Origin: Humulus lupulus | Taxonomy: Eukaryota; Streptophyta; Magnoliopsida; Rosales; Cannabaceae | Assembly (NCBI RefSeq): GCF_963169125.1 | Contig: NC_084794.1 | Span: 113,188,358 to 113,252,357, forward strand | Direction: 5' to 3' | DNA: 64,000 nucleotides | Part shown: positions 1-64,000 of the stretch, in pieces | Layout of the letters: the number at the start of each line of letters is the position of its first letter | How positions within the stretch are numbered: the first letter of the stretch is position 1 | Notes under the pieces: model-generated | The model's input: only the letters and a program-made list of their open reading frames with translations | Database searches by the model: none | Told to the model about the DNA's origin: nothing | Translations under genes and position numbers: made by a program

Positions 1-143
1 GCATACAACATACTCATAATCATATTAATCATGCATGCCACATAGTCACGTATTTAACCAATTAAACATACATATATCAAATTATGCCTTCCCGGCACGC
101 TAATCAAGGCACTAAGCCCTATTAGCAATTTTGGGTCGTTACA
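1..143 (-). repeat. Partial LTR, 5' end of a minus-strand Ty3/gypsy element
   Basis: Read on the minus strand the sequence begins TGTAACGACCCAAA and continues through the 'GGGCTTAGTGCCTTGATTAG' block that opens the other LTRs in this window (143, 19981, 44455, 59265). The terminus at 143 abuts coding sequence of an Athila-type integrase, so a second element has inserted there and most of it lies left of the window. Its other end and target duplication cannot be seen. Confidence 0.75.
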
Positions 144-144
144 G

Positions 145-255
145 ATTCATCATGAGAAGATGGGACACTTTAAAGTGAATGGTCAGAGATTAAAACACTA
201 TTTGGAAGGACCGATGGAAAAATGCAAGTCTGTGTTGATTTTGGAACCCCTTTGA
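145..255 (+). pseudogene. Integrase C-terminal tail of an Athila-type Ty3/gypsy element
   Basis: A 36-codon open frame ends in TGA at 253-255 and contains the segment FKVNGQRLKHYLEG. This is the conserved end of the integrase in Athila/Tat-lineage polyproteins, followed by the usual downstream tail. The rest of gag-pol lies left of the LTR insertion at 143 and is not in the window. Lineage assignment rests on this motif plus the downstream env-position ORF and the TGATA...TATCA LTR. Confidence 0.7.
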
Positions 256-1216
256 ATTGGGTTTTTAGCGTCTGGCTAAATGATGTTAAAGACAGTGCTA
301 TAGGAGGCATTCTTATACTTTATTTTAGTTTTTGTGTTTTTTTTTTGTTTTAATTCTTAATTAGTTGAACAATTTTATTTAATTTAGTTTTGTATTTGCA
401 AATATTTATTTATTATTTTTAGTAAAATGTATGTAAAAATCGTTCAATTCGTGAAAAGACTGTTTTGAAATTAGTCTGAAGGTCAAGTCGCGATTTGAGC
501 TTGTAAGTCGCAGCTTTAAACTAAGTCAGAGAGCATGTTAAATGAAGGAGGAGGTGGGCCACGACTTGAGCTTATAAGTCGCAGCCCCAAGACATGTTAG
601 AGAGCATATGGGGTCTTGTAGTAGAGGCGGGTCGCGACTTGGGTTTCGAGGGTCGCGGGACCTGTGAACTAGAAATTTAAAAAAAAAAATTGAGTTGGGC
701 CGCGACTTGCTATGGCTGGGTCGCGGCATGCCTCTGTCAGAAGGGGAAAATTTGTTTAAATTCATTTTTTTCTCAGCCTACAACCCTCATTTCACAATTT
801 CCTTCTTCCAACACAACTTGTTTTGCAAAATCTCTCTCCTTTTTACATTTCCCTTCTTCTTAAAATAATCATAAAGCCACACCCACTACTTCCTACATAT
901 ATATTTTCCTTCTTTCTTTCTTTTAATCAAAACCTAAATTGTTCAATTTGTGACATTGAAGATTGGAGGAGCAATTGAAGAGTGAGCAATCTCCAAGACT
1001 CAAAGGCAGGTAAGTTTTTCCTTTTTAATGATCTTGAATTTTTTTATTGAAGTATTTTTGTGACAATAGATTGAATTGGAATTTTGGACTCCATTGATAG
1101 TATATTTTGTGTTCTTTGAGTTGGGATTATTGGGGTATTATTCAATTGCGGAAATAAGATAAATTAGCGGAAGTGTCGCTGAATTTTTGTTGTAATATTT
1201 GGTGCATTATGTGATT
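256..1216 (+). other. Non-coding spacer of the Athila element, with a palindrome ladder
   Basis: AT-rich sequence between pol and the env-position gene. It holds four palindrome pairs (487-727, listed separately), a poly-A run near 670-690 and a consensus splice donor at about 1007 (caggtaagt). Athila elements often express the ORF after pol from a spliced RNA, so the donor could be relevant, but I cannot place an acceptor. No other gene is visible. Confidence 0.5.
487..727 (+). repeat. Palindrome ladder, Athila internal copy (4 pairs)
   Basis: Eight boxes of the GTCGCGAC/GCCGCGAC/GTCGCAGC type start at 487, 507, 558, 578, 631, 652, 699 and 720. Within a pair the boxes start 20-21 bp apart; pairs start 71, 73 and 68 bp apart. 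Sequence between boxes is only loosely conserved, so spacing is kept better than sequence. The same word and metric recur in the 3' LTR at 4148-4395. Confidence 0.75.
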
Positions 1217-2454
1217 ATGGGACCACGAAAACAACCTGATAGGGCTGCTTCTACTAAAATTACTAATCGCCCTTCCACTTCCACTCCCCGCACCCAACCG
1301 CCCCAACCACAGCCAGCCCCACCACCATCTCCTCAGGAATTTGATCCTACTCGTTTTATTAGTAAGGATGCCTTTGATCATTATCAAAGGTTATCTCAGC
1401 GTTAAGTAATTCAAGAAAGAGGCATGGAATATCAAGATGAACCTTATCTCTAGGAAACTTATGACCTAATTCGGGCTGAAATTCAACGTCGCCATAGGAA
1501 ACTTTTTGTGGATCATAAAATGCCAAAGACCAACTGTTCTATGGTTTATGAATTTTATGCAAATTTTCCAGGAGCAATTAATAGGAAGGTTTTTGTGCGA
1601 GGGGTTTGGTGGAATGTAATATTGATAATATTGATGCATTATATCGACTATCGATGTTGTCACAAGAGGACGATGAATATTATCAACTAGCTTATCATAG
1701 TGAGATTGATTGGGTTGAAGTGGCAGAAACGTTAGGCATTCCCGGTGCTACTTTTGTAATGCAAAATGGAGAGCCAAAGCATTTCAGACACTTTCAAATG
1801 AATTAGGTGGCGCGGGCCTGGACTCTCTTTGTGAGTGCGAGGCTTATGCCCAACACTCACTTATCTGAAGTGGGAACTGATTGGTGTCTTCTTGTCTATG
1901 CTATCATGACGGGACTCTATGTAGATATTGGACAAGTTATCTGAACTAGTATCCGAGATTTATGCTGAATGACTACTACTGCTGGTTTGGGGCATGGATC
2001 AATGATTACCGATTTATTTGATGTTTGAGAGGTACCTAAGTATCCTAGTTATATTTTTAGGAAGGAAATGGGGCCCATTTCTCGCGCTTCTATGTTTAAA
2101 TTCAATGCCCCATCTTTGGAGCCACCTGCACCACAGCCCCGGCCTGTGAGAGTTGAAGAAGAAGGAGATGCAGCCGATGAACCCATCCGTGCCAATGCTC
2201 AACTAGAAGAATCAAGGGCAGCTGAGGAGGAAAGGAGAGGAGCTTATCCTCAATTTTTGGCACTTGAGGCTCCACCGAATCCGCAGTTGGCCAGATTGGA
2301 TTATATCATCCGGCAAAACCAACACACTCATAATTATTTGGGGGAGCTTCATGATTATCATCGAGCTCAGGCAGACAGGAAAAATGAGTTGGTTTATCGG
2401 TGGTCAAATCAGGAGGAGGACAAGCATTATTTTCCTTATCCACCACCCTTTTGA
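1217..2454 (+). pseudogene. Env-position ORF of the Athila element ('putative plant transposon protein' domain), broken
   Basis: Starts MGPRKQPD with a Pro-rich N-terminus (about residues 15-45), then the domain usually found after pol in Athila/Tat elements: FISKDAFDHYQRL, VYEFYANFPGA, KVFVRGVWW, ARLMPNTHLSEV and LLVYAIMTG are readable in order. The tail is acidic and Glu/Arg-rich with a likely helical stretch. It is dead: in-frame stops near 1403 and 1454, a frame change near 1610, and further stops from 1804 to about 2030; only 2068-2454 is open again. An upstream ATG at 1199 is in frame, but 1217 gives the usual short basic start. The function of this domain is not established in general. 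Confidence 0.7.
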
Positions 2455-3861
2455 CATGATTCGTACTAGGTAAGTTTTCTTTCTTTACTTATTTTTAAAC
2501 ATTAGGGACCATGTTTATCTTAAGTTAAGGGGAGGGAGCTTATTTTTCCTTTCATTTTGTTTGTGTTTGTTTTGTTTGTTTAGATTGTGTTATTGTTTGG
2601 TGTAGAGTTTTGTTTTAGTGTGTGTTTAGTACCAACATGAATGATGGTTGACAACAAGTGCTAATGAGAACAAATTGAATGTTATGCGTATAATCCAAAG
2701 AAAATGAAATCTAAAGAAAAAAATCTAGATGCTTGATTGAAAACTCTGTTAGTTCATTTTAGTTAAGACAACATTTGTTGAATATCTTGTCATGATGTTT
2801 AAATTGATGTTTTTGATATTGATTATGCTTGTTAAAATTGGTTAGTGGATTAATGAATGGAAAGTGGAAATTATTTTCTACAATTCTAGAACTTGCTTAC
2901 TAGTTATTTGAGGCGAAATAATATATCATGTATGCTTAGGAATATGATTTAGGCTATCATTTGGATCGTTTGAGCTTTTCTTGCCGACATGAAATTATTT
3001 AGGAATATATCATGTATGCTTAGGAATATGATCCTTTGTTTACCCCTTTTGAGCCTAACATTGTATCTTTTGTTTTAAGCCATTATTTTAACCTAATACT
3101 TGAAATTTGGTTAGATATTCGTCCCTAATATACTATGAGCACATGATTGAAAAAAGTTATGGGGATTGATGTGTAATTGGGTTTATTTGTGAATATAATG
3201 GGATTAGAAAATGAAAAGTGAAAAAGATTAGAGAGAGTATATATATTGAAAAAAAAGTTCAATAAAAACTACACTCCCAATATGAATATATAAAAGAATC
3301 AAGTTTGGGGGAGTGTAGTTATCATCTGAGAAAAAAAAAGTATATCTCTCTAAATAAAATCAAGAAAGGGGATTATGGGATTATATTTACTACGGGAGTA
3401 AAGTCGGTGATTTTTGGTTATGTGCTTATAGTAGAGTGAGCTTAAAAATTACTTTCTCATCTACCTTTACCTAAGCCATCATTACAAGCTTATACAAGTC
3501 TTATCGATTCTTATGCATATCATGATTTATATTAGTGGAGAATAGCAAGTAAGTGAGCTTATGGAATTATTTTGTTTGAATGGATTGATTGGAAAGAATT
3601 TGGTTAGCATAATTTATTTCAAATACGTTTATTTAATGATCATGACTTGGTAATCCAAAATGTTAGTAGACTAAAGTGTGTTGATGGAGTGTTTTGATTA
3701 GAATTCTGGATTGCATAAACTGTTGAGTATTTTTATGAGAATTATATGTTTAGCATTCATGATTTTGAGGCATAAGTGTTGTTGTTTGTATAATTCATGT
3801 TGTGGACGTTGTCTTTGTTGTTAGAGTCTATGTTTGTTTTGAGTGCTCGAGGGCGAACAAA
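2455..3861 (+). other. Athila 3' untranslated internal region
   Basis: No gene is visible. A purine-rich tract at 2521-2540 and a polypurine-tract-like stretch at 3300-3318 (caagtttgggggagtgtag) lie well upstream of the tract at the LTR border. A 29-bp segment beginning aatatatcatgtatgc occurs twice, about 81 bp apart, near 2922 and 3003. The remainder is AT-rich, with only short random frames. Confidence 0.55.
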
Positions 3862-3880
3862 GAGTAAGTTTGGGATAGTT
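3862..3880 (+). other. Polypurine tract of the Athila element
   Basis: Purine-biased sequence (gagtaagtttgggatagtt) lies immediately before the LTR start TGATAACTCC. This is the expected place for the plus-strand priming tract of an LTR retrotransposon. Confidence 0.6.
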
Positions 3881-5324
3881 TGATAACTCCATTTTAGTGT
3901 TGTTTTAGGATGTGTTTTTGTGGTAATCTTGAGTCTTTATGTTTGTTTTGTGCAAGATTACGCTTGTTTTTGTCTTTGTAGGTTGGTGCGTTGAATCATG
4001 AGATAAATGTGGAAAGAAGAGGAAATGGTGAAAAACAGGAGCTTTCAATGGTCTCTTTAATCAAAATGGTGCTAAGGACGAGTTATAATATGTTTTTGAT
4101 GAAGAAAGGATGTTGAAAGGCTTAAATTTAAAAATAATGGAATTAGAGTCGCGGCATGGGTTTAAGGGTCGCGACTCTAGTCAAGTCAGAAGCTCAAGGT
4201 TGCTGAAGGGAATTAGAGCCACTACTTGTTCTTATAAGTCACGGCACTAGTGGAAGTCTGAGGCTAACCCAGGAGGGCATTAACACATGGGCCGCGACTG
4301 GGGTTTAGAGAGCCACGGTGCCTGAAGACCTACTCAGACTTTGAAGGGCCTTAAAAATGACACGGGCCGCGACCTAGGAAAGGCCAAGTCGCGGCTCGCC
4401 TATAAAAAAGAAAGAGGAATTCGTGTTTTCTTTAGTATAAATTCAGACTTTATGTTTTAATTAGGGTAAGGTCCGATTTTAATTACGAGTTTAGAGATAA
4501 AATTTGATTCTAAGATTAGTTTTTCTGCACTTTGATATTTTTTTTATTTCTTCTTCAAGTCTTTGAATTTTATGTTTTGAATAATTATTTTGTTGTTTTA
4601 GTCATGTCTGATATGAACTAAACACTTCTATCTAGGGTTTAATGTAGTCTCTTGGATTTCTATTTAATCTTATTATGATGTTCTATTGATTCTTCTTCTT
4701 TATTCTAATCTATATAATGTTTGCTTAATGCTAGTAAATACCTGATCAATATTTGCTTGATTTATGATTTTGATTCAAAATTCGAAAGGTGAGAATTGAA
4801 TATGCTATCTTTATATAGACATAGGTTACATATTGGACGAAAGTACTTGTATGGCTTGTGTAGTAATTAGGTTTCTGTGCTTAATGCCTACTATATGCTT
4901 AAGTTTATCATAGAGATGTAGAAAACATGCATATAGGTTGAGATCTTATATCTTGAAAAAGAATAGGAATGGATTTTTGTTAACCTGGTATTAGAATAGG
5001 AAGAAAGAAATTAAGAACTGATTAATAAAATTAATAAGTTGAAAAGTTGATGAAGTTAACACCCTAGGTTTTTAATTATTGAATCAATCTTTATTCTTGC
5101 AAAGTTTATTTTAATTTTAAGTCTTAGTTTAAAAATCACTCTATTGTCGACAGCCAAATAGAAATTTAAAAGCATTTATTGGTAATTGGTTGGTAGTCCT
5201 TGTGGGAATGATACTTTATTTAGTATCTATATTACTTGAATTGATTACGTATACTTGCATATCATATTTTCACGATCAGTTTCAAAGGGCTTAACCTATA
5301 GCTAAGTGTTGTTCTACACTATCA
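3881..5324 (+). repeat. 3' LTR of the Athila-type element
   Basis: 1,444 bp bounded by TGATAACTCC and CACTATCA, giving the inverted termini TGATA/TATCA. It directly follows the polypurine tract and encodes nothing. It contains the palindrome ladder at 4148-4395. The matching 5' LTR and the target duplication partner are outside the window. Confidence 0.8.
4148..4395 (+). repeat. Palindrome ladder, Athila LTR copy (4 pairs)
   Basis: Boxes start at 4148/4168, 4218/4238, 4291/4312 and 4366/4388. The best are GTCGCGGC, GTCGCGAC and GCCGCGAC; the second pair is degenerate (GCCACTAC, GTCACGGC). Intra-pair spacing is 20-22 bp and pair period 70, 73 and 75 bp, matching the internal ladder at 487-727. 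Confidence 0.75.
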
Positions 5325-5505
5325 AGAGGTAATGGAAATTTGTGGTTTATTTTTTTTTCTTGGTTGATTGATTTTTCATTAGAAAGGGTATGTTAGAATT
5401 GTGGTGGTTGTTTTGCATGAAGGGTATGTTTTGTCTTGATACTCTTGGTTCTTGAAATAAATGAATCCATGATTTTTTTTGGAAAAGAAATGTGAGTTTG
5501 ATAAA
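5325..5505. other. Unassigned sequence between two elements
   Basis: 181 bp of T-rich sequence between the Athila LTR end and the Tek0 LTR start. It matches no other part of the window and holds no ORF or recognisable site. It may be original target DNA or an older decayed repeat. Confidence 0.4.
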
Positions 5506-6640
5506 TGTAACGTCCCAAATTCCCTAACAAGGCTTAATGTCTTGATTAGGGGCTAGGAGGGCAATAATTGAATTAATTATGTGTTTATGTGATTATATAC
5601 ATGATTATGTGAGTTAGGTGAGTTATATTATGATATGACTATGTTTGCATGTTTAATTGTATTAAATATGCACGTGGACCCGTTTCTTGATAGAAGGCCA
5701 TTTTTGTAATTTTGACTCGGAGTATAATTGTAAATATATGTGTGTTTGTGATTTAGACCACATTATTATGTGGATATATTTGGGTTACTCAGCACGAGAT
5801 GATCCTAGTGAGCAATTTAGCGGTTTAGTCACAACAAGGTCAAATACCCGGGTCAGGGTGAACTTAGGGGTAATTTGACAATTTAGTACATTACCAGAAT
5901 TTATCGGGTAATGGGAAGTTATTTGGCGATTACTTAGGAAATTATGAGGTATTAATTGAGATTGGCGGGAAATGGTGGCAAAATACCATGTTGCCCTTGA
6001 GGGCATTAAAGAACTAAGTAAAGGTTAGGGGCGTTTTGGTCTTTTACAAGCCTTAGGATAAGTCTAGTAAGGTAAGGAGAAGCCTTCAGAAATTAAAGGA
6101 AAGACATTTCACTCAGCTCTCTCTCTCTCTCTCTCTCGGTTCTCTCTTTCTCTCTTAGTGGGTGTTGGGGTTTTGAGATTTTTGAAGAAGGATTCTTGAA
6201 TTTAAAGGCTTGAACGTGATCTTAGAACCGGGAAACTATTTAAGTTGCAACTAGGAGTTCGAATCCCAACTAAGGAAACGTTTTTGATCCAGTAATCTCT
6301 CAGTTCCATTTTCATTTTTGGTGTTCTTGAGCTTCAAAGCTCAAGATGGGATTTATGTGTTTCTATGGAGATTTTGGTTATATTGTGGTGTTATATTGTC
6401 ATTTTGGATTAATTACTTTGAGTTTATAACTCAATTCTAGGTTTGGTTGTTAGTTGTGGTGAATTCTATGGGATTTGGCTCAGAGAAAAGCTTTGAAAAT
6501 ATAGGTTCGCGGAGTTGCGCCGCGGAGCTGTTCTTTGAGTGTCGCGGTCCGCATAAACTCATAGGCTAGGGCAGTTCTCTGAATCGCCTTGGCACCACGG
6601 TTCCTAGTGGGAGATAGCTTAAGGGCTCTTTGTGGATGGG
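5506..6640 (+). repeat. Truncated 5' LTR of Tek0
   Basis: It contains the superfamily start block, a CT microsatellite (6117-6138), the conserved 'gatcctagtgagcaatttagcgg' region near 5802 and a small palindrome cluster near 6506-6548 (TTCGCGGA, GCGCCGCGG, GTCGCGGT). The last 1 kb expected from related LTRs, including the splice-donor-like motifs and the PBS, is missing. The right boundary is approximate. Confidence 0.65.
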
Positions 6641-6645
6641 TTCTC

Positions 6646-8650
6646 AAGGATAGCTACCCCCATTGACAGAGTTGACACGCAAGAACCAGAAGTTTGCGTG
6701 GTCAGATAGGTGTGAGAACAACTTCTAGGAGTTGAACAGTGTTTGATTACAAATCCAGTACTAAGTCTTCCAACAGATGAGGGGAAGTTTGTGATTTATT
6801 ATGATGCCTTGAGACAGGGTTTGGGCTGTGTTCTTATGCAGGCAGGGAAGGTGATTGCTTATACATCACGTCAGTTGAAAGAATATGAACAGAGATACTC
6901 TATGCATGATCTGGAGTTAGTAGCGGTGGTCATTGCACTAAAAGTATGGAGGCATTACCTGTATGGGGAGAAGTGTGATGAACATGAGACAGAGGCGTTG
7001 GTTAGCGTTGGTGAAGAATTATGATTGTGAAATCCTATATCACCCAGGGAAAGCCAACGTGGTGGAATATGCCTTAAGTCGGAAAGGTCCGGGACAATTA
7101 TACAGTTTGAGACAGATATCCAAGGAATCGGTAGAGTATATGACTAAAGCAGGGATAAGTTAGTAGTGGGCCAGTTAGCCAACATCACCCTATAGTCTAC
7201 TCCTCTAGAGAGGATAAAGGAAAGTCAGTTGAATGATCCATAACTGATGAAGATTAGAGGGGATGTCTTAGCTGGAGTGGCTAGGGCCTATACAGTGTCA
7301 GAGATGGGCTTAGTGAGATACAAGGGTTGGATCTGTGTTCCGATGAATACTGTTATTAGACGGGAGATTGATGAATCTCATACCACCCCTTACTCTTTGC
7401 ATCCAGGCACCACAAAGATGTATTAGCATCTGAAGACTTTATATTGGTGGCTTGTTATGAAGAGTGATGTAACCAAATATGTGGCTAAGTGCCTATCGTG
7501 TCAGCAGATCAAGGCTGAACATCAGAGGCCAACAGGGCTATTACAGCCTTTGGATATCCCAAAATTTAAATGGAAGGGCATCACTATGGATTTCATGTTT
7601 GGGTTGCCCAGGATAGTGGATCAACATGATTCGGTGTGGGTTATCGTGGATCTATACACCAAATCAGCTCACTTTCTACTAGTGAGGATGACTTATATAG
7701 TTGACCAATATGCAGATCTCTATGTGAGAGAGATAGTACGTCTTCATGAAGCTCTAAAATCAATTGTGTCAGATCGAGACCCCACATTTACTTCCAAGTT
7801 TTGGGGAAGTTTGCAAGAAGTTATGGGCACACAGTTGAAATTTTGTACAACTTAGCATCCTCAAATAGATAGTCAGTCTAAGAGGACGATTTAGATACTG
7901 GAAGACATGCTTCAGGCATGCGTTTTGGACTTTGAAGGGTCCTGGAATAAGTATTTTCCTTTGATAGAGTTTTCCTACAATAACAACTATAAGTCAACCA
8001 TTATAGTGGCCTCTTATGAGATGTTTTATGGTAGTAAGTGTAGATCGCCCATTCACTGGGATAAGATGGGTGAAAGGAAATACTTAGGTCCTGAAGTAGT
8101 TCAGAGGACCAATGAGGCTATCGAAAGGATTAGAGCTCAGATGCTCACATCACAGAGTGGACATAAAAGTTATTCAGATCCGAAGTGCAAGAACGTGGAG
8201 TTCCAAGTGGGAGACTATGTCTTCCTTAGAGTTTCACCATTGAAATGGGTGAAAAGGTTTGAGAAGAAAGGCAAGTTGAGCCCTAGATTTGTAGGAACTT
8301 TTGAGATCCTAGAGTGGATTGGTCAGGTGGCCTATGGATTGGCCTTATCTCTGACATTGTCAGCAATGCACAATGTGTTTCATATTTCGATGCTTCAGAA
8401 GTATGTATCAGATGAGGCTCATGTATTGAGTTACAAAGATTTGGAACTACAAACCGATCTATCCTATGAAGAACAGTTAGTTCAAATATTAGACAGGAAG
8501 GACAAGGTCCTAAGGAAAAAAAAACCATACTTTTGGTTAATGTATAATAGAGTAAAAACAAGGTCGAGGAGGCAACCTGAGAATTGGAATCAAACATGTG
8601 GGATCAGTATCCCGAGCTGTTTAGGTAAAATTTCAAGTACGAAATTCCTG
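6646..8650 (+). pseudogene. Tek0 pol remnant: RT end, RNase H, integrase, chromodomain
   Basis: In order: RNase H N-part ([15 protein letters not shown], 6800s), integrase zinc region ([10 protein letters not shown]...CLSCQQ, 7380-7510), integrase core (ITMDFMFGLP; IVSDRDPTFTSKFW), the GPY-like region (LSPRFVGTFEILEW) and a decayed chromodomain-like tail. A deletion of roughly 70 bp near 6977 removes the [11 protein letters not shown] segment with an RNase H catalytic Asp. The integrase region that normally reads HPQTDGQTER reads HPQIDSQSKR, so the catalytic Glu is Lys. Nonsense codons occur near 7193, 7423, 7853 and 7891. The C-terminus shifts frame after 8515. It cannot encode active enzymes. 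Confidence 0.85.
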
Positions 8651-8655
8651 TAAGG

Positions 8656-9421
8656 TGTAACGACCATCAAAATATACAAGACCCAAACATGCGGAAATCT
8701 ACACTTTTACTTTAAATCATTGTACCAAAAATCCATATAAAAAACTTTTAAAAAAGGTTGCGTGTGCACACTTTTAGTTTAGCAAACAGAAAGCAACTTC
8801 TCTTCCACATAGTTATAACAAAACAATTATCCCAAAAGAATAACAAACTTCCAGCTTTTTCTTTTCAAAATGGTGATCCATCAAAACCCTCCCAGGTCAG
8901 GCCACATGTACGTATCCACAAGCATACTCTAGTGCTCATTACTCCACTTTGCTTTTGCACTTACCTACAACATGAAACAACTAGGTAAGCGAAAACGCTT
9001 AGTAAGAATAGCCTTGCACACAAATATACTAAACTTAGTAACGGGTTGACCTAAGGTAGATATCACTACCGATCACTAGGGTATTGGATAAATTCCAACC
9101 CTATCATACAATTCTTAATAATAGCCATACAGAAAATCAAGTACATTGGTTGTGCCCAACAACCCATTTTCATACATATCATATCAACCTGCATTCAGAA
9201 AAATCCCCAGAACATACAATATGGATAACCATATCTGAACAATAACTTTGGTTGTTTCTAACTACCAAGTTCACACATAACACAATAACCTGCACTCAGA
9301 AAATTCTCAGAACATACAATATGGATAACCATATCCACACAATAACTTTGGTTGTTTCTAACAACCAATTTCACACATAGCATGATAACATGCACTTAGA
9401 AAATTCCCAGAACATACAATA
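8656..9421 (-). repeat. LTR-G, 3' segment (minus-strand LTR, split by Tek1)
   Basis: The plus strand starts TGTAACGACCATC at 8656, which is the 3' end of a minus-oriented LTR. A 'cttacctacaac' block near 8961 matches the fourth splice-donor-like motif of the other LTRs. The segment is interrupted at 9422 by Tek1 and resumes at 60461; both sides carry the same 'cctgcactcagaa' repeat unit. The bases before 8656 (TAAGG) do not match those after 63884 (ACGGC), so no target duplication supports a simple insertion. Confidence 0.6.
9187..9421. repeat. 100-bp tandem repeat inside LTR-G
   Basis: Units beginning ACCTGC/ACATGC start at 9187, 9288 and 9388, a period of 100-101 bp, and share 'cagaacatacaatatggataacc'. 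Tek1 inserted in the third unit. A diverged further unit is visible after Tek1 near 60482 (cctgcactcagaagattcttagaa). Confidence 0.8.
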
Positions 9422-10491
9422 TGTAACGTCCCAGAAATTTAGAAAGATAATTCAAGCTTTGATTAGCGTGCTGGAGAGTGTAATTTAATATTTGTGCAAT
9501 TAAGTGTGTGTAATTATGAGTATAAATGTGATTATGTGAATTTAATTATGTTTAAAGTCACATGCCTGGTAAACTTGGGCATTTCTGTAAATTGAACCCG
9601 CTGAGGGTATGCGTGTGGATTTATGCTATGTGCTTTGTGTTTCAGCATTTGGGGATTCTGTCCCGCGGTATTAGCAAAAAGTCACAAATATGGTTATTAG
9701 TGTTTAGTTGTGAGTGGTAACAAGTGGTAACTCTTGGTGTCAGTAACTTTTGTGAAATTAGTGGGAATAAGTGATCTTCTTGCAAAAGAGTGAAATGACT
9801 AGGTTACCCTTGAGGTTTAGTATAGAAGTGAGTTAGAGGGAGGAGTAGAATGGTCATTTAGGCTCTAAATTAGACAAACCCGCAGCTGAAGGTTAACTTT
9901 CACGTTCTAGGCTTCTCAAGAGTCTATTGGTCATTTGGTTCAAGTTTTCAAGAAGAAAGAGGAGAGCACAAGACTAGACAACTGGCTTTTGAAGGAAATT
10001 GGAAGTGAATTCAAATTGAGGAAGAGATTAGTATCCATCCATACCTAGGTATCTCGAAATCTAAGAAGATGTCAGAGATTTTCATGTGGTTTAAGGTCTT
10101 TTATGTTGTTCTTGAGGAATGTGAATTTGATTTTTGAATTTGGGTTTTGGGATGAAGTTTTGAGGAACTTAAGCTTGGAAATTTGAGGATTGAAGCTTGG
10201 AGTGGCATTGGAGGCAGCCTAGGGTCAAAATTCTGCTCTAAATGTAAGGTTTCCTTTAAGTTTTTGAAAAGTTTCTAGTTAGGGTTAAACTTTGTGCAAT
10301 TTTAGATCATTGAGTGATTTAGAGTTTGGATGTGAGTTTGGGTTTGTTTTTGATGCATATGTGTTGTTTATGTTGTTTATTAGGAGTTTTGGGTCCAATT
10401 GGGACTTAGGTACACTTGGGGAATGATTTGGGTAAGCTTGGGTTCGGAAAAATGGTGGAAAAACCAATGTTCGTTTCTGGGTTCTATAGGG

Positions 10492-10587
10492 AGCGCTACA
10501 ACGCTACTCTTTGGGCGCTATAGCGCTAGGGGTCCTTCTGGGTTCTATAAGTAGTGCTATAGCGCTACTTCTTGGGTGCTACAGCGC
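10492..10587 (+). repeat. Palindrome ladder, Tek1 5' LTR (2 pairs)
   Basis: Boxes AGCGCTACAACGCT (10492-10505) and GCGCTATAGCGC (10515-10526) form the first pair. AGTGCTATAGCGCT (10553-10566) and GTGCTACAGCGCT (about 10575-10587) form the second. Centres within a pair are about 22 bp apart and pairs about 61 bp apart. Both pairs follow a 'gggttctata' lead, so the 61-bp unit is itself an imperfect tandem duplication. A decayed copy is in the 3' LTR at 17515-17595. Confidence 0.75.
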
Positions 10588-10653
10588 TAGGCAAAAATTC
10601 AGGAAGGCAAATTTTTCAGTATTTGAGAATTTGTTCCGGGGGCTCGAGGGTCG

Positions 10654-10678
10654 ATTCCACCACCTCGTTTGGTGGAAT
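10654..10678 (+). other. Conserved LTR hairpin
   Basis: ATTCCACCA (10654-10662) and TGGTGGAAT (10670-10678) form a perfect 9-bp stem with a 7-nt loop. The same stem occurs in the Tek1 3' LTR (17657-17681, one G-to-C-side change), LTR-C (39740-39764) and LTR-F (57802-57826). LTR-B has a 7-bp version (55812-55836). It always lies between the palindrome ladder and the third AGGTAAG motif. Confidence 0.7.
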
Positions 10679-11582
10679 TGGAGTTTCTGAGAGCATGTGA
10701 TTGGTCCTGAGATTGGTTTATGGAATTGAATTGTAATGAGGATGCTATTTATGGTTTATGACTAGGTGACTGCTAGGGCTTTGGGACAAGATCGTACTCA
10801 GGGGCCGTCTCTTGTAATATGGTGCTTGTATAAAAGGTAAGAAAATTGGTGTACCCGTAGAGCAGGGCATGGCCTTAATGTTTATGTTTAATATGTGGTT
10901 AAATATCTATGAATATAATGCTATGTGATGCATGTTTATGAGTGAACGACGGAGGTCGAGAACGGAAAGAAGCTGGGATCAACGTTGAGCATAATGAGTG
11001 CATGCCGTTAGGGCGAGACCCTCCTAGGGTGCTAGAGCCACCCTCTCGGTGAAGACCACGAACCCAGGGCCTAGTAAAGCGCATGGGACGGTGTTGGCCG
11101 CTATGTGTTTAGCCCGTTGGCTGTGTTGTTGTATATTATGGATTGTTATGTATATGTCATATGTTTTGTGTTGAGTTTTCTTGCTTGGATTCAGCTCATG
11201 GGTGCTCTATGGTGCAGGTAAGGGCAAAATAAGGGTCGACCAACCATGAGTACGAAGAGTGTGGAGCGAAGGGTACATGTTTGGCCTACCTAGCTGCCAT
11301 GACCAGGGTATTTTGGGAAAATGTACTGTAATGGTTGTTTTGTCACCTAGGTCGACCTTAATTGTATTTTTGAGTTGTAAAGTATTTTCTAAAAAGTATT
11401 TGGGATCCCGTCTGTATAACTTTTTAAAGATTTTAATGAATGACCAAATTTTTATACTTTATGTGTTTAAACGATTTTTATTTCAATTTGGTCACACTTT
11501 TAACCTAAAACCTCGATTAGCGAGCTAATGGCACATTTTTAACTCACATAGTAACGAATCTACAGAAGTATGGCGTTACAAC

Positions 11583-11594
11583 TTGGTATCAGAG
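11583..11594 (+). other. Primer-binding site of Tek1 (initiator tRNA-Met)
   Basis: TGGTATCAGAGC lies two to three bases after the 5' LTR end. This is the sequence complementary to the 3' end of plant initiator methionine tRNA that primes minus-strand synthesis in most plant chromoviruses. Confidence 0.9.
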
Positions 11595-11917
11595 CATGCC
11601 AATGTTTATGGTTCTTGGAGATTGACCGAACATGTACACTCGCTGCCAATGAAAAGCTTGACTCAGGGTTGGATGGTATTTCATGAATTATATGTTTGAT
11701 TGCTTGATTAAGTGCCCTGTTTGCCTGAATATATAAATAGAGCATTATGAATGTGTTGATATATGCATGATGCTAGGGCATGGCCCCCTTAATTTTCGTA
11801 TGTATCTGTGATATGTGGACTTGCTGGTTGTGGTTGGTTGATGAGATTGGGAGGTGGTTTTGGATGTTGTTATCATGCCTGATGTGCGGCGTCATTGATT
11901 GCAGGCATATTGCAGTA

Positions 11918-12963
11918 ATGCCTCAGCGATCAATCAGACTCCGCGGCAATAGGGTCAAGGATGACAACCAAGGTCAGGAACCTCCACCTACCCCACCAAA
12001 TTGGCAACAACTATTTGTTGAGATGGAAGCTAGACTTCACCGAATAGAAGAAGAGCTAGTTGAGGTAGCAATCCCCTCCTCAGGGCATTGGGTTATAGGT
12101 TCCATAGGCTGTGGCACTAGTGCCAGCCCAACTTGCTGTGGAAAATAGGTGGGAACCTTTGTATGAGAGGTTCAGGAAGTAGCATCCTCTCACCTTCGAG
12201 GGTGGTCCAGACCCACTGCGGGCAGAGGAGTGGATGAACATGATTTCTTCCATCCTAGACTTCATGAAGGTGGAAGGGAATGAGAGAGTAGCCTGCGCCA
12301 GCTACATGTTGAGGGAAGATGCCCGCATCTGGTGGGATGTTGTGTCCTAGAGAAGGAATATTGCATTCATGGCCTAGGAAGAGTTCAGAAATATATACAA
12401 TGAGAAGTATTACAGTGTCGCAGTTCGAGTTGCGAAGGTGGATGAATTTACGAACCTGACTCAGAACCGGATGATGGTTACTGAGTATGCTTTGAAGTTT
12501 GGCCAGTTAGCAAAGTTCGTGTCGACTGACATGGCATGAAGAGATCGGTTTGTGCAGGGATTGAATGTTATGATCGCTCGTGATGTCAAGATAACTTTGG
12601 ATCCAGGAAATACCACCTATGCTTAGGTAGTGGATAAGGCCCTTAGAGCTGAGGGGGCCGAGGATCAGATATGGAGAGAGGGCTCAACCAGGCGCGATGC
12701 TCGGAGGATGGTGCCTCCTTTTACTAGATCTAGCTAGGGTAGTAGCCCCAGTGAGCAGAAGAGAAAAGCCCCAAACTCTTTTGTTCCTCCTAGCTCAGAT
12801 AGGAGGGCACGGGGTGCTTTCAGTGGCCATCAGGACGGGGAAGACAACTAGAGAAGTTTCCCAGTTTCAAGGAGAGTGCAAGATCAGAGCCTGCTTTACT
12901 TGTGGGAGCATCAGTCATTTCAGGAAGGACTGCCCACGAGCGAGAAAGGAAGAGCCAAAATAG
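11918..12963 (+). pseudogene. Tek1 gag (capsid/nucleocapsid), broken
   Basis: Starts MPQRSIRLRGNR at 11918 after a leader. Capsid motifs readable across frames: NRWEPLYERF, FEGGPDPLRAEEWMNMISSI, EDARIWWDV, FRNIYNEKYY, VTEYALKF and DVKITLDP. A CCHC zinc knuckle (CX2CX4HX4C, ACFTCGSISHFRKDCP) is intact at about 12894-12941. Interruptions: stops near 12180, 12347, 12376, 12537 and 12625 and at least two frame changes. The protein would package element RNA; this copy cannot make it whole. Homologous to the Tek2 gag at 40880-41985. Confidence 0.85.
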
Positions 12964-12996
12964 AGCGACAGTCTCACTCTTACAAGGGTATTTACC

Positions 12997-15900
12997 TTGA
13001 TCCAAACTGAGTCTGAGGCTAGCCCCTCGGTCGTGACATGTCAGATTTCTAGTGTTGGTTCTTCTTTTATTGCAATGATTGACTTAGGGGCTACTCATTG
13101 TTTTGTATCTGCTAGAGTGATAGATCAACTTTGTAGACCTAGTAATTTGTATGCTAGGGGATTTCAGACTTTGTTGCCAACTGGGGAACTGGTAGTCTTT
13201 AAGAGATGGGTTAGAGCATTGCCAGTTGAGATAGATAGTAGGGAGTTGTCTGTGGATCTGATGAGTTAGCAATGGATGACTTTGATATGATCCTAGGGAT
13301 GGATTGGTTATTGAAGTGCGAGGCGACGATTGACTGCAAGCGCAGGATGGTGACCTTCGAACCGGAAGGGGAGGTACCCTTTGTATTCATGGGGACAGTG
13401 AGTGGACTGCGAGTACCTATGATTTTGGCACTAAAGGCTAGAGACCTAATGCAAGAGGGTTGCATATGATTCCTAACAAACATTGTGGATACTTCCAGAG
13501 TTGTTTCGATTGGACTGGATGAGACCAAACCGGTATGTGAGTTTCCTGATTTATTACTCGCGAATTAGTCAGGGTTACTGCCACACCGAGAGATCAATTT
13601 CATCATTGAATTTGTGCCAAGAGCAGAGCCAGTATCTAGGACACCTTATAGAATGGTTCTAGCAGAGTTGAAGGAAATGAAGATTCAGTTGCAAGAGTTA
13701 CTGGATTTGGGACTGAGTTTTTCGCCGTGGGGTGCTTTAGTGTTGTTCGTCAAGAAGAAGGATGGATCTTTAAGGATGTGTATTGACTACAGAGAGTTGA
13801 ATAAGTTGACCATTAAGAACAAGTACCCACTGCCTAGGATCGATGATTTGTTTGATCAGCTACAAGGGAAGATAGTGTTCTATAAGATTGACCTTCGGTC
13901 AGGCTACCACAAGTTAAGGATTAAAGAGGAGGACATACCAAAGACTGCTTTTTGTATGAGGTATGGACACTATGAATTCCTGTTCATGTCCTTTGGATAA
14001 ACCAACGCCCCAGCAGCCTTTATGGACTTGATGAATAGAGTCTTCAAGGATTATCTGGACAAATTTAGGATCGTATTCATTGACAACATACTGGTGTACT
14101 CTCAGTTAGAGACAGAGCATGAGCAGCATCTATGCCTGGTATTACAGCAGTTGAGAGAGCATAGGTTATATGCTAAGTTTAGCAAGTGTGAGTTTTGGCT
14201 ACCTCAAGTAACATTTCTGGGTCACATTGTCAGTAAAGAGGGGATTCTGGTGGACCCAAGTAAGATTGAGGTAGTGAGAGATTGGCCCAGGCCGAGCAGT
14301 GTACCAGAAGTTAGGAGATTTTTGGGATTGGTAGGGTACTATTGGCGGTTCGTTGAGAGATTCTCCAGAATAGCTACACCATTGACTAAACTGACATGTA
14401 AGAAGACCAAGTATGTCTGGACAGACAGGTGTGAGAACAGTTTCAAGGAGTTGAAGCGACGACTGATCACCGCTTCAGTATTGAGTCTGCAGTCATACAA
14501 TGAGAAGTTTGTAGTCTACTGCGATGCTTCTAGACAGGGTTTAGGGTGTGTATTGATGCAAGCTGGAAATGTGATAGCCTATGCGTCAAGACAATTGAAG
14601 GAGTATGAGCATGAAAGAGTATGAGCAGAGGTATCTCACACATGATCTGGAATTGGCAGCGGTGGTATTTGCACTGAAGGTTTGGAGACATTATTTGTGT
14701 GGCGAGAAGTGCGAAATATACACCGACCATAAGAGTTTAAAGTACTTCTTTACTCAGAAGGATCTGAATATGCACCAGAGACATTAGCTGGAATTGGTAA
14801 ATGATTATAATTATGATATTTTATATCATCCTGGGAAGGCCAATGTGCTGGCCGACGCGATGAGTCGGAAGGGCCTAGGACAGTTGTTCAGTTCAAGGCA
14901 TATATCAGACAAGTTAGCTAAAGAGATGACTAGAGCAGGTATAGAGTTGGTGGCTGGTTAGTTAGCCAACATCACTCTTTAGTCTACGCTCCTTGAGAGG
15001 ATCAAGGAGGCACAAGGGAAGGATCCATAGTTGAAAGAACGCAAAGAAGGCATCTTAGCCGGCGCGGCTAAAGACTTTTCTATTTTGGAAATGGGTTTAT
15101 TGAGGTACAAAGGTCGAATTTGCATTCTGATGGATTTTGGTATCTGGCGGGAGATCTTAGATGAGTCTCATACCACTCCCTATTCTTTACATCCGGGTAC
15201 GACAAAGATGTACCAAGATTTGAGAACTCTGTATTGGTGGCCGGGAATGAAGAGGGATGTAGTGGATTATGTGGCCAAGTGTGTGACTTGTCACCAGGTA
15301 AAGGCTGAACATCAGAGGCCAACAGAGTTGTTGTAGCCTCTAGGGATTCCGAAGTGGAAATGGGAGGATATCACCATGGACTTCGTGGTTGGATTACTGA
15401 AGACTGTGGGACAACATGATTCGGTGTGGGTGATTGTGGACAGGTATACCAAGTTAGCCCACTTCTTGCCTGTTAAGACAACTTATATTGTGGAGCAGTA
15501 TGCTGAACTGTATGTGAAGGAAATTGTACGACTATATGGGGCTCCGAGGTCGATAGTATTCGACAGGGACCCCATTTTCACTTCCAAGTTTTGGGAGAGC
15601 CTGTAGAAGGCTATGGGCACACAGTTGCGGTTTAGTACCACTTATCATCCTTAGACAGATGCATAGTCTGAGAGGACGATTGAGATACTGAAGGATATGT
15701 TGCGAGCTTGCATGCTGGATTTTAGGGGATCTTGGAGTAAGTATCTCCCTTTGATTGAGTTTTCGTACAATAACAGTTATCAGGTGACTATTAGAGTGGC
15801 TCCGTATGAGATGTTATATTGGAGGAAGTGTAGATCACCCATCCATTGGGATGAGACAGGTGAGAGGAGGTATCTAGGTCATGAGGTTGTTCAAAGGACC

Positions 15901-16416
15901 AATGAGGCGATTGAGAAGATTAGAGCTCGAATGCTCACCTCCCAGAGTCGGCAGAAGAGTTACTCAGACTTGAGACGCAGGAGCATAGAGTTTCAAGTCG
16001 GGGACCATCTGTTCCTCAGAGTTTCTCCCTTAAGAAAGGTGAAACAGTTTGGAGTAAGGGGCAAGTTGAGCCCTAGGTTTATTGGCCCCTTTGAGATTCT
16101 GGAATGAGTTGGAGAGGTAGCTTACAGATTGGTGATGCCTCCAGCTCTATCAGGGGTTCACAATGTGTTTCACGTATCCATGCTCCGAAAGTATGTATCA
16201 GATTCTACGCACGTGCTGAGCTATGAGAATCTGGAGTTGGATCAAGAATTGTCTTATGAAGAGAAATCGGTTCAAATCTTGGATAGAAAATGTAAAGTCT
16301 TGTGGAACAAGACCATTGCTTTAGTGAAAGTGCTATGGAGGAATAGCAAGGTGGAAGAGGCTACTTGGGAGCTCGAGTCGGATATGCGGGCTCGGTATGC
16401 CGAGTTGTTTAGGTAA
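12997..16416 (+). pseudogene. Tek1 pol: protease, RT, RNase H, integrase, chromodomain, broken
   Basis: Domains in order: protease (13075-13200; active-site triad region reads DLGAT instead of DSGAT), RT (13614-14200; [32 protein letters not shown]), RNase H (14500-14790; [11 protein letters not shown]), integrase zinc region (15160-15310), core (15370-15700; MDFVVGLL, DRDPIFTSKFW) and a chromodomain-like tail (16255-16416; EEATWELES). The RT catalytic box reads FIDN instead of FIDD. RT also lacks three residues before SFSPWG. At least six stops are CAG-to-TAG changes when compared with Tek2 (14980, 15028, 15334, 15604, 15652, 15664). Another stop (TAA) truncates RT at 13998. Confidence 0.9.
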
Positions 16417-16439
16417 AATTTCGAGAACGAAATTTTTGT

Positions 16440-16453
16440 AAGGAGGGGATAAT
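16440..16453 (+). other. Polypurine tract of Tek1
   Basis: Purine-rich aaggaggggataat lies immediately upstream of the 3' LTR. The LTR itself starts TATAACG, not TGTAACG, so the invariant TG has mutated to TA. Confidence 0.8.
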
Positions 16454-17724
16454 TATAACGTCTCGAAAATTTAGAAAGAAAATTCAAGCTTTGGTTAGCG
16501 TGCCAGAGGGCGTAATTTAATATTTGTGCAATTAAGTGTGTGTAATTATGAATATATATGTGATTATGTGAATTTAATTGTGTTTAAAGTCACATGCTTG
16601 GTAAACATGGGCAATTCTGTAAATTGAACCTGTTGAGGGTATGCGTGTGGATTTATGCTATGTGCTTTGTATTTCAGCATTTGGGGATCCTGTCCTGCAG
16701 TATTAGCGGAAAGTCACAAATATGGTTATTGGTGTTTAGTTGTAAGTGGTAACAAGTGGTAACTCTTAGTGTTAGTAACTTTTGTGAAATTAGTGGGAAT
16801 AAGTGATATTTTTGCAAAAGAGTAAAATGATTAGGTTACCCTTGGGGTTTAGTATAGACGTGAGTTAGAGGGAGGAGTAGAATGGTTATTTAGGCTCTAA
16901 ATTAAACAAACCCACAACTGAAGGTTAACTTTCACGTTCTAGGCTTCTCAAGAGTCTCTTGGTCATTTGGTTCAAGTTTTCAAGAAGAAAGAGGAGAGCA
17001 CAAGACTAGGCAGCTGGTTTTTGAAGGAAATTGGAAGTTAATTCAAATTGAGGAAGAGATTAGTAGCCATCCACACCTAGGAATCTCGAAATCTAAGAAG
17101 AGGTAAGAGTTTTTCATGTGGTTTTAGGTCTTTTATGTTGTCTTGAGGAATGTGAATTTGATTTTTGAATTTGGGTTTTGGGATGAAGTTTTGAGGAACT
17201 TATGCTTGGGAATTTGATGATTGAAGCTTGGAGTGGCATTGGAGGCAGCCTAGGGTCGAAATTCTGCTCTAAAGGTAAGGATTCCTTTATTTTTTTGAAA
17301 AGTTTATGGTTAGGGTTAAGCTTTGTGCAATTTTAGATCATTGTGTGATTTGGAGTGTGGATGTGAGTTTGGGTTTGTTTTTTATGCATATGTGTTGTTA
17401 TGTTGTTTATTAGGAGTTTTGGGTCCAATTAAGACTTGGGTTGGGGAATGATTTGGGTAAGTTTGGGTTCGGAGAAATGGTGGAAAAACCAGTGTTCGTT
17501 TCTGGGTTCTATAGGGAGCGCTACAACTCTGCTCTTTGGGTGCTATAGTGCTAGGGGTCCTTTTCGATTCTATAAGTAGCGCTACAGCGCTAGGAAAAAA
17601 TTTAGGAAGGCAAAATTTTCAATTTTTGAGAATTTGTTCCGAGGGCTCGGGGGTCGATTCCACCACCCCGTTTGGCGGAATTGGAGTTTCTGAGAGCATG
17701 GGATTGGTCCTGGGATTGGTTTAT
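16454..17724 (+). repeat. Tek1 3' LTR, left part
   Basis: Collinear with 9422-10720. It keeps intact AGGTAAG motifs at 17101 and 17273, where the 5' LTR has degenerate versions. The palindrome ladder (about 17515-17595) has lost one box by deletion. LTR-B inserted after 17724; the last five bases TTTAT (17720-17724) are the target duplication. Confidence 0.92.
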
Positions 17725-17793
17725 TGTAACGCCCTGCTAATTAGGGTCTGTTACCAAGTGTGTTTAAAACCAGTGCTGGACTTGCTAAACAAG
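17725..17793 (-). repeat. LTR-B, 3'-terminal segment
   Basis: 69 bp up to the Tek2 insertion. On the minus strand it reads as the LTR end '...cttgtttagcaagtcc...gcagggcgttaca', comparable to the ends of LTR-E (54550) and LTR-C (40730). Confidence 0.85.
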
Positions 17794-19981
17794 TGTAACG
17801 TCCTACTGCCTTAGAGCCGTTACTAAGTGAGTTTAAACGTGTAATTAACTCGCTAATCGAGGTTTTAAGACAAAAGTGTAATTAAATCATAATCAGAGTC
17901 ATAAACTTGAGAATAAACCTTTCATTGAAAATTATAAGACATATAACATTCGGGATCCCAAAAACATTGTTTAGAAATATTTACAACTCAAAACTTAGTT
18001 AGAGTCGACTAAACGACAAAATTCGGGTTTTGTACAAACATCTCTCAAAATACTCCTGGCCGTGACAGCCAGACATACCGAACATGTATGTGCTGCTCGT
18101 CCCGCTCACCAAACTCAAGGTTGATTGTCTCTCCCTATGCCTTTACCTGCACCATAGAGCACCCTTGAGCCGAAGCCCAGCAAGAAAACCCTCACAAGCA
18201 GATAATAAACGTATATCAAACACTTAATATAAAATCAAGCCAACACTAGGTCATACATATACGGCCATGACGTCCAAGGCGCTTTACCAGGCCCTGGGTT
18301 CGCGGTCTAAACCGTAAGGATATCCCAGGTATCCCTTGGGGTCTCACCCTGGCAACTCGCACTCTGCGTGCTAAATGCTGCTCCCGGCTCCTTGCCATTC
18401 TCGGCCTTCGCCGTTCCTAGCCTTCGCCATTCCCAGCCTTTGCCATTCCCGGCCATCGCCGTTCCATCATTAATATATACACATAATATACTAAACAAAT
18501 ATTAAAACACACATAAATTCAGTCAAAGGGCCATGTCCCACAACACAATCATATAGGCCGAGCCCTACAACACAAGCTCTATGGGAACAGTAGTTTTCTT
18601 ACCTGCGTCCTGAGCTTTCTAGGCACCAATGTCCCGAGCACAGTTCCCTAGTCCAAGCCTCGCCAAAACCCTAGTCACAACGCATTAACAATTTCATCTA
18701 TCAAGTTCTAATCCACTAAATAGCTTCGAGCCATAATTATAATCTCCGAGACCTTGAATTCTAACAATCCGGATGATAAAATCCATCCCGAGCCTTAGCA
18801 ATTAAGTTCCCAAGTCAAAACCCACAAGTCACCCTGCACCTTGGGCTAGGGCCGCGGCCCAACCCTTCAAGGGTCGCGGCTAACCTCAAAACAGAGGCTA
18901 AACACCTCCCTGAAAACACACATGGGCTGCGGCATGCTTGGCCAAGCGCCGCGGCGCGCCCCAAGGTCAGTGGCCTCCCCAGGCCTTGTGTGCACACGGG
19001 CTGCGGCATGCCCCTCCTAGGGTCGTGGCCCTCGCCTCCAAACCCAGAAAAACACCATTTTTCCTTGCATTTCCTTCGAGCCAACACTTCCAAAATCACC
19101 TCAACCCAACACTTAAACCCAAAATTCACACTTAAGCAACCTAAACATACCAACAAACTCAAGAACCAATTCCTACACCCATCAAGAAATCAAAAACAAT
19201 CTTTGAATCCAAACCATGCACATCTTAAGAAAACCAGCAGGAATTCAAGTAAAATACTTATAATTTGAAGCTTACCCTTGCTGAACTATGTTTCTGTGTT
19301 GATCCTCTAGGTTCCAACCTTTAATTCCTCAAGACTACCAGCCCAATTCCTTAGCTTCTAGTTAGTTTCACCAAGATTTCCTTTGATATGCCTTAGAGAA
19401 AAATGGAGAGAGAGAAGAGAAGACAACTTCAAGAGAGAGGGAAAGAAAGAGTCGGTTTTTGATTTTCTAAAGACTTCATAGGCTTTGTTTTATTTAAGTT
19501 AAGCTTTAAGGTTACCTCAAGGCTCGGGGTACCAAAAACATCCCCGAGGGAAAAATGGTAAATTTCCCCCATATTCACTCCTAAACGTTCTAACCTCAAA
19601 TATATCTCCAAATATTTATTTCCATAACCCGATAACCCCATAAAACATATGACACCCGTAATACCCCTCTACCCGCCCCGGGTCGGATTCTCAACCCCGT
19701 TGTGACTTTTTGACTAACGGCTCCCTAGGACTGTCTCGGATCGTGCTACACAGATATATCACAAACAAATCACGTTTATCACATTTATGCCCTTAACGGG
19801 GTAAAATCACAAACATGCCCATGATATCCAAATGGGGCCCACATGCATATTTAATTCAACTAAACATGCATCTCTATCACATATTCACATAAATTCACAT
19901 ATTATAACAATAATTCACTTATTGCCCTCTAGGCATACTAATCAAGGCCCTAAGCCTTATTAGCAAATTTGGGTCGTTACA
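17794..19981 (-). repeat. Tek2 3' LTR
   Basis: 2,188 bp; minus strand TGTAACGACCCAAATTTGC to GGACGTTACA. Splice-donor-like motifs in sense order: GGGTAAG (19271-19277), AGGTAAG (18598-18604) and AGGTAAA (18142-18148). A CT/GA-rich stretch is near 19395-19445. It is closely similar to the 5' LTR at 42325-44455. Small open frames here are artefacts. Confidence 0.93.
18849..19029 (-). repeat. Palindrome ladder, Tek2 3' LTR (3 pairs)
   Basis: GGGCCGCGGCCC (18849-18860, perfect 12-bp palindrome) pairs with GTCGCGGC (18873-18880). GCTGCGGC (18926-18933) pairs with GCGCCGCGGCGC (18946-18957). GCTGCGGC (19000-19007) pairs with GTCGTGGC (19022-19029). Centre spacings are 22 bp in all three pairs; pairs are about 75 bp apart. 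The 5' LTR copy (43340-43505) has lost the first box. Confidence 0.75.
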
Positions 19982-20016
19982 ACTATCCCCTCCTCATAGA
20001 AATTTCGTCCTCGAAA

Positions 20017-23000
20017 TTACCTAAATAACTCGGGATACCGCTCCCGCATCTCAGATTCCAATTCCCATGTCGCTTCCTCAACCTTGATGTTCCTCCACAA
20101 CACTTTCACCAAGGCTATGGTCTTGCTCCACAAGACTTTGTCCTTCCTGTCAAGAATTTGAACTGGTTTCTCCTCATATGATAAATCTTGATCCAGCTCC
20201 AAATTCTCATAACTTAGAACATGTGTCGAATCAGACACATACTTTCGGAGCATGGACACGTGAAACACGTCATGGACCCCTGATAAGGCTCGGGGCATTG
20301 CCAATCTGTAAGCTACCTCTCCAACCCATTCCAGAATCTCAAAGGGGCCAACAAACCTAGGGCTCAGCTTGCCTCGAACACCAAACCGTCTCACTCCCTT
20401 CAAGGGCGAAACCCTAAGAAACACATGGTCACCAACCTGGAACTCCACACTCCTGCGTTTCAGATCTGAATAACTCTTCTGGCGACTCTGGGAGGCGAGC
20501 ATTCAAGCTCTAATTTTCTCAACTGTCTCATTGGTCCTCTGAACCATCTCAGGGCCTAAATACCTCCTCTCACCTACCTCATCCCAATGGATAGGTGATC
20601 TGCACTTCCTCCCATAAAGCATCTCATACGGAGCCACTCCGATAGTCGCCTGATAGCTGCTGTTGTACGAGAACTCAATCAAAGGAAGATACTTGCTCCA
20701 GGATCCCCCAAAATCTAGCACACAGGCTCGAAACATGTCTTCTAGTATCTGAATCGTCCTCTCAGTCTGTCCATCTGTCTGAGGATGATAAGCGGTACTA
20801 AACCGTAACTGTGTGCCCATAGCCTTCTGCAGACTTTCCCAGAACTTGGAAGTGAAGGTGGGGTCCCTGTCGGATACTATCAACCTTGGTGCCCCATGCA
20901 GTCGAACAATCTCCTTCACATATAGCTCAGCATACTGCTCCATAGTATAAGTCGTCCTGACTGGTAAAAGTGGGTGGACTTGGTATACTTATCCACAATC
21001 ATCCACACTGAATCATGTTGTCCTACGGTCTTTGGCAACCCAACCACAAAGTCCATAGTGACATCTTCCCACTTCCACTCGGGAATCCCTAGAGGCTGCA
21101 GCAACCCTGCTGGCCTCTGATGTTCAGCCTTGACCTGCTGACAGGTTAAGCACTTGGCCACATAATCCACCACATTCCTTTTCATGCCCGATCACCAATA
21201 CAAAGCTCTCAAATCTTGGTACATTTTCATCGTACCCGGATGCAAGGAATAGGGAGTGGTATGCAGTTCATCTAGAATCTCTCGCCGGATATCTTCATCC
21301 ATCGAAACACAGATCCGACCCTTATACTTCAGTAACCCCATCTCTGAAATAGAAAAGTCCTTAGTCGCTCTAACCAAGATGTTCTCCCTATAACCCCTCA
21401 ACTGGGAATCATTCCCCTGTGCCTCCTTGATCCTCTCAAGGAGGGTAGACTGAAGAGTTATGTTGGCTAACCGACCAACCACCAACTCTATACCCGCTCT
21501 AGTCATCTCCTCCGCTAGCTTATCGGATATCTGTCTCGAACTGAACAGCTGTCCCGGACCCTTCTAGCTCAATGCATCAACAACTACATTAGCCTTTCCA
21601 GAATGGTATAGGATATCATAATCGTAATCCTTAACCAACTCCAACCACCTTCTCTAGTGCATATTAAGATCCTTCTGAGTGAAGAAATACTTCAAACTCT
21701 TATGATCAGTGTATATCTCGCAGTTCTCACTATATAAATAATGTCTCCAAATCTTAAGTGCGAACACCACTGCTGCCAATTCTAGATCATGCGTGGGATA
21801 TCTCTGCTCATACTCCTTTAACTGTCTCGATCCGTAGGCTATCACCTTCCCAGCTTGCATCAACACACACCCCAAACCCTGTCTGGAAGCATCACAATAA
21901 ACCACAAACTTCTCATTATCTGTCGGCAAACTCAACACTGGCGCTGTGATCAATCGCCGCTTCAACCCTTTGAAACTGTTCTCACATCGATATGTCCAAA
22001 CATACTTTGTCTTCTTCTTTGTCAATTTTGTCAACGGCGTAGCTATTCTGGAGAACCCCTCAACAAACCAGCGGTAATACCCTGCCAACCCTAAAAAACT
22101 CCTCACTTCAGAAACACTATTCGGTCTAGGCCAGTCTCTCACTGCCTCAATCTTATTTGGGTCAACCAGAATCCCCTCCTTACTGATGATATGGCCCAGA
22201 AATGTAACTTGTGGTAACCAGAACTCGCACTTGCTGAACTTAGCGTATAACTTATGCTCTCTTAACCGCTGCAATACCAAACGTAGATGCTGCTCGTGCT
22301 CTGTCTCTGACTGTGAGTACACCAGGATATCACCGATGAATACAATCACGAACTTGTCTAAGTAATCCTTGAAAACCCTATTTATCATGTGCATAAAAGA
22401 TGCTAGGGCATTAGTTAATCCAAAGGACATAACCAGGAATTCATAGTGTCCATACCTCGTGCGGAAAGCGGTCTTTGGTATGTCCTCCTCTTTGATCCTT
22501 AACTGATGGTAACCCGACTGGAGATCTATCTTAGAAAACACTGTCTTTCCCTGCAACTGGTCAAACAAATCATCAATCCTAGGAAATGGGTACTTATTCT
22601 TGATGGTCAACTTGTTCAGCTCCCTATAATCAATACACATCCTGAGAGATCCACCCTTCTTCTTACCAAACAACACCAGAGCACCCCACGGCGAGAAACT
22701 CGGTCTAATGAACCCCAAATCCAGTAACTCCTGCAACTGAATCTTCAACTCCTTCAATTCAGTCGGAGCCATTCTGTAAGGTGTCCTAGTTACTGGCTCC
22801 GCTCCTGGTACCAACTTTATAACAAAATCAATTTCCCGCTGCAGAGGCAGCCCTGGCAGATCTGCTGGAAATAAATCTGGGAACTCATATACCAATCTGG
22901 TCTCCCCCGGTCCTACCGATACAACCTTAGAGGTATCCACAACACTCGCTAGGAATCCTATGCAACCTCCCTGTATCAGGTCCCTAGCCTTTAATGTTGA

Positions 23001-23296
23001 AATTAGAGGTGCCCGCGGTCCACCAGCTGTTCCCACAAATACAAAGGGTACCTCCCCTTCTGGTTCAAAAGTCACCATCCTACGCTTGTAGTCAATTGTC
23101 GCCCCATACTTTGATAGCCAATTCATCCCTAGGATCATATCGAAGTCATCCATCGCAAGCTCAATCAAATCAGCAAACAATTCCCTACCATTTATCTCTA
23201 CTGGAAAAGCTCTAATCCACCTCCTAGAGACTACCAATTCCCCAGTCGGAAACAAGGTATGAAAACCCCTAGCATACAAAACACTGGGTCTACACA
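20017..23296 (-). pseudogene. Tek2 pol, main part: protease end, RT, RNase H, integrase, chromodomain
   Basis: From 23296 downwards: protease tail ([14 protein letters not shown]), RT ([21 protein letters not shown]), RNase H ([27 protein letters not shown]), integrase zinc region ([24 protein letters not shown]), core (TMDFVVGLPK, SDRDPTFTSKFW, HPQTDGQTER with the catalytic Glu kept), the GPF-like region and a chromodomain-like tail (KVEEATWELESEM). 23309-21654 is open for about 550 codons. The RT box is FIGD, so the first catalytic Asp is lost. Stops near 21654, 21567, 21190 and 20502 and a frame change near 20950 break the rest. The N-terminal half of the protease is at 40735-40877, beyond LTR-C. 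Confidence 0.92.
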
Positions 23297-23592
23297 TGTA
23301 ACGACCCAAATTTGCTAATAAGGCTTAAGGGCCTTGATTAGTGTGTCGGGAGGGCATAACTGGATTATATGTGATTTAACAATTAAACGCATGATATATG
23401 ATTATTTGAATAACTGTGATGCATGACTATGTGTATTAGTATGCATGTAGGCCCTGATTAGGTTAGAAGGGCATAATCGTAATTTTGGCCCGTTGAGGGC
23501 ATAACTGTATATATTTGTGATAAATTGATGAGACCACATTATTATGTGGATATATTTCTAATCTATGATTCGAGGCGATCCCAGTGAGCGGT
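23297..23592 (+). repeat. LTR-C, 5' segment
   Basis: 296 bp carrying the superfamily start block and the 'gatcccagtgagcggt' region, where the CACTA element landed. In LTR-F and Tek0 the same region is uninterrupted (58955-58985 complement; 5800-5830). Confidence 0.9.
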
Positions 23593-23689
23593 CACTACAC
23601 CAAACACCCATTACCATAACACATCATTATAATAGTATTTAAAAAGAGTTATTGTATATGAGAAAAGTTTCAGGCGGCAAGGTAAAATA

Positions 23690-24400
23690 AAATACCGCCA
23701 AATCACTAAGTTTTTTCTACCTTTCCCGTGTACCCATTTCCCCTATACCCATTTCTTCAACCTTTCTTCAATCTTTCTCTTCCTGGTCTCTCTCGGTCTA
23801 TCTCTCTCGTAGACCTATCTCTCTCGGTCTTTCCCGTAGACCTATCTCTCTCGGTCTCTCACTCCCCTTCACGAAAGACAAATCCTGAGAAGGGCTACAC
23901 CACATTCGAAGGCGATATACCCATTTCTCGTGTCTCCTATACGAAGGCTTTGGTTTGAAATCAGGTAATGTTCTCGTCACCATCACCAAATGCTTTTCCC
24001 TTGCTCTCTCTCTCTAGCTCCCTTTCTTCTCTCTCTTCTTCATTCTCGTTTCTCCATTTTTGTGAAATGAGATTGACTGGTTCAAGCATTCGCATAAGAC
24101 AGAAATTGGTTGATTCTATCTCTTGTGGTTTTACGAAGTAACTTGCAGATATAGGTGGGTTATCTCTTACGTTTGTGGCTCACTGTCTTTATGACTCTCA
24201 TTAGGTGCACACATAATTTCTGGGAATGTTTTTGAAGTTCAAAAGCTTTACAAGACTCAAATCCTCATACCTAAGACAGTATGAAGGGACCTCCCTGAGA
24301 CTCAAATAAATGTTCACTCTTCATCATCCTCACAATCTTTTCAGTGAACCCTTGCATTGCATTATGAAAACACCATAAGAAATTCACTCTTCAACGTATT
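23690..24400 (+). other. CACTA 5' region, possible captured UTR/exon sequence
   Basis: A pyrimidine-rich tract (23750-24060) holds a repeated 'tctctctcggtc' unit (about 23786-23856), resembling a plant 5' UTR. The following 340 bp end at the donor of the captured GTPase exon at 24412. I cannot identify coding sequence before 24390. Confidence 0.35.
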
Positions 24401-25633
24401 GCTGGTTTCAAGGTGAAGTAGTTTTTGTGTTTGATTTCCTTTCTACTGTCAAGCAAAATTGAGGGTGCATAAACATTCTTTACTCTTAGGATTCATGTTT
24501 TTGTTATATGCATTTTAAGATATTTATATCTCCTAATGACAAGTTTTAGATTCTAGTTCCTTGAATTTTATTCAAAACTATTTTGTTTTTTGGGTACAGA
24601 TTGCTCATCAGCCGAGCATATATGTACTGGACACTCCAGGTGTATTGGTTCCAAGTATCCCAGATATAGAGACAGGACTAAAGCTTGCTCCTGCAGGTCA
24701 GCCCTCTTTGATTAGTTCTTTTTGTTTAGTTTTTGTTATTGTTTTTCTTTAATCTGTTAAATTAAATGTGAACATTTGATGATGTATTTATTGTATGTTG
24801 AAACTGTAACAAGTACAAAAACTAGAATTGGTTAACGTCAGGCTTTTTGACTACTCGACAAAAACCATATGCTTTAGTTGCAAATATTTGGCTGTTGATT
24901 TTGTTGGCCAAGGGAATATGAAATGAACATGCTATCATTCAATTCTGGTTTTATTGCCTTTGGGGAAGACCCTGTAAACTCATCTCATGCTGCAGATGCG
25001 TCACCAACAAAAATATAGGAAACTTAGTACGTGCTCTAAATAATATAACTTTCATTAAAATTGGTATGAGTCCATGTAATGTAATTTTCTGGGTATAATA
25101 TTATAGTAGTCAAGATGGTTGAATTATTATTGTAGCTGAAAATAGAATAGTTAAAAATTACATGTAGATTCTGAAAAGAGTATATGTTATGTTAAATTTA
25201 GATATGTAGATTACAATGAGATAGGATAACACCATTCTAGTTCACTAAAGATTCTAGTGGAAACCTGACTTGTTTACAGAGATAGAAAGTTATAATTTTT
25301 TTTCTTTTATTTACATTTTACATAATTACTTGTTCAACTATGGATATTTCTTTTAGAGTTGGGATATGGTATTGCTTCTTCACTTTACCTGATTAAAGTT
25401 TATTAATTTTGGATGTAGGGTCTGTGAAAGATTCAGTGGTTGGAGAAGAGCGTATTGCCCAGTACTTACTTGCAGTGTTAAATACCCGAGGGACTCCTTT
25501 TCATTGGAAGCACTGGCACAACAGGAGAGCAGAAGGAATTCGATATGATTCTGCTTAAACAGTGGAACACAGTCTTAAAGATCTTCGATCAAGGAGAAAA
25601 CCGCAGGATAAGTCTAGTGTTCTATACATTGAG
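24391..25633 (+). pseudogene. Captured exons of a mitochondrial MTG1/DAR-type GTPase gene
   Basis: Three exon pieces with plant splice borders. A degenerate exon ends RIAGFK|gtgaag (24412). A clean exon at 24600-24696 encodes IAHQPSIYVLDTPGVLVP and contains the DTPG switch (G3) motif. An exon at 25419-25633 encodes DSVVGEERIAQYLLAVLN and onward, ending YIE|gtaagt. The 24696/25419 junction keeps frame through a split Gly codon. Wording and exon order match plant homologues of the circularly permuted YlqF/MTG1 family, which act in mitochondrial ribosome assembly. An in-frame TAA near 25556 and the missing rest of the gene make this a fragment. Capture of host exons is well known for plant CACTA elements; capture here is inferred from its position between the element's terminus and transposase. 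Confidence 0.8.
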
Positions 25634-26881
25634 GTAAGTACCTTTTCTGTTTTTCCAGGAGTTGCAATTTCAATGGTTGATATCTTGAGGTTGCTACTTC
25701 TTGAATAGGCTTGGTAATGTTTATACTTGTCAAGATAAATTAAGTAGATGTGTGTAGGTTTTCTTTCATGCATTATAGCAGAATTTCCTTAAGAACTCCG
25801 TAAAACTGGATATGAGTAAAAACGTGAATGTAATGCTGCCATTTGTGTGCTTATTTAACTGCCAATATATAAAATCTCTTGCAAGTCTTTCTCACTGGAA
25901 CATACAAATAAAATGAGTGAAGGAAACCTTAAAAGGCTCATACCAGGAACATACTTTAGCCAAACAGGAAAACCTCTGTAAAAATCACAGTTAGAAATTT
26001 TTAAGGGTCAAAATGGTGAATTAATCTCAATTATGAAAATTCAAAGATGAACAAACATGGTCAAAGTTACATTAAAGAGAAAAGTGTGCATAAAGACAAC
26101 TTATACAAATACCATTGACATATTCATGGAATCTTTCAATGATGAATTATTTTTATTCAATTGTACTAAATCGTAATATTTATGTTCAGCTGAAACTATT
26201 GACCCTTCTCTGTGTTTGTGATAATTCGTTGAGGTGTTTCTTCTTGTGTTCTTGTTTTAGTTTTTATGTTATGCATAGATAGCTTGATTTGAGACCCATC
26301 TGGTTTGCTATTTAGTGTTATTGTGTTGTCTGCAGTGTGGGTTTTGTGTAGATTGTTGCTCTGTTAGTCTTTTGTTATTAGTTACTCCAATACAAGCCAT
26401 ATGATGCCCCGTTTATGTTGTAGATAGGCATATGTCTACATATATATATTTATCGGTACAATGGTGAAACTATATAGTTTTTTTTTCGTGCTAACTTAGA
26501 AAAGTGAAAGATTAAATTGAAATGCTGCTGGGTTTATAAAGAAGGTTTTAATGACTTTCTATTTAAGTTAAGAAAAAAGCCTGTGATATTTCTGGGGAAG
26601 CATAATGCTTTTGGGAGTTGGGACAAATACTACCAAACAAGGAATAAATAGAAACCTTGTAATCAAGTAGGATTTATGCTCTATGTTTCAGAAAGACAGA
26701 GAAGAAATAAAGTTTGGATTTCAAAAACATGTTAATGACTTGAGAATAGTAGGGTAGAGTAGAGTCTGGCTTTTATATATATATATATATATGTATTGCA
26801 TATATATTATGTAGTTCTTCAAATAATAAATATTATGTAGCCTTTTGGCTTACTATGATGGTAATTTTTCTTTGTTTTTAT

Positions 26882-26948
26882 TGCTGAGTTGAGTACTGTT
26901 TTTACTGCTGAGTTGAGTACTGTTTTTACTGCTGAGTTGAGTACTCTG
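26882..26948. repeat. 24-bp tandem repeat, 2.8 copies
   Basis: The unit tgctgagttgagtactg... starts at 26882, 26906 and 26930. It accounts for the repetitive short frame on the minus strand here. Confidence 0.85.
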
Positions 26949-29025
26949 TTTTCTTTGTGGTGTACTCTTTTGATTTTAATGGACTTGTATGTTTCAACTT
27001 TCAATTAATGCTATTTTTAGTTATGGGTATCTTTTTATTATTTTATGGGAGAATCATATTTTCATGCCTACATATATTGCACAGGGTCGGCCTGTTATTG
27101 GAGGCCAAAGAATAATGTTTTATTTATATATTTCATAAAGGGGGCTTATGTGTAATGGTTGAAGTTCTTTGCCTGATAAATTTGCTTCCTAGTGATAGCT
27201 ATATACCTATTTTTAGATCAGTTTGTGACACCTTTCTGTCAATTTCTATGGCTGAAGATAACATACGTTTCTCTTTTCACCAAAACCAACATTGTGTCCA
27301 ATCAAACTAAAGTGGAGGCTCTATTAAGTAATCCGGAGCCAACCCCTTGTGAAAATCAACCAATTACAATATTATTTTCTTGCTTTCATCAGAGCCCATG
27401 TCACCTAAATATATATATGTTATATACATAAAAATATATTATTTACCAAATCATTAGTAAACTTTCTCATTTCACTCTATGTATGATTTATGGTGTATTT
27501 AGGACAAGAAAAGAGAATTTTCATTGTTAGTAAATGAGACTATTTAGCATAAGATAAGAAAGTGACAACTCAACAAATATTTATGCAACACAATCTGATC
27601 TATGCTGAATTATTGGGTTACATTTTGACCAAACTTTTAATTATTTTTTAATAAACTCACTTAAGCATTTTGATTAAGAGAATGATATCTCAAGTTACCC
27701 ACTATGGAAATGAATATTAAATATCTTACTCAGCAATTATTACATAACCTCATAAAAAGAACTAGGCTAGTAGATATATGCTGTCAAAAGCTGAATATTT
27801 TTTCCTTAGCTTTTTGTTGTTCAAGTACAAAGTGAAATAATGGGAAAATGGAATCTAGTTCCTTTTGTTTTCCTATTTTTCTCTTCTCTTACTATGCACA
27901 TAGAATCAAGTAGTAGATATGTCATGTGTACAGTGTATATATATACATATACATACATATAAATGCATATTGTATAATATATTTGTACTTTGTATTTGTT
28001 GAACTTAGTTTAAAATAACGAACTTGGTCATGTTTGCTAGTATCTCCAATTACAACCTTTTGAGAGGGCTGCTCTCTCGTAAGTCTAGATCTCTCTATCA
28101 CAAGATGCCTTCTAAATGAGACCCCTGCCTTATTTATAGGCTTTGGTCCTTTTACAATATAACAATCTAATGCCAGCTAGGAAAAAGAAAGACCAAATAC
28201 AACAATTACAACTCAGCCCTAAAACAGCCAACTAGATTAACTAATAAAACAGAATAAAACTAAATAAAACAGGGTACAATTAATCACCATAAAAACCTAA
28301 TTATTTCTGGGCCTCCTAGTGTACACGACCTGGATTGGAGGCTTATCATAGGCATGTACCAACTCCATGAAAACTTCTTTATGCACGTATTAACTTTTTT
28401 CTTTTTTTGTATTTTTTCGTTAAATTTATTATTATTATTACTTTTACTACTACTACTATCTTAATGCGATTATTTTAAGTGTATGCTGCATGAACGTTTT
28501 GTTTTTTAGTACTCTCCACCAATCAACTTATGTATATATGTGACTCTCTATTGCTTTAGTTCTTGGACCGCACATGCACACTCAAAGTGTAAGAAATCTG
28601 TAGTCTGACATTAACTTCTTCTTCCTCAGCTGCCTCTTCTCCTCTCTTTAGAGCCAAATAATACACGCCTAAAGGAATCAAACTAAGGTGACCCTTTGTG
28701 TTGTATTTATTATGACCTGAACTAATAACTCGTTTTCAGCTTCTACTCTAACTAGTTTCATGTAAGAGACTGATTTATTGGTATCATACATGTCTTTTCT
28801 GTAATCTCTGTTAATTTATCATACATGCTTGTTTAATATCTATTGACAAATTTTAATTTTGTATTAATCTTTTAAGTATTGATTATATTCTTTAGGTTGG
28901 GGATCGAATTGGCAAGGAGCATTGCAAAGGTAATTTGCAAGAGGTACGTAATTTGTTCTTTTAACTCTTATTATTAATATCTTAAAAATGTTAGAGGAGT
29001 TTGAATATCTTAAATATTCATCCAT

Positions 29026-29165
29026 AGAGAAGTAGGTTCTGAGATTAAAATTGTGTGCTGCGGTGATAACGGAAGGTTGAAAACTTGTGTGTATTAGAGA
29101 AGTAGGTTCTGGAAAATTTGTTTGTGTGCTGCGGTGATATAAGGAAGAAAACTTATTGTGTGTTG
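29026..29165. repeat. 70-bp tandem duplication
   Basis: 'agagaagtaggttctg' followed by 'gtgtgctgcggtgat' and 'gaaaact' occurs at 29026 and again at 29096, with small gaps. Confidence 0.75.
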
Positions 29166-30750
29166 TTTGAATTTTTTGACTTGGTATTGATAGATGGTTA
29201 GGTAAGCTTTTATATGTATAGATTAGATTTTTCATTATATGTATAGATTAAATTTTTCATTTAGTCATATTGTTTTCATTATTTCCATATGTATAGATTA
29301 GATTTAATTCGAACAGTAAGTAACAAATATTAATTGAACTAGAGAATATTAGAACAATAATAGAATGTGAACACCAAGATATATATAGAGCTGGTTCTTC
29401 TCCTCTGCACTAATCTGTAATGGTAGTACAAAACAATGGGGTCACCCTCTTCTATAATATTCTCACTTCCCTGTACAAAGAAATCCCAGAACTCACAACA
29501 ATCTAATCTCTCTTGTCTTCACACACCACACTCCAAGTTTTCTTGCTTTTGATTACAAAATGATTTCAACAAGCTTCCTTCAAAGGAAAGAAAAAAAAAA
29601 CACTTACTAAAGAGGTTGAGAAGAACTTTTTTGTTTTGTTTTTAGACTTAAAATACTATCAATTTGATTATAATAAAAATGCAGACTGTGTTTTCTGACA
29701 TCTCACATATATTATTCATCAACATTCCAAGCTTCAAAATGCTTCTAATCTGTTTCCTAACCTAGTTAACAGTAAACAAAACCCAAGCTAAAATCCATAA
29801 GTTACTGAAAACATTACCAACTTTAATGAGGAAAAAAGAAGGAAAAATAGGTGGGAGAGGGATGCAGATAACATTCTCAATGAATCATCCCAAATAAAAA
29901 GTAGCAAGAACGAAGAAAATGTCATCAACCATGAAAAATACTAAGGTTTTTTCCACTCTAAATTAGATGGCTAATTTTATTGATGCAATTAAACCCTCCC
30001 AAAGAAAGCTACACTATATATAATATAGCATGTTTTGTAAAACTGATACAGTATAGAAATAGTGCATACTTACTCTTTTTTATAGTTTTGGATCTCCCCC
30101 TCAGGAAACTCTCCCAATGGAAAAAAGTCAATTCATTACTCTGCACTGATGGAGCTTTCTTATTCCTGTATGTATGAGATGAAAATAAAATGAAAAAATT
30201 AGATCAAATACAATCATTAAACCTCCTCTAATTAACAAAAGAGTCCTCACTTTTTTTTCCTTTTTTTTTTTCATTTTTCTACTTTGTAACATTTGCTAAA
30301 GAAGAAGTTGAAAAACAATACTAAAAATAACAATCATAAAATGCATTTAACACCGTGGCAATGATTAGACCATAATGCACAACAGCAACATTAAGTATTG
30401 GGTGAAAACAGTGCACAACAGCAACAGATAACTAACCTTTGTTATCGTTTTGGGGTGTTGGAGTCTGATCAGCATGCTAAAACACTGGTATTAGCAGCCT
30501 CTAAAGTCCCATTTTGTTCAGATGGGAAATTTAGGTCCAACTTTTCCTCTGCCATTAGCAAAAACACAAGAACAGAATGCACATAACAATCACCAAAGGA
30601 GAAAGATCATGAAAAAAGACACAAAAAAGTGTGGAAATAGATTAGTTGAAACTATGATTCCAAAATAGAACGTTCCTTTATATGAAACCAGTATATATAT
30701 CAGTAATGATGATAGCACTTGTTCAAACCAGAAATGATAGTTAATTGCAG

Positions 30751-30908
30751 GCACATAACAAATAGGTGTATTTTCAAGACAAAGCACATAACAAACAGGT
30801 GTATTTTCGTAAATTGATTGGTAAAAAATTCAATTGCAATTGAGAAGTACTGTAAATTGATTGGTAAAAAATTTAAGACAAGGCACATAACAAACAGGTG
30901 TATTTTCG
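30751..30908. repeat. Interleaved direct repeats
   Basis: 'gcacataacaaa(c/t)aggtgtatttt' occurs near 30751, 30784 and 30885, and 'gtaaattgattggtaaaaaatt' near 30810 and 30851, giving an A-A-B-B-A arrangement. This looks like local slippage or rearrangement. Confidence 0.75.
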
Positions 30909-31874
30909 TGGTTCTTGTTTAAAGAACTAATAAAATAGAGAGGATAACTCCAAAAAAATTATAATTTTAATCTCATATAATGGCATGGAAGCCAGCTACT
31001 AAATGAGCCACGTATAGCTAGCAATCAGTGCTGACATGATGAGTTTTCTGATTTTTCTGATTCTTTTAGCAATCTGTATTTAGCATACAGTACTAGCTAA
31101 CTTGACTTTATTTATTTGCTATAATTTTTCTTGAATATATTATACATTTTTATTTTTATATATAGGACTAAGTTAAATGTACTCGATTAAGATTTATAGA
31201 GGAGTTTCAACTCAAAACTAATTCACAATAAACATAGTAATATATAGTCTAACATTTATTTGATGTAAGACACTTTGTTTATAGTTTTATCTAGCATAAA
31301 GTTTTGTTGTATGCTTTGTTGATATTTGTCATTTGCATAAGCTTTAAAATTAATTATACCAACAACCCAATGAGGGATGAAAACTTTTGGGTGATAATCA
31401 TGGACAAGTTTAAGATAGTTCACTCAAAGTGGAAGGAACTGTAGTGATATACTGATATGCATGATCTAATTTGAAGAGATTAAAAAAAAAATCTCCTTGT
31501 TGTTTTCTAACAATTTCTCTTTCAACAATTCCACCCGAATAAACCTAGAAAGATGCACCAAAACTCAATTAGGCGGCAAATAATCTTTAAGTAGGGACAT
31601 AAAATATTTCTTACAAAAGCACCATTGAAAAAAAAAATACAAGGTTAACAATGTGAATCAAGTCCAATAAATAAAGCTTTAAACTTCAATAACCCAAATA
31701 TACTGAAATTCAACCAAGGCATGTTTTCTTTTAAAAGCATGTGTGTGAATAACCTTGTCATGAACCTGATATTACAACCGCAAATAATGTGATTGTCTTG
31801 TCTAACAATTGTTAAACCCAGACAAAAAACAAGATTTTAGAAAGAGAACAACATCAAATACAAATTCATTGAAG

Positions 31875-34800
31875 ATGGATAAAAGTGGGATCCATCTTAA
31901 CAGGTTAGTAACCAAAATCATATAGTTTATTTTGGATATAAGTTTAAGTGTTAGTGCTTAATTATTGACGTATGCTCTAAAATTGTAGAGCAACGGTGGA
32001 ATATGAGCAAAAAGCTAGAGAGTTTGTTAAGACAGCCATGACGAATCTTGGATTTCCAGCCAAGATTCTTTGTCCATGCAACAAATGTCACAATCTAAGA
32101 CATCAACTTTCACACGAAGTTGTCGAACACTTAGTTTTGTGGGGCATGGACCAATCTTACAAAATATGGTTTCATCATGGGGAAGATCCAGTCCAACGCA
32201 GCACGACAAACACAAGTTTTGAATATGATTTATTTCGGGCAGTGGGAGTATTTTCAAGTAACGCCAATGATTTTGGTGACGATAACAATGATGCTGATTT
32301 TCAGAGTCTATTAACGGATGCTGAATCTCCATTGTATGAAGGTTGTTCAAAGTATACAAAAATTCCATCTATCATTGGGCTATATAATCTAAAAACAAAG
32401 CATGGAATCTTAGATGTTGGCTTTAGTGAGATGTTGGAGATGATCAAAGAAATGTTGCCGAAAGATAATTTCCTACTGACATCAATGTATGCAGTTAAAA
32501 AGTTTCTAAAGATGTTTGATCTGAGCTATAAGCATATCCATGCTTGTGTCAACGATTGTTGTTTGTATACAAAAGAGAATGCTGATGCCCAAGTATGTCC
32601 CACTTGTCAATATCCAAGATGGAAGCAAAACAAACAGACAAAAGAGATTCTACAAGGGCAGCCTGCAAAATTGTTGAGATATATTCCTATTATACCAAGG
32701 TTTCAAAGGATGTTTAGAAAAGAAGAGACGGCTTTAAGCTTAAAATGGCATTCAACCAATAAAAGAACAAACGAGAAAATGCGGCACCCGGTAGATTCAG
32801 AGGCTTGGGATGCAGTTTATGAGAGATGGCTAGATTTTCAACTTGAACCTAACAACCTTCGATTAGAACTTGCTGCTGATGGGATCAATCCTTACAAAAA
32901 TATGAGTTCTACGTATAGTTGTTGGCCTATAATACTCATTGTATATAATCTGCCACCTGCGTTGTGCATGAAGGATGAATTTACTTTTCTATCTATGTTG
33001 ATTCCTGGACCTAAACAACCCAGGAATGACATAGATGTTTACTTAGAGCCCTTAATTGATGAGTTACTTGAATTATGGAATGGTGTTTATACATATGATA
33101 TTTCTACAAAGAAGTTTTTTAATTTAAGGGCCATGTTGCTATGGACCATAAATGATTTTCCAGCTTATGGAAACTTAGCTGGATGTGCGACTAAAGGAAA
33201 GTATGGATGTCCTGTTTGTGGCAAGCACTCAAATGTTGTTTGGTTGAAGCATAGCAAAAAGATGTCATTTTGCAATCATATTCGATTTCTACCACAAGAA
33301 CACCGTTACAGAAAGAAGAAATATACAACAGCTAGGGCAAGGGAAAGAGAACCATAATGTCCAATTATATTGACAGGTGTTGAAGTAGCTGAGCAGTTAA
33401 GCAAAGTGACTAATGACTTTGGAAAGGGAAAAAAGAGGAGTCGTGGTATAGACACAGAACAAATCTGGAAGAAGCATTCTATTTTTTTTAGGCTGCCTTA
33501 TTGGGAAATATTAGTTGTTCGTCATAACCTTGATGTTATGCATGTTGAAAAGAATGTTTGTGAAAGCATACTTAACACATTGCTCGATTGCAAAGGAAAA
33601 TCTAAAGATCACTACAACTCGAGATTAGATTTGACAGAGATGGGCATTATGCCTCATCTCCATCCGTATGAAGAAAATGGTGTTACTCGTCTTCCTGCTG
33701 CAGCTTATACTCTATCAAAATCTGATAAGAAGTTGCTTTGTGAGAGGCTATTTGACTTGAAATTGCCTTATGGATATAGCTCTAACATTAGAAACTGCGT
33801 AGATGTGGAGAAACAGAAGCTGACAGGACTTAAGTCTCATGATTGTCATGTGATTATGCAACAACTATTGCCTATTGCTATAAGGGGTTTAATGGAAGAA
33901 GGTTGTAGAGAGACAATTCTTCGGCTCTCTAAGTTTTTCCATGGATTGTGTCAACGTGTGGTTGATAAGGAGGAAATTATGAAATTGGAACTAGAAGCCT
34001 TTGAAATTCTTTGTCAACTAGAAGAATATTTCCCTCCTTCTTTCTTTGATCCAATGATTCACTTGGTTGTTCATTTAGCACAAGAAGTTAGACTTTGTGG
34101 TCCGGTGCAATTTTGATGGATGTACCATTTTGAGAGATATATGAAAGTATTGAAAGGATTTGTAGCAAACTATGCACGGCCAGAAGGATGTATTGCAAAT
34201 CGCTATCTTGCTGTTGAATGTGTACGCTTCTGTGAAACATTTTTAAAGCAAAATGATAATCAAGATAGTACATTACTAGAAGAAAATCCACCATCAGCAG
34301 CAGAGTGCTTTGAGCTTGACCGATTGAACTTGGCAGTAGCGCATCGATATGTGTTGTTTAACTCGGATATTGTAGAACCACTTCTCAATGTCCATATGGA
34401 TGAGCTGAAAGAAAGACACTCAAATCTGAATAACAATCAAACTTTGTTGTGGAATCGACATTCTGAAGGGTTCCCGTTATGGTTTTATGAAAAGGTTGTA
34501 TTCTATTGCCAGGATAAAAGTTTACGTTTTGTTTTAGTGTACAAATTTCTTACAAGTATATTTTTATTTTCAGATGTCTAACAAAGTAGATGACATGTTA
34601 GCTCAATTGGCTGAAGGTCCAAGTCGCGGTGTCACTTCCTACAAAGGGTACATGATTAATGGAATTCGATTCCATAAAAAAGGAGCTGAAAAAACAACTC
34701 AAAATAGCGGTGTATACTTGGATGCACATGACAGTGAGCAATTGAATGATAAAGAAGAGTATTTTGGTGTTATCAAGGATATAATTATGCTTGATTATCG

Positions 34801-35047
34801 TACTTTTAAGGTGCCATTGTTTTGGTGCGATTGGGCGAATATTCGAATGGGTGTTAAGAAGTCGGAGTTCTATACGTTTGTAAATTTTAATATAGGACAA
34901 GCTCAATCCATTAGGGATCCATTTGTATTAGCTTCACAAGTGAAAAAAGCTTTTTATGCAAGGGTGAATGAGTCAAGTAATTGGTATATAGCTTTAAAGG
35001 ATTCAAATAGAGGGTGTTTTGGACTTGAATCCAATGAAGAAAATTGA
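31875..35047 (+). pseudogene. CACTA transposase (TNP2 type), three exons, two nonsense codons
   Basis: My model: exon 1 31875-31903 (MDKSGIHLN, the usual start of this family), intron 31904-31988 (gttagt...tgtag), exon 2 31989-34494, intron 34495-34573 (gttgta...ttcag), exon 3 34574-35047. The total is 3,009 nt, in phase throughout, about 1,002 residues. Domains: transposase-associated domain (residues 1-85, CPCNKC motif), Tnp2 catalytic domain (about 230-560; WTINDFPAYGNLAG, CPVCGK, LDVMHVEKNV), DUF4218 (about 650-760; FFHGLCQRVVDKEE) and DUF4216 (about 900-990; YRTFKVPLFWCDW). Stops lie at 33355-33357 and 34114-34116 (in PVQF*WMY, where the family usually has Arg). The protein would cut and move CACTA ends; this copy is inactive without suppression. 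Confidence 0.9.
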
Positions 35048-35317
35048 GTTTCCTGTTGTCTCTTATGTACTTTGAATGAAACAAATCTGCTTACACTTTT
35101 TGTATGTAATTTTGGTGTATTATTACTCTTTTGTTGAATGAAACAAATGTGGTTTTATTACTCTCTACGGTGAACTTTATGATTTTATTTTAATTTGAAT
35201 GAAATAATTCTGGTTTTATGGTTTTGGTGTATGTTTATTACTCTTTGGTGATCCGCATTTCTAATTTATATACTATGTTATCTTTCTTTTTATATTGCAG
35301 CAATTTCAACTTGAAAA

Positions 35318-37872
35318 ATGAGTACATTACGAAGATCTCCAAAAAAACACCTTGGTCCAGGTGCTTTATGCAATCTTGTGGCCAAAAAGCGAAAAGCATC
35401 ATTGAAGACTCAAGCTGATTGTGACGATATGTTGCTTGGAAGCCCTGTTTTAAAGAAAAAGAGTGCTCTTTGTAGGTTTTCTGCACCTGTTAGAGTTGTA
35501 ATTGATTCACCACTTGCTCTTAGTACTAGAGCAGCAACTCGTCGTATGGTCTATGATACAGAGCTAGATCCAAATGATGATGTGGAAGACATGGAGATGT
35601 CACTTGGAAGTTCAAAAACTAAACGATCTCTTAATTATGAAGTTGATAAGGTAGTTGATAGTGTTTGTGAAAAGGGAGTAAGGGAGGAACATGAAGAGAT
35701 AGCTGATGAGGAAAGGGTTGGTGTAGAATTTGAAGGGGCTATTGCACAATGTGAAGAAGTGCCTGATGCAGAATGTGAAGAAGTGGCTGAGATAGAACTT
35801 GAACAACCTCTTAGAAAATCTGTTAGATTACAAAAAACAACTGTTGAGGCAAATCAAACTGAGATTGAAGAAATACCTCAAGATGTAGATGCGAATGTAA
35901 TGAACTTAGCCAAGAAGACAAGGGGAAAAAATCTATTGGCAAATCTTACCAAGAGGAACAATGACTTAAGGATAATAAATTGGAATGAAAAAGGGCAACC
36001 AGTTGGTACTAACTCAGTGCAATTTTCTTCTTTTGTGGGCGCTCTTGTGCGAGAGGTTGTTCCTTACACTATTTCAGATTGGAGGAAAGTTTCACCAATA
36101 ACGAGAGATGTTCTTTGGGCATCTATTCAGGTAGAATTACAAGTTTTATGAGTGTATTTTTTTATATATATTCAGCTCTACACTTAAACATATAATATGT
36201 TATTCTATATTCTATTGTAGGCACAATATGACTTACATGATGATTGACAAAAAAAGATGTGCTTTGAAATGATGGCAGAACTATGGAGAGCTGGGAAATC
36301 TAGACTTGTAAAGGATATTATCAATGCAAAAAATGAGAGTGAACGACTAGCCTTAAAGCCGGATTGCATAAAAAGTGATGTAGAATGGAGAGCATTTGTT
36401 GCCAAAAAAATTAGTAAAGAACATTTGGTAAGAAATATGATGTAAGAAGTGATGTTGTTGCCTCTTTTATCTCTGTTGGTGTTAAATTAAATATAGTTAT
36501 GCCTCTTTTACTTATTTATTAAATAGGATATAAGGGCCAAATACCAAGAAAGAAGAAAGAAAGTTGTTGCACACACCTTAAGTCGAAGAGGATATGCTCG
36601 AACAATTGATGATATGGTAATAATTAAGTTTTATACTGTTTGTATTTTTGCTTCCATTATTGTAGTCTCTATTTTATAATCTCTATTGATGTATTGTTTA
36701 GAAGAAAGAAAATGAGGATGGTAAAATATCTAGAATCGATGCTTTTCAGAGAGCCCATACCAAGAAGAATGGTGAACCTGTAAACCCAACGGCATCTGAT
36801 ATTTTTGTGAGTATTAGTCATTTAATTTTTGTGAATTTTTACTTATTTTCCATAATGCATACATTAGTTATACTAATTTATATGCAGGGTTCATTGAATG
36901 AGATTCTCCTTGAAGACCCAAAATCTGGAACTACTGACAACGCTGATGAGGATGCCTTGACAAAATTGTTTGGTAACCCAAAATCTGGTCGTTTAATCGG
37001 ACAAGGAAGAGGCGTAACAAGGTCAAAGCTAACTGTTGTTAATATGTGTAATAGCAAGATCTCCAAGTTAGAAGAAGAGCAACATAATATAAAGCTCAAA
37101 ATGACTAAAATGATGAATCTACTTAAAGAACACTTGGTGGTATTTCTATCTTGCACTTATAAATCTAGTTTTCTTTTCTTCCAATGAAACTTATCTTGGT
37201 TTTATATTTAGGTTGGTGGTAAAGTGACACCAAGCGAAGGACAGTCTCGCAATGTACCGTAGTCAAACAATATTCAGCCCCCTAAGGTAAATTATAAAAG
37301 TTGTTATTGTTTTAAAATTTCATTTTAGAAGAACAATTACAGAAACTAATATATTGTCTTTAAAATAAATTTGGTAGAGTATTGCACTAGAAAAAAGACA
37401 TAACTTTACAGAAGGGAAGAATGCTTGCTACTTGCTTGACTGGGCAGATGCAATTGTTGCTGAAGGTCGTTGGGATTCTAGTGATCCAAAGATAACTGTA
37501 CATGGAAAGCCTCTTTGACCAGACTTTATGCGAGTATGGGTTGATGTTGCTATTGTACCAGAATCTTACTTATTTCATCCTAATCATGCGATGCTTACAA
37601 TACAAGAAGCAGTTGGTTCCACAGTTGCATGGCCTTCTAAAAAAGTTATTCCAAGAGGTACATTTTCATACTCAAAAAATAACTAATGTCTTATAATTTT
37701 GTGTTTGGTTTCTTTGTTTGCTTTGGTGTAGTTGTGAATCTATTATTTTGTATGTGGTGTCCTTTCTTGGATATAATTTCCATAGCATTTTTCTTGAAGT
37801 AATTTGTGATGCTAGATAATAACAATAAAATATTTCTTTGTTTATTTTGCAGATATGACAAGCGAAGTATAA
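35318..37872 (+). pseudogene. Second CACTA gene (TNPA/PF03004-like), eight exons, three nonsense codons
   Basis: All exons carry GT-AG borders and keep frame: 35318-36130, 36221-36427, 36527-36616, 36702-36806, 36888-37136, 37212-37286, 37378-37657, 37853-37872 (stop TAA), giving about 612 residues. The N-terminus is basic (RRSPKKHLG), then acidic and Glu-rich (about 85-180). Next is a region like the plant En/Spm transposase_24 family (about 205-400; DWRKVSPITRDVLWASIQ, RAKYQERRKK), a short coiled coil (about 465-490; SKLEEEQHNIKLKMTKMMNLL) and a C-terminal MRVWVDV...AVGSTVAWP block. Stops: TGA 36245, TAG 37260, TGA 37516. In En/Spm, TNPA-type proteins bind the subterminal repeats; that role here is inferred from position and similarity. 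Confidence 0.85.
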
Positions 37873-38099
37873 AAGGATACTTAAGACTCCTTGAAAGTAG
37901 TAACTTTGTTTATTTCTTTGTGTTGAAAGTAGTAACTTTTAGACTCCTTGAATACTTAAAGAATATTTTGTTATTGATGACAGTGTTGAATGTTTTAAAC
38001 TAAATTATGGATTGTTAATTCAATGTAGAATGTTCTTACTTTTTGTTATTTGAAAATCAAGTTCATTTGATGATGCTAGTATATATTAGAAAGCTAATT

Positions 38100-38622
38100 T
38101 TAATTATATAAAAAAAATTAAAATATAATAGAATAAATTAGTGTTATATAAATAAAATATATAATGAGAATTTAAATATATCTAAATATAACAATAATAC
38201 GAAAATTGAGTTATAATATATATTACAATAACACTTTTTATGCAAAGAATTATGTTATGCAAACTTCATTATATAACACAAAAAATTTGTTATACTAAAG
38301 TATAGTATAACACAAAAAATGTGTTATACTAAAGTGTAGTATAACACAAAAAAAGTGTTATACCAAAGTGTAGTATAACACAAAAAAAGTGTTATATAAT
38401 CGACTATAAATAACATAATTCAACACTTATCTATATATTAAAATAACACAGAAATTGTGTTATCGTTGACAGTACAATAACACATCTGTATAACACTGAT
38501 AAAGTGTTATGTAAAGTACCCTGACCTACGATAACATAGTCTGTCTTAACACATCAGAAAGTGTTATCGTATGTTTTGATAACACATTTTCGGTGTTATT
38601 AAAAGTATTTTTTCTTGTAGTG
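38100..38622 (+). repeat. CACTA 3' subterminal repeat region and terminus
   Basis: Many short direct and inverted copies of 'gtgttat'/'ataacac' crowd 38220-38600, including three near-identical 'aagtgtagtataacacaaaaa' units at about 38300, 38333 and 38366. The last bases are ...ttcttgtagtg. The 5' end has only one clear 'ataacac' (23628). Such motifs are the TNPA-binding sites of En/Spm-type elements. Confidence 0.8.
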
Positions 38623-40730
38623 CCGGCTTAGCGAAAAAGTCATGGCGGGGGATTTATACCCGGCTCGGGGCGAGCCTGGGGGTATTTCTGGGAATTTAGA
38701 GAATATATTGGGTCAATTTTGACATTGAGGAATATAATTGGTGATTAGTTAGGTGTTGGGAAGTAAGTGGTAGATATTTGAGACACTCGAGGAATTAGCA
38801 GGAATTGGGTGAAATGACCAAAATGCCCCTAGGTGGATTAAAAGGCTTAGGAATTATGGGAGGGTATTGTGGTCATTTGGCTTGTAAAGGATAAATGTTA
38901 TTAGGATTTATACTTAGTGGATGGTGTAGAAAGGGCTGGAATTCTGAAGGAAAGAAAGGAAAGAAAAGAAAGAAGAGAAGGAAAAAGGGAATTAGGAGTC
39001 TACCTTTCTCTCTCTCTCTCTCGGTTGAAGGACTTCTCTCCATTTCTTTAAGGAGTTTGGAGCTAAAACTCAGAGTGAGTCTAGACAGGACCTTGAGGCT
39101 AGGATCCCTGTTCTGGTTTGAGGAATTGGCAGAGCAATCCATCCACCTGAGGTAAGACTTTGAGGTTAATATTCAGTTTTTTGTATTGGTGTTGAGTTTG
39201 TTTTTCTAAGCAAAGTTCTGTGGCAATTCAAGGAAGTTGAGGCTGAATATTTGAGGAGGAGAAGGCTAAGGAATAGTGGGAGACAACCTAGGCTAAACTC
39301 ATCCAGCAAAGGTAAGGAATTCAAGTTTAAGTCCTCTGGTTTCAGTTGTTATTTAATTGAGTTTCTGAGCTTTAGGTCCAGCCATGGTGAATTTTGTGAT
39401 TTGGAGTGCATGTGCTTAAGTTTTGTGTGGTTGGGATGTTTTGGATGAGTGGAGGATGTTGATAAGCTTTTTTTTGTGTTTGGTTGAAGTTTGGAAGAGT
39501 TTTGGTAAGGTTGGGCTCATGAAAAATTGAAGGAGAAAAATACAGGGTTTGTTGTACTGTGATTAGCGCTACAGCACTAGCTATTGGGCGTTGTAGCGCT
39601 AGGCCATGTTGTCTGGGGCATTTTTGGCCCTGCTTGTAGCACTGTAGCACCCTCCAAAGAGCACTGTAGTGCTACCCTATTTCCAGAAAAGTGTTTTTGG
39701 ATTATTTTCAAGGATTTTTGCCCGGGGATTCAGGGTTTGATTCCACCACCCCATTTGGTGGAATTAGGGCTTCCCGAAGGCTCGGGATTTGTCCTGAGGT
39801 TAGGTTTTGAACTTGAGGTTTGGTGATGATTCTAATCTATGGTTGTGACTAGGTGTGCGCTAGGGCTCGAGAGGGATCGTGCTTGAGAATCAAATCGAAC
39901 AAAGCTAGCAAATCTAAAGGTAAGAAAACTGCACCCGGTTATGTGTTTGTGATGGGACTAAGGGCTCCCTATACCTGTATAATGTCATAGATGGTATTCT
40001 GTCATGGGACATGTGGAAAATGACCTAAGGGTGCCGTAAATTATACTTGCGCACAGGGCGCGGCTTGGCCACTGGTAGCCGAGGATAGCTTAACATTCAC
40101 TGAGCTCGGTTTAAGTGGGCCGAAGTCAGTGGGATAAATAGAGGGTGCGGCCTAAGGGCATTAACCCTAGTTATTATATGTGGATTGATTGTTGATATGA
40201 ATTTATATAATTGGTATGATGAATACTTGATCATCAGGAATGCTTAAACTGTTGAGTACATGCTTATGCGATATGAGTTATCTAATTGCCTGTTGAATGA
40301 TTGTGCTCTGTTATTGTGTTTTCTTGCTGGGCCTTGGCTCACGGGTGCTTCGTGGTGCAGGTAAAGGCAAAGGCAAGTTGGACCAATCCTGAGATGGAGG
40401 GCTACGGGGTTGAATGTACATGGTCAGCTATTCAGCTGCCACGGCCGAGGAGTGGAACAGGACGGGATATGCTTAACTGCCTGTTTTGCCATAGTATGGC
40501 TAGTCACTGTATTTAAATCTTGAATCTTTTGTAGACAGTCTTAAACTTATTACTTTTGGGATTCCATGTAAATAGAAAATGTTTATTTATAAGAAATGCA
40601 GCTTTTGAGACCAAAATCTTTTAACCCTAGTTCAACTATAGTCTGGTAACACGTTTTGATTAAATGACTTGATTAGCAAGTCTTGCACCTTTATAAACAC
40701 ATAACAATCTTGGCTATCCAGGGCTTTACA
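38623..40730 (+). repeat. LTR-C, main segment
   Basis: It contains all four AGGTAAG-type motifs (39150, 39310, 39918, and AGGTAAA at 40359), the palindrome ladder (39564-39673) and the hairpin (39740-39764). It ends ...ggctatccagggctttaca. The 40320-40365 block 'ttcttgctgggccttggctcacgggtgc' is shared with LTR-E, LTR-F and Tek1. Confidence 0.9.
39564..39673 (+). repeat. Palindrome ladder, LTR-C (2 pairs)
   Basis: TAGCGCTACAGCACTA (39564-39579) and GCGTTGTAGCGC (39588-39599) form pair one. GTAGCACTGTAGCAC (39636-39650) and AGCACTGTAGTGCT (39660-39673) form pair two. Centre spacings are 22-23 bp and the pair offset is about 72 bp. Confidence 0.7.
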
Positions 40731-40734
40731 ACAC

Positions 40735-40877
40735 AGTTGATCTATCACTCTAGCAGACACAAACGAGTGGGTAGCCCCCGAATCAAACAATGCAATATAA
40801 GAAGAACCAACACTAGAGATCTGACCTGTCACAACTGAGGGGCTAGCCTCTGCCTCAATATGAGTCAAAGTGAACAC
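40735..40877 (-). pseudogene. Tek2 protease, N-terminal half
   Basis: Reads EASPSVVTGQISSVGSSYI then the aspartic-protease active site DSGATHSF and RVIDQLC. It breaks off at the LTR-C insertion and continues at 23296. The active-site triad is intact, unlike Tek1. Confidence 0.88.
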
Positions 40878-40879
40878 CC

Positions 40880-41985
40880 TGTTGGAGCGAGACTGTCGCC
40901 TTGCTTCGGCTCCTCCTTCCTGGCTTGTGGGCAGTCCTTCTTCAAATTATTGCACTCCCACGGACAAAGCAGGCCCTAATCCTGCACTCACCCTGATGTT
41001 GTCGTCTACACCGAGGACACACTGGGAAACTCCTTTAGTTGTCACTTCCGCCCTGACGACCACTAAGACCACCCCGTGCCCTCCTATCAGAACTGGGAGG
41101 AACAAAGGAATCTGGGGCCTTTCTCTTCTGCTCACCGGAGCCACCACCCCGGTTGGATCCAATAAGAGGAGGCACTGTCCTCCTTGCATCGCGCCTAACA
41201 GTGCTCTCTCTCCAAATCTGGTCCTCGGCCCCCTCAGCTGTAAGGGCCTTGTCTACCACCTGAGTGTAGGTAGTAGTCTCTGGATCCAAAGTGATCTTCA
41301 CATCACGGGCGATCATAATGTTCAATCCCCGTACTAACCTGTCCCTTCTTGCTGCATCTGTCGGCACTAGATCTGGCGCAAACTTCGCCAAATGGTCAAA
41401 CTTCAAAGCATACTCCGTCACGGTCATCCGGTTCTGAGTCAGGTTGATAAACTCATCAACCTTCGCAGCTCAGACTGCCACACTGTAATATTTCTCATTA
41501 AAGATACTTCTAAATTCGTCCCAGGTCATAACTGCCACATTCCTCCTCTGAACCACTACATCCCACCAGATGCGGGCGTCTTCTCTGAACATGTAGCTTG
41601 CATAAGCTACCCTCTCGTTCCCCTCAACCCTCATGAAATCAAGAATGGAGGAGATCATATTCATCCACTGCTCTGCCCGCAGTGGGTCTGGTCCACCCTC
41701 AAAGGTAGGAGGATGTTGTATTCTGAACCGCTCATATAAGGGTTCCCACTTATTCTCCACAACAGGTTGAACTGGCGCTGGCGCCATAACCTGCTGAATC
41801 GGCAACCCTGTAACCTATGGAGGGGCCTGCTGCCTCAGCTGGCGAAGTTCTTCCTCTGTTCGTTGTAGCCTTCATTCCATTCCAGCAAACATCTGCTGGC
41901 AATTCTGTGGGGCAGGTGGAGGGTCTTGACCCTGGTTATCATCCTCGGCCCGACTTCCGCGGAGTCTAGATGATTGACAAGGTAT
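40880..41985 (-). pseudogene. Tek2 gag, broken
   Basis: From 41985 downwards: an N-terminal stretch with DDNQGQDPPPAP, then 41805-41470 (NKWEPLYERFRIQHPPTFEGG, EDARIWWDV, FRSIFNEKYY) and 41427-41035 (VTEYALKFDHLAKFAPD, RDVKITLDPETTTY). Capsid segments align collinearly with Tek1 gag. Stops near 41815, 41470 and 41035 and a frame change near 40990 interrupt it. The zinc knuckle region is degenerate (CPRCRRQHQGEC then RACFVRG), with cysteines lost. Confidence 0.85.
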
Positions 41986-42304
41986 CTCAACAAATATGCC
42001 TGCAACCAATGATGCCGCTCATCAGGCATGATAACAACATCCAAAACCACCTCATAATCACATCAGTCAACCATAAGCAACAATCCACATAACTCTCAAA
42101 TAACATATATAACACAACGGGCCATGCCCTGACATCATGCATACGTTAAATCATTCATCATGCTCTATATCAAATAAGCAGGCAAACAGGGCATTTAAGC
42201 ACATATTTCAACATAATGGTCAATCATACCAACCAACCTTGAGTCGAGCTTACAACTGACGGCGAGCATACATGTTCGGTCATTCTCCAGAAACCATAAA
42301 CCTT

Positions 42305-42324
42305 AGCTCACTTTGATACCAAGT
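42305..42324 (-). other. Primer-binding site of Tek2
   Basis: On the minus strand, ACTTGGTATCAAAGTGAGC follows the 5' LTR directly. It matches the initiator tRNA-Met site of Tek1 except AGAGC to AAAGT. Confidence 0.8.
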
Positions 42325-44455
42325 TGTAATGCCCTACTGCCTTAAAGCCGTTACTAAGTGAGTTTAAACGTGCAATTAACTTGCTAATCGAGGTTTTAAG
42401 ACAAACGTGTAATTAAATCATAATCAGAGTCATAAACTTGAGAATAAACCTTTCATTGAAAATTATAAGATATATAACATTTGGGATCCCAAAAACATTG
42501 TTTAGAAATATTTACAACTCAAAACTTAGTTAGAGTCGACTAAATGACAAAATTCGAGTTTTGTACAAACATCTCTCAAAATACTCCTGGTCGTGACAGC
42601 CAGACAGACCGGACATGTACGTGCCATTCGTCCCGCTCGCCAACCTCAAGGTTGATTGTCTCTCCCTTTTCCTTTACCTGCACCATAGAGCACCCGTGAG
42701 CCGAAGCCCAGCAAGAAAACCCTCACAAGTAGATAATAAACGTATATCAAACACTTAATATAAAATCAAGCCAACACCAGGTCATACATGTACGGCCATG
42801 TCGTCCCAGGCGCTTTACCAGGCCCTGGGTTCGCGATCTAAACTGGATATCCCAGGTATCCCTTGGGGTCTCACCCTGGCAACTCGCACTCCGCGTGCTA
42901 AACGCTGCTCCCGGCCCCTTGCCGTTCTCGGCCTTCACCGTTCCCGGCCATCGTCGTTCCATCATTAATATATACACATAATATACTAAATAGATATTAA
43001 AACACACATAAATTCAGTCAAAGGGCCATGTTCAGCAACACAGTCATATAGGTCGAGCCCTGCAATACAAGCTCTATGGGAACAGTAGTTTTCTTACCTG
43101 TGTCCCGAGCTTTCTAGGCACCAATGTCCCGAGCACAGTTCCCTAGTCCGAGCCTCGCCGAAACCCTAGTCACAATGCATTAACAATTTCATCCACCAAG
43201 TTCTAATCCACTAAATAGCTTCGAGCCATAATTCTAATCTCCGGGACCTTGAATTCTAACAATCCAGGTGATAAAATCCATCCCGAGCCTTAACAATTAA
43301 GTTCCCAAGTCAAAACCCACTAGTCATCCTACACCTTGGGCTAGGGTCGCGGCTAGCCTCAAAACAGAGGCTAAACACCTCCCTGAAAACACACATGGGC
43401 CGCGGCATGCTTGGCCAAGCGCCACGGCACGCCCCAAGGTCAGTGGCCTCCCCAGGCCTTGCGTTCACACGGGCCGCGGCATGCCCCTCCTAGGGTTGCG
43501 GCCCTCGCCTCCAAACCCAGAAAAACATCATTTTTCCCTGCATTTCCTTCGAGCCAACACTTCCAAAATCACCTCAACCCAACACTTAAACCCAAAATTC
43601 ACACTTAAGCAACCTAAACATACCAACAAACTCAAGAACCAATTCCTACACCCATCTAGAAATCAAAACCAATCTTTGAATCCAAACCATGCACATCCTA
43701 AGAAAACCAGCAGGAATTCAAGCAAAATACTTATAATTTGAAGCTTACCCTTGCTGAATTATGTTTCTGTTGTTGATCCTCTAGGTTTCAAGCTTTAATT
43801 CCTCAAGACTACCAGCCCAATTCCTTAGCTTCTAGTTAGTTTCACCAAGATTTCCTTTGATATGCCTTAGAGAAAAATGGAGAGAGAGAAGAGAAGACAA
43901 CTTCAAGAGAGAGGGAAAGAAAGAGTCAATTTCTGATTTTCTAAAGACTTCATAGGCTTTGTTTTATTTAACTTAAGCTTTAAGGTTACCTCAAGGCTCG
44001 GGGTACCAAAAACATCCCCGAGGGAAAAATGGTAAATTTCCCCCATATTCACTCCTAAACGTTCTAACCTCAAATATATCTCTAAATATTTATTTCCATA
44101 ACCCGATAACCCCATAAAACATCTGATACCTATAATACCCCTTGACCCGCCCCGGGTCGGATTCTCAACCCCGTTGTGACTTTTTGACTAACGGCTCCCT
44201 AGGACTGTCTCGAATCATGCTACATAGATATATCACAAACATATCACGTTTATCACATTTATGCCCTCAACGGGGTAAAATCACAAACATGCCCCTAATA
44301 TCCAAACGGGGCCCACATGCATATTTAATTCAACTAAACATGCATCTTTATCACATATTCACATAAATTCACATATTATAACAATAATTCACTTATTTCC
44401 CTCCAGGCATACTAATCAAGGCCCTAAGCCTTATTAGCAAATTTGGGTCGTTACA
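42325..44455 (-). repeat. Tek2 5' LTR
   Basis: 2,131 bp. Its proximal end has TGTAATGCC instead of TGTAACGTCC. It is highly similar to 17794-19981 over its whole length, with a few short indels (for example one fewer palindrome box near 43340 and a shorter repeat near 42920). Confidence 0.93.
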
Positions 44456-44460
44456 ACAAG

Positions 44461-45337
44461 TCATTTGGACTAAACATGTGATTAAGCCACTACAAGTTTA
44501 GGTATTTAAAATTTTGGTCAAGTCATAACCATTTCATTAAACCCAAAACATGTTCTTTACACAGGATCCCAAAAAACATTAGTTTAAAAACTAGTTACAA
44601 CATCCAAATTACATAATAAGCCGACCTAGGCGGCAAAAGGTGGGCTCAACCCTAGCTTCCTTAAGAATCTCGGTCGTGGTGGTCGAGCGGACTGCATATG
44701 TACATGTCACTGCTATCGCCCTCCGACTCATGGCTGGTTGAGCTTCTCCTTACCTTTACCTGCACCACAAAGCACCCGTGAGCCAAAAGACTCAGCAAGA
44801 AAACATGTTAAATAATTCACAGAGTAATATATCTGCCAAATAGTAATAACTGAATCTGGTGTCCTTCTTATACAAATCAACAACCATAGAGTCGCACAAG
44901 TGCGTGTCACACTTTCTTTCAATATGTTTAGCATCCGAGCCAGTTAAGTGCATGTTTCACTCCTAGGGTGGCCCAGCCATGGTGGCCCGCACTCCACATG
45001 CATAATGCCAATCTCAGCTTATAAGCTGAGTCCTACTGATCCTCGACTCATAAGTCGAGCCTCACAAGCCCTTGACTTATAAGTCCAAGCTTTTAGACCC
45101 TCGGCTTATAGGACGAGTCTCTCAAAATCCGATGTACCCTCGACTAATAAGTCAATCTCGCTCTAACATCCTAATAATCCCCTGATTTATAAACCGAGCT
45201 CTCTAGTCACAACAGACAATCACATATTTCATTTGTCATACATACATTTACAATGTATTATAATACACTCAAATAACATACATAGGCATAATCATAATCA
45301 TGCGCATTTCAGTGTGCTTAATCAGACACTCACAAAC
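44461..45337 (-). repeat. LTR-B, second segment
   Basis: Continues LTR-B after Tek2 (tcatttggactaaacatgtg). It carries the 'ccttacctttacctgcaccac' block at 44751 (fourth donor-like motif in sense). A degenerate tandem tract at 45010-45200 repeats 'ctcgacttataagtcgagcc', another short inverted-repeat word. Confidence 0.8.
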
Positions 45338-45895
45338 TGTAATGACCCAACTATTTCTAAGACCTTGGGCCATTAAAAACTACTCGACATAACTACTATT
45401 TTGGGAAACATTCATAAAAAATAACATAACTTTATTAAAACCCAAAAATATTGTATCAAATACAAGATAAAATGTGGGATGGTATGGGATCCCATTGTTT
45501 AGAAAACATAGAACAAAACATAAACTTAAATCATTTGTTCAAAACTAAATGCAGAATTACAAAAGAAAAACATAATTCAAAAACTAAAATAAACGTCATC
45601 CTCGATCGACTCGCAGCCCATTCATTCCATTCATCCTCAACACACAAGTCAAGCCATAAAGAATCTTTCCACCTCCGTATCTAGTTTCCTGCATCACATT
45701 AAAAATAAAGGAGTGAGCCTAATGCCCAGCAAGGAAAATCTACCAACTACATATAACATAAATCATATACATAAGACTATATCATAAACATATACTATAA
45801 AACATATATCATATAAGACTACAATGGCCATCATACTTCTTGGGGATTGTGAACTAAGCAAGTCATATGCCCATAGATTTGTGGGGCTTGCAAGC
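45338..45895 (-). repeat. LTR-D, 3' segment
   Basis: AT-rich, with 'catataac/catatac' repeats at 45755-45825 that match 51830-51920 across Tat1. No gene. Tat1 inserted after CAAGC (45891-45895). Confidence 0.7.
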
Positions 45896-46096
45896 TGTTG
45901 ACGGTGAGAACTCGTCAACTAAGTTGAGTTGGAAGAAATTATCAAGTTAGGATCGTCAATAAAAAAGCTATAGAAATCAAAGCAATAACTCAAGAATTAT
46001 GACAGAATAACAATGAGAAGTCAATCAATCTTTCATTAACTCTCAAGCCTTTGCTACAGTAGAACTTCCAACCCCCTTTCAGGTGGTGTTAGAGTT

Positions 46097-46106
46097 CCTT
46101 TTATAG
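46097..46106 (-). promoter_or_regulatory. TATA box in Tat1 3' LTR
   Basis: CTATAAAAGG on the minus strand, about 200 bp before the LTR end. The same sequence is at 50229-50238 in the 5' LTR, where it would drive element transcription. Confidence 0.6.
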
Positions 46107-46479
46107 TAGGCTCTAATGGCCCTTGGTACATGGTGGTCCAGGAGACCAAGGGGTACATAAGTACTATGTCAGGGGAGTGGCTTCAGAGGTTGTGGTCGTA
46201 CATCCAGTACAGAAGCAGGTATCAGGAGGATGTCTCCACTACTTGTCCGTACCCATGCCAGAGGAGTGGTGGCAGACGTAGTGGTGCAGGTGGTAGTGGT
46301 GTCGACTCTGACTCCTGGCCATAGACGTACGGGCTCTAACTCCTATCCTTGCAATCCCACTCCTGACATTCCCACTACTTGTCTGGTAAGGGTACCATAT
46401 CCGTACTCTGACTTCATTAGGTTTGTAGGTACATTCCATATTCATGCGTGTACCTTGCCACTTGTGAGTATTCTCACCT

Positions 46480-47722
46480 CCAAGGCCATGGACGCGGGAT
46501 CATGGGGCTGAGGCCATGGGCGCGAGGCCATGGAGCGTGAGGCCATAGGCGCGAGGCCATGGAGCGTGAGGCCATGGGGCGCGAGGCCATGGGGCCGAGA
46601 CCATGGGGGCGAGGCCACAGGGCCGAGGGCATTGGCGCAAGGCCATGGGCATGAGCCATGGAGCGCGAGGCCATGGGGCCGAGACCATGGGGGCGAGGCC
46701 ATGGGGCCAAGACCATGGGGGCAAGGCCATGGGGCCGAAGGCATGGGCGCAAGGCCATGGGGATGAGGCCATGGGGCGCGAGGCCATGGGGCCGAGACCA
46801 TGGGGGCGAGGCCACGGGGCCGATGCCATGGGGGCGAGGCCATGGGGCCGAGACCATGGGGGCGAGGCCATGCGGCCGAAGGCATGGGCGCAAGTCCATG
46901 GGGATGAGGCCATGGGGCGCGAGACCATGGGGGCGAGGCCACAGGGCCGAGGGCATGGGCGCAAGGCCATGGGGCCGAGACCATGGGGGCGAGGCCATGG
47001 GGCCAAGACCATGGGGGCGAGGCCATGGGGCCGAAGGCATGGGCGCAAGGCCATGGGGATGAGGCCATGGGGCGCGAGGCCATGGGGCCGAGACCATGGG
47101 GGCGAGGCCACGGGGCCGATGCCATGGGCGCGAGGCCATGGGGCCGAGACCATGGGGGCGAGGCCATGCGGCCGAAGGCATGGGCGCAAGGCCATGGGGA
47201 TGAGGCCATGGGGCGCGAGGCCATGGGGCCGAGACCATGGGGGCGAGGCCACGGGGCCGAGGGCATGGGCGCAAGGCCATGGGCTTGAGGCCATGGGGCC
47301 GAAGGCATGGGCGCAAGGCCATGGGGCACGAGGCCATGGGGCCAAGGCCATGGGCGCGATGCCATGGGCGCGAGGCCATGGGGCCGAGACCATGGGGGCG
47401 AGGCCATGGGGCCGAAGGCATGGGCGCAAGGCCATGGGGCCGAGACCATGGGGGCGAGGCCATGGGGCGCGAGGCCATGGGCACGGGGCCATGGGGCCGA
47501 GGCCATGGGCGCAAGGCCATGGAGCCGAGGCCATGTGCGCAGAGCCACGGGGCCGAGGCCATGGGGCCGAAGGCATGGGCGCAAGGCCATGGGGCCGAGA
47601 CCATGGGGGTGAGGCCATGGGGCGCGAGGCCATGGGCGCGGGGCCATAGGGCCGAGGCCATGTGCGCGGAGCCACGGGGCCGAGGCCATGTGCGCGGAGC
47701 CATGGGGCCGAGGCCATGGGGG
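46480..47722. repeat. G-rich minisatellite in Tat1 3' LTR
   Basis: Tandem 13-15 bp units of the type ggccatggggcc-ga, ggccatggggcgcga, gaccatgggggcga and ggcatgggcgcaa. They are grouped into a higher-order repeat of roughly 85 bp. Nearly every unit has CCATGG or CATGG, and the plus strand has dense GGGG runs. No stop codons arise in several frames, producing long artefactual ORFs (for example Ala/Pro/His/Trp-rich on the minus strand). I do not call these genes. Confidence 0.92.
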
Positions 47723-47892
47723 AAGGGCAGCCTTGCGTAGCGAGGCCCCTTAGGTCCTTCCAGGCACTTTCGCTAAGGGCTCCTGTGAGACATGGGTCTC
47801 GTGTCGGACAAGATATTAGGCTGCTTTTCTTGTTCGAGGCTAATTGAGGGAAACTGTTGACTATGGCTTTGGTCCATTTTTTGGCATTCACT

Positions 47893-48488
47893 CTTGCCCC
47901 CCGAGTCTATGAGGAAGTCTTTAGGCTTCCTGGTAGACTCATATTAATGCTACACTCCCTATGCTCTGGTGGTATTGCTGGGTGATCCGTGTCCGTTGGT
48001 GCACTTTGATTACTTGTAAGGATATATTGACCCCTTGGGTCTTTGCTATCCTTTTATGTGTTTTTACGCGCGCTTATTATTTGTTACGAGAAGCGTCCTT
48101 CTCGTCATTAGGCATAGTACTATTTTTGCAAGCGTCTTCTTTGAGACCCTTTTTGGAAGCGTCTTCTTTGAGACCCTTTTTGGAAGCGTCTACTTTGAGA
48201 CCCTTTTTGCATGCGTTTACTTTGGAGACCATTTTTGCGGGCGTCTACTTATGAGACCCTTTTTGGAAGCATCTACTTTAGAGACCCTTTTTGCAAGCGT
48301 CTGCTTATGAGACCCTTTTTGGAGGCGTCTGCTTTAGAGACCCTTTTTACAAGTGTCTGCTTATGAGACCCTTTTTGGAGGCATCTTCTTTTGAGGTGAT
48401 CTCCCCTCGGGTGGGGACTTTCATGGCTAGATGGTCTTCGTTCGATCACAGACTTGGTCAGTGACCCCTCTAGCACGATGCCCCCCTT
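47893..48488 (-). other. Tat1 3' internal region: polypurine tract and tandem repeat
   Basis: On the minus strand a purine tract (actcggggggcaagag, about 47893-47908) precedes the 3' LTR. The rest, up to the gag stop, is mainly the 27-31 bp tandem array at 48120-48400. No pol sequence. Confidence 0.7.
48120..48400. repeat. About 30-bp tandem repeat in Tat1, roughly 9 copies
   Basis: Unit 'gagaccctttttggaagcgtctact-tt' with 27-31 bp spacing. Variants alternate 'ggaagcgtctactttg' and 'gcaagcgtctgcttat', suggesting a two-unit higher order. Confidence 0.88.
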
Positions 48489-50024
48489 TTATATGGAATC
48501 CCCAGACGTATTGGTAGTATGGCCACTGGAGGAAGGTTCGCTTTCTTCGACATGGAGGTTCTTATGGCCCTCTTCCACACGTGTGTACTTCTGTGCTCTC
48601 TCGAAGAAGTCGTCCAAACTCGAAACTTCTCTTTTGAGCATGTTACTCCATAACCTGCTTCCTGGACGAACTCCGACTGTAATAGCCATCTTGAGCTCCG
48701 CTTCGGTTAAATCTCCCATCTTTGTTGCTTCTATACCGAACCTATGGATGTAGTCCTTCAAACTTTCATTCTCGCCTTGTTTGATGTTAGCGAGGCTGGT
48801 AGTTGGCATGATGTAGTCATACGCTGCGTGGTGTTGCTGAAGAAATTCACCAGAGAATTGTTGCCATGACTTGATTGTTCCTGGCCCTAACCTCCTGAAC
48901 CACTTGTACGCCACTCCTTTAAGCGTAACGACGAAGCAATGACACTTTGCTCTGCTGTTGACCCCTCTTAACCTCATCAAGTTATTGAAGGAGTCTAAGT
49001 GATATTTTGGGTCTGTAGTACCCTCGTACGGAGTCATGCGAGGCTCTCTGAAGCCACTGGGCATTTGTTCAGCCTGAATCTCCCTTGTGAAGGGTGAATC
49101 ACGGTCGAATTCTCCGCCATCCATGCGCCCCCCAAGTGTTGTGGTGATCTTGTCCCAAGGGCTTTGCATTTTGGTGTCTAGCCCCCTCCTCTTTTTGCAT
49201 AAGGAGTTTTGCGGGGTCTCGGGCTGATCCCTTGCCTTGGTTGTGTCCCTCGGTGGAACCGTGGGGGGTACATCTCTTACTTCTAACCTCTCCCCATGGA
49301 GCTCTTTTCTTAGGCCAGGGGGTGCCTCTTCTGAGGGGACTTCGGCCTCGCTCTTACGACCATCAGCTTCCCTCCGCCTTTGCCCCTGGGGACCTTTTGT
49401 TGGCCTAGGTCCCCCCTGATACCTTGCCTGGGGGGTTTTACTGGTGGAAAATTGGGTTCCCCCACCATCTACGGGGACAATGCTTTCCCATTTTTAATGC
49501 TCCTTCCCTTTACGCATAGGAGGGGGTGTGCTTGACTTTCCTCGCAGTAGGTCATTTAAAACCTCTTGCATGTTCTCTATCTGGGTTTCCAGCTTTCGAG
49601 TCTTTTTATGTAACTCTTGAATCTCATCCCTGTAGAGGCGAGTCCTTGAGCCTGAACTTACCGAGCGTACCCCGGGACTCTTGCTTGGCCCGTGCGTTGA
49701 TGGACCTGGGCCTTGGTGGCCTGAGCGTGGCGCTGCCGGAGGCCGGTGGAGTGAATGCACTGGCGGCTCCAAATGACCTCCGTCGGGCCGGATGGTCGGA
49801 GATGAGGCTTCCTTCTCCTCCCTTGGGGGAAGAGACTCCTCCGGTCTGCCTCCATGCTTAGGCGAAGGGGGGTCTTTCTGGGTAGCCCTCCGCTCTACTT
49901 CATCCCGGAGAACCTCATCATCTTGTATTTTCCATAGGCGTTTTGAACGTCTTAGCATCTTTCTTTGCTGGGAATGATGGAAGAACGCTGGCTTGATAGT
50001 TGTTCTTCCCACAGACGGCGCCAA
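48489..50024 (-). pseudogene. Tat1 gag, single in-frame stop
   Basis: One reading frame runs from just after the LTR (50024) to 48489, interrupted only by a TAA at 49494-49496. The first part (about residues 1-176) is Arg/Pro-rich with a coiled-coil-like helix (ELHKKTRKLETQIENMQEVL). The last 226 residues carry the plant retrotransposon gag domain (MTPYEGTTDPKYHLDSF, LKGVAYKWFRRLGPGTI, NIKQGENESLKDYIHRF). No zinc knuckle is visible. The start is unclear: the frame is already open at the PBS. The protein would form the element's particle; with one nonsense codon the copy looks recently lost. Confidence 0.85.
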
Positions 50025-50026
50025 AC
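50006..50026 (-). other. Primer-binding site of Tat1
   Basis: TTTGGCGCCGTCTGTGGG on the minus strand follows the 5' LTR. TGGCGCC-type sites are typical of Tat/Athila elements and usually assigned to tRNA-Asp; the tRNA match was not checked. Confidence 0.65.
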
Positions 50027-51754
50027 TGTTGACGGTGAGAACTCGTCAACTAAGTTGAGTTGGAATAAATTATCAAGTTAGGATCGTCAATAAAAAAGCT
50101 ATAGAAATCAAAGCAATAACTCAAGAATTATGACAGAATAACAATGGAGAAGTCAATCAATCTTTCATTAACTCTCAAGCCTTTGCTACAGTAGAACTTC
50201 CAACCCCCTTTCAGGTGGTGTTAGAGTTCCTTTTATAGTAGGCTCTAATGGCCCTTGGTACATGGTGGTCCAGGAGACCAAGGGGTACATAAGTATTATG
50301 TCAGGGGAGTGGCTTCAGAGGTTGTGGTCGTACATCTAGTACAGGAGCAGGTGTCAGGAGGATGTCTCCACTACTTGTCCGTACCCATGCCAGAGGAGTG
50401 GTGGCAGACGTAGTGGTGCAGGTGGTAGTGGTGTCGACTCTGACTCCTGGCCATAGACGTACGGGCTCTAACTCTTATCCTTGCAATCCCACGCCTGACG
50501 TTCCCACTACTTGTCTGGTAGGGGTACCATATCCGTACTCTAACTTCTTTAGGTTTGTAGGTGCATTCCATATTCATGCGTGTACCTTGCCACTTGTGAG
50601 TATTCTCACCTCCAAGGCCATGGACGCGGGACCATGGGGCCGAGGCCATGGGCACGAGGCCATGGAGCGTGAGGCCATGGGCGCAAGGCCATGGGCATGA
50701 GGCCATGGGGCCGAGACCATGGGGGCGAGGCCACAGGGCTGAGGGCATGGGCGCAAGGCCATGGGCATGAGCCATGGGGCACGAGGCCATGGGGCCGAGA
50801 CCATGGGGGCGAGGCCACGGGGCGAGGCCATGGGGCCAAGACCATGGGGGCGAGGCCATGGGGCCGAAGGCATGGGCGCAAGGCCAAGGGGATGAGGCCA
50901 TGGGGCGCGAGGCCATGGGGCCGAGACCATGGGGGCGAGGCCACGGGGCCGATGCCATGGGGGCGAGGCCATGGGGCTGAGACCATGGGGGCGAGGCCAT
51001 GGGGCCGAAGGCATGGGCGCAAGGCCATGGGGATGAGGCCATGGGGCGCGAGGCCATGGGGTCGAGACCATGGGGGCGAGGCCACGGGGCCGAGGCCATG
51101 GGCGCAAGTCCATGGGCATGAGGCCATGGGGTGCGAGGCCATGGGGCCGAGACCATGGGGGCAAGGCCATGAGGCCGAAGGCATGGGCGCAAGGCTATGG
51201 GGCCGAGACCATGGGGGAGAGGCCATGGGGCGCGAGGCCATGGGCGCGATGCCATGGGCGCGAGGCCATGGGGCCGAGACCATGGGGGCGAGGCCATGGG
51301 GCCGAAGGCATGGGCGTAAGGCCATGGGGCCGAGACCATGGGGGCGAGGCCATGGGGCGTGAGGCCATGGGCACGGGGCCATGGGGCCGAGGCCATCTGC
51401 GCGGAGCCACGGGGCCAAGGCCATGGGGCCGAAGGCATGGGCACAAGGCCATGGGGCCGCGACCATGGGGGCGAGGCCATGGGGCGCGAGGCCATGGGCA
51501 CGGGGCCATGGGGCTGAGGCCATGGGCGCAAGGCCATGGGGTCAAGGCCATGTGCGTGGAGCCATGGGGCCGAGGCCGTGGGGGAAGGGCAGCCTTGCAT
51601 AGCGAGGCCCCTTAGGTCCTTCCGGGCACTTTTGCTAAGGGCTCATGTGAGACATGGGTCTCGTGTCGGACAAGATATTAGGCTGCTTTGCTTGCTCGAG
51701 GCTAATTGAGGGAAACTGTTGACTATGGCTTTGGTCCATTTTTTGGCATTCACA
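50027..51754 (-). repeat. Tat1 5' LTR
   Basis: 1,728 bp. The G-rich array spans about 50612-51580 and the TATA box is at 50229-50238. Unique parts are nearly identical to the 3' LTR; the array differs in length and unit order. Confidence 0.9.
50612..51580. repeat. G-rich minisatellite in Tat1 5' LTR
   Basis: Same units as 46480-47722 but about 0.97 kb. Since the two LTRs are identical at insertion, the difference arose afterwards by unit gain or loss. Confidence 0.9.
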
Positions 51755-51759
51755 CAAGC

Positions 51760-52424
51760 CAAGCAAGTCATATGCCCATAAAATTTTGGGGCTTGATAGC
51801 TAGACAAGTCATGTGCCCAAGGACTATAAACATACTATACATAACATAAACGTAACATAACATAACATAAGATAACATATCATAAGCATAACATAACATA
51901 AGCATAACATATCATATAAACATATAAAAGCTATCCTATTTTCCTCACCAAAATCGGGATATTTGAGAACAAGAGCGGGATTAGAACACTCCTAAAACCA
52001 AAAGTAAGAATGGTGAGTTTCTAAAGAAAAGAGATGAAAAGGAAACTAAACCATCAAAGAGGAAACTTACCGAGAAGATCCTTAGATCGAAGAACTTAAA
52101 CACCTAACCACACTGGGATATTTGCATAACATAAGATAACATAACATAAGCATAACATATCATATAAACATATCAAATCTATCCTATTTTCCTTACCAAC
52201 ACTGGGATATTTGAGAACAAGGACGAGATTTGGAATACTCCTAAAACCAACAACAAGAATGGTGAGTATTTCTAAAGAAAATAGATGATAAAGAAGAGAA
52301 CTATACCACCAAGAAGAAGTTTATCGAAAAAAACCTTAAGTTCAAAGAACTTAAATACCTAACCAAGAATCGAAAACAATAAGTTAGGATTTGAGTAAAG
52401 AAAACTAAAGAACCATATAGAAAT
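51760..52424 (-). repeat. LTR-D, middle segment
   Basis: It contains 'ataacataacataagcataac' simple repeats (51840-51915 and 52125-52165) and two copies of a roughly 230-bp unit ('tatcctattttcctcaccaa...gggatatttgagaacaag', near 51933 and 52178). LTR-E inserted after GAAAT (52420-52424). Confidence 0.75.
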
Positions 52425-54550
52425 TGTAACGACCCAAATTCACTAATAAGGCTTAAGGGCCTTGATTAGTGTGCCGGGAGGGCATGATGGGAATTATGTG
52501 TGATTTTTTATGATTAAGATGCATGATTATGATTTAAGCATGTTATATGATTATGTGAATTATCTTATGTGATAATTATGATGTGTGAATCGTACCGCAT
52601 GGGTGCTGTGATACCAACGTGATGCACGTGCCGAGACGGTCCTAGAAAACTAGATAATGGTAACTGGTGATTTGGTAACCTGCGTAACTGTTAGTAACCA
52701 TAGAGAGTAACAGGTTTTATGGGGAAAGTGGTAGAATTGCAAAGCTGGTGAAAAGACAGGTATGGCCTTGAGGTTTAGTTAGGAAGGGGTATTAGTGGAA
52801 GGGTAGAATAGTCATTTGGTAGGATAAATGATCATTAGCTGAAGGGAAAATATCATATACGTATAACACTTGGAGAAGTGGGTTTATGCTGAAATTGGGG
52901 ACCTAGAGAAAGAGCAAACCTAAGAAGAAGAAGGGAGAAACTGAATTTAGCTTTTGGAAGAAGAATTTAAGGGTGATTGAAGTTGTCAAGCAAGCATAGA
53001 TCAAGAATACTCAGAGGTAAGATTTTGATTATGATATATCCAAGTTTTAAGTCTGAAATTTTAGATAATGAATGTGAATTGAGGCAAGTTGGTGGCTGGT
53101 TTTGTGTGAATTCAGAATTGGGAAATCAAGGGGGGAAGGAGGTTTAGAGCTGGAGGTTGGACTCACCACTCAAGGTAAGGTCTCTGTGTGATTATTAGGC
53201 TTGTTTCTGTTAAGGTATAGGGAGTTTGGGGTGTGGTTTGTGTTTGAGTTCAAGTTGTTCTTAACTTTCTGGTTTGAGTTGTTAAGTATGAAATTCAAGA
53301 GTGAATTTTAGGATTGAAGGTGTGAGTGAGCTTGGGCATGATGTTTTTGGGTTGTTGTGAGGTTTATTAAGGGTTTAGAGTTGGTTTTGGGACTTAGGAT
53401 GGAGTTTGGGGTGATTTGGAGAGGTTGAAGCTCGGGAAAACGCGAAGGAAAAACCCAGAATTCTGGACTGCGAAGGCGTGCCGCGGCACGGGTTTTGTGT
53501 GCCGCGGCGTGGAGTCCCTGACTGATGGGTGCCGCGGCACAAGGCCAATTTCAGAGTGTCACTTTTGGAAATTTTTGGCCTTTGCTCCGGGGGTTCGGGG
53601 GATGTCTCCGGGGTATTGTTCTAAGGTTTTGGGGGTTCCGAGAGTGTGGGTTAGGTTCCGGGAAGGTAGTCTTGGATTGGTTAATGACAAAGAATATTAT
53701 ATTTGTGTTGTGATTAGGACTTTGGAGAGGCTCGGAGTAGAGGACCGTGCTTGTGGCTACGTGGCATCGGAAACCAGTGAATTGAAAGGTAAGAAAACTG
53801 CACCCAAATGTATGATTGTGATGGGACTAAGTGCTCCCGAGAGTTGTATTGTGTCATCGTTGGTATTATGCCAAGGGACACGTATAAGCGGTCTAAGAGT
53901 ACCGTTCATGATTTTAGCGCACGGGGCGTGAATTGGCCATTGGAAGCCAGAAACAATAGGTTAACAGAGGGAGCAGCCTGTGAGCGCTAGCCCTGGTTAA
54001 CATCTGTGTTTTATGTATTTTGAGCTGAGATGCTTAGTATGTGGTATACTTGAATGATGATATACTTGAATTTATGAGATGCTATATGAGTAATTGACTT
54101 GATTGCTAGTTTTTCATGCTCTGTTATTGCTGTGTTTTCTTGCTGGGCCTTGGCTCACGGGTGCCTCGTGGTGCAGGTAAGGGCAAGGGCAAGCTGGACC
54201 AGGCCTGAGGTGGAGAGCTCCGAGGTGAAATGTACATAGCCAGCTGTTCGATCACCATGGTCGAGGAGTGTGTCAGGACAGAGATTACCTAACTGCTCAT
54301 TTTGTCTTAGTATGGCTGTTAATGTACTTAAACATTGTAACTTTTGTAAATGGCTTTTAAACTGTCATTTTTGGGATCCCATGTACATAAACAATGTTTA
54401 GTAATGAGAACATAACTTTTGAGGCCAAAACGCTTTTAACCCTAGTACCTCTACTGTTTTAGAACACGTTTTTACTTTTACGACTTGATTAGCAAGTCCG
54501 GCACTTTATAAACACACAGTGTAGCGGTCTTGGCTATCCAGGGCGTTACA
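52425..54550 (+). mobile_element. LTR-E: solo LTR
   Basis: 2,126 bp from TGTAACGACCC to GGGCGTTACA with perfect target duplication GAAAT (52420-52424 and 54551-54555). AGGTAAG motifs at 53015, 53173, 53787 and 54175 are all intact. The 171-codon open frame at 53416-53931 crosses the palindrome ladder, resembles no protein I know and is probably chance. No internal region, so it is a product of LTR-LTR recombination. Confidence 0.95.
53477..53540 (+). repeat. Palindrome ladder, LTR-E (3 boxes)
   Basis: CGTGCCGCGGCACG (53477-53490) is a perfect 14-bp palindrome. GTGCCGCGGCG follows with its centre 21 bp away (about 53504). GTGCCGCGGCAC (53529-53540) has its centre about 30 bp further on. A fourth box is missing. 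Confidence 0.72.
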
Positions 54551-54555
54551 GAAAT

Positions 54556-55543
54556 TAACTTAAGAATAGGAATACCTTTGGATGTACTAGAACCGATCTA
54601 CACCTCGATATTGAAAACACACTATATCTCACTTCCCAAGTGTTTATAAAGCTAAAGATGATAAAGCGTTTATCCCAAACCCAAGTGTATCACTCTATAG
54701 TAACCCTAACAGCTTGAAGGCTCTGAACACAACTTGAAGAATGAGAGAAATGGCTGGGTACTAGGTCCTATTTATAGAGTTCAAGGGATGAAAATATTTC
54801 CTTTTAGCTTGAATAAAATAATGAATATTAAATGAAAAATATTTGAATATTCAGTCAATCAGATGCTTAAGACTCGGTCAAAAAATTTCAGAGGCAAGTC
54901 AAGAGGTTAAGGGATGAATCAAGCTCGGATTCTACGAAGTTTGAAAATATGGTCCCAGGGCCGATATATCGCCCACCCTAGGCGATATATTGCCTGGCCC
55001 TATGTCCTGAGTGATTGTGGTTTCGTTCGTGCAAAATCGACGTGTTTTCCGTATCTTCCGTTAGGCGATATATCGACCCCTATGCTGCGATATATCGGCA
55101 TACATGAATATATTAAACACGTAATTGCACTTTTTTTAGCATAAATTGAATTGGATAACAGCTTTGACTGAGTCATAATTCGATCCTAACAGTTTCTGGA
55201 AGGTTCTAGAGCTTCTAGATTCTTCCATTATTGGATTATCCATTTAAAATGCTTAAATCCTCAAATAAGCATAATTATGACAAGTGTCATGCTCTTAATG
55301 GTTCTATCTAAACCTTAAGTTATAATTAAAATATTTCTATGACCAAAATTATTAATCAAACCTTATGTTATAATTAATTTTTCTAAACTATAGGTTAAAC
55401 TTATAAAATCCCTAACTATTGCTACAAGTGTCCTTCTAAGTCCCGGTTTGAACCAAAATCCACAGAATCTAACATACTACTAACTAATACTAACTACTAC
55501 TACTACTACCTAGCCAACTAAGTAAATATTATGGGACTCTACA
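54556..55543 (-). repeat. LTR-D, 5' segment
   Basis: No gene. It contains the CGATATATCG ladder (54962-55097) and a 'ctactaactaatactaactactac' simple repeat near 55485-55507. A short block 'ttataattaa...' is duplicated near 55319 and 55369. Confidence 0.7.
54962..55097 (-). repeat. Palindrome ladder, LTR-D (2 pairs, CGATATATCG word)
   Basis: CGATATATCG at 54962-54971 pairs with CGATATATTG at 54983-54992 (centres 21 bp apart). CGATATATCG at 55066-55075 pairs with CGATATATCG at 55088-55097 (22 bp apart). The first pair is enclosed by an inverted AGGGCC/GGCCCT. The pair offset is about 104 bp, longer than elsewhere. Confidence 0.75.
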
Positions 55544-56834
55544 TAAATATAATTATAATCATGCTCATTAATAGGGCCAAAGCCTTAATCATGTCTATAT
55601 TTAACCATCGAGCCAAGCCCTAATCACACATTCACATACTGGGTGCAGTTTTCTTACCTTCAGTCCAAATTCAAATTACTAATGACAACCCTTGAGTACG
55701 ATCCCTGATCCGAGCTCTTAGCGTTGACCTAGTCACAACCATAATAAGGAATTATATCAACAATAAGTAAAAAAAGGCTTCTGGACTAAATCATAGCTTC
55801 CGGGACATCGAATTCCACCCAACACGGAAGTGGAATCGATCCCGAGCACAAAAGGTTAAGTTCTCGAACTCAAAACCTCCTCAGGGCCAAAAATCCAGTT
55901 AAAAGTCGCGGCCCCATACTCCTATGTCGCGACCCGCCTCCATCTAGAGGCTCAACCTCCCCAAACTTCAGACACGCGCCACGACCCAACCCTTGTGGCG
56001 CCGCGGCCCACCCTTGCCACAGAGCCCACCTTAGCTCCCCTTTGCTCCATAGGGTTGTAGCACACCAAGAACAAAGTCACGACCTAGCCTTTCGAACCCA
56101 GAATTTCTGGGCTTTTCCCCCAGCCGAACTCAACTAAACACAATCCAATTATACTCAAATCTTTCAATTAAATCCCCATAATCAATATAACTTCTTTCCA
56201 GCAATAAAACCTAGCTAATTACTAGCTTAAAACTCATCAACACACCCAAAATTCATTCTCTAAACCAACAAACATGCAAACACTTAAGCCTTCAACTAAA
56301 GCCACAGAAACATCAAGAAGAAGTTGAATTAAACTCTTACCTTAAAGATGAAAACACCCTTGAATTAATCCCCAAGTTTCCCAAGCTCAATCCTCCAATT
56401 TTTCAAGCTTAGTTCTTCAATTCCTCAAAGTTTCTCAAACCACAAAGAGAAATAAAGAGAGTTACATGAGAGAGAAGAAATTTTGTTTATTTACTCTGCT
56501 TCTAGCTTACCCTCAGTTGAAGAAACAGTTAACTTAAGTCTCTAGTTTAGGCATAAATGACTCAAATGCCCCTAGGCCAATCCAAACTCTCCATAACCCT
56601 CCAAGGGCGATTCCGTCAATCGCCACTTCCCGTGAATCCCCAAGTGCTCCTCTATATCCCCAACTATTCCAAAATAATAATCATTTAATCTCCCATTACC
56701 CGATAAACCCCGGTAATGTACTAAATTACTAAAGTACCCCTAAGCTCGCCCCGAGCCTGGTATTGTACCCCATTGTGACTTTTCCGCTAACTTGCTCACT
56801 GGGATCGCCTCTTGTCGAGTAACCCAAATATATT
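55544..56834 (-). repeat. LTR-B, third segment
   Basis: Donor-like motifs on the minus strand at 55655 (cttaccttc) and 56338 (cttacctta). The hairpin variant is at 55812-55836 and the palindrome ladder at 55905-56083. No gene. Confidence 0.85.
55905..56083 (-). repeat. Palindrome ladder, LTR-B (3 pairs)
   Basis: GTCGCGGC 55905 with GTCGCGAC 55926; GCCACGAC 55978 with GCCGCGGC about 56000; GTTGTAGC 56054 with GTCACGAC 56076. Centre spacings are 21, 22 and 22 bp and offsets 73 and 76 bp. Even the degenerate third pair keeps the spacing. Confidence 0.72.
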
Positions 56835-59265
56835 TGTAACACCCTGGATAGCCAAGACCGTTACACTGCATGTTTACAAATGTGCAAAACTTGTTAATCA
56901 AGTCATTTAGTTAGAAACGTGTTACTGAATCTACAGTTGAACTAGGGTTAAAAGATTTTGGTCATAAAAGTTTCATTTCTTATAATCAAACATTTTTACA
57001 TGGGATCCCAAAAGTAGTAGCGTTAAAAGACACTTTACAAAATTTCAGGATAAAAGTACAGTTACTAGCCACTCTAAGGGCAAAACAGACATTTGGCTTT
57101 TCCCATCATGTACTGCCCCTCGGTCGTGGCGGCCGATCAGCTGACTATGTACATTCAGCCTCAAAGCCCTCCATCTCAGGACTGGTCCACTCTGCCCTTG
57201 CCTTTACCTGCACCATGTAGCACCTGTGAGCCAAGGCCTAGCAAGAAAACACATTAACAGAACATAATCATCAAACAAACAACTAGATAACTCATACAGT
57301 ATAATCATATACTCAATATTCCAAATATTCACGTTAATCAAGTATTCAGCATACCAAGTTCAACATTCATATTAACAACCATTCACAAATGATAACCAGG
57401 GTCAACGCCCTTACATCGCACCCTCTATTTACCCCACTAACTCCAGCCCGCTTAAACCGAGCTCAATGAATATCAAGATGTCCTCAGCTACCAATGGCCG
57501 ACCCGCGCCCTTTGCGCAAATATTATTTACGGCACTCTTAGGTCGTTTATCACATGTCCCGTGGCATAATATCATCTATGACATCATACAGATATAGGGA
57601 GCTCTTAGTCCCAACACAATCACATAACCGGGTGCAGTTTTCTTACCTTTAGATTCTAATAGCTTTGTTCAATTCAACCCTCAAGCACGATCCCGCCTGA
57701 GCCTTAGCGTACACCTAGTCACGGTCTTAAGTCAGAACCATACCAAACTTCAATTCCAAAACCTAGCCTTGGGACCAATCCCCAGCCCTCGGGAAGCCCT
57801 AATTCCACCAAATGGGGTGGTGGAATCAAACCCCGAGCCCTCGGGCACAAACCCTAAGAAATAACCCAAGAACCCCCTTCTAGAAATAGGGTAGCGATAC
57901 AACGCCATAAAGAGGGCGCTATAGCGCTAAAAACAGAGCCAACAGGCTCCCAGACACCCAAGCCTAGCGCTGTAGCGCCCTAAGGCTAGCGCTACAGCGC
58001 TAGTCACAGCTAGACAACACTCAGGTTTTTCCCCTTCGAACTTCCTCGAGCCAAAACCCTCTAACACCCTTCCAAAGCTCAACCAAAACACCAAAACAAG
58101 CCCACCATCATCTATAACTCACCCCATATGACCCAACAATATGAAACTTAAGCACATGCACCCCAAAACAAGGAAATCACCATGGCTAAGTTTGAAGCTC
58201 AAAAACTCAACAGAAAACAACAGAAACCTCTGAATTCAAGTGACCAAGTTCAGAACTTCTTACCTTCAACAGAGAAATTCGACCTTAGGCTATCCTCCAC
58301 ACTTCCTTAGCTTTCACGCCTAAAAACTTCAGCCTTAACTCCCTAGAATTTCCATCAAAACTCAGCTCAAAATCCATTTTAACACCAAGAACCAGAAACT
58401 GAATAGCAGCCTCAAAATCTTACCTTAATTGGATGAGTAATCTCTGCCAATCCCTCAAGCCAAGTCAAGAACCCTAGTGGTGAGCCTTAGCCTAAGCCTT
58501 CTCTGAAGTTTAGCTCCAAATTCTAGAAAAATTGGTGAAGAAAAGCCCAAACCAAGAGAGAGAGAGAGAAGAGACTCCCACTTTTCAAACCGAGAGATAG
58601 AGAGAGAGAGAAGAGACTCCCACTTTTCCTTCTTTCCTTTTCCTTCAGACTTCTAATACTTTCTACATATTCCACTAAGGCATAAAGCAGCATGACCCTT
58701 ATCTCTGATTTTAAACCCCAAAAGACCAAACTGCCCTCCCAATTAAAACTAAGCTTTTAAACCTCCTAAGGGCATTTTAGTCATTACACCCAATTCCTGC
58801 TAATTCCTCGAATGTCTCTAATATTTATCGCTTACCTCCCGACACCTAACTAATCACCAATTATATTCCTCAATATCAAAATAGACTCCAATATATTTCC
58901 TAAATTCCCAGAAATACCCCAGGATCGCCCTGAGCTGGGTATAAATCCCCGCCGTGACTTTTTCGCTAAACCACTCACTAGGATCACCTCGAGTCACAAG
59001 CTACAAATATATCCACATAATAATGTGGTCTCATCAATTTATCACAGATATTTACATTTATGCCCTCAATGGGACAAAATTACGAATATGCCCTTCTAAC
59101 ATAATCAAGGCCTACATGCATACTAATACACATAGTCATGCATCACAGATATCCAAATAATCATATAACATGCTTTTAATTATTAAATCACATATAATCC
59201 AATTATGCCCTCCTGACACACTAATCAAGGCCCTTAAGCCTTATTAGTAAATTTGGGTCGTTACA
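56835..59265 (-). mobile_element. LTR-F: solo LTR
   Basis: About 2.43 kb, minus strand TGTAACGACCC (59265) to GGGTGTTACA (56835). The flanks rejoin as 'ccaaatata-tccacataataatgtgg', which is the uninterrupted sequence found at 59003-59030. The target duplication is imperfect (ATATT against TATCC), one terminal base being ambiguous. Four donor-like motifs (minus strand) lie near 57206, 57645, 58261 and 58423. GA repeats at 58555-58605. Confidence 0.85.
57893..58002 (-). repeat. Palindrome ladder and hairpin, LTR-F
   Basis: TAGCGATACAACGCC (57892-57906) with GCGCTATAGCGC (57916-57927); AGCGCTGTAGCGC (about 57966-57978) with TAGCGCTACAGCGCTA (57987-58002). Centre spacings are about 22 bp and the pair offset about 73 bp on the second members. 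The hairpin is at 57802-57826, on the 3' side in LTR sense. Confidence 0.72.
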
Positions 59266-59529
59266 TATCCACATAATAATGTGGTCTCAATCACACAGAC
59301 TCAAATTTACTATTATACCCTCAGCGGGTCAAATTACTAAAATTCCCTTCTTATAAGAAACGGACCCACATACACATATTTAACATATCTTGCATGCAAG
59401 CATAATTATATTATAATATAATTCACATAATAACATGCTCATACATATTAACACATAATTAGCGCAATTATTGCATCCTGGCCCCCTAATCCAGGCACTA
59501 AGTCATATTAGGGAATTTGGGATGTTACA
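59266..59529 (-). repeat. LTR-B, 5'-terminal segment
   Basis: 264 bp ending (plus strand) 'attagggaatttgggatgttaca'. The minus-strand start is most like that of Tek0 (5506). Followed by the TTTAT duplication and the rest of the Tek1 3' LTR. Confidence 0.85.
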
Positions 59530-60455
59530 TTTATGGAATCAAATTGTAATGAGGATGTTATTTATGGTTTATTACTATGTGACCTCTTGGGCTTTGGGAC
59601 AGGATCGTACTCGGGGGCCGTCTCTTGTAATCTGGTGCTTGTATAAAAGGTAAGAAAACGGTTGTACCCGTAAAGCAGGGCGTGGCCCTATTGTTTGTAT
59701 TGCAGGGCGTGGCCCTAATGTTTACGTTTAATACGTGAATAAATATTTGTGAATATTATGCAATATGATGAATGTTTATGAGTGAACGATGGAGGCCAGG
59801 AACGACAAAGGCCGAGAACGTCAAGAAGCCGGGAACGATAAGGGGTCGGGATCGGCGTTGAGCACGCTGAGTGTAGGCTATTAGGGCGAGACCCTCCTAG
59901 GGTGCTGGAGCCACCCTCTCGGTGAAGACCGTGAACCCAGGGCCTGGTAAAGCGCCTGGGATGGCATTGGCCGCTATGTGTTTAGCCCATCGGGTGTGTT
60001 GTTGTATATTGTGGATTATTATGTATATGTCATATGTTTTGTGTTGAGTTTTCTTCCTGGACTTCGGATCATGGGTGCTCTATGGTGCATGTAAGGGTAA
60101 AAGAAGGGTCGAACAACCATGAGTACAAAGAGCATGGAGTGACGGGTACATGTTTGGCCTACCTGGCTGCCACGGCCATGGATATTTTGGGAAAATGTAC
60201 TGCAATGGTTGTTTTGTCGCCTAGGTCGACCTTAATTGTATTTTTGAGTTGTAAAGTACTTTCTAAACAATATCTTTGGATCCCGTCTGTATAATTTTTC
60301 CAAGATTTCAATGAATGACCAAATTTTTATACTTTATGTCTTTAAACAAGTTTTATTTCAGTTTGGTCACACTTTTAACCTAAAACCTCGATTAGCGAGC
60401 TAATGACACATTTTTAACTCACATAGTAATGACTCTAAGGAAGTAGGGCGTTACA
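59530..60455 (+). repeat. Tek1 3' LTR, right part
   Basis: Collinear with 10717-11580 of the 5' LTR. AGGTAAG is intact at 59648; the last motif is ATGTAAG near 60089. There is an extra repeat of 'gggcgtggccctaa' (59690-59720) and of 'gccgggaacga' (59795-59845). It ends GGGCGTTACA followed by target duplication CAATA. Confidence 0.92.
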
Positions 60456-60574
60456 CAATATATCACTCATATCGTAATATCCTGCACTCAGAAGATTCTT
60501 AGAATATTCAAATATATTTAACACACATCATGACTAAGCAATTAAATCATCAACAATGGATATGGGCCTCAACC

Positions 60575-60850
60575 CGGTTCCACTGTTAATGTCCTGGCTC
60601 CAACCCGGACTTTATTACCATTTACCTGGCTCCAACCCAGAATATATATTCACCATGTCCTGGCTCCAACCCTGACTATATATTCACCATATATTGGCCT
60701 CTACCCGGACCATATATTCTTACTGTGTCCTGGCTCTAACCCGGACTATATATTCTTAACGTGCTCTAACCCGGACTAAATATTCTTACCGTGTCCTAGC
60801 TCCAACCCAGACTATATTATGTTAAGGTTCTGGCTTCAAACCAAACCTAC
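60575..60850. repeat. Minisatellite, about 37-bp unit
   Basis: Unit 'tgtcctggctccaacccggactatatattc-acca' recurs seven to eight times with substitutions and short indels. Confidence 0.85.
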
Positions 60851-61814
60851 TTACCATTTAGCAGCAAAATGCAAAAGCATTGCAAGAGTAGGTATTAAGC
60901 ATACCCTCGTCTTAATGACCCAAACAAAACTAGTGCATTCTACTACTACAAGCACACACTAGTATACTCATGTTTGCCCTTTCACAGTTACTGTAATTAA
61001 TACAGTGTACTCGGATTAAACTATGGCATACCCTTATAGCTAATATTCTACGATAGCTACATGCAATAAAGTTCTCTTAGAGACTATACTATAGCCTCTT
61101 ATACACCTTATAGTGTATAAGGTCAGATTTCATTTTAGTCTTTACGGTATCATGAGAAAATTGGGCTCACCACAACACGCTCTCTGTGCTGTGCATTTTA
61201 ATATTCTTTAACTAAAGAACTCTCTTATCGGATAACTCATATTTTGGTTTTAGGAAAAAAGAGTTTTACTCAACTCCTATCTTTAGAAAAACACCAACTT
61301 GTCATCATGTTACAAAAGTTTATTGTTTTCTATCATTTACCAACATACCGCTTTTTGACCCTTTACAAATAATATATGACAATGTTATCTCGTTCTCTTA
61401 ATGATTCTACAAAACCCAACTCCCATTCTTACCATTTTTATCCATAACCTAGGATCTCTTTTTACATTATTTTTTTTTAAAGAATGGCAATTGGACCTGT
61501 AACTTAAAAATGGTAAAAATCAACATTTAAATTAACTCAAGCTGATTTGGGATTGGTTGAGTCTCCAAATCCTTAGTTATCTTTGCAAGGAACTATTTCT
61601 TTGCATTTCCAAGACTTTACTTCCACTATTTAACTTAAGGTGGTAAAGTCTCATTTTTAAACTTTTGCCCCAAGTTGAGATTTGGGCAAAAACTCTTAAA
61701 CTATCGTTCACGTATTCTGTGTCATAAGGATGGGAACTAGGCGAAAGCCTCATGTCAAAAACTTATTTTAGGTTAAGAGAACTAACCTCCCAAAAATCAT
61801 TTTTTGTTAAGGTT

Positions 61815-62400
61815 CGAAATTACTACTTTTCAGATTTTAGGGAAAAATTAGAAAATTTATTTCTCTTAAATCGTGACACATTTTTCTCTAAAATTTTACT
61901 GGAGTCCTTATACACATCTTAAATAATTTCTCTCAAAATTTCATAATCTTTTGGATGGTAAAACCCATTCAAATTTTTTAAGCAACCTAGGCAGTGCATG
62001 CTGCCCAGAAGTTTTTCCCATATTTTAAGGTAACTTTGAAAATTTACTTCTCTTACACCGTAGCCTAGTTCTTTCTAAAATTTTACAGGAATATTTATAC
62101 TTGTCTAAATTAGCTTCCTTAAAAATTTAAATTTTTTTTTAATAATAGAACTCATCAAAATGTTTAAAGCAATCTGGACAGTACTTGCTGCCAAGAAGTT
62201 TTGTTTCCAGATTCTAGGGCAAAATTTGAAAAATCATATCTCTTATACCTTAACAAATTTTCCTCTAAAAATTTAAAGTGACCCTTATAAATGTTTAAAC
62301 TAACACCCTACCAAAGTTCATAGCTTTTTTATTAGTAAAACTCATTCAAAAGTCAAAACAATCTGGGATTTACATCAACATGCCAAAACGTTCATATCTT
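61815..62400. repeat. About 190-bp tandem repeat, three-plus diverged copies
   Basis: 'cagattttagggaaaaattagaaaat...tctcttaa' near 61817 recurs near 62010 and 62203, each followed by '...aaaatttta...actcat(t/c)-aaa...gcaatctgg/gcaacctagg...tgctgcc-agaagtttt'. A partial fourth copy begins near 62385. Confidence 0.75.
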
Positions 62401-63884
62401 GGATTTAAAAAAACCTTTTTACGATTTTCCAAAGCCTATCATCAATTAATTACAAAGAAATACGCAACTACACAAATATTTTTTTATAGACAAAAGTAGT
62501 AGAGTGTGATCTGGCCCGTTGGAAGCCAGACCACGAAATTTTGGCAGCATTTTTTGTTTTACACAACCTAACATCAATAAGTATTTCTAGCATAACCCTA
62601 GCCACATTCATGCATGCAAGTCATCATACCACACATAAATATCAACCTTACGCATAAAATAAGCTCAAAAACTATTGAAATACCCTATACAACCAGATCT
62701 ACAAGAATCACCACAAAATATAAAGAACTCAGCCATAGATTCTACCTTTCGAAGCCCTAGCTTGGAGATGTGTTTCTTAGCTCTTCAACACCTTCCGTTA
62801 GTGCTCTAAACTCTCAAAACAGAGCCCCAAGTTCCACATGCAGATTTTTAAGAAAAGGATTAGGGTAGAAAACTTAGATGAGGAAGAAAACATGCAAACT
62901 ATCAAGATTTCTTACCTTGCTTCCACTAGATCACCAAAGTGCTAACTCCTTGAGGTACTACCCATACAAGCCTCTCTTAAACCATAGAACACAAGATCAA
63001 AGCCATGTATGGCTATTATATCACATGCATGCAACATAAACCCTTAGGTTTTCAGGTTTGAAAAGGAAGAGAGAGAAAAAATAGAGTAGGGTTCGAAACT
63101 TACTCTTCCATAGTATGCTCTTGAGCTTCTCCCTCCTTCAATGGGGGAATGAGTGATCTTGGCTCTTGGAGAGAAAAAAAATTGCAGCAATGGAGATTAG
63201 AGAGATACTAGGTTTTGGTTTTGGGGAGAGAGAATGGAAGAGAGTGTTTTTCTTGAGGGAAAAGAATTTTTTTGAGAAAATGATTAGAAGTGTAAGAGAG
63301 CAATGATTAGGGTTTAACTTGTGAGTGGGGTAAGGCTCTTACTCTTCCCCTAGGGTAGGTGTCCTAGGCTCTTGGGAGCCCTAGGCATAGCCTTGCCGCC
63401 CACCCCTCTCTCTCTCTCCTCCCTTGGAAAAGACCTTTATGCCCTTGCTCCTCTTTACCTCTCTCCTTAGACACTCAAGGGCCCTTTTGTAATTTTACTT
63501 ATCTAAAATTCCCTAAATTTTACCCTATAGTTTTTAAATATCTCCAAGCTTAGTTAATTAAATTAACTGTGACCCCAAAAATAAGATTTGTCACATATCA
63601 TATAATTTTGGTAATTTTATCAAATTGACCAAAATGCCCTTAGAGGCCCAAAATAGAAATTCTCATTCTTAAGCCCGGTTGATTGGAATTCAAACCTCAA
63701 TAAATTTTTCTTAAACTTATTGGCTCGACTATAAAGTTCTAGTTGCCAGACAAAATTAATATTTTTTATGCCATAGTATTTCCTATTTTATTTAATTCAA
63801 GATTTTTCTCCCATTAGGGTTTATTCCTTAGTCTAAGACCAATCTTTCTTTGCATAAAGCCTGATCCTTTATCGGATCATTACA

Positions 63885-64000
63885 ACGGCTATAAAATTCA
63901 CTAATCGTCACCAATTCATATAATATCATTTATCAAAATAATATTCCACATAATTCTTCATCGGCTTCAATCGGTTACTAGCGGGTGTTCAAAACACAGG
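63885..64000. other. Unassigned right edge
   Basis: 116 bp after the LTR-G terminus. No ORF or known terminus is seen. It could be original target sequence or internal sequence of the LTR-G element. Confidence 0.35.

What the first reader, a model, noticed from the sequence alone, without database searches (positions are those of the whole stretch)
487..58002. Palindrome ladders with constant geometry but a family-specific word in unrelated LTRs
Seen directly: at nine loci (487-727, 4148-4395, 10492-10587, 18849-19029, 39564-39673, 53477-53540, 54962-55097, 55905-56083, 57893-58002) short dyads come in pairs. Their centres lie about 20-23 bp apart, with pairs repeated every 60-76 bp in most (104 bp in LTR-D). 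The word differs: GTCGCGAC, GCGCTATAGCGC, GTGCCGCGGCAC, GGGCCGCGGCCC, CGATATATCG. Degenerate pairs keep the spacing. Elements range from Athila to Tekay-like LTRs. Spacing conserved while sequence is swapped suggests selection on geometry: about two DNA helical turns, as for dimer-binding proteins on one face, or RNA stem elements, or a link to 21-22-nt small RNAs. Function is inference; I know of no description of this feature.
Basis: partly seen in the sequence, partly recalled or inferred. Interest (0 to 1): 0.93.

Follow-up and report, generated by a model that had tools for sequence, protein, structure and literature searches.

The report
Paired palindrome ladders in plant retrotransposons
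Many jumping genes in this plant genome carry rungs of short mirror-symmetric DNA words, set in pairs about two turns of the helix apart, most likely docking sites for a protein that controls them; the word differs between families while the spacing barely does.

Summary
All nine loci carry dyad pairs with centres 20-22 bp apart; three more ladders were missed. Same-word dyad pairs at 20-23 bp: 8 in the masked window (shuffles 0.1), 6 in 160 kb of unselected genome (0.13), though such pairs exceed shuffles at other distances too. In the 2.48-Gb source genome four words form 14,136, 22,507, 69,833 and 1,881 close pairs; backward patterns give 0, 1, 120 and 0. Of 14,136 GCGCTNNAGCGC pairs, 12,692 have a 10-bp spacer of varied sequence. 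Corrections: the LTRs are one Athila-type lineage plus relatives of one chromovirus-like lineage; one word is shared by both; 487-727 lies outside the LTR, upstream of a broken env-like ORF. The Athila LTR ladder ends 5 bp before a TATA box; ladder G lies about 185 bp upstream of one. Best reading: promoter arrays of paired palindromic protein-binding sites. RNA hairpins are a live rival: Athila pairs favour them, GCGCTNNAGCGC boxes do not. Sirevirus LTRs have a published counterpart (PMC2829016), so this is a new variant of a known kind.

The parts
487..727 (+). Athila linker ladder, four pairs of GYCGCGRC-type boxes (spacings 20,20,21,21), outside the LTR
   Evidence: ladder present in 6 of 7 relatives read, the seventh (L069) has unrelated sequence there
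1217..2454 (+). broken env-like ORF remnant downstream of the linker ladder
   Evidence: stops in frame; PF20167 below its cut-off here (E 0.005), E 2.6e-20 in L071 and 1.1e-15 in L067, no hit in L069; that it is env-like is recalled
3880..5325 (+). Athila-type 3' LTR (TGATAACTCC...TATCA; ends placed by eye)
   Evidence: sequence read; LTR type recalled
4148..4395 (+). Athila LTR ladder, four pairs (20,20,21,22), steps between pairs 50,53,54
   Evidence: at least one pair at 19-23 in 18 of 18 fetched copies
4401..4407 (+). TATA box (TATAAAA), 5 bp after the last box
   Evidence: exact TATAAAA in 8 of 19 copies including the window, 5 bp after the last box in each
10475..10591 (+). ladder A5 (GCGCTRYAGCGC, two pairs at 22) in LTR 9422-11582, followed by PBS-like TGGTATCAGAGC at 11584
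18849..19029 (-). ladder B (GCCGCGGC/GTCGCGGC, three pairs at 22, steps 53 and 52)
39564..39673 (+). ladder E (GCGCTRYAGCGC type, two pairs at 22)
53477..53540 (+). ladder F (GTGCCGCGGCAC; spacings 21 and 30) at the LTR position homologous to D/E/A5
54962..55097 (-). ladder G (CGATATATCG, pairs at 21 and 22)
   Evidence: similar layout in L061
54768..54777 (-). TATA box CTATAAATAG about 185 bp downstream of ladder G
   Evidence: sequence; same TATA about 185 bp downstream of the ladder in L061
55905..56083 (-). ladder H (GYCGCGRC, pairs at 21 and 22)
57893..58002 (-). ladder D (GCGCTRYAGCGC, two pairs at 22)

Best explanation
The ladders are cis-regulatory arrays of retrotransposon promoters. 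Each box is a palindromic site for a dimeric DNA-binding protein; boxes are paired two helical turns apart so that two dimers sit on the same face and bind together, and pairs repeat about seven turns apart in several families (B, D, H, Athila). The array drives the LTR promoter and, in Athila, probably a second promoter for the env-like gene. Word turnover between families would reflect switching between binding factors or escape from silencing. Shown: boxes, spacing, genome-wide excess, TATA position in Athila and in G, a second ladder upstream of the env-like ORF. Inferred: protein binding, cooperativity, promoter function, the reason for word turnover.
For: Tight within-pair spacing for four words and in two lineages, with varied spacers (29 distinct in 50 listed places). 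The step between pairs is looser (31 spacings of 46-53 bp around 30 listed places). The Athila LTR ladder abuts TATA; the G ladder lies upstream of CTATAAATAG. Same word in the Athila LTR and upstream of its env-like ORF. Word swap with both-sided differences at a homologous position. In 31 distinct listed GCGCTNNAGCGC pairs the central dinucleotide is R-Y in 61 of 62 boxes, as two half-sites GCGCTR would give. Pair-to-pair steps that I picked from four arrangements (61, 73, 92.5, 104) lie near whole helical turns (approximate p 0.03; suggestive only, values chosen by hand).
Against: No binding, expression or methylation data. In the A, B, D, E, F, H, I LTRs no TATA box shared between families was found downstream of the ladder (A5 alone has TATAAAA about 240 bp downstream), and a CT-rich stretch about 400-600 bp upstream of the ladder in B, D, E and I could mark the start site, which would put the ladder inside the transcript. 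No known factor was matched. In Athila the two boxes of a pair complement each other better than each complements itself, which a simple dimer site does not predict. With independent half-sites GCGCTGCAGCGC should be commoner than the 1 of 62 boxes. Similar dyads exceed shuffles at other distances too.
Confidence: 0.5

Rival explanations
1. RNA (or cruciform) hairpins: the two boxes of a pair fold on each other, an 8-16 bp stem with an 8-14 nt loop, serving packaging, genome dimerisation or small-RNA production.
For: Of ten ladder pieces folded, D and G do far better than shuffles (z -5.4 and -4.3), six others -1.8 to -2.7. In 70 Athila LTR pairs box-to-box complementarity (0.77) exceeds self-complementarity (0.69) and direct identity (0.68), and outer flanks extend it (0.64 against 0.32-0.38). 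Outer flanks of 51 GCGCT pairs are slightly more complementary than re-dealt ones (12 of 1000 reach it). Palindrome clusters of maize Sireviruses are small-RNA hotspots (PMC5311732, PMC10760457; passages).
Against: In the 51 GCGCT pairs (from 30 loci, not independent) the boxes are less complementary to each other than re-dealt boxes (993 of 1000 re-deals reach the value) and more alike in direct orientation (23 of 1000). In 18 G pairs the flanks show no preference for box-to-box over self pairing (0.41 and 0.43 against 0.56 and 0.41), and in the Athila pairs at spacing 21 the outer flanks do not extend the match (0.33). The piece of ladder B folds worse than shuffles (z +1.7) and the linker piece no better (-0.4). 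A hairpin needs no fixed 10-base loop.
Confidence: 0.22
2. Anti-silencing sites: the boxes are bound by an element-encoded or co-opted protein that removes silent marks, as VANC does on VANDAL elements, and words change through co-evolution.
For: VANC targets are short motifs that often form tandem repeats in non-coding TE regions and vary between related TEs (PMC5735166 passages; PMC10398659 abstract). Ladders are CpG-rich (6.7 vs 1.8 CpG per 100 bp), so methylation-sensitive binding is possible.
Against: I did not look for a candidate protein in these elements; I recall no VANC-like protein in LTR retrotransposons.
Confidence: 0.1
3. No present function: an old promoter repeat that spread by copy-and-paste and tandem duplication, with hairpin-mediated template switching during reverse transcription keeping the palindromes matched.
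For: Copies in a family share ancestry; a 61-bp tandem unit is visible in A5; within-family spacing constancy needs no selection over short times; many boxes carry C-to-T or G-to-A departures from the word; similar dyads exceed shuffles at other distances too.
Against: Two lineages and four words share the 20-23 bp spacing, and it recurs in unselected sequence; template switching would not fix the spacer length nor place the Athila array at TATA.
Confidence: 0.15

Closest known systems
Sirevirus palindromic repeated motifs (RM boxes), Bousios et al. 2010, PMC2829016
   Same: Multiple palindromic CpG-rich boxes per LTR, word differing by element, placed upstream of the TATA box; extra copies in the linker, 77 of 79 of them upstream of env (section 9).
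   Different: Reported for Ty1/copia Sireviruses and as absent from classic retrotransposons; core CGG-CCG except in Tnd-1; the sections I read name no fixed paired spacing. Here the hosts are Ty3/gypsy (Athila-type and chromovirus-like), cores are CGCG, GCGC-N4-GCGC or CGATATATCG, and boxes come in pairs 20-23 bp apart.
VANC target repeats in VANDAL elements (PMC5735166, passages)
   Same: Short motifs, often in tandem repeats, in non-coding TE sequence, varying between related TEs.
Tnt1 box I and other symmetric retrotransposon activator boxes (named in PMC2829016 section 19; details recalled)
   Same: Symmetric motifs named there among regulatory sequences of retrotransposons.
   Different: Single families, few copies, no word-swapping series (recalled).

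Membership tests
Sirevirus RM boxes | Host element is a Ty1/copia Sirevirus | tested here: not met
   B pol hits RVT_1 and RVP_2; the pol between two G-type ladders hits RVT_1, RVP_2 and RT_RNaseH and is 70% identical to B's; a piece between two GCGCTATAGCGC ladders holds a Ty3-type gag; chromodomain weak in B (E 0.0015)
Sirevirus RM boxes | Palindromic box with CGG-CCG core | tested here: not met
   Boxes are palindromic but cores are CGCG, GCGC-N4-GCGC or CGATATATCG
Sirevirus RM boxes | At least eight copies per element | tested here: inconclusive
   Athila LTR has 8 boxes and its linker 8; A5, D, E and G have 4 per LTR, so 8 only if both LTRs are counted
Sirevirus RM boxes | Position upstream of TATA in the LTR | tested here: inconclusive
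   Met in Athila and G; not established in A, B, D, E, F, H, I
Sirevirus RM boxes | Extra copies upstream of an env-like gene | tested here: met
   487-727 and 6 of 7 relatives; that the ORF is env-like rests on position, PF20167 in relatives and recall
Sirevirus RM boxes | CpG-rich cluster | tested here: met
   6.7 vs 1.8 CpG per 100 bp, observed/expected 0.84 vs 0.48
VANC target repeats | Bound by an element-encoded VANC protein | not testable with these tools
   no binding data
Athila lineage (487-5325) | Ty3/gypsy pol of the Athila clade | not tested
   I found and tested no pol for this element; assignment from LTR ends, layout and PF20167 is recalled knowledge

The most novel reading that the evidence does not exclude
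Ty3/gypsy elements of two lineages in this genome share a promoter code in which geometry is the fixed part (paired dyads two turns apart) and the word is an exchangeable address: families change or share words in concert across all boxes, tracking a fast-evolving set of DNA-binding proteins, with Athila using the same address for its LTR and its env-like gene.
Probability: 0.2. Interest if true: 0.85.

Novelty: new variant of a known kind. Interest (0 to 1): 0.62.

Why it matters
About 106,000 close pairs of three words in one genome (14,136 + 22,507 + 69,833) make this a very abundant regulatory-looking feature. It extends a motif architecture reported for Sireviruses to Ty3/gypsy elements, including the env-side copies in Athila, and adds a measurable rule (paired spacing) that allows direct tests of which protein or RNA process reads it. 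If protein-read, it offers a system for watching binding sites change word while keeping architecture.

Tried and rejected
Rejected: pure chance (and the backward-pattern controls); a general property of tandem repeats (the 14-bp CCATGG minisatellite at 46480-47730 and 50610-51590 gives mainly 28-, 36- and 56-bp spacings, with a single pair at 20); G as a copia element (my first guess, overturned). The unconstrained-centre search GCGCVNNBGCGC (3,800 vs control 2,334) is dominated, in its listed places, by minisatellites and says little. A viral-contig scan with the B reverse transcriptase confirmed no relative. The literature search for the words themselves (140 papers, 20 listed) showed only GTCGCGAC, in unrelated papers, among those listed. 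Other searches for palindromes with LTRs, Athila, gypsy or U3 showed, judged by listed titles and abstract starts, no description of paired two-turn palindromes; most subscription papers are not held, and Bousios 2016 (PMC4728375) was not held. The GCGCCTAGGCGC pair count did not complete.
Full report
What was checked. The window lies at G000:C2:113188358-113252357 of a 2.48-Gb assembly; its nested LTR retrotransposons point to a plant (inference). Perfect and near-perfect dyads are present at the nine named loci. A word-by-word scan of 12 ladders gave within-pair spacings of 20 (4), 21 (6) and 22 bp (15) among 48 neighbour distances; the others are mainly steps between pairs (39-54, 76, 83 bp), one 30-bp step in F and weak extra hits. 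Three ladders had been missed: 6518-6548, 17517-17590 and 43345-43502.

Chance. A word-blind finder (one dyad at least 5 of 6, the other at least 4 of 6, at least 9 of 12 bases alike, one containing CG) found 8 pairs at 20-23 bp in the window after masking the 14-bp minisatellite, against a mean of 0.1 (max 1) in 30 dinucleotide shuffles, and 6 against 0.13 (max 1) in 160 kb of unselected sequence. Against this, the same finder found 24 and 44 pairs at all distances from 12 to 80 bp where shuffles gave 1.7 and 4.4, and the unselected sequence has a second cluster at 71-72 bp (7 pairs). So shuffles understate the background; on a flat spread over the 69 distances about 1.4 and 2.6 pairs would fall at 20-23. 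The 6 unselected pairs lie at 5 places in 4 stretches and bring further words, such as GCGCCTAGGCGC with a 21-bp neighbour in L005. Single CG dyads are only modestly in excess.

Genome scale. With spacers of 4-34 bp allowed, GCGCTNNAGCGC pairs number 14,136 (control 0), CGATATATCG pairs 22,507 (control 1), GYCGCGRC pairs 69,833 (control 120) and GTGCCGCGGCAC pairs 1,881 (control 0; these are largely contained in the GYCGCGRC count). The control is the pattern read backwards, which is also palindromic and has the same composition. Exactly 10 bp of spacer is found in 12,692 of the 14,136. In the listed places, which are the first on contig C1 and not a random sample, centre spacing by hand count is 21-23 in 50 of 50 (29, 2 and 19), 21-23 in 50 of 62 (42, 7 and 1; the other 12 at 28-41) and 21-22 in 47 of 50 (40 and 7; three at 31). 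The 50 places hold 31 distinct 34-mers and 29 distinct spacers. In 30 short stretches around listed GCGCT pairs, neighbour spacings were 22 in 53 cases (30 of them fixed by the search), 21 in 3 and 20 in 3; 31 steps fell at 46-53.

Which elements. A5, A3, B, B2, D, E, F, H and I are LTRs with TGTAACGNCCC-like ends or sequence that links them into one set. B's pol carries RVT_1 and RVP_2 and its integrase end a weak chromodomain (E 0.0015). For the G word I took a piece lying between two CGATATATCG ladders 7.75 kb apart, which I infer to be the two LTRs of one element; its pol is Ty3/gypsy and 70% identical to B's. A piece between two GCGCTATAGCGC ladders 6.6 kb apart holds a Ty3-type gag. The second lineage is Athila-type: a 3' LTR at about 3880-5325 and a broken ORF at 1217-2454 whose relatives L071 and L067 hit PF20167 (E 2.6e-20 and 1.1e-15; L069 gave no hit). 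Naming it Athila and env-like rests on recall. The ladder at 487-727 is upstream of this ORF, outside the LTR. Of eight loci cut out from 40 matches to the ORF, seven including the window keep a ladder; L069 has unrelated sequence there.

Position. The last Athila LTR box ends 5 bp before TATAAAA at 4401. In the window and 18 of 18 fetched copies (of 40 other matches) a ladder with at least one pair at 19-23 is present, and in the 8 of 19 with an exact TATAAAA the distance is 5 bp each time. The G ladder lies about 185 bp upstream of CTATAAATAG, and the same TATA follows the ladder in L061 at about the same distance. For the other LTRs the start site is unknown: A5 has a TATAAAA about 240 bp downstream that the others lack, and a CT-rich stretch about 400-600 bp upstream of the ladder in B, D, E and I may mark the start.

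Word changes. At the same aligned LTR position D, E and A5 carry GCGCTRYAGCGC-type boxes and F carries GTGCCGCGGCAC. GCGCTATAGCGC and GTGCCGCGGCAC differ at three dyad positions, and at all three both sides differ. This could be stepwise or a replacement. Against strict family-specificity, GYCGCGRC serves both Athila and the chromovirus-like B, H and I.

DNA or RNA. Ten ladder pieces were folded as RNA: D z -5.4, G -4.3, A5, E, F, H and two Athila LTR pieces -1.8 to -2.7, the linker piece -0.4, B +1.7. In 70 Athila LTR pairs the boxes complement each other (0.77) more than themselves (0.69) or in direct register (0.68), and outer flanks extend this (0.64 against 0.32-0.38), though not at spacing 21 (0.33); 28 pairs, 24 of them from the linker, agree (6.07, 5.29 and 5.36 of 8). 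In 18 G pairs the flanks show no such preference. In 51 distinct GCGCT pairs the reverse holds for the boxes: complementarity below re-dealt boxes, direct likeness above, though the outer flanks lean towards complementarity (12 of 1000). These copies are related, so the numbers describe and do not prove. I lean to DNA sites because of the fixed spacer, the looser step between pairs and the TATA position, with RNA hairpins a live rival, above all for Athila.

Known work. PMC2829016 (sections 9 and 19 read; passages) describes palindromic repeated motifs in Sirevirus LTRs upstream of TATA and, in env-bearing elements, upstream of env, and calls them Sirevirus-specific. Later maize work, seen as passages (PMC5311732, PMC10760457), ties such palindromes to small RNAs. 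VANC target repeats (PMC5735166 passages; PMC10398659 abstract) show how motif repeats can evolve in TEs. What is added here: Ty3/gypsy hosts of two lineages, the paired two-turn spacing, a word change at a homologous site, and the scale in one genome.

Noticed in passing
46480-47730 and 50610-51590: A 14-bp CCATGG-centred minisatellite (about 86 and 68 units) sits in a repeat pair (45891-47454, 50022-51584) that flanks a gag ORF on the minus strand (48489-49493); a PBS-like TGGCGCCG lies at 50023 (-).
   Followed up: partly
31981-34116: ORFs with Transposase_21 (tnp2), Transpos_assoc and DUF4218 domains: remains of what looks like a CACTA-type DNA transposon.
   Followed up: no
LTR A5 10653-10679 and aligned sites in D, E, H: An inverted repeat, GATTCCACCACC...GGTGGAAT, lies just downstream of the ladder in several chromovirus-like LTRs.
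   Followed up: no
L005:4546-4588 and L005:8671-8742: Further ladder-like words (GCGCTGCAGCCC, GCGCCTAGGCGC) at 21-bp steps in unselected genome sequence.
   Followed up: partly
60589-60817: Tandem array of about 34 bp with CCAACCCGGACTATATATTC-like units, not part of the ladders.
   Followed up: no
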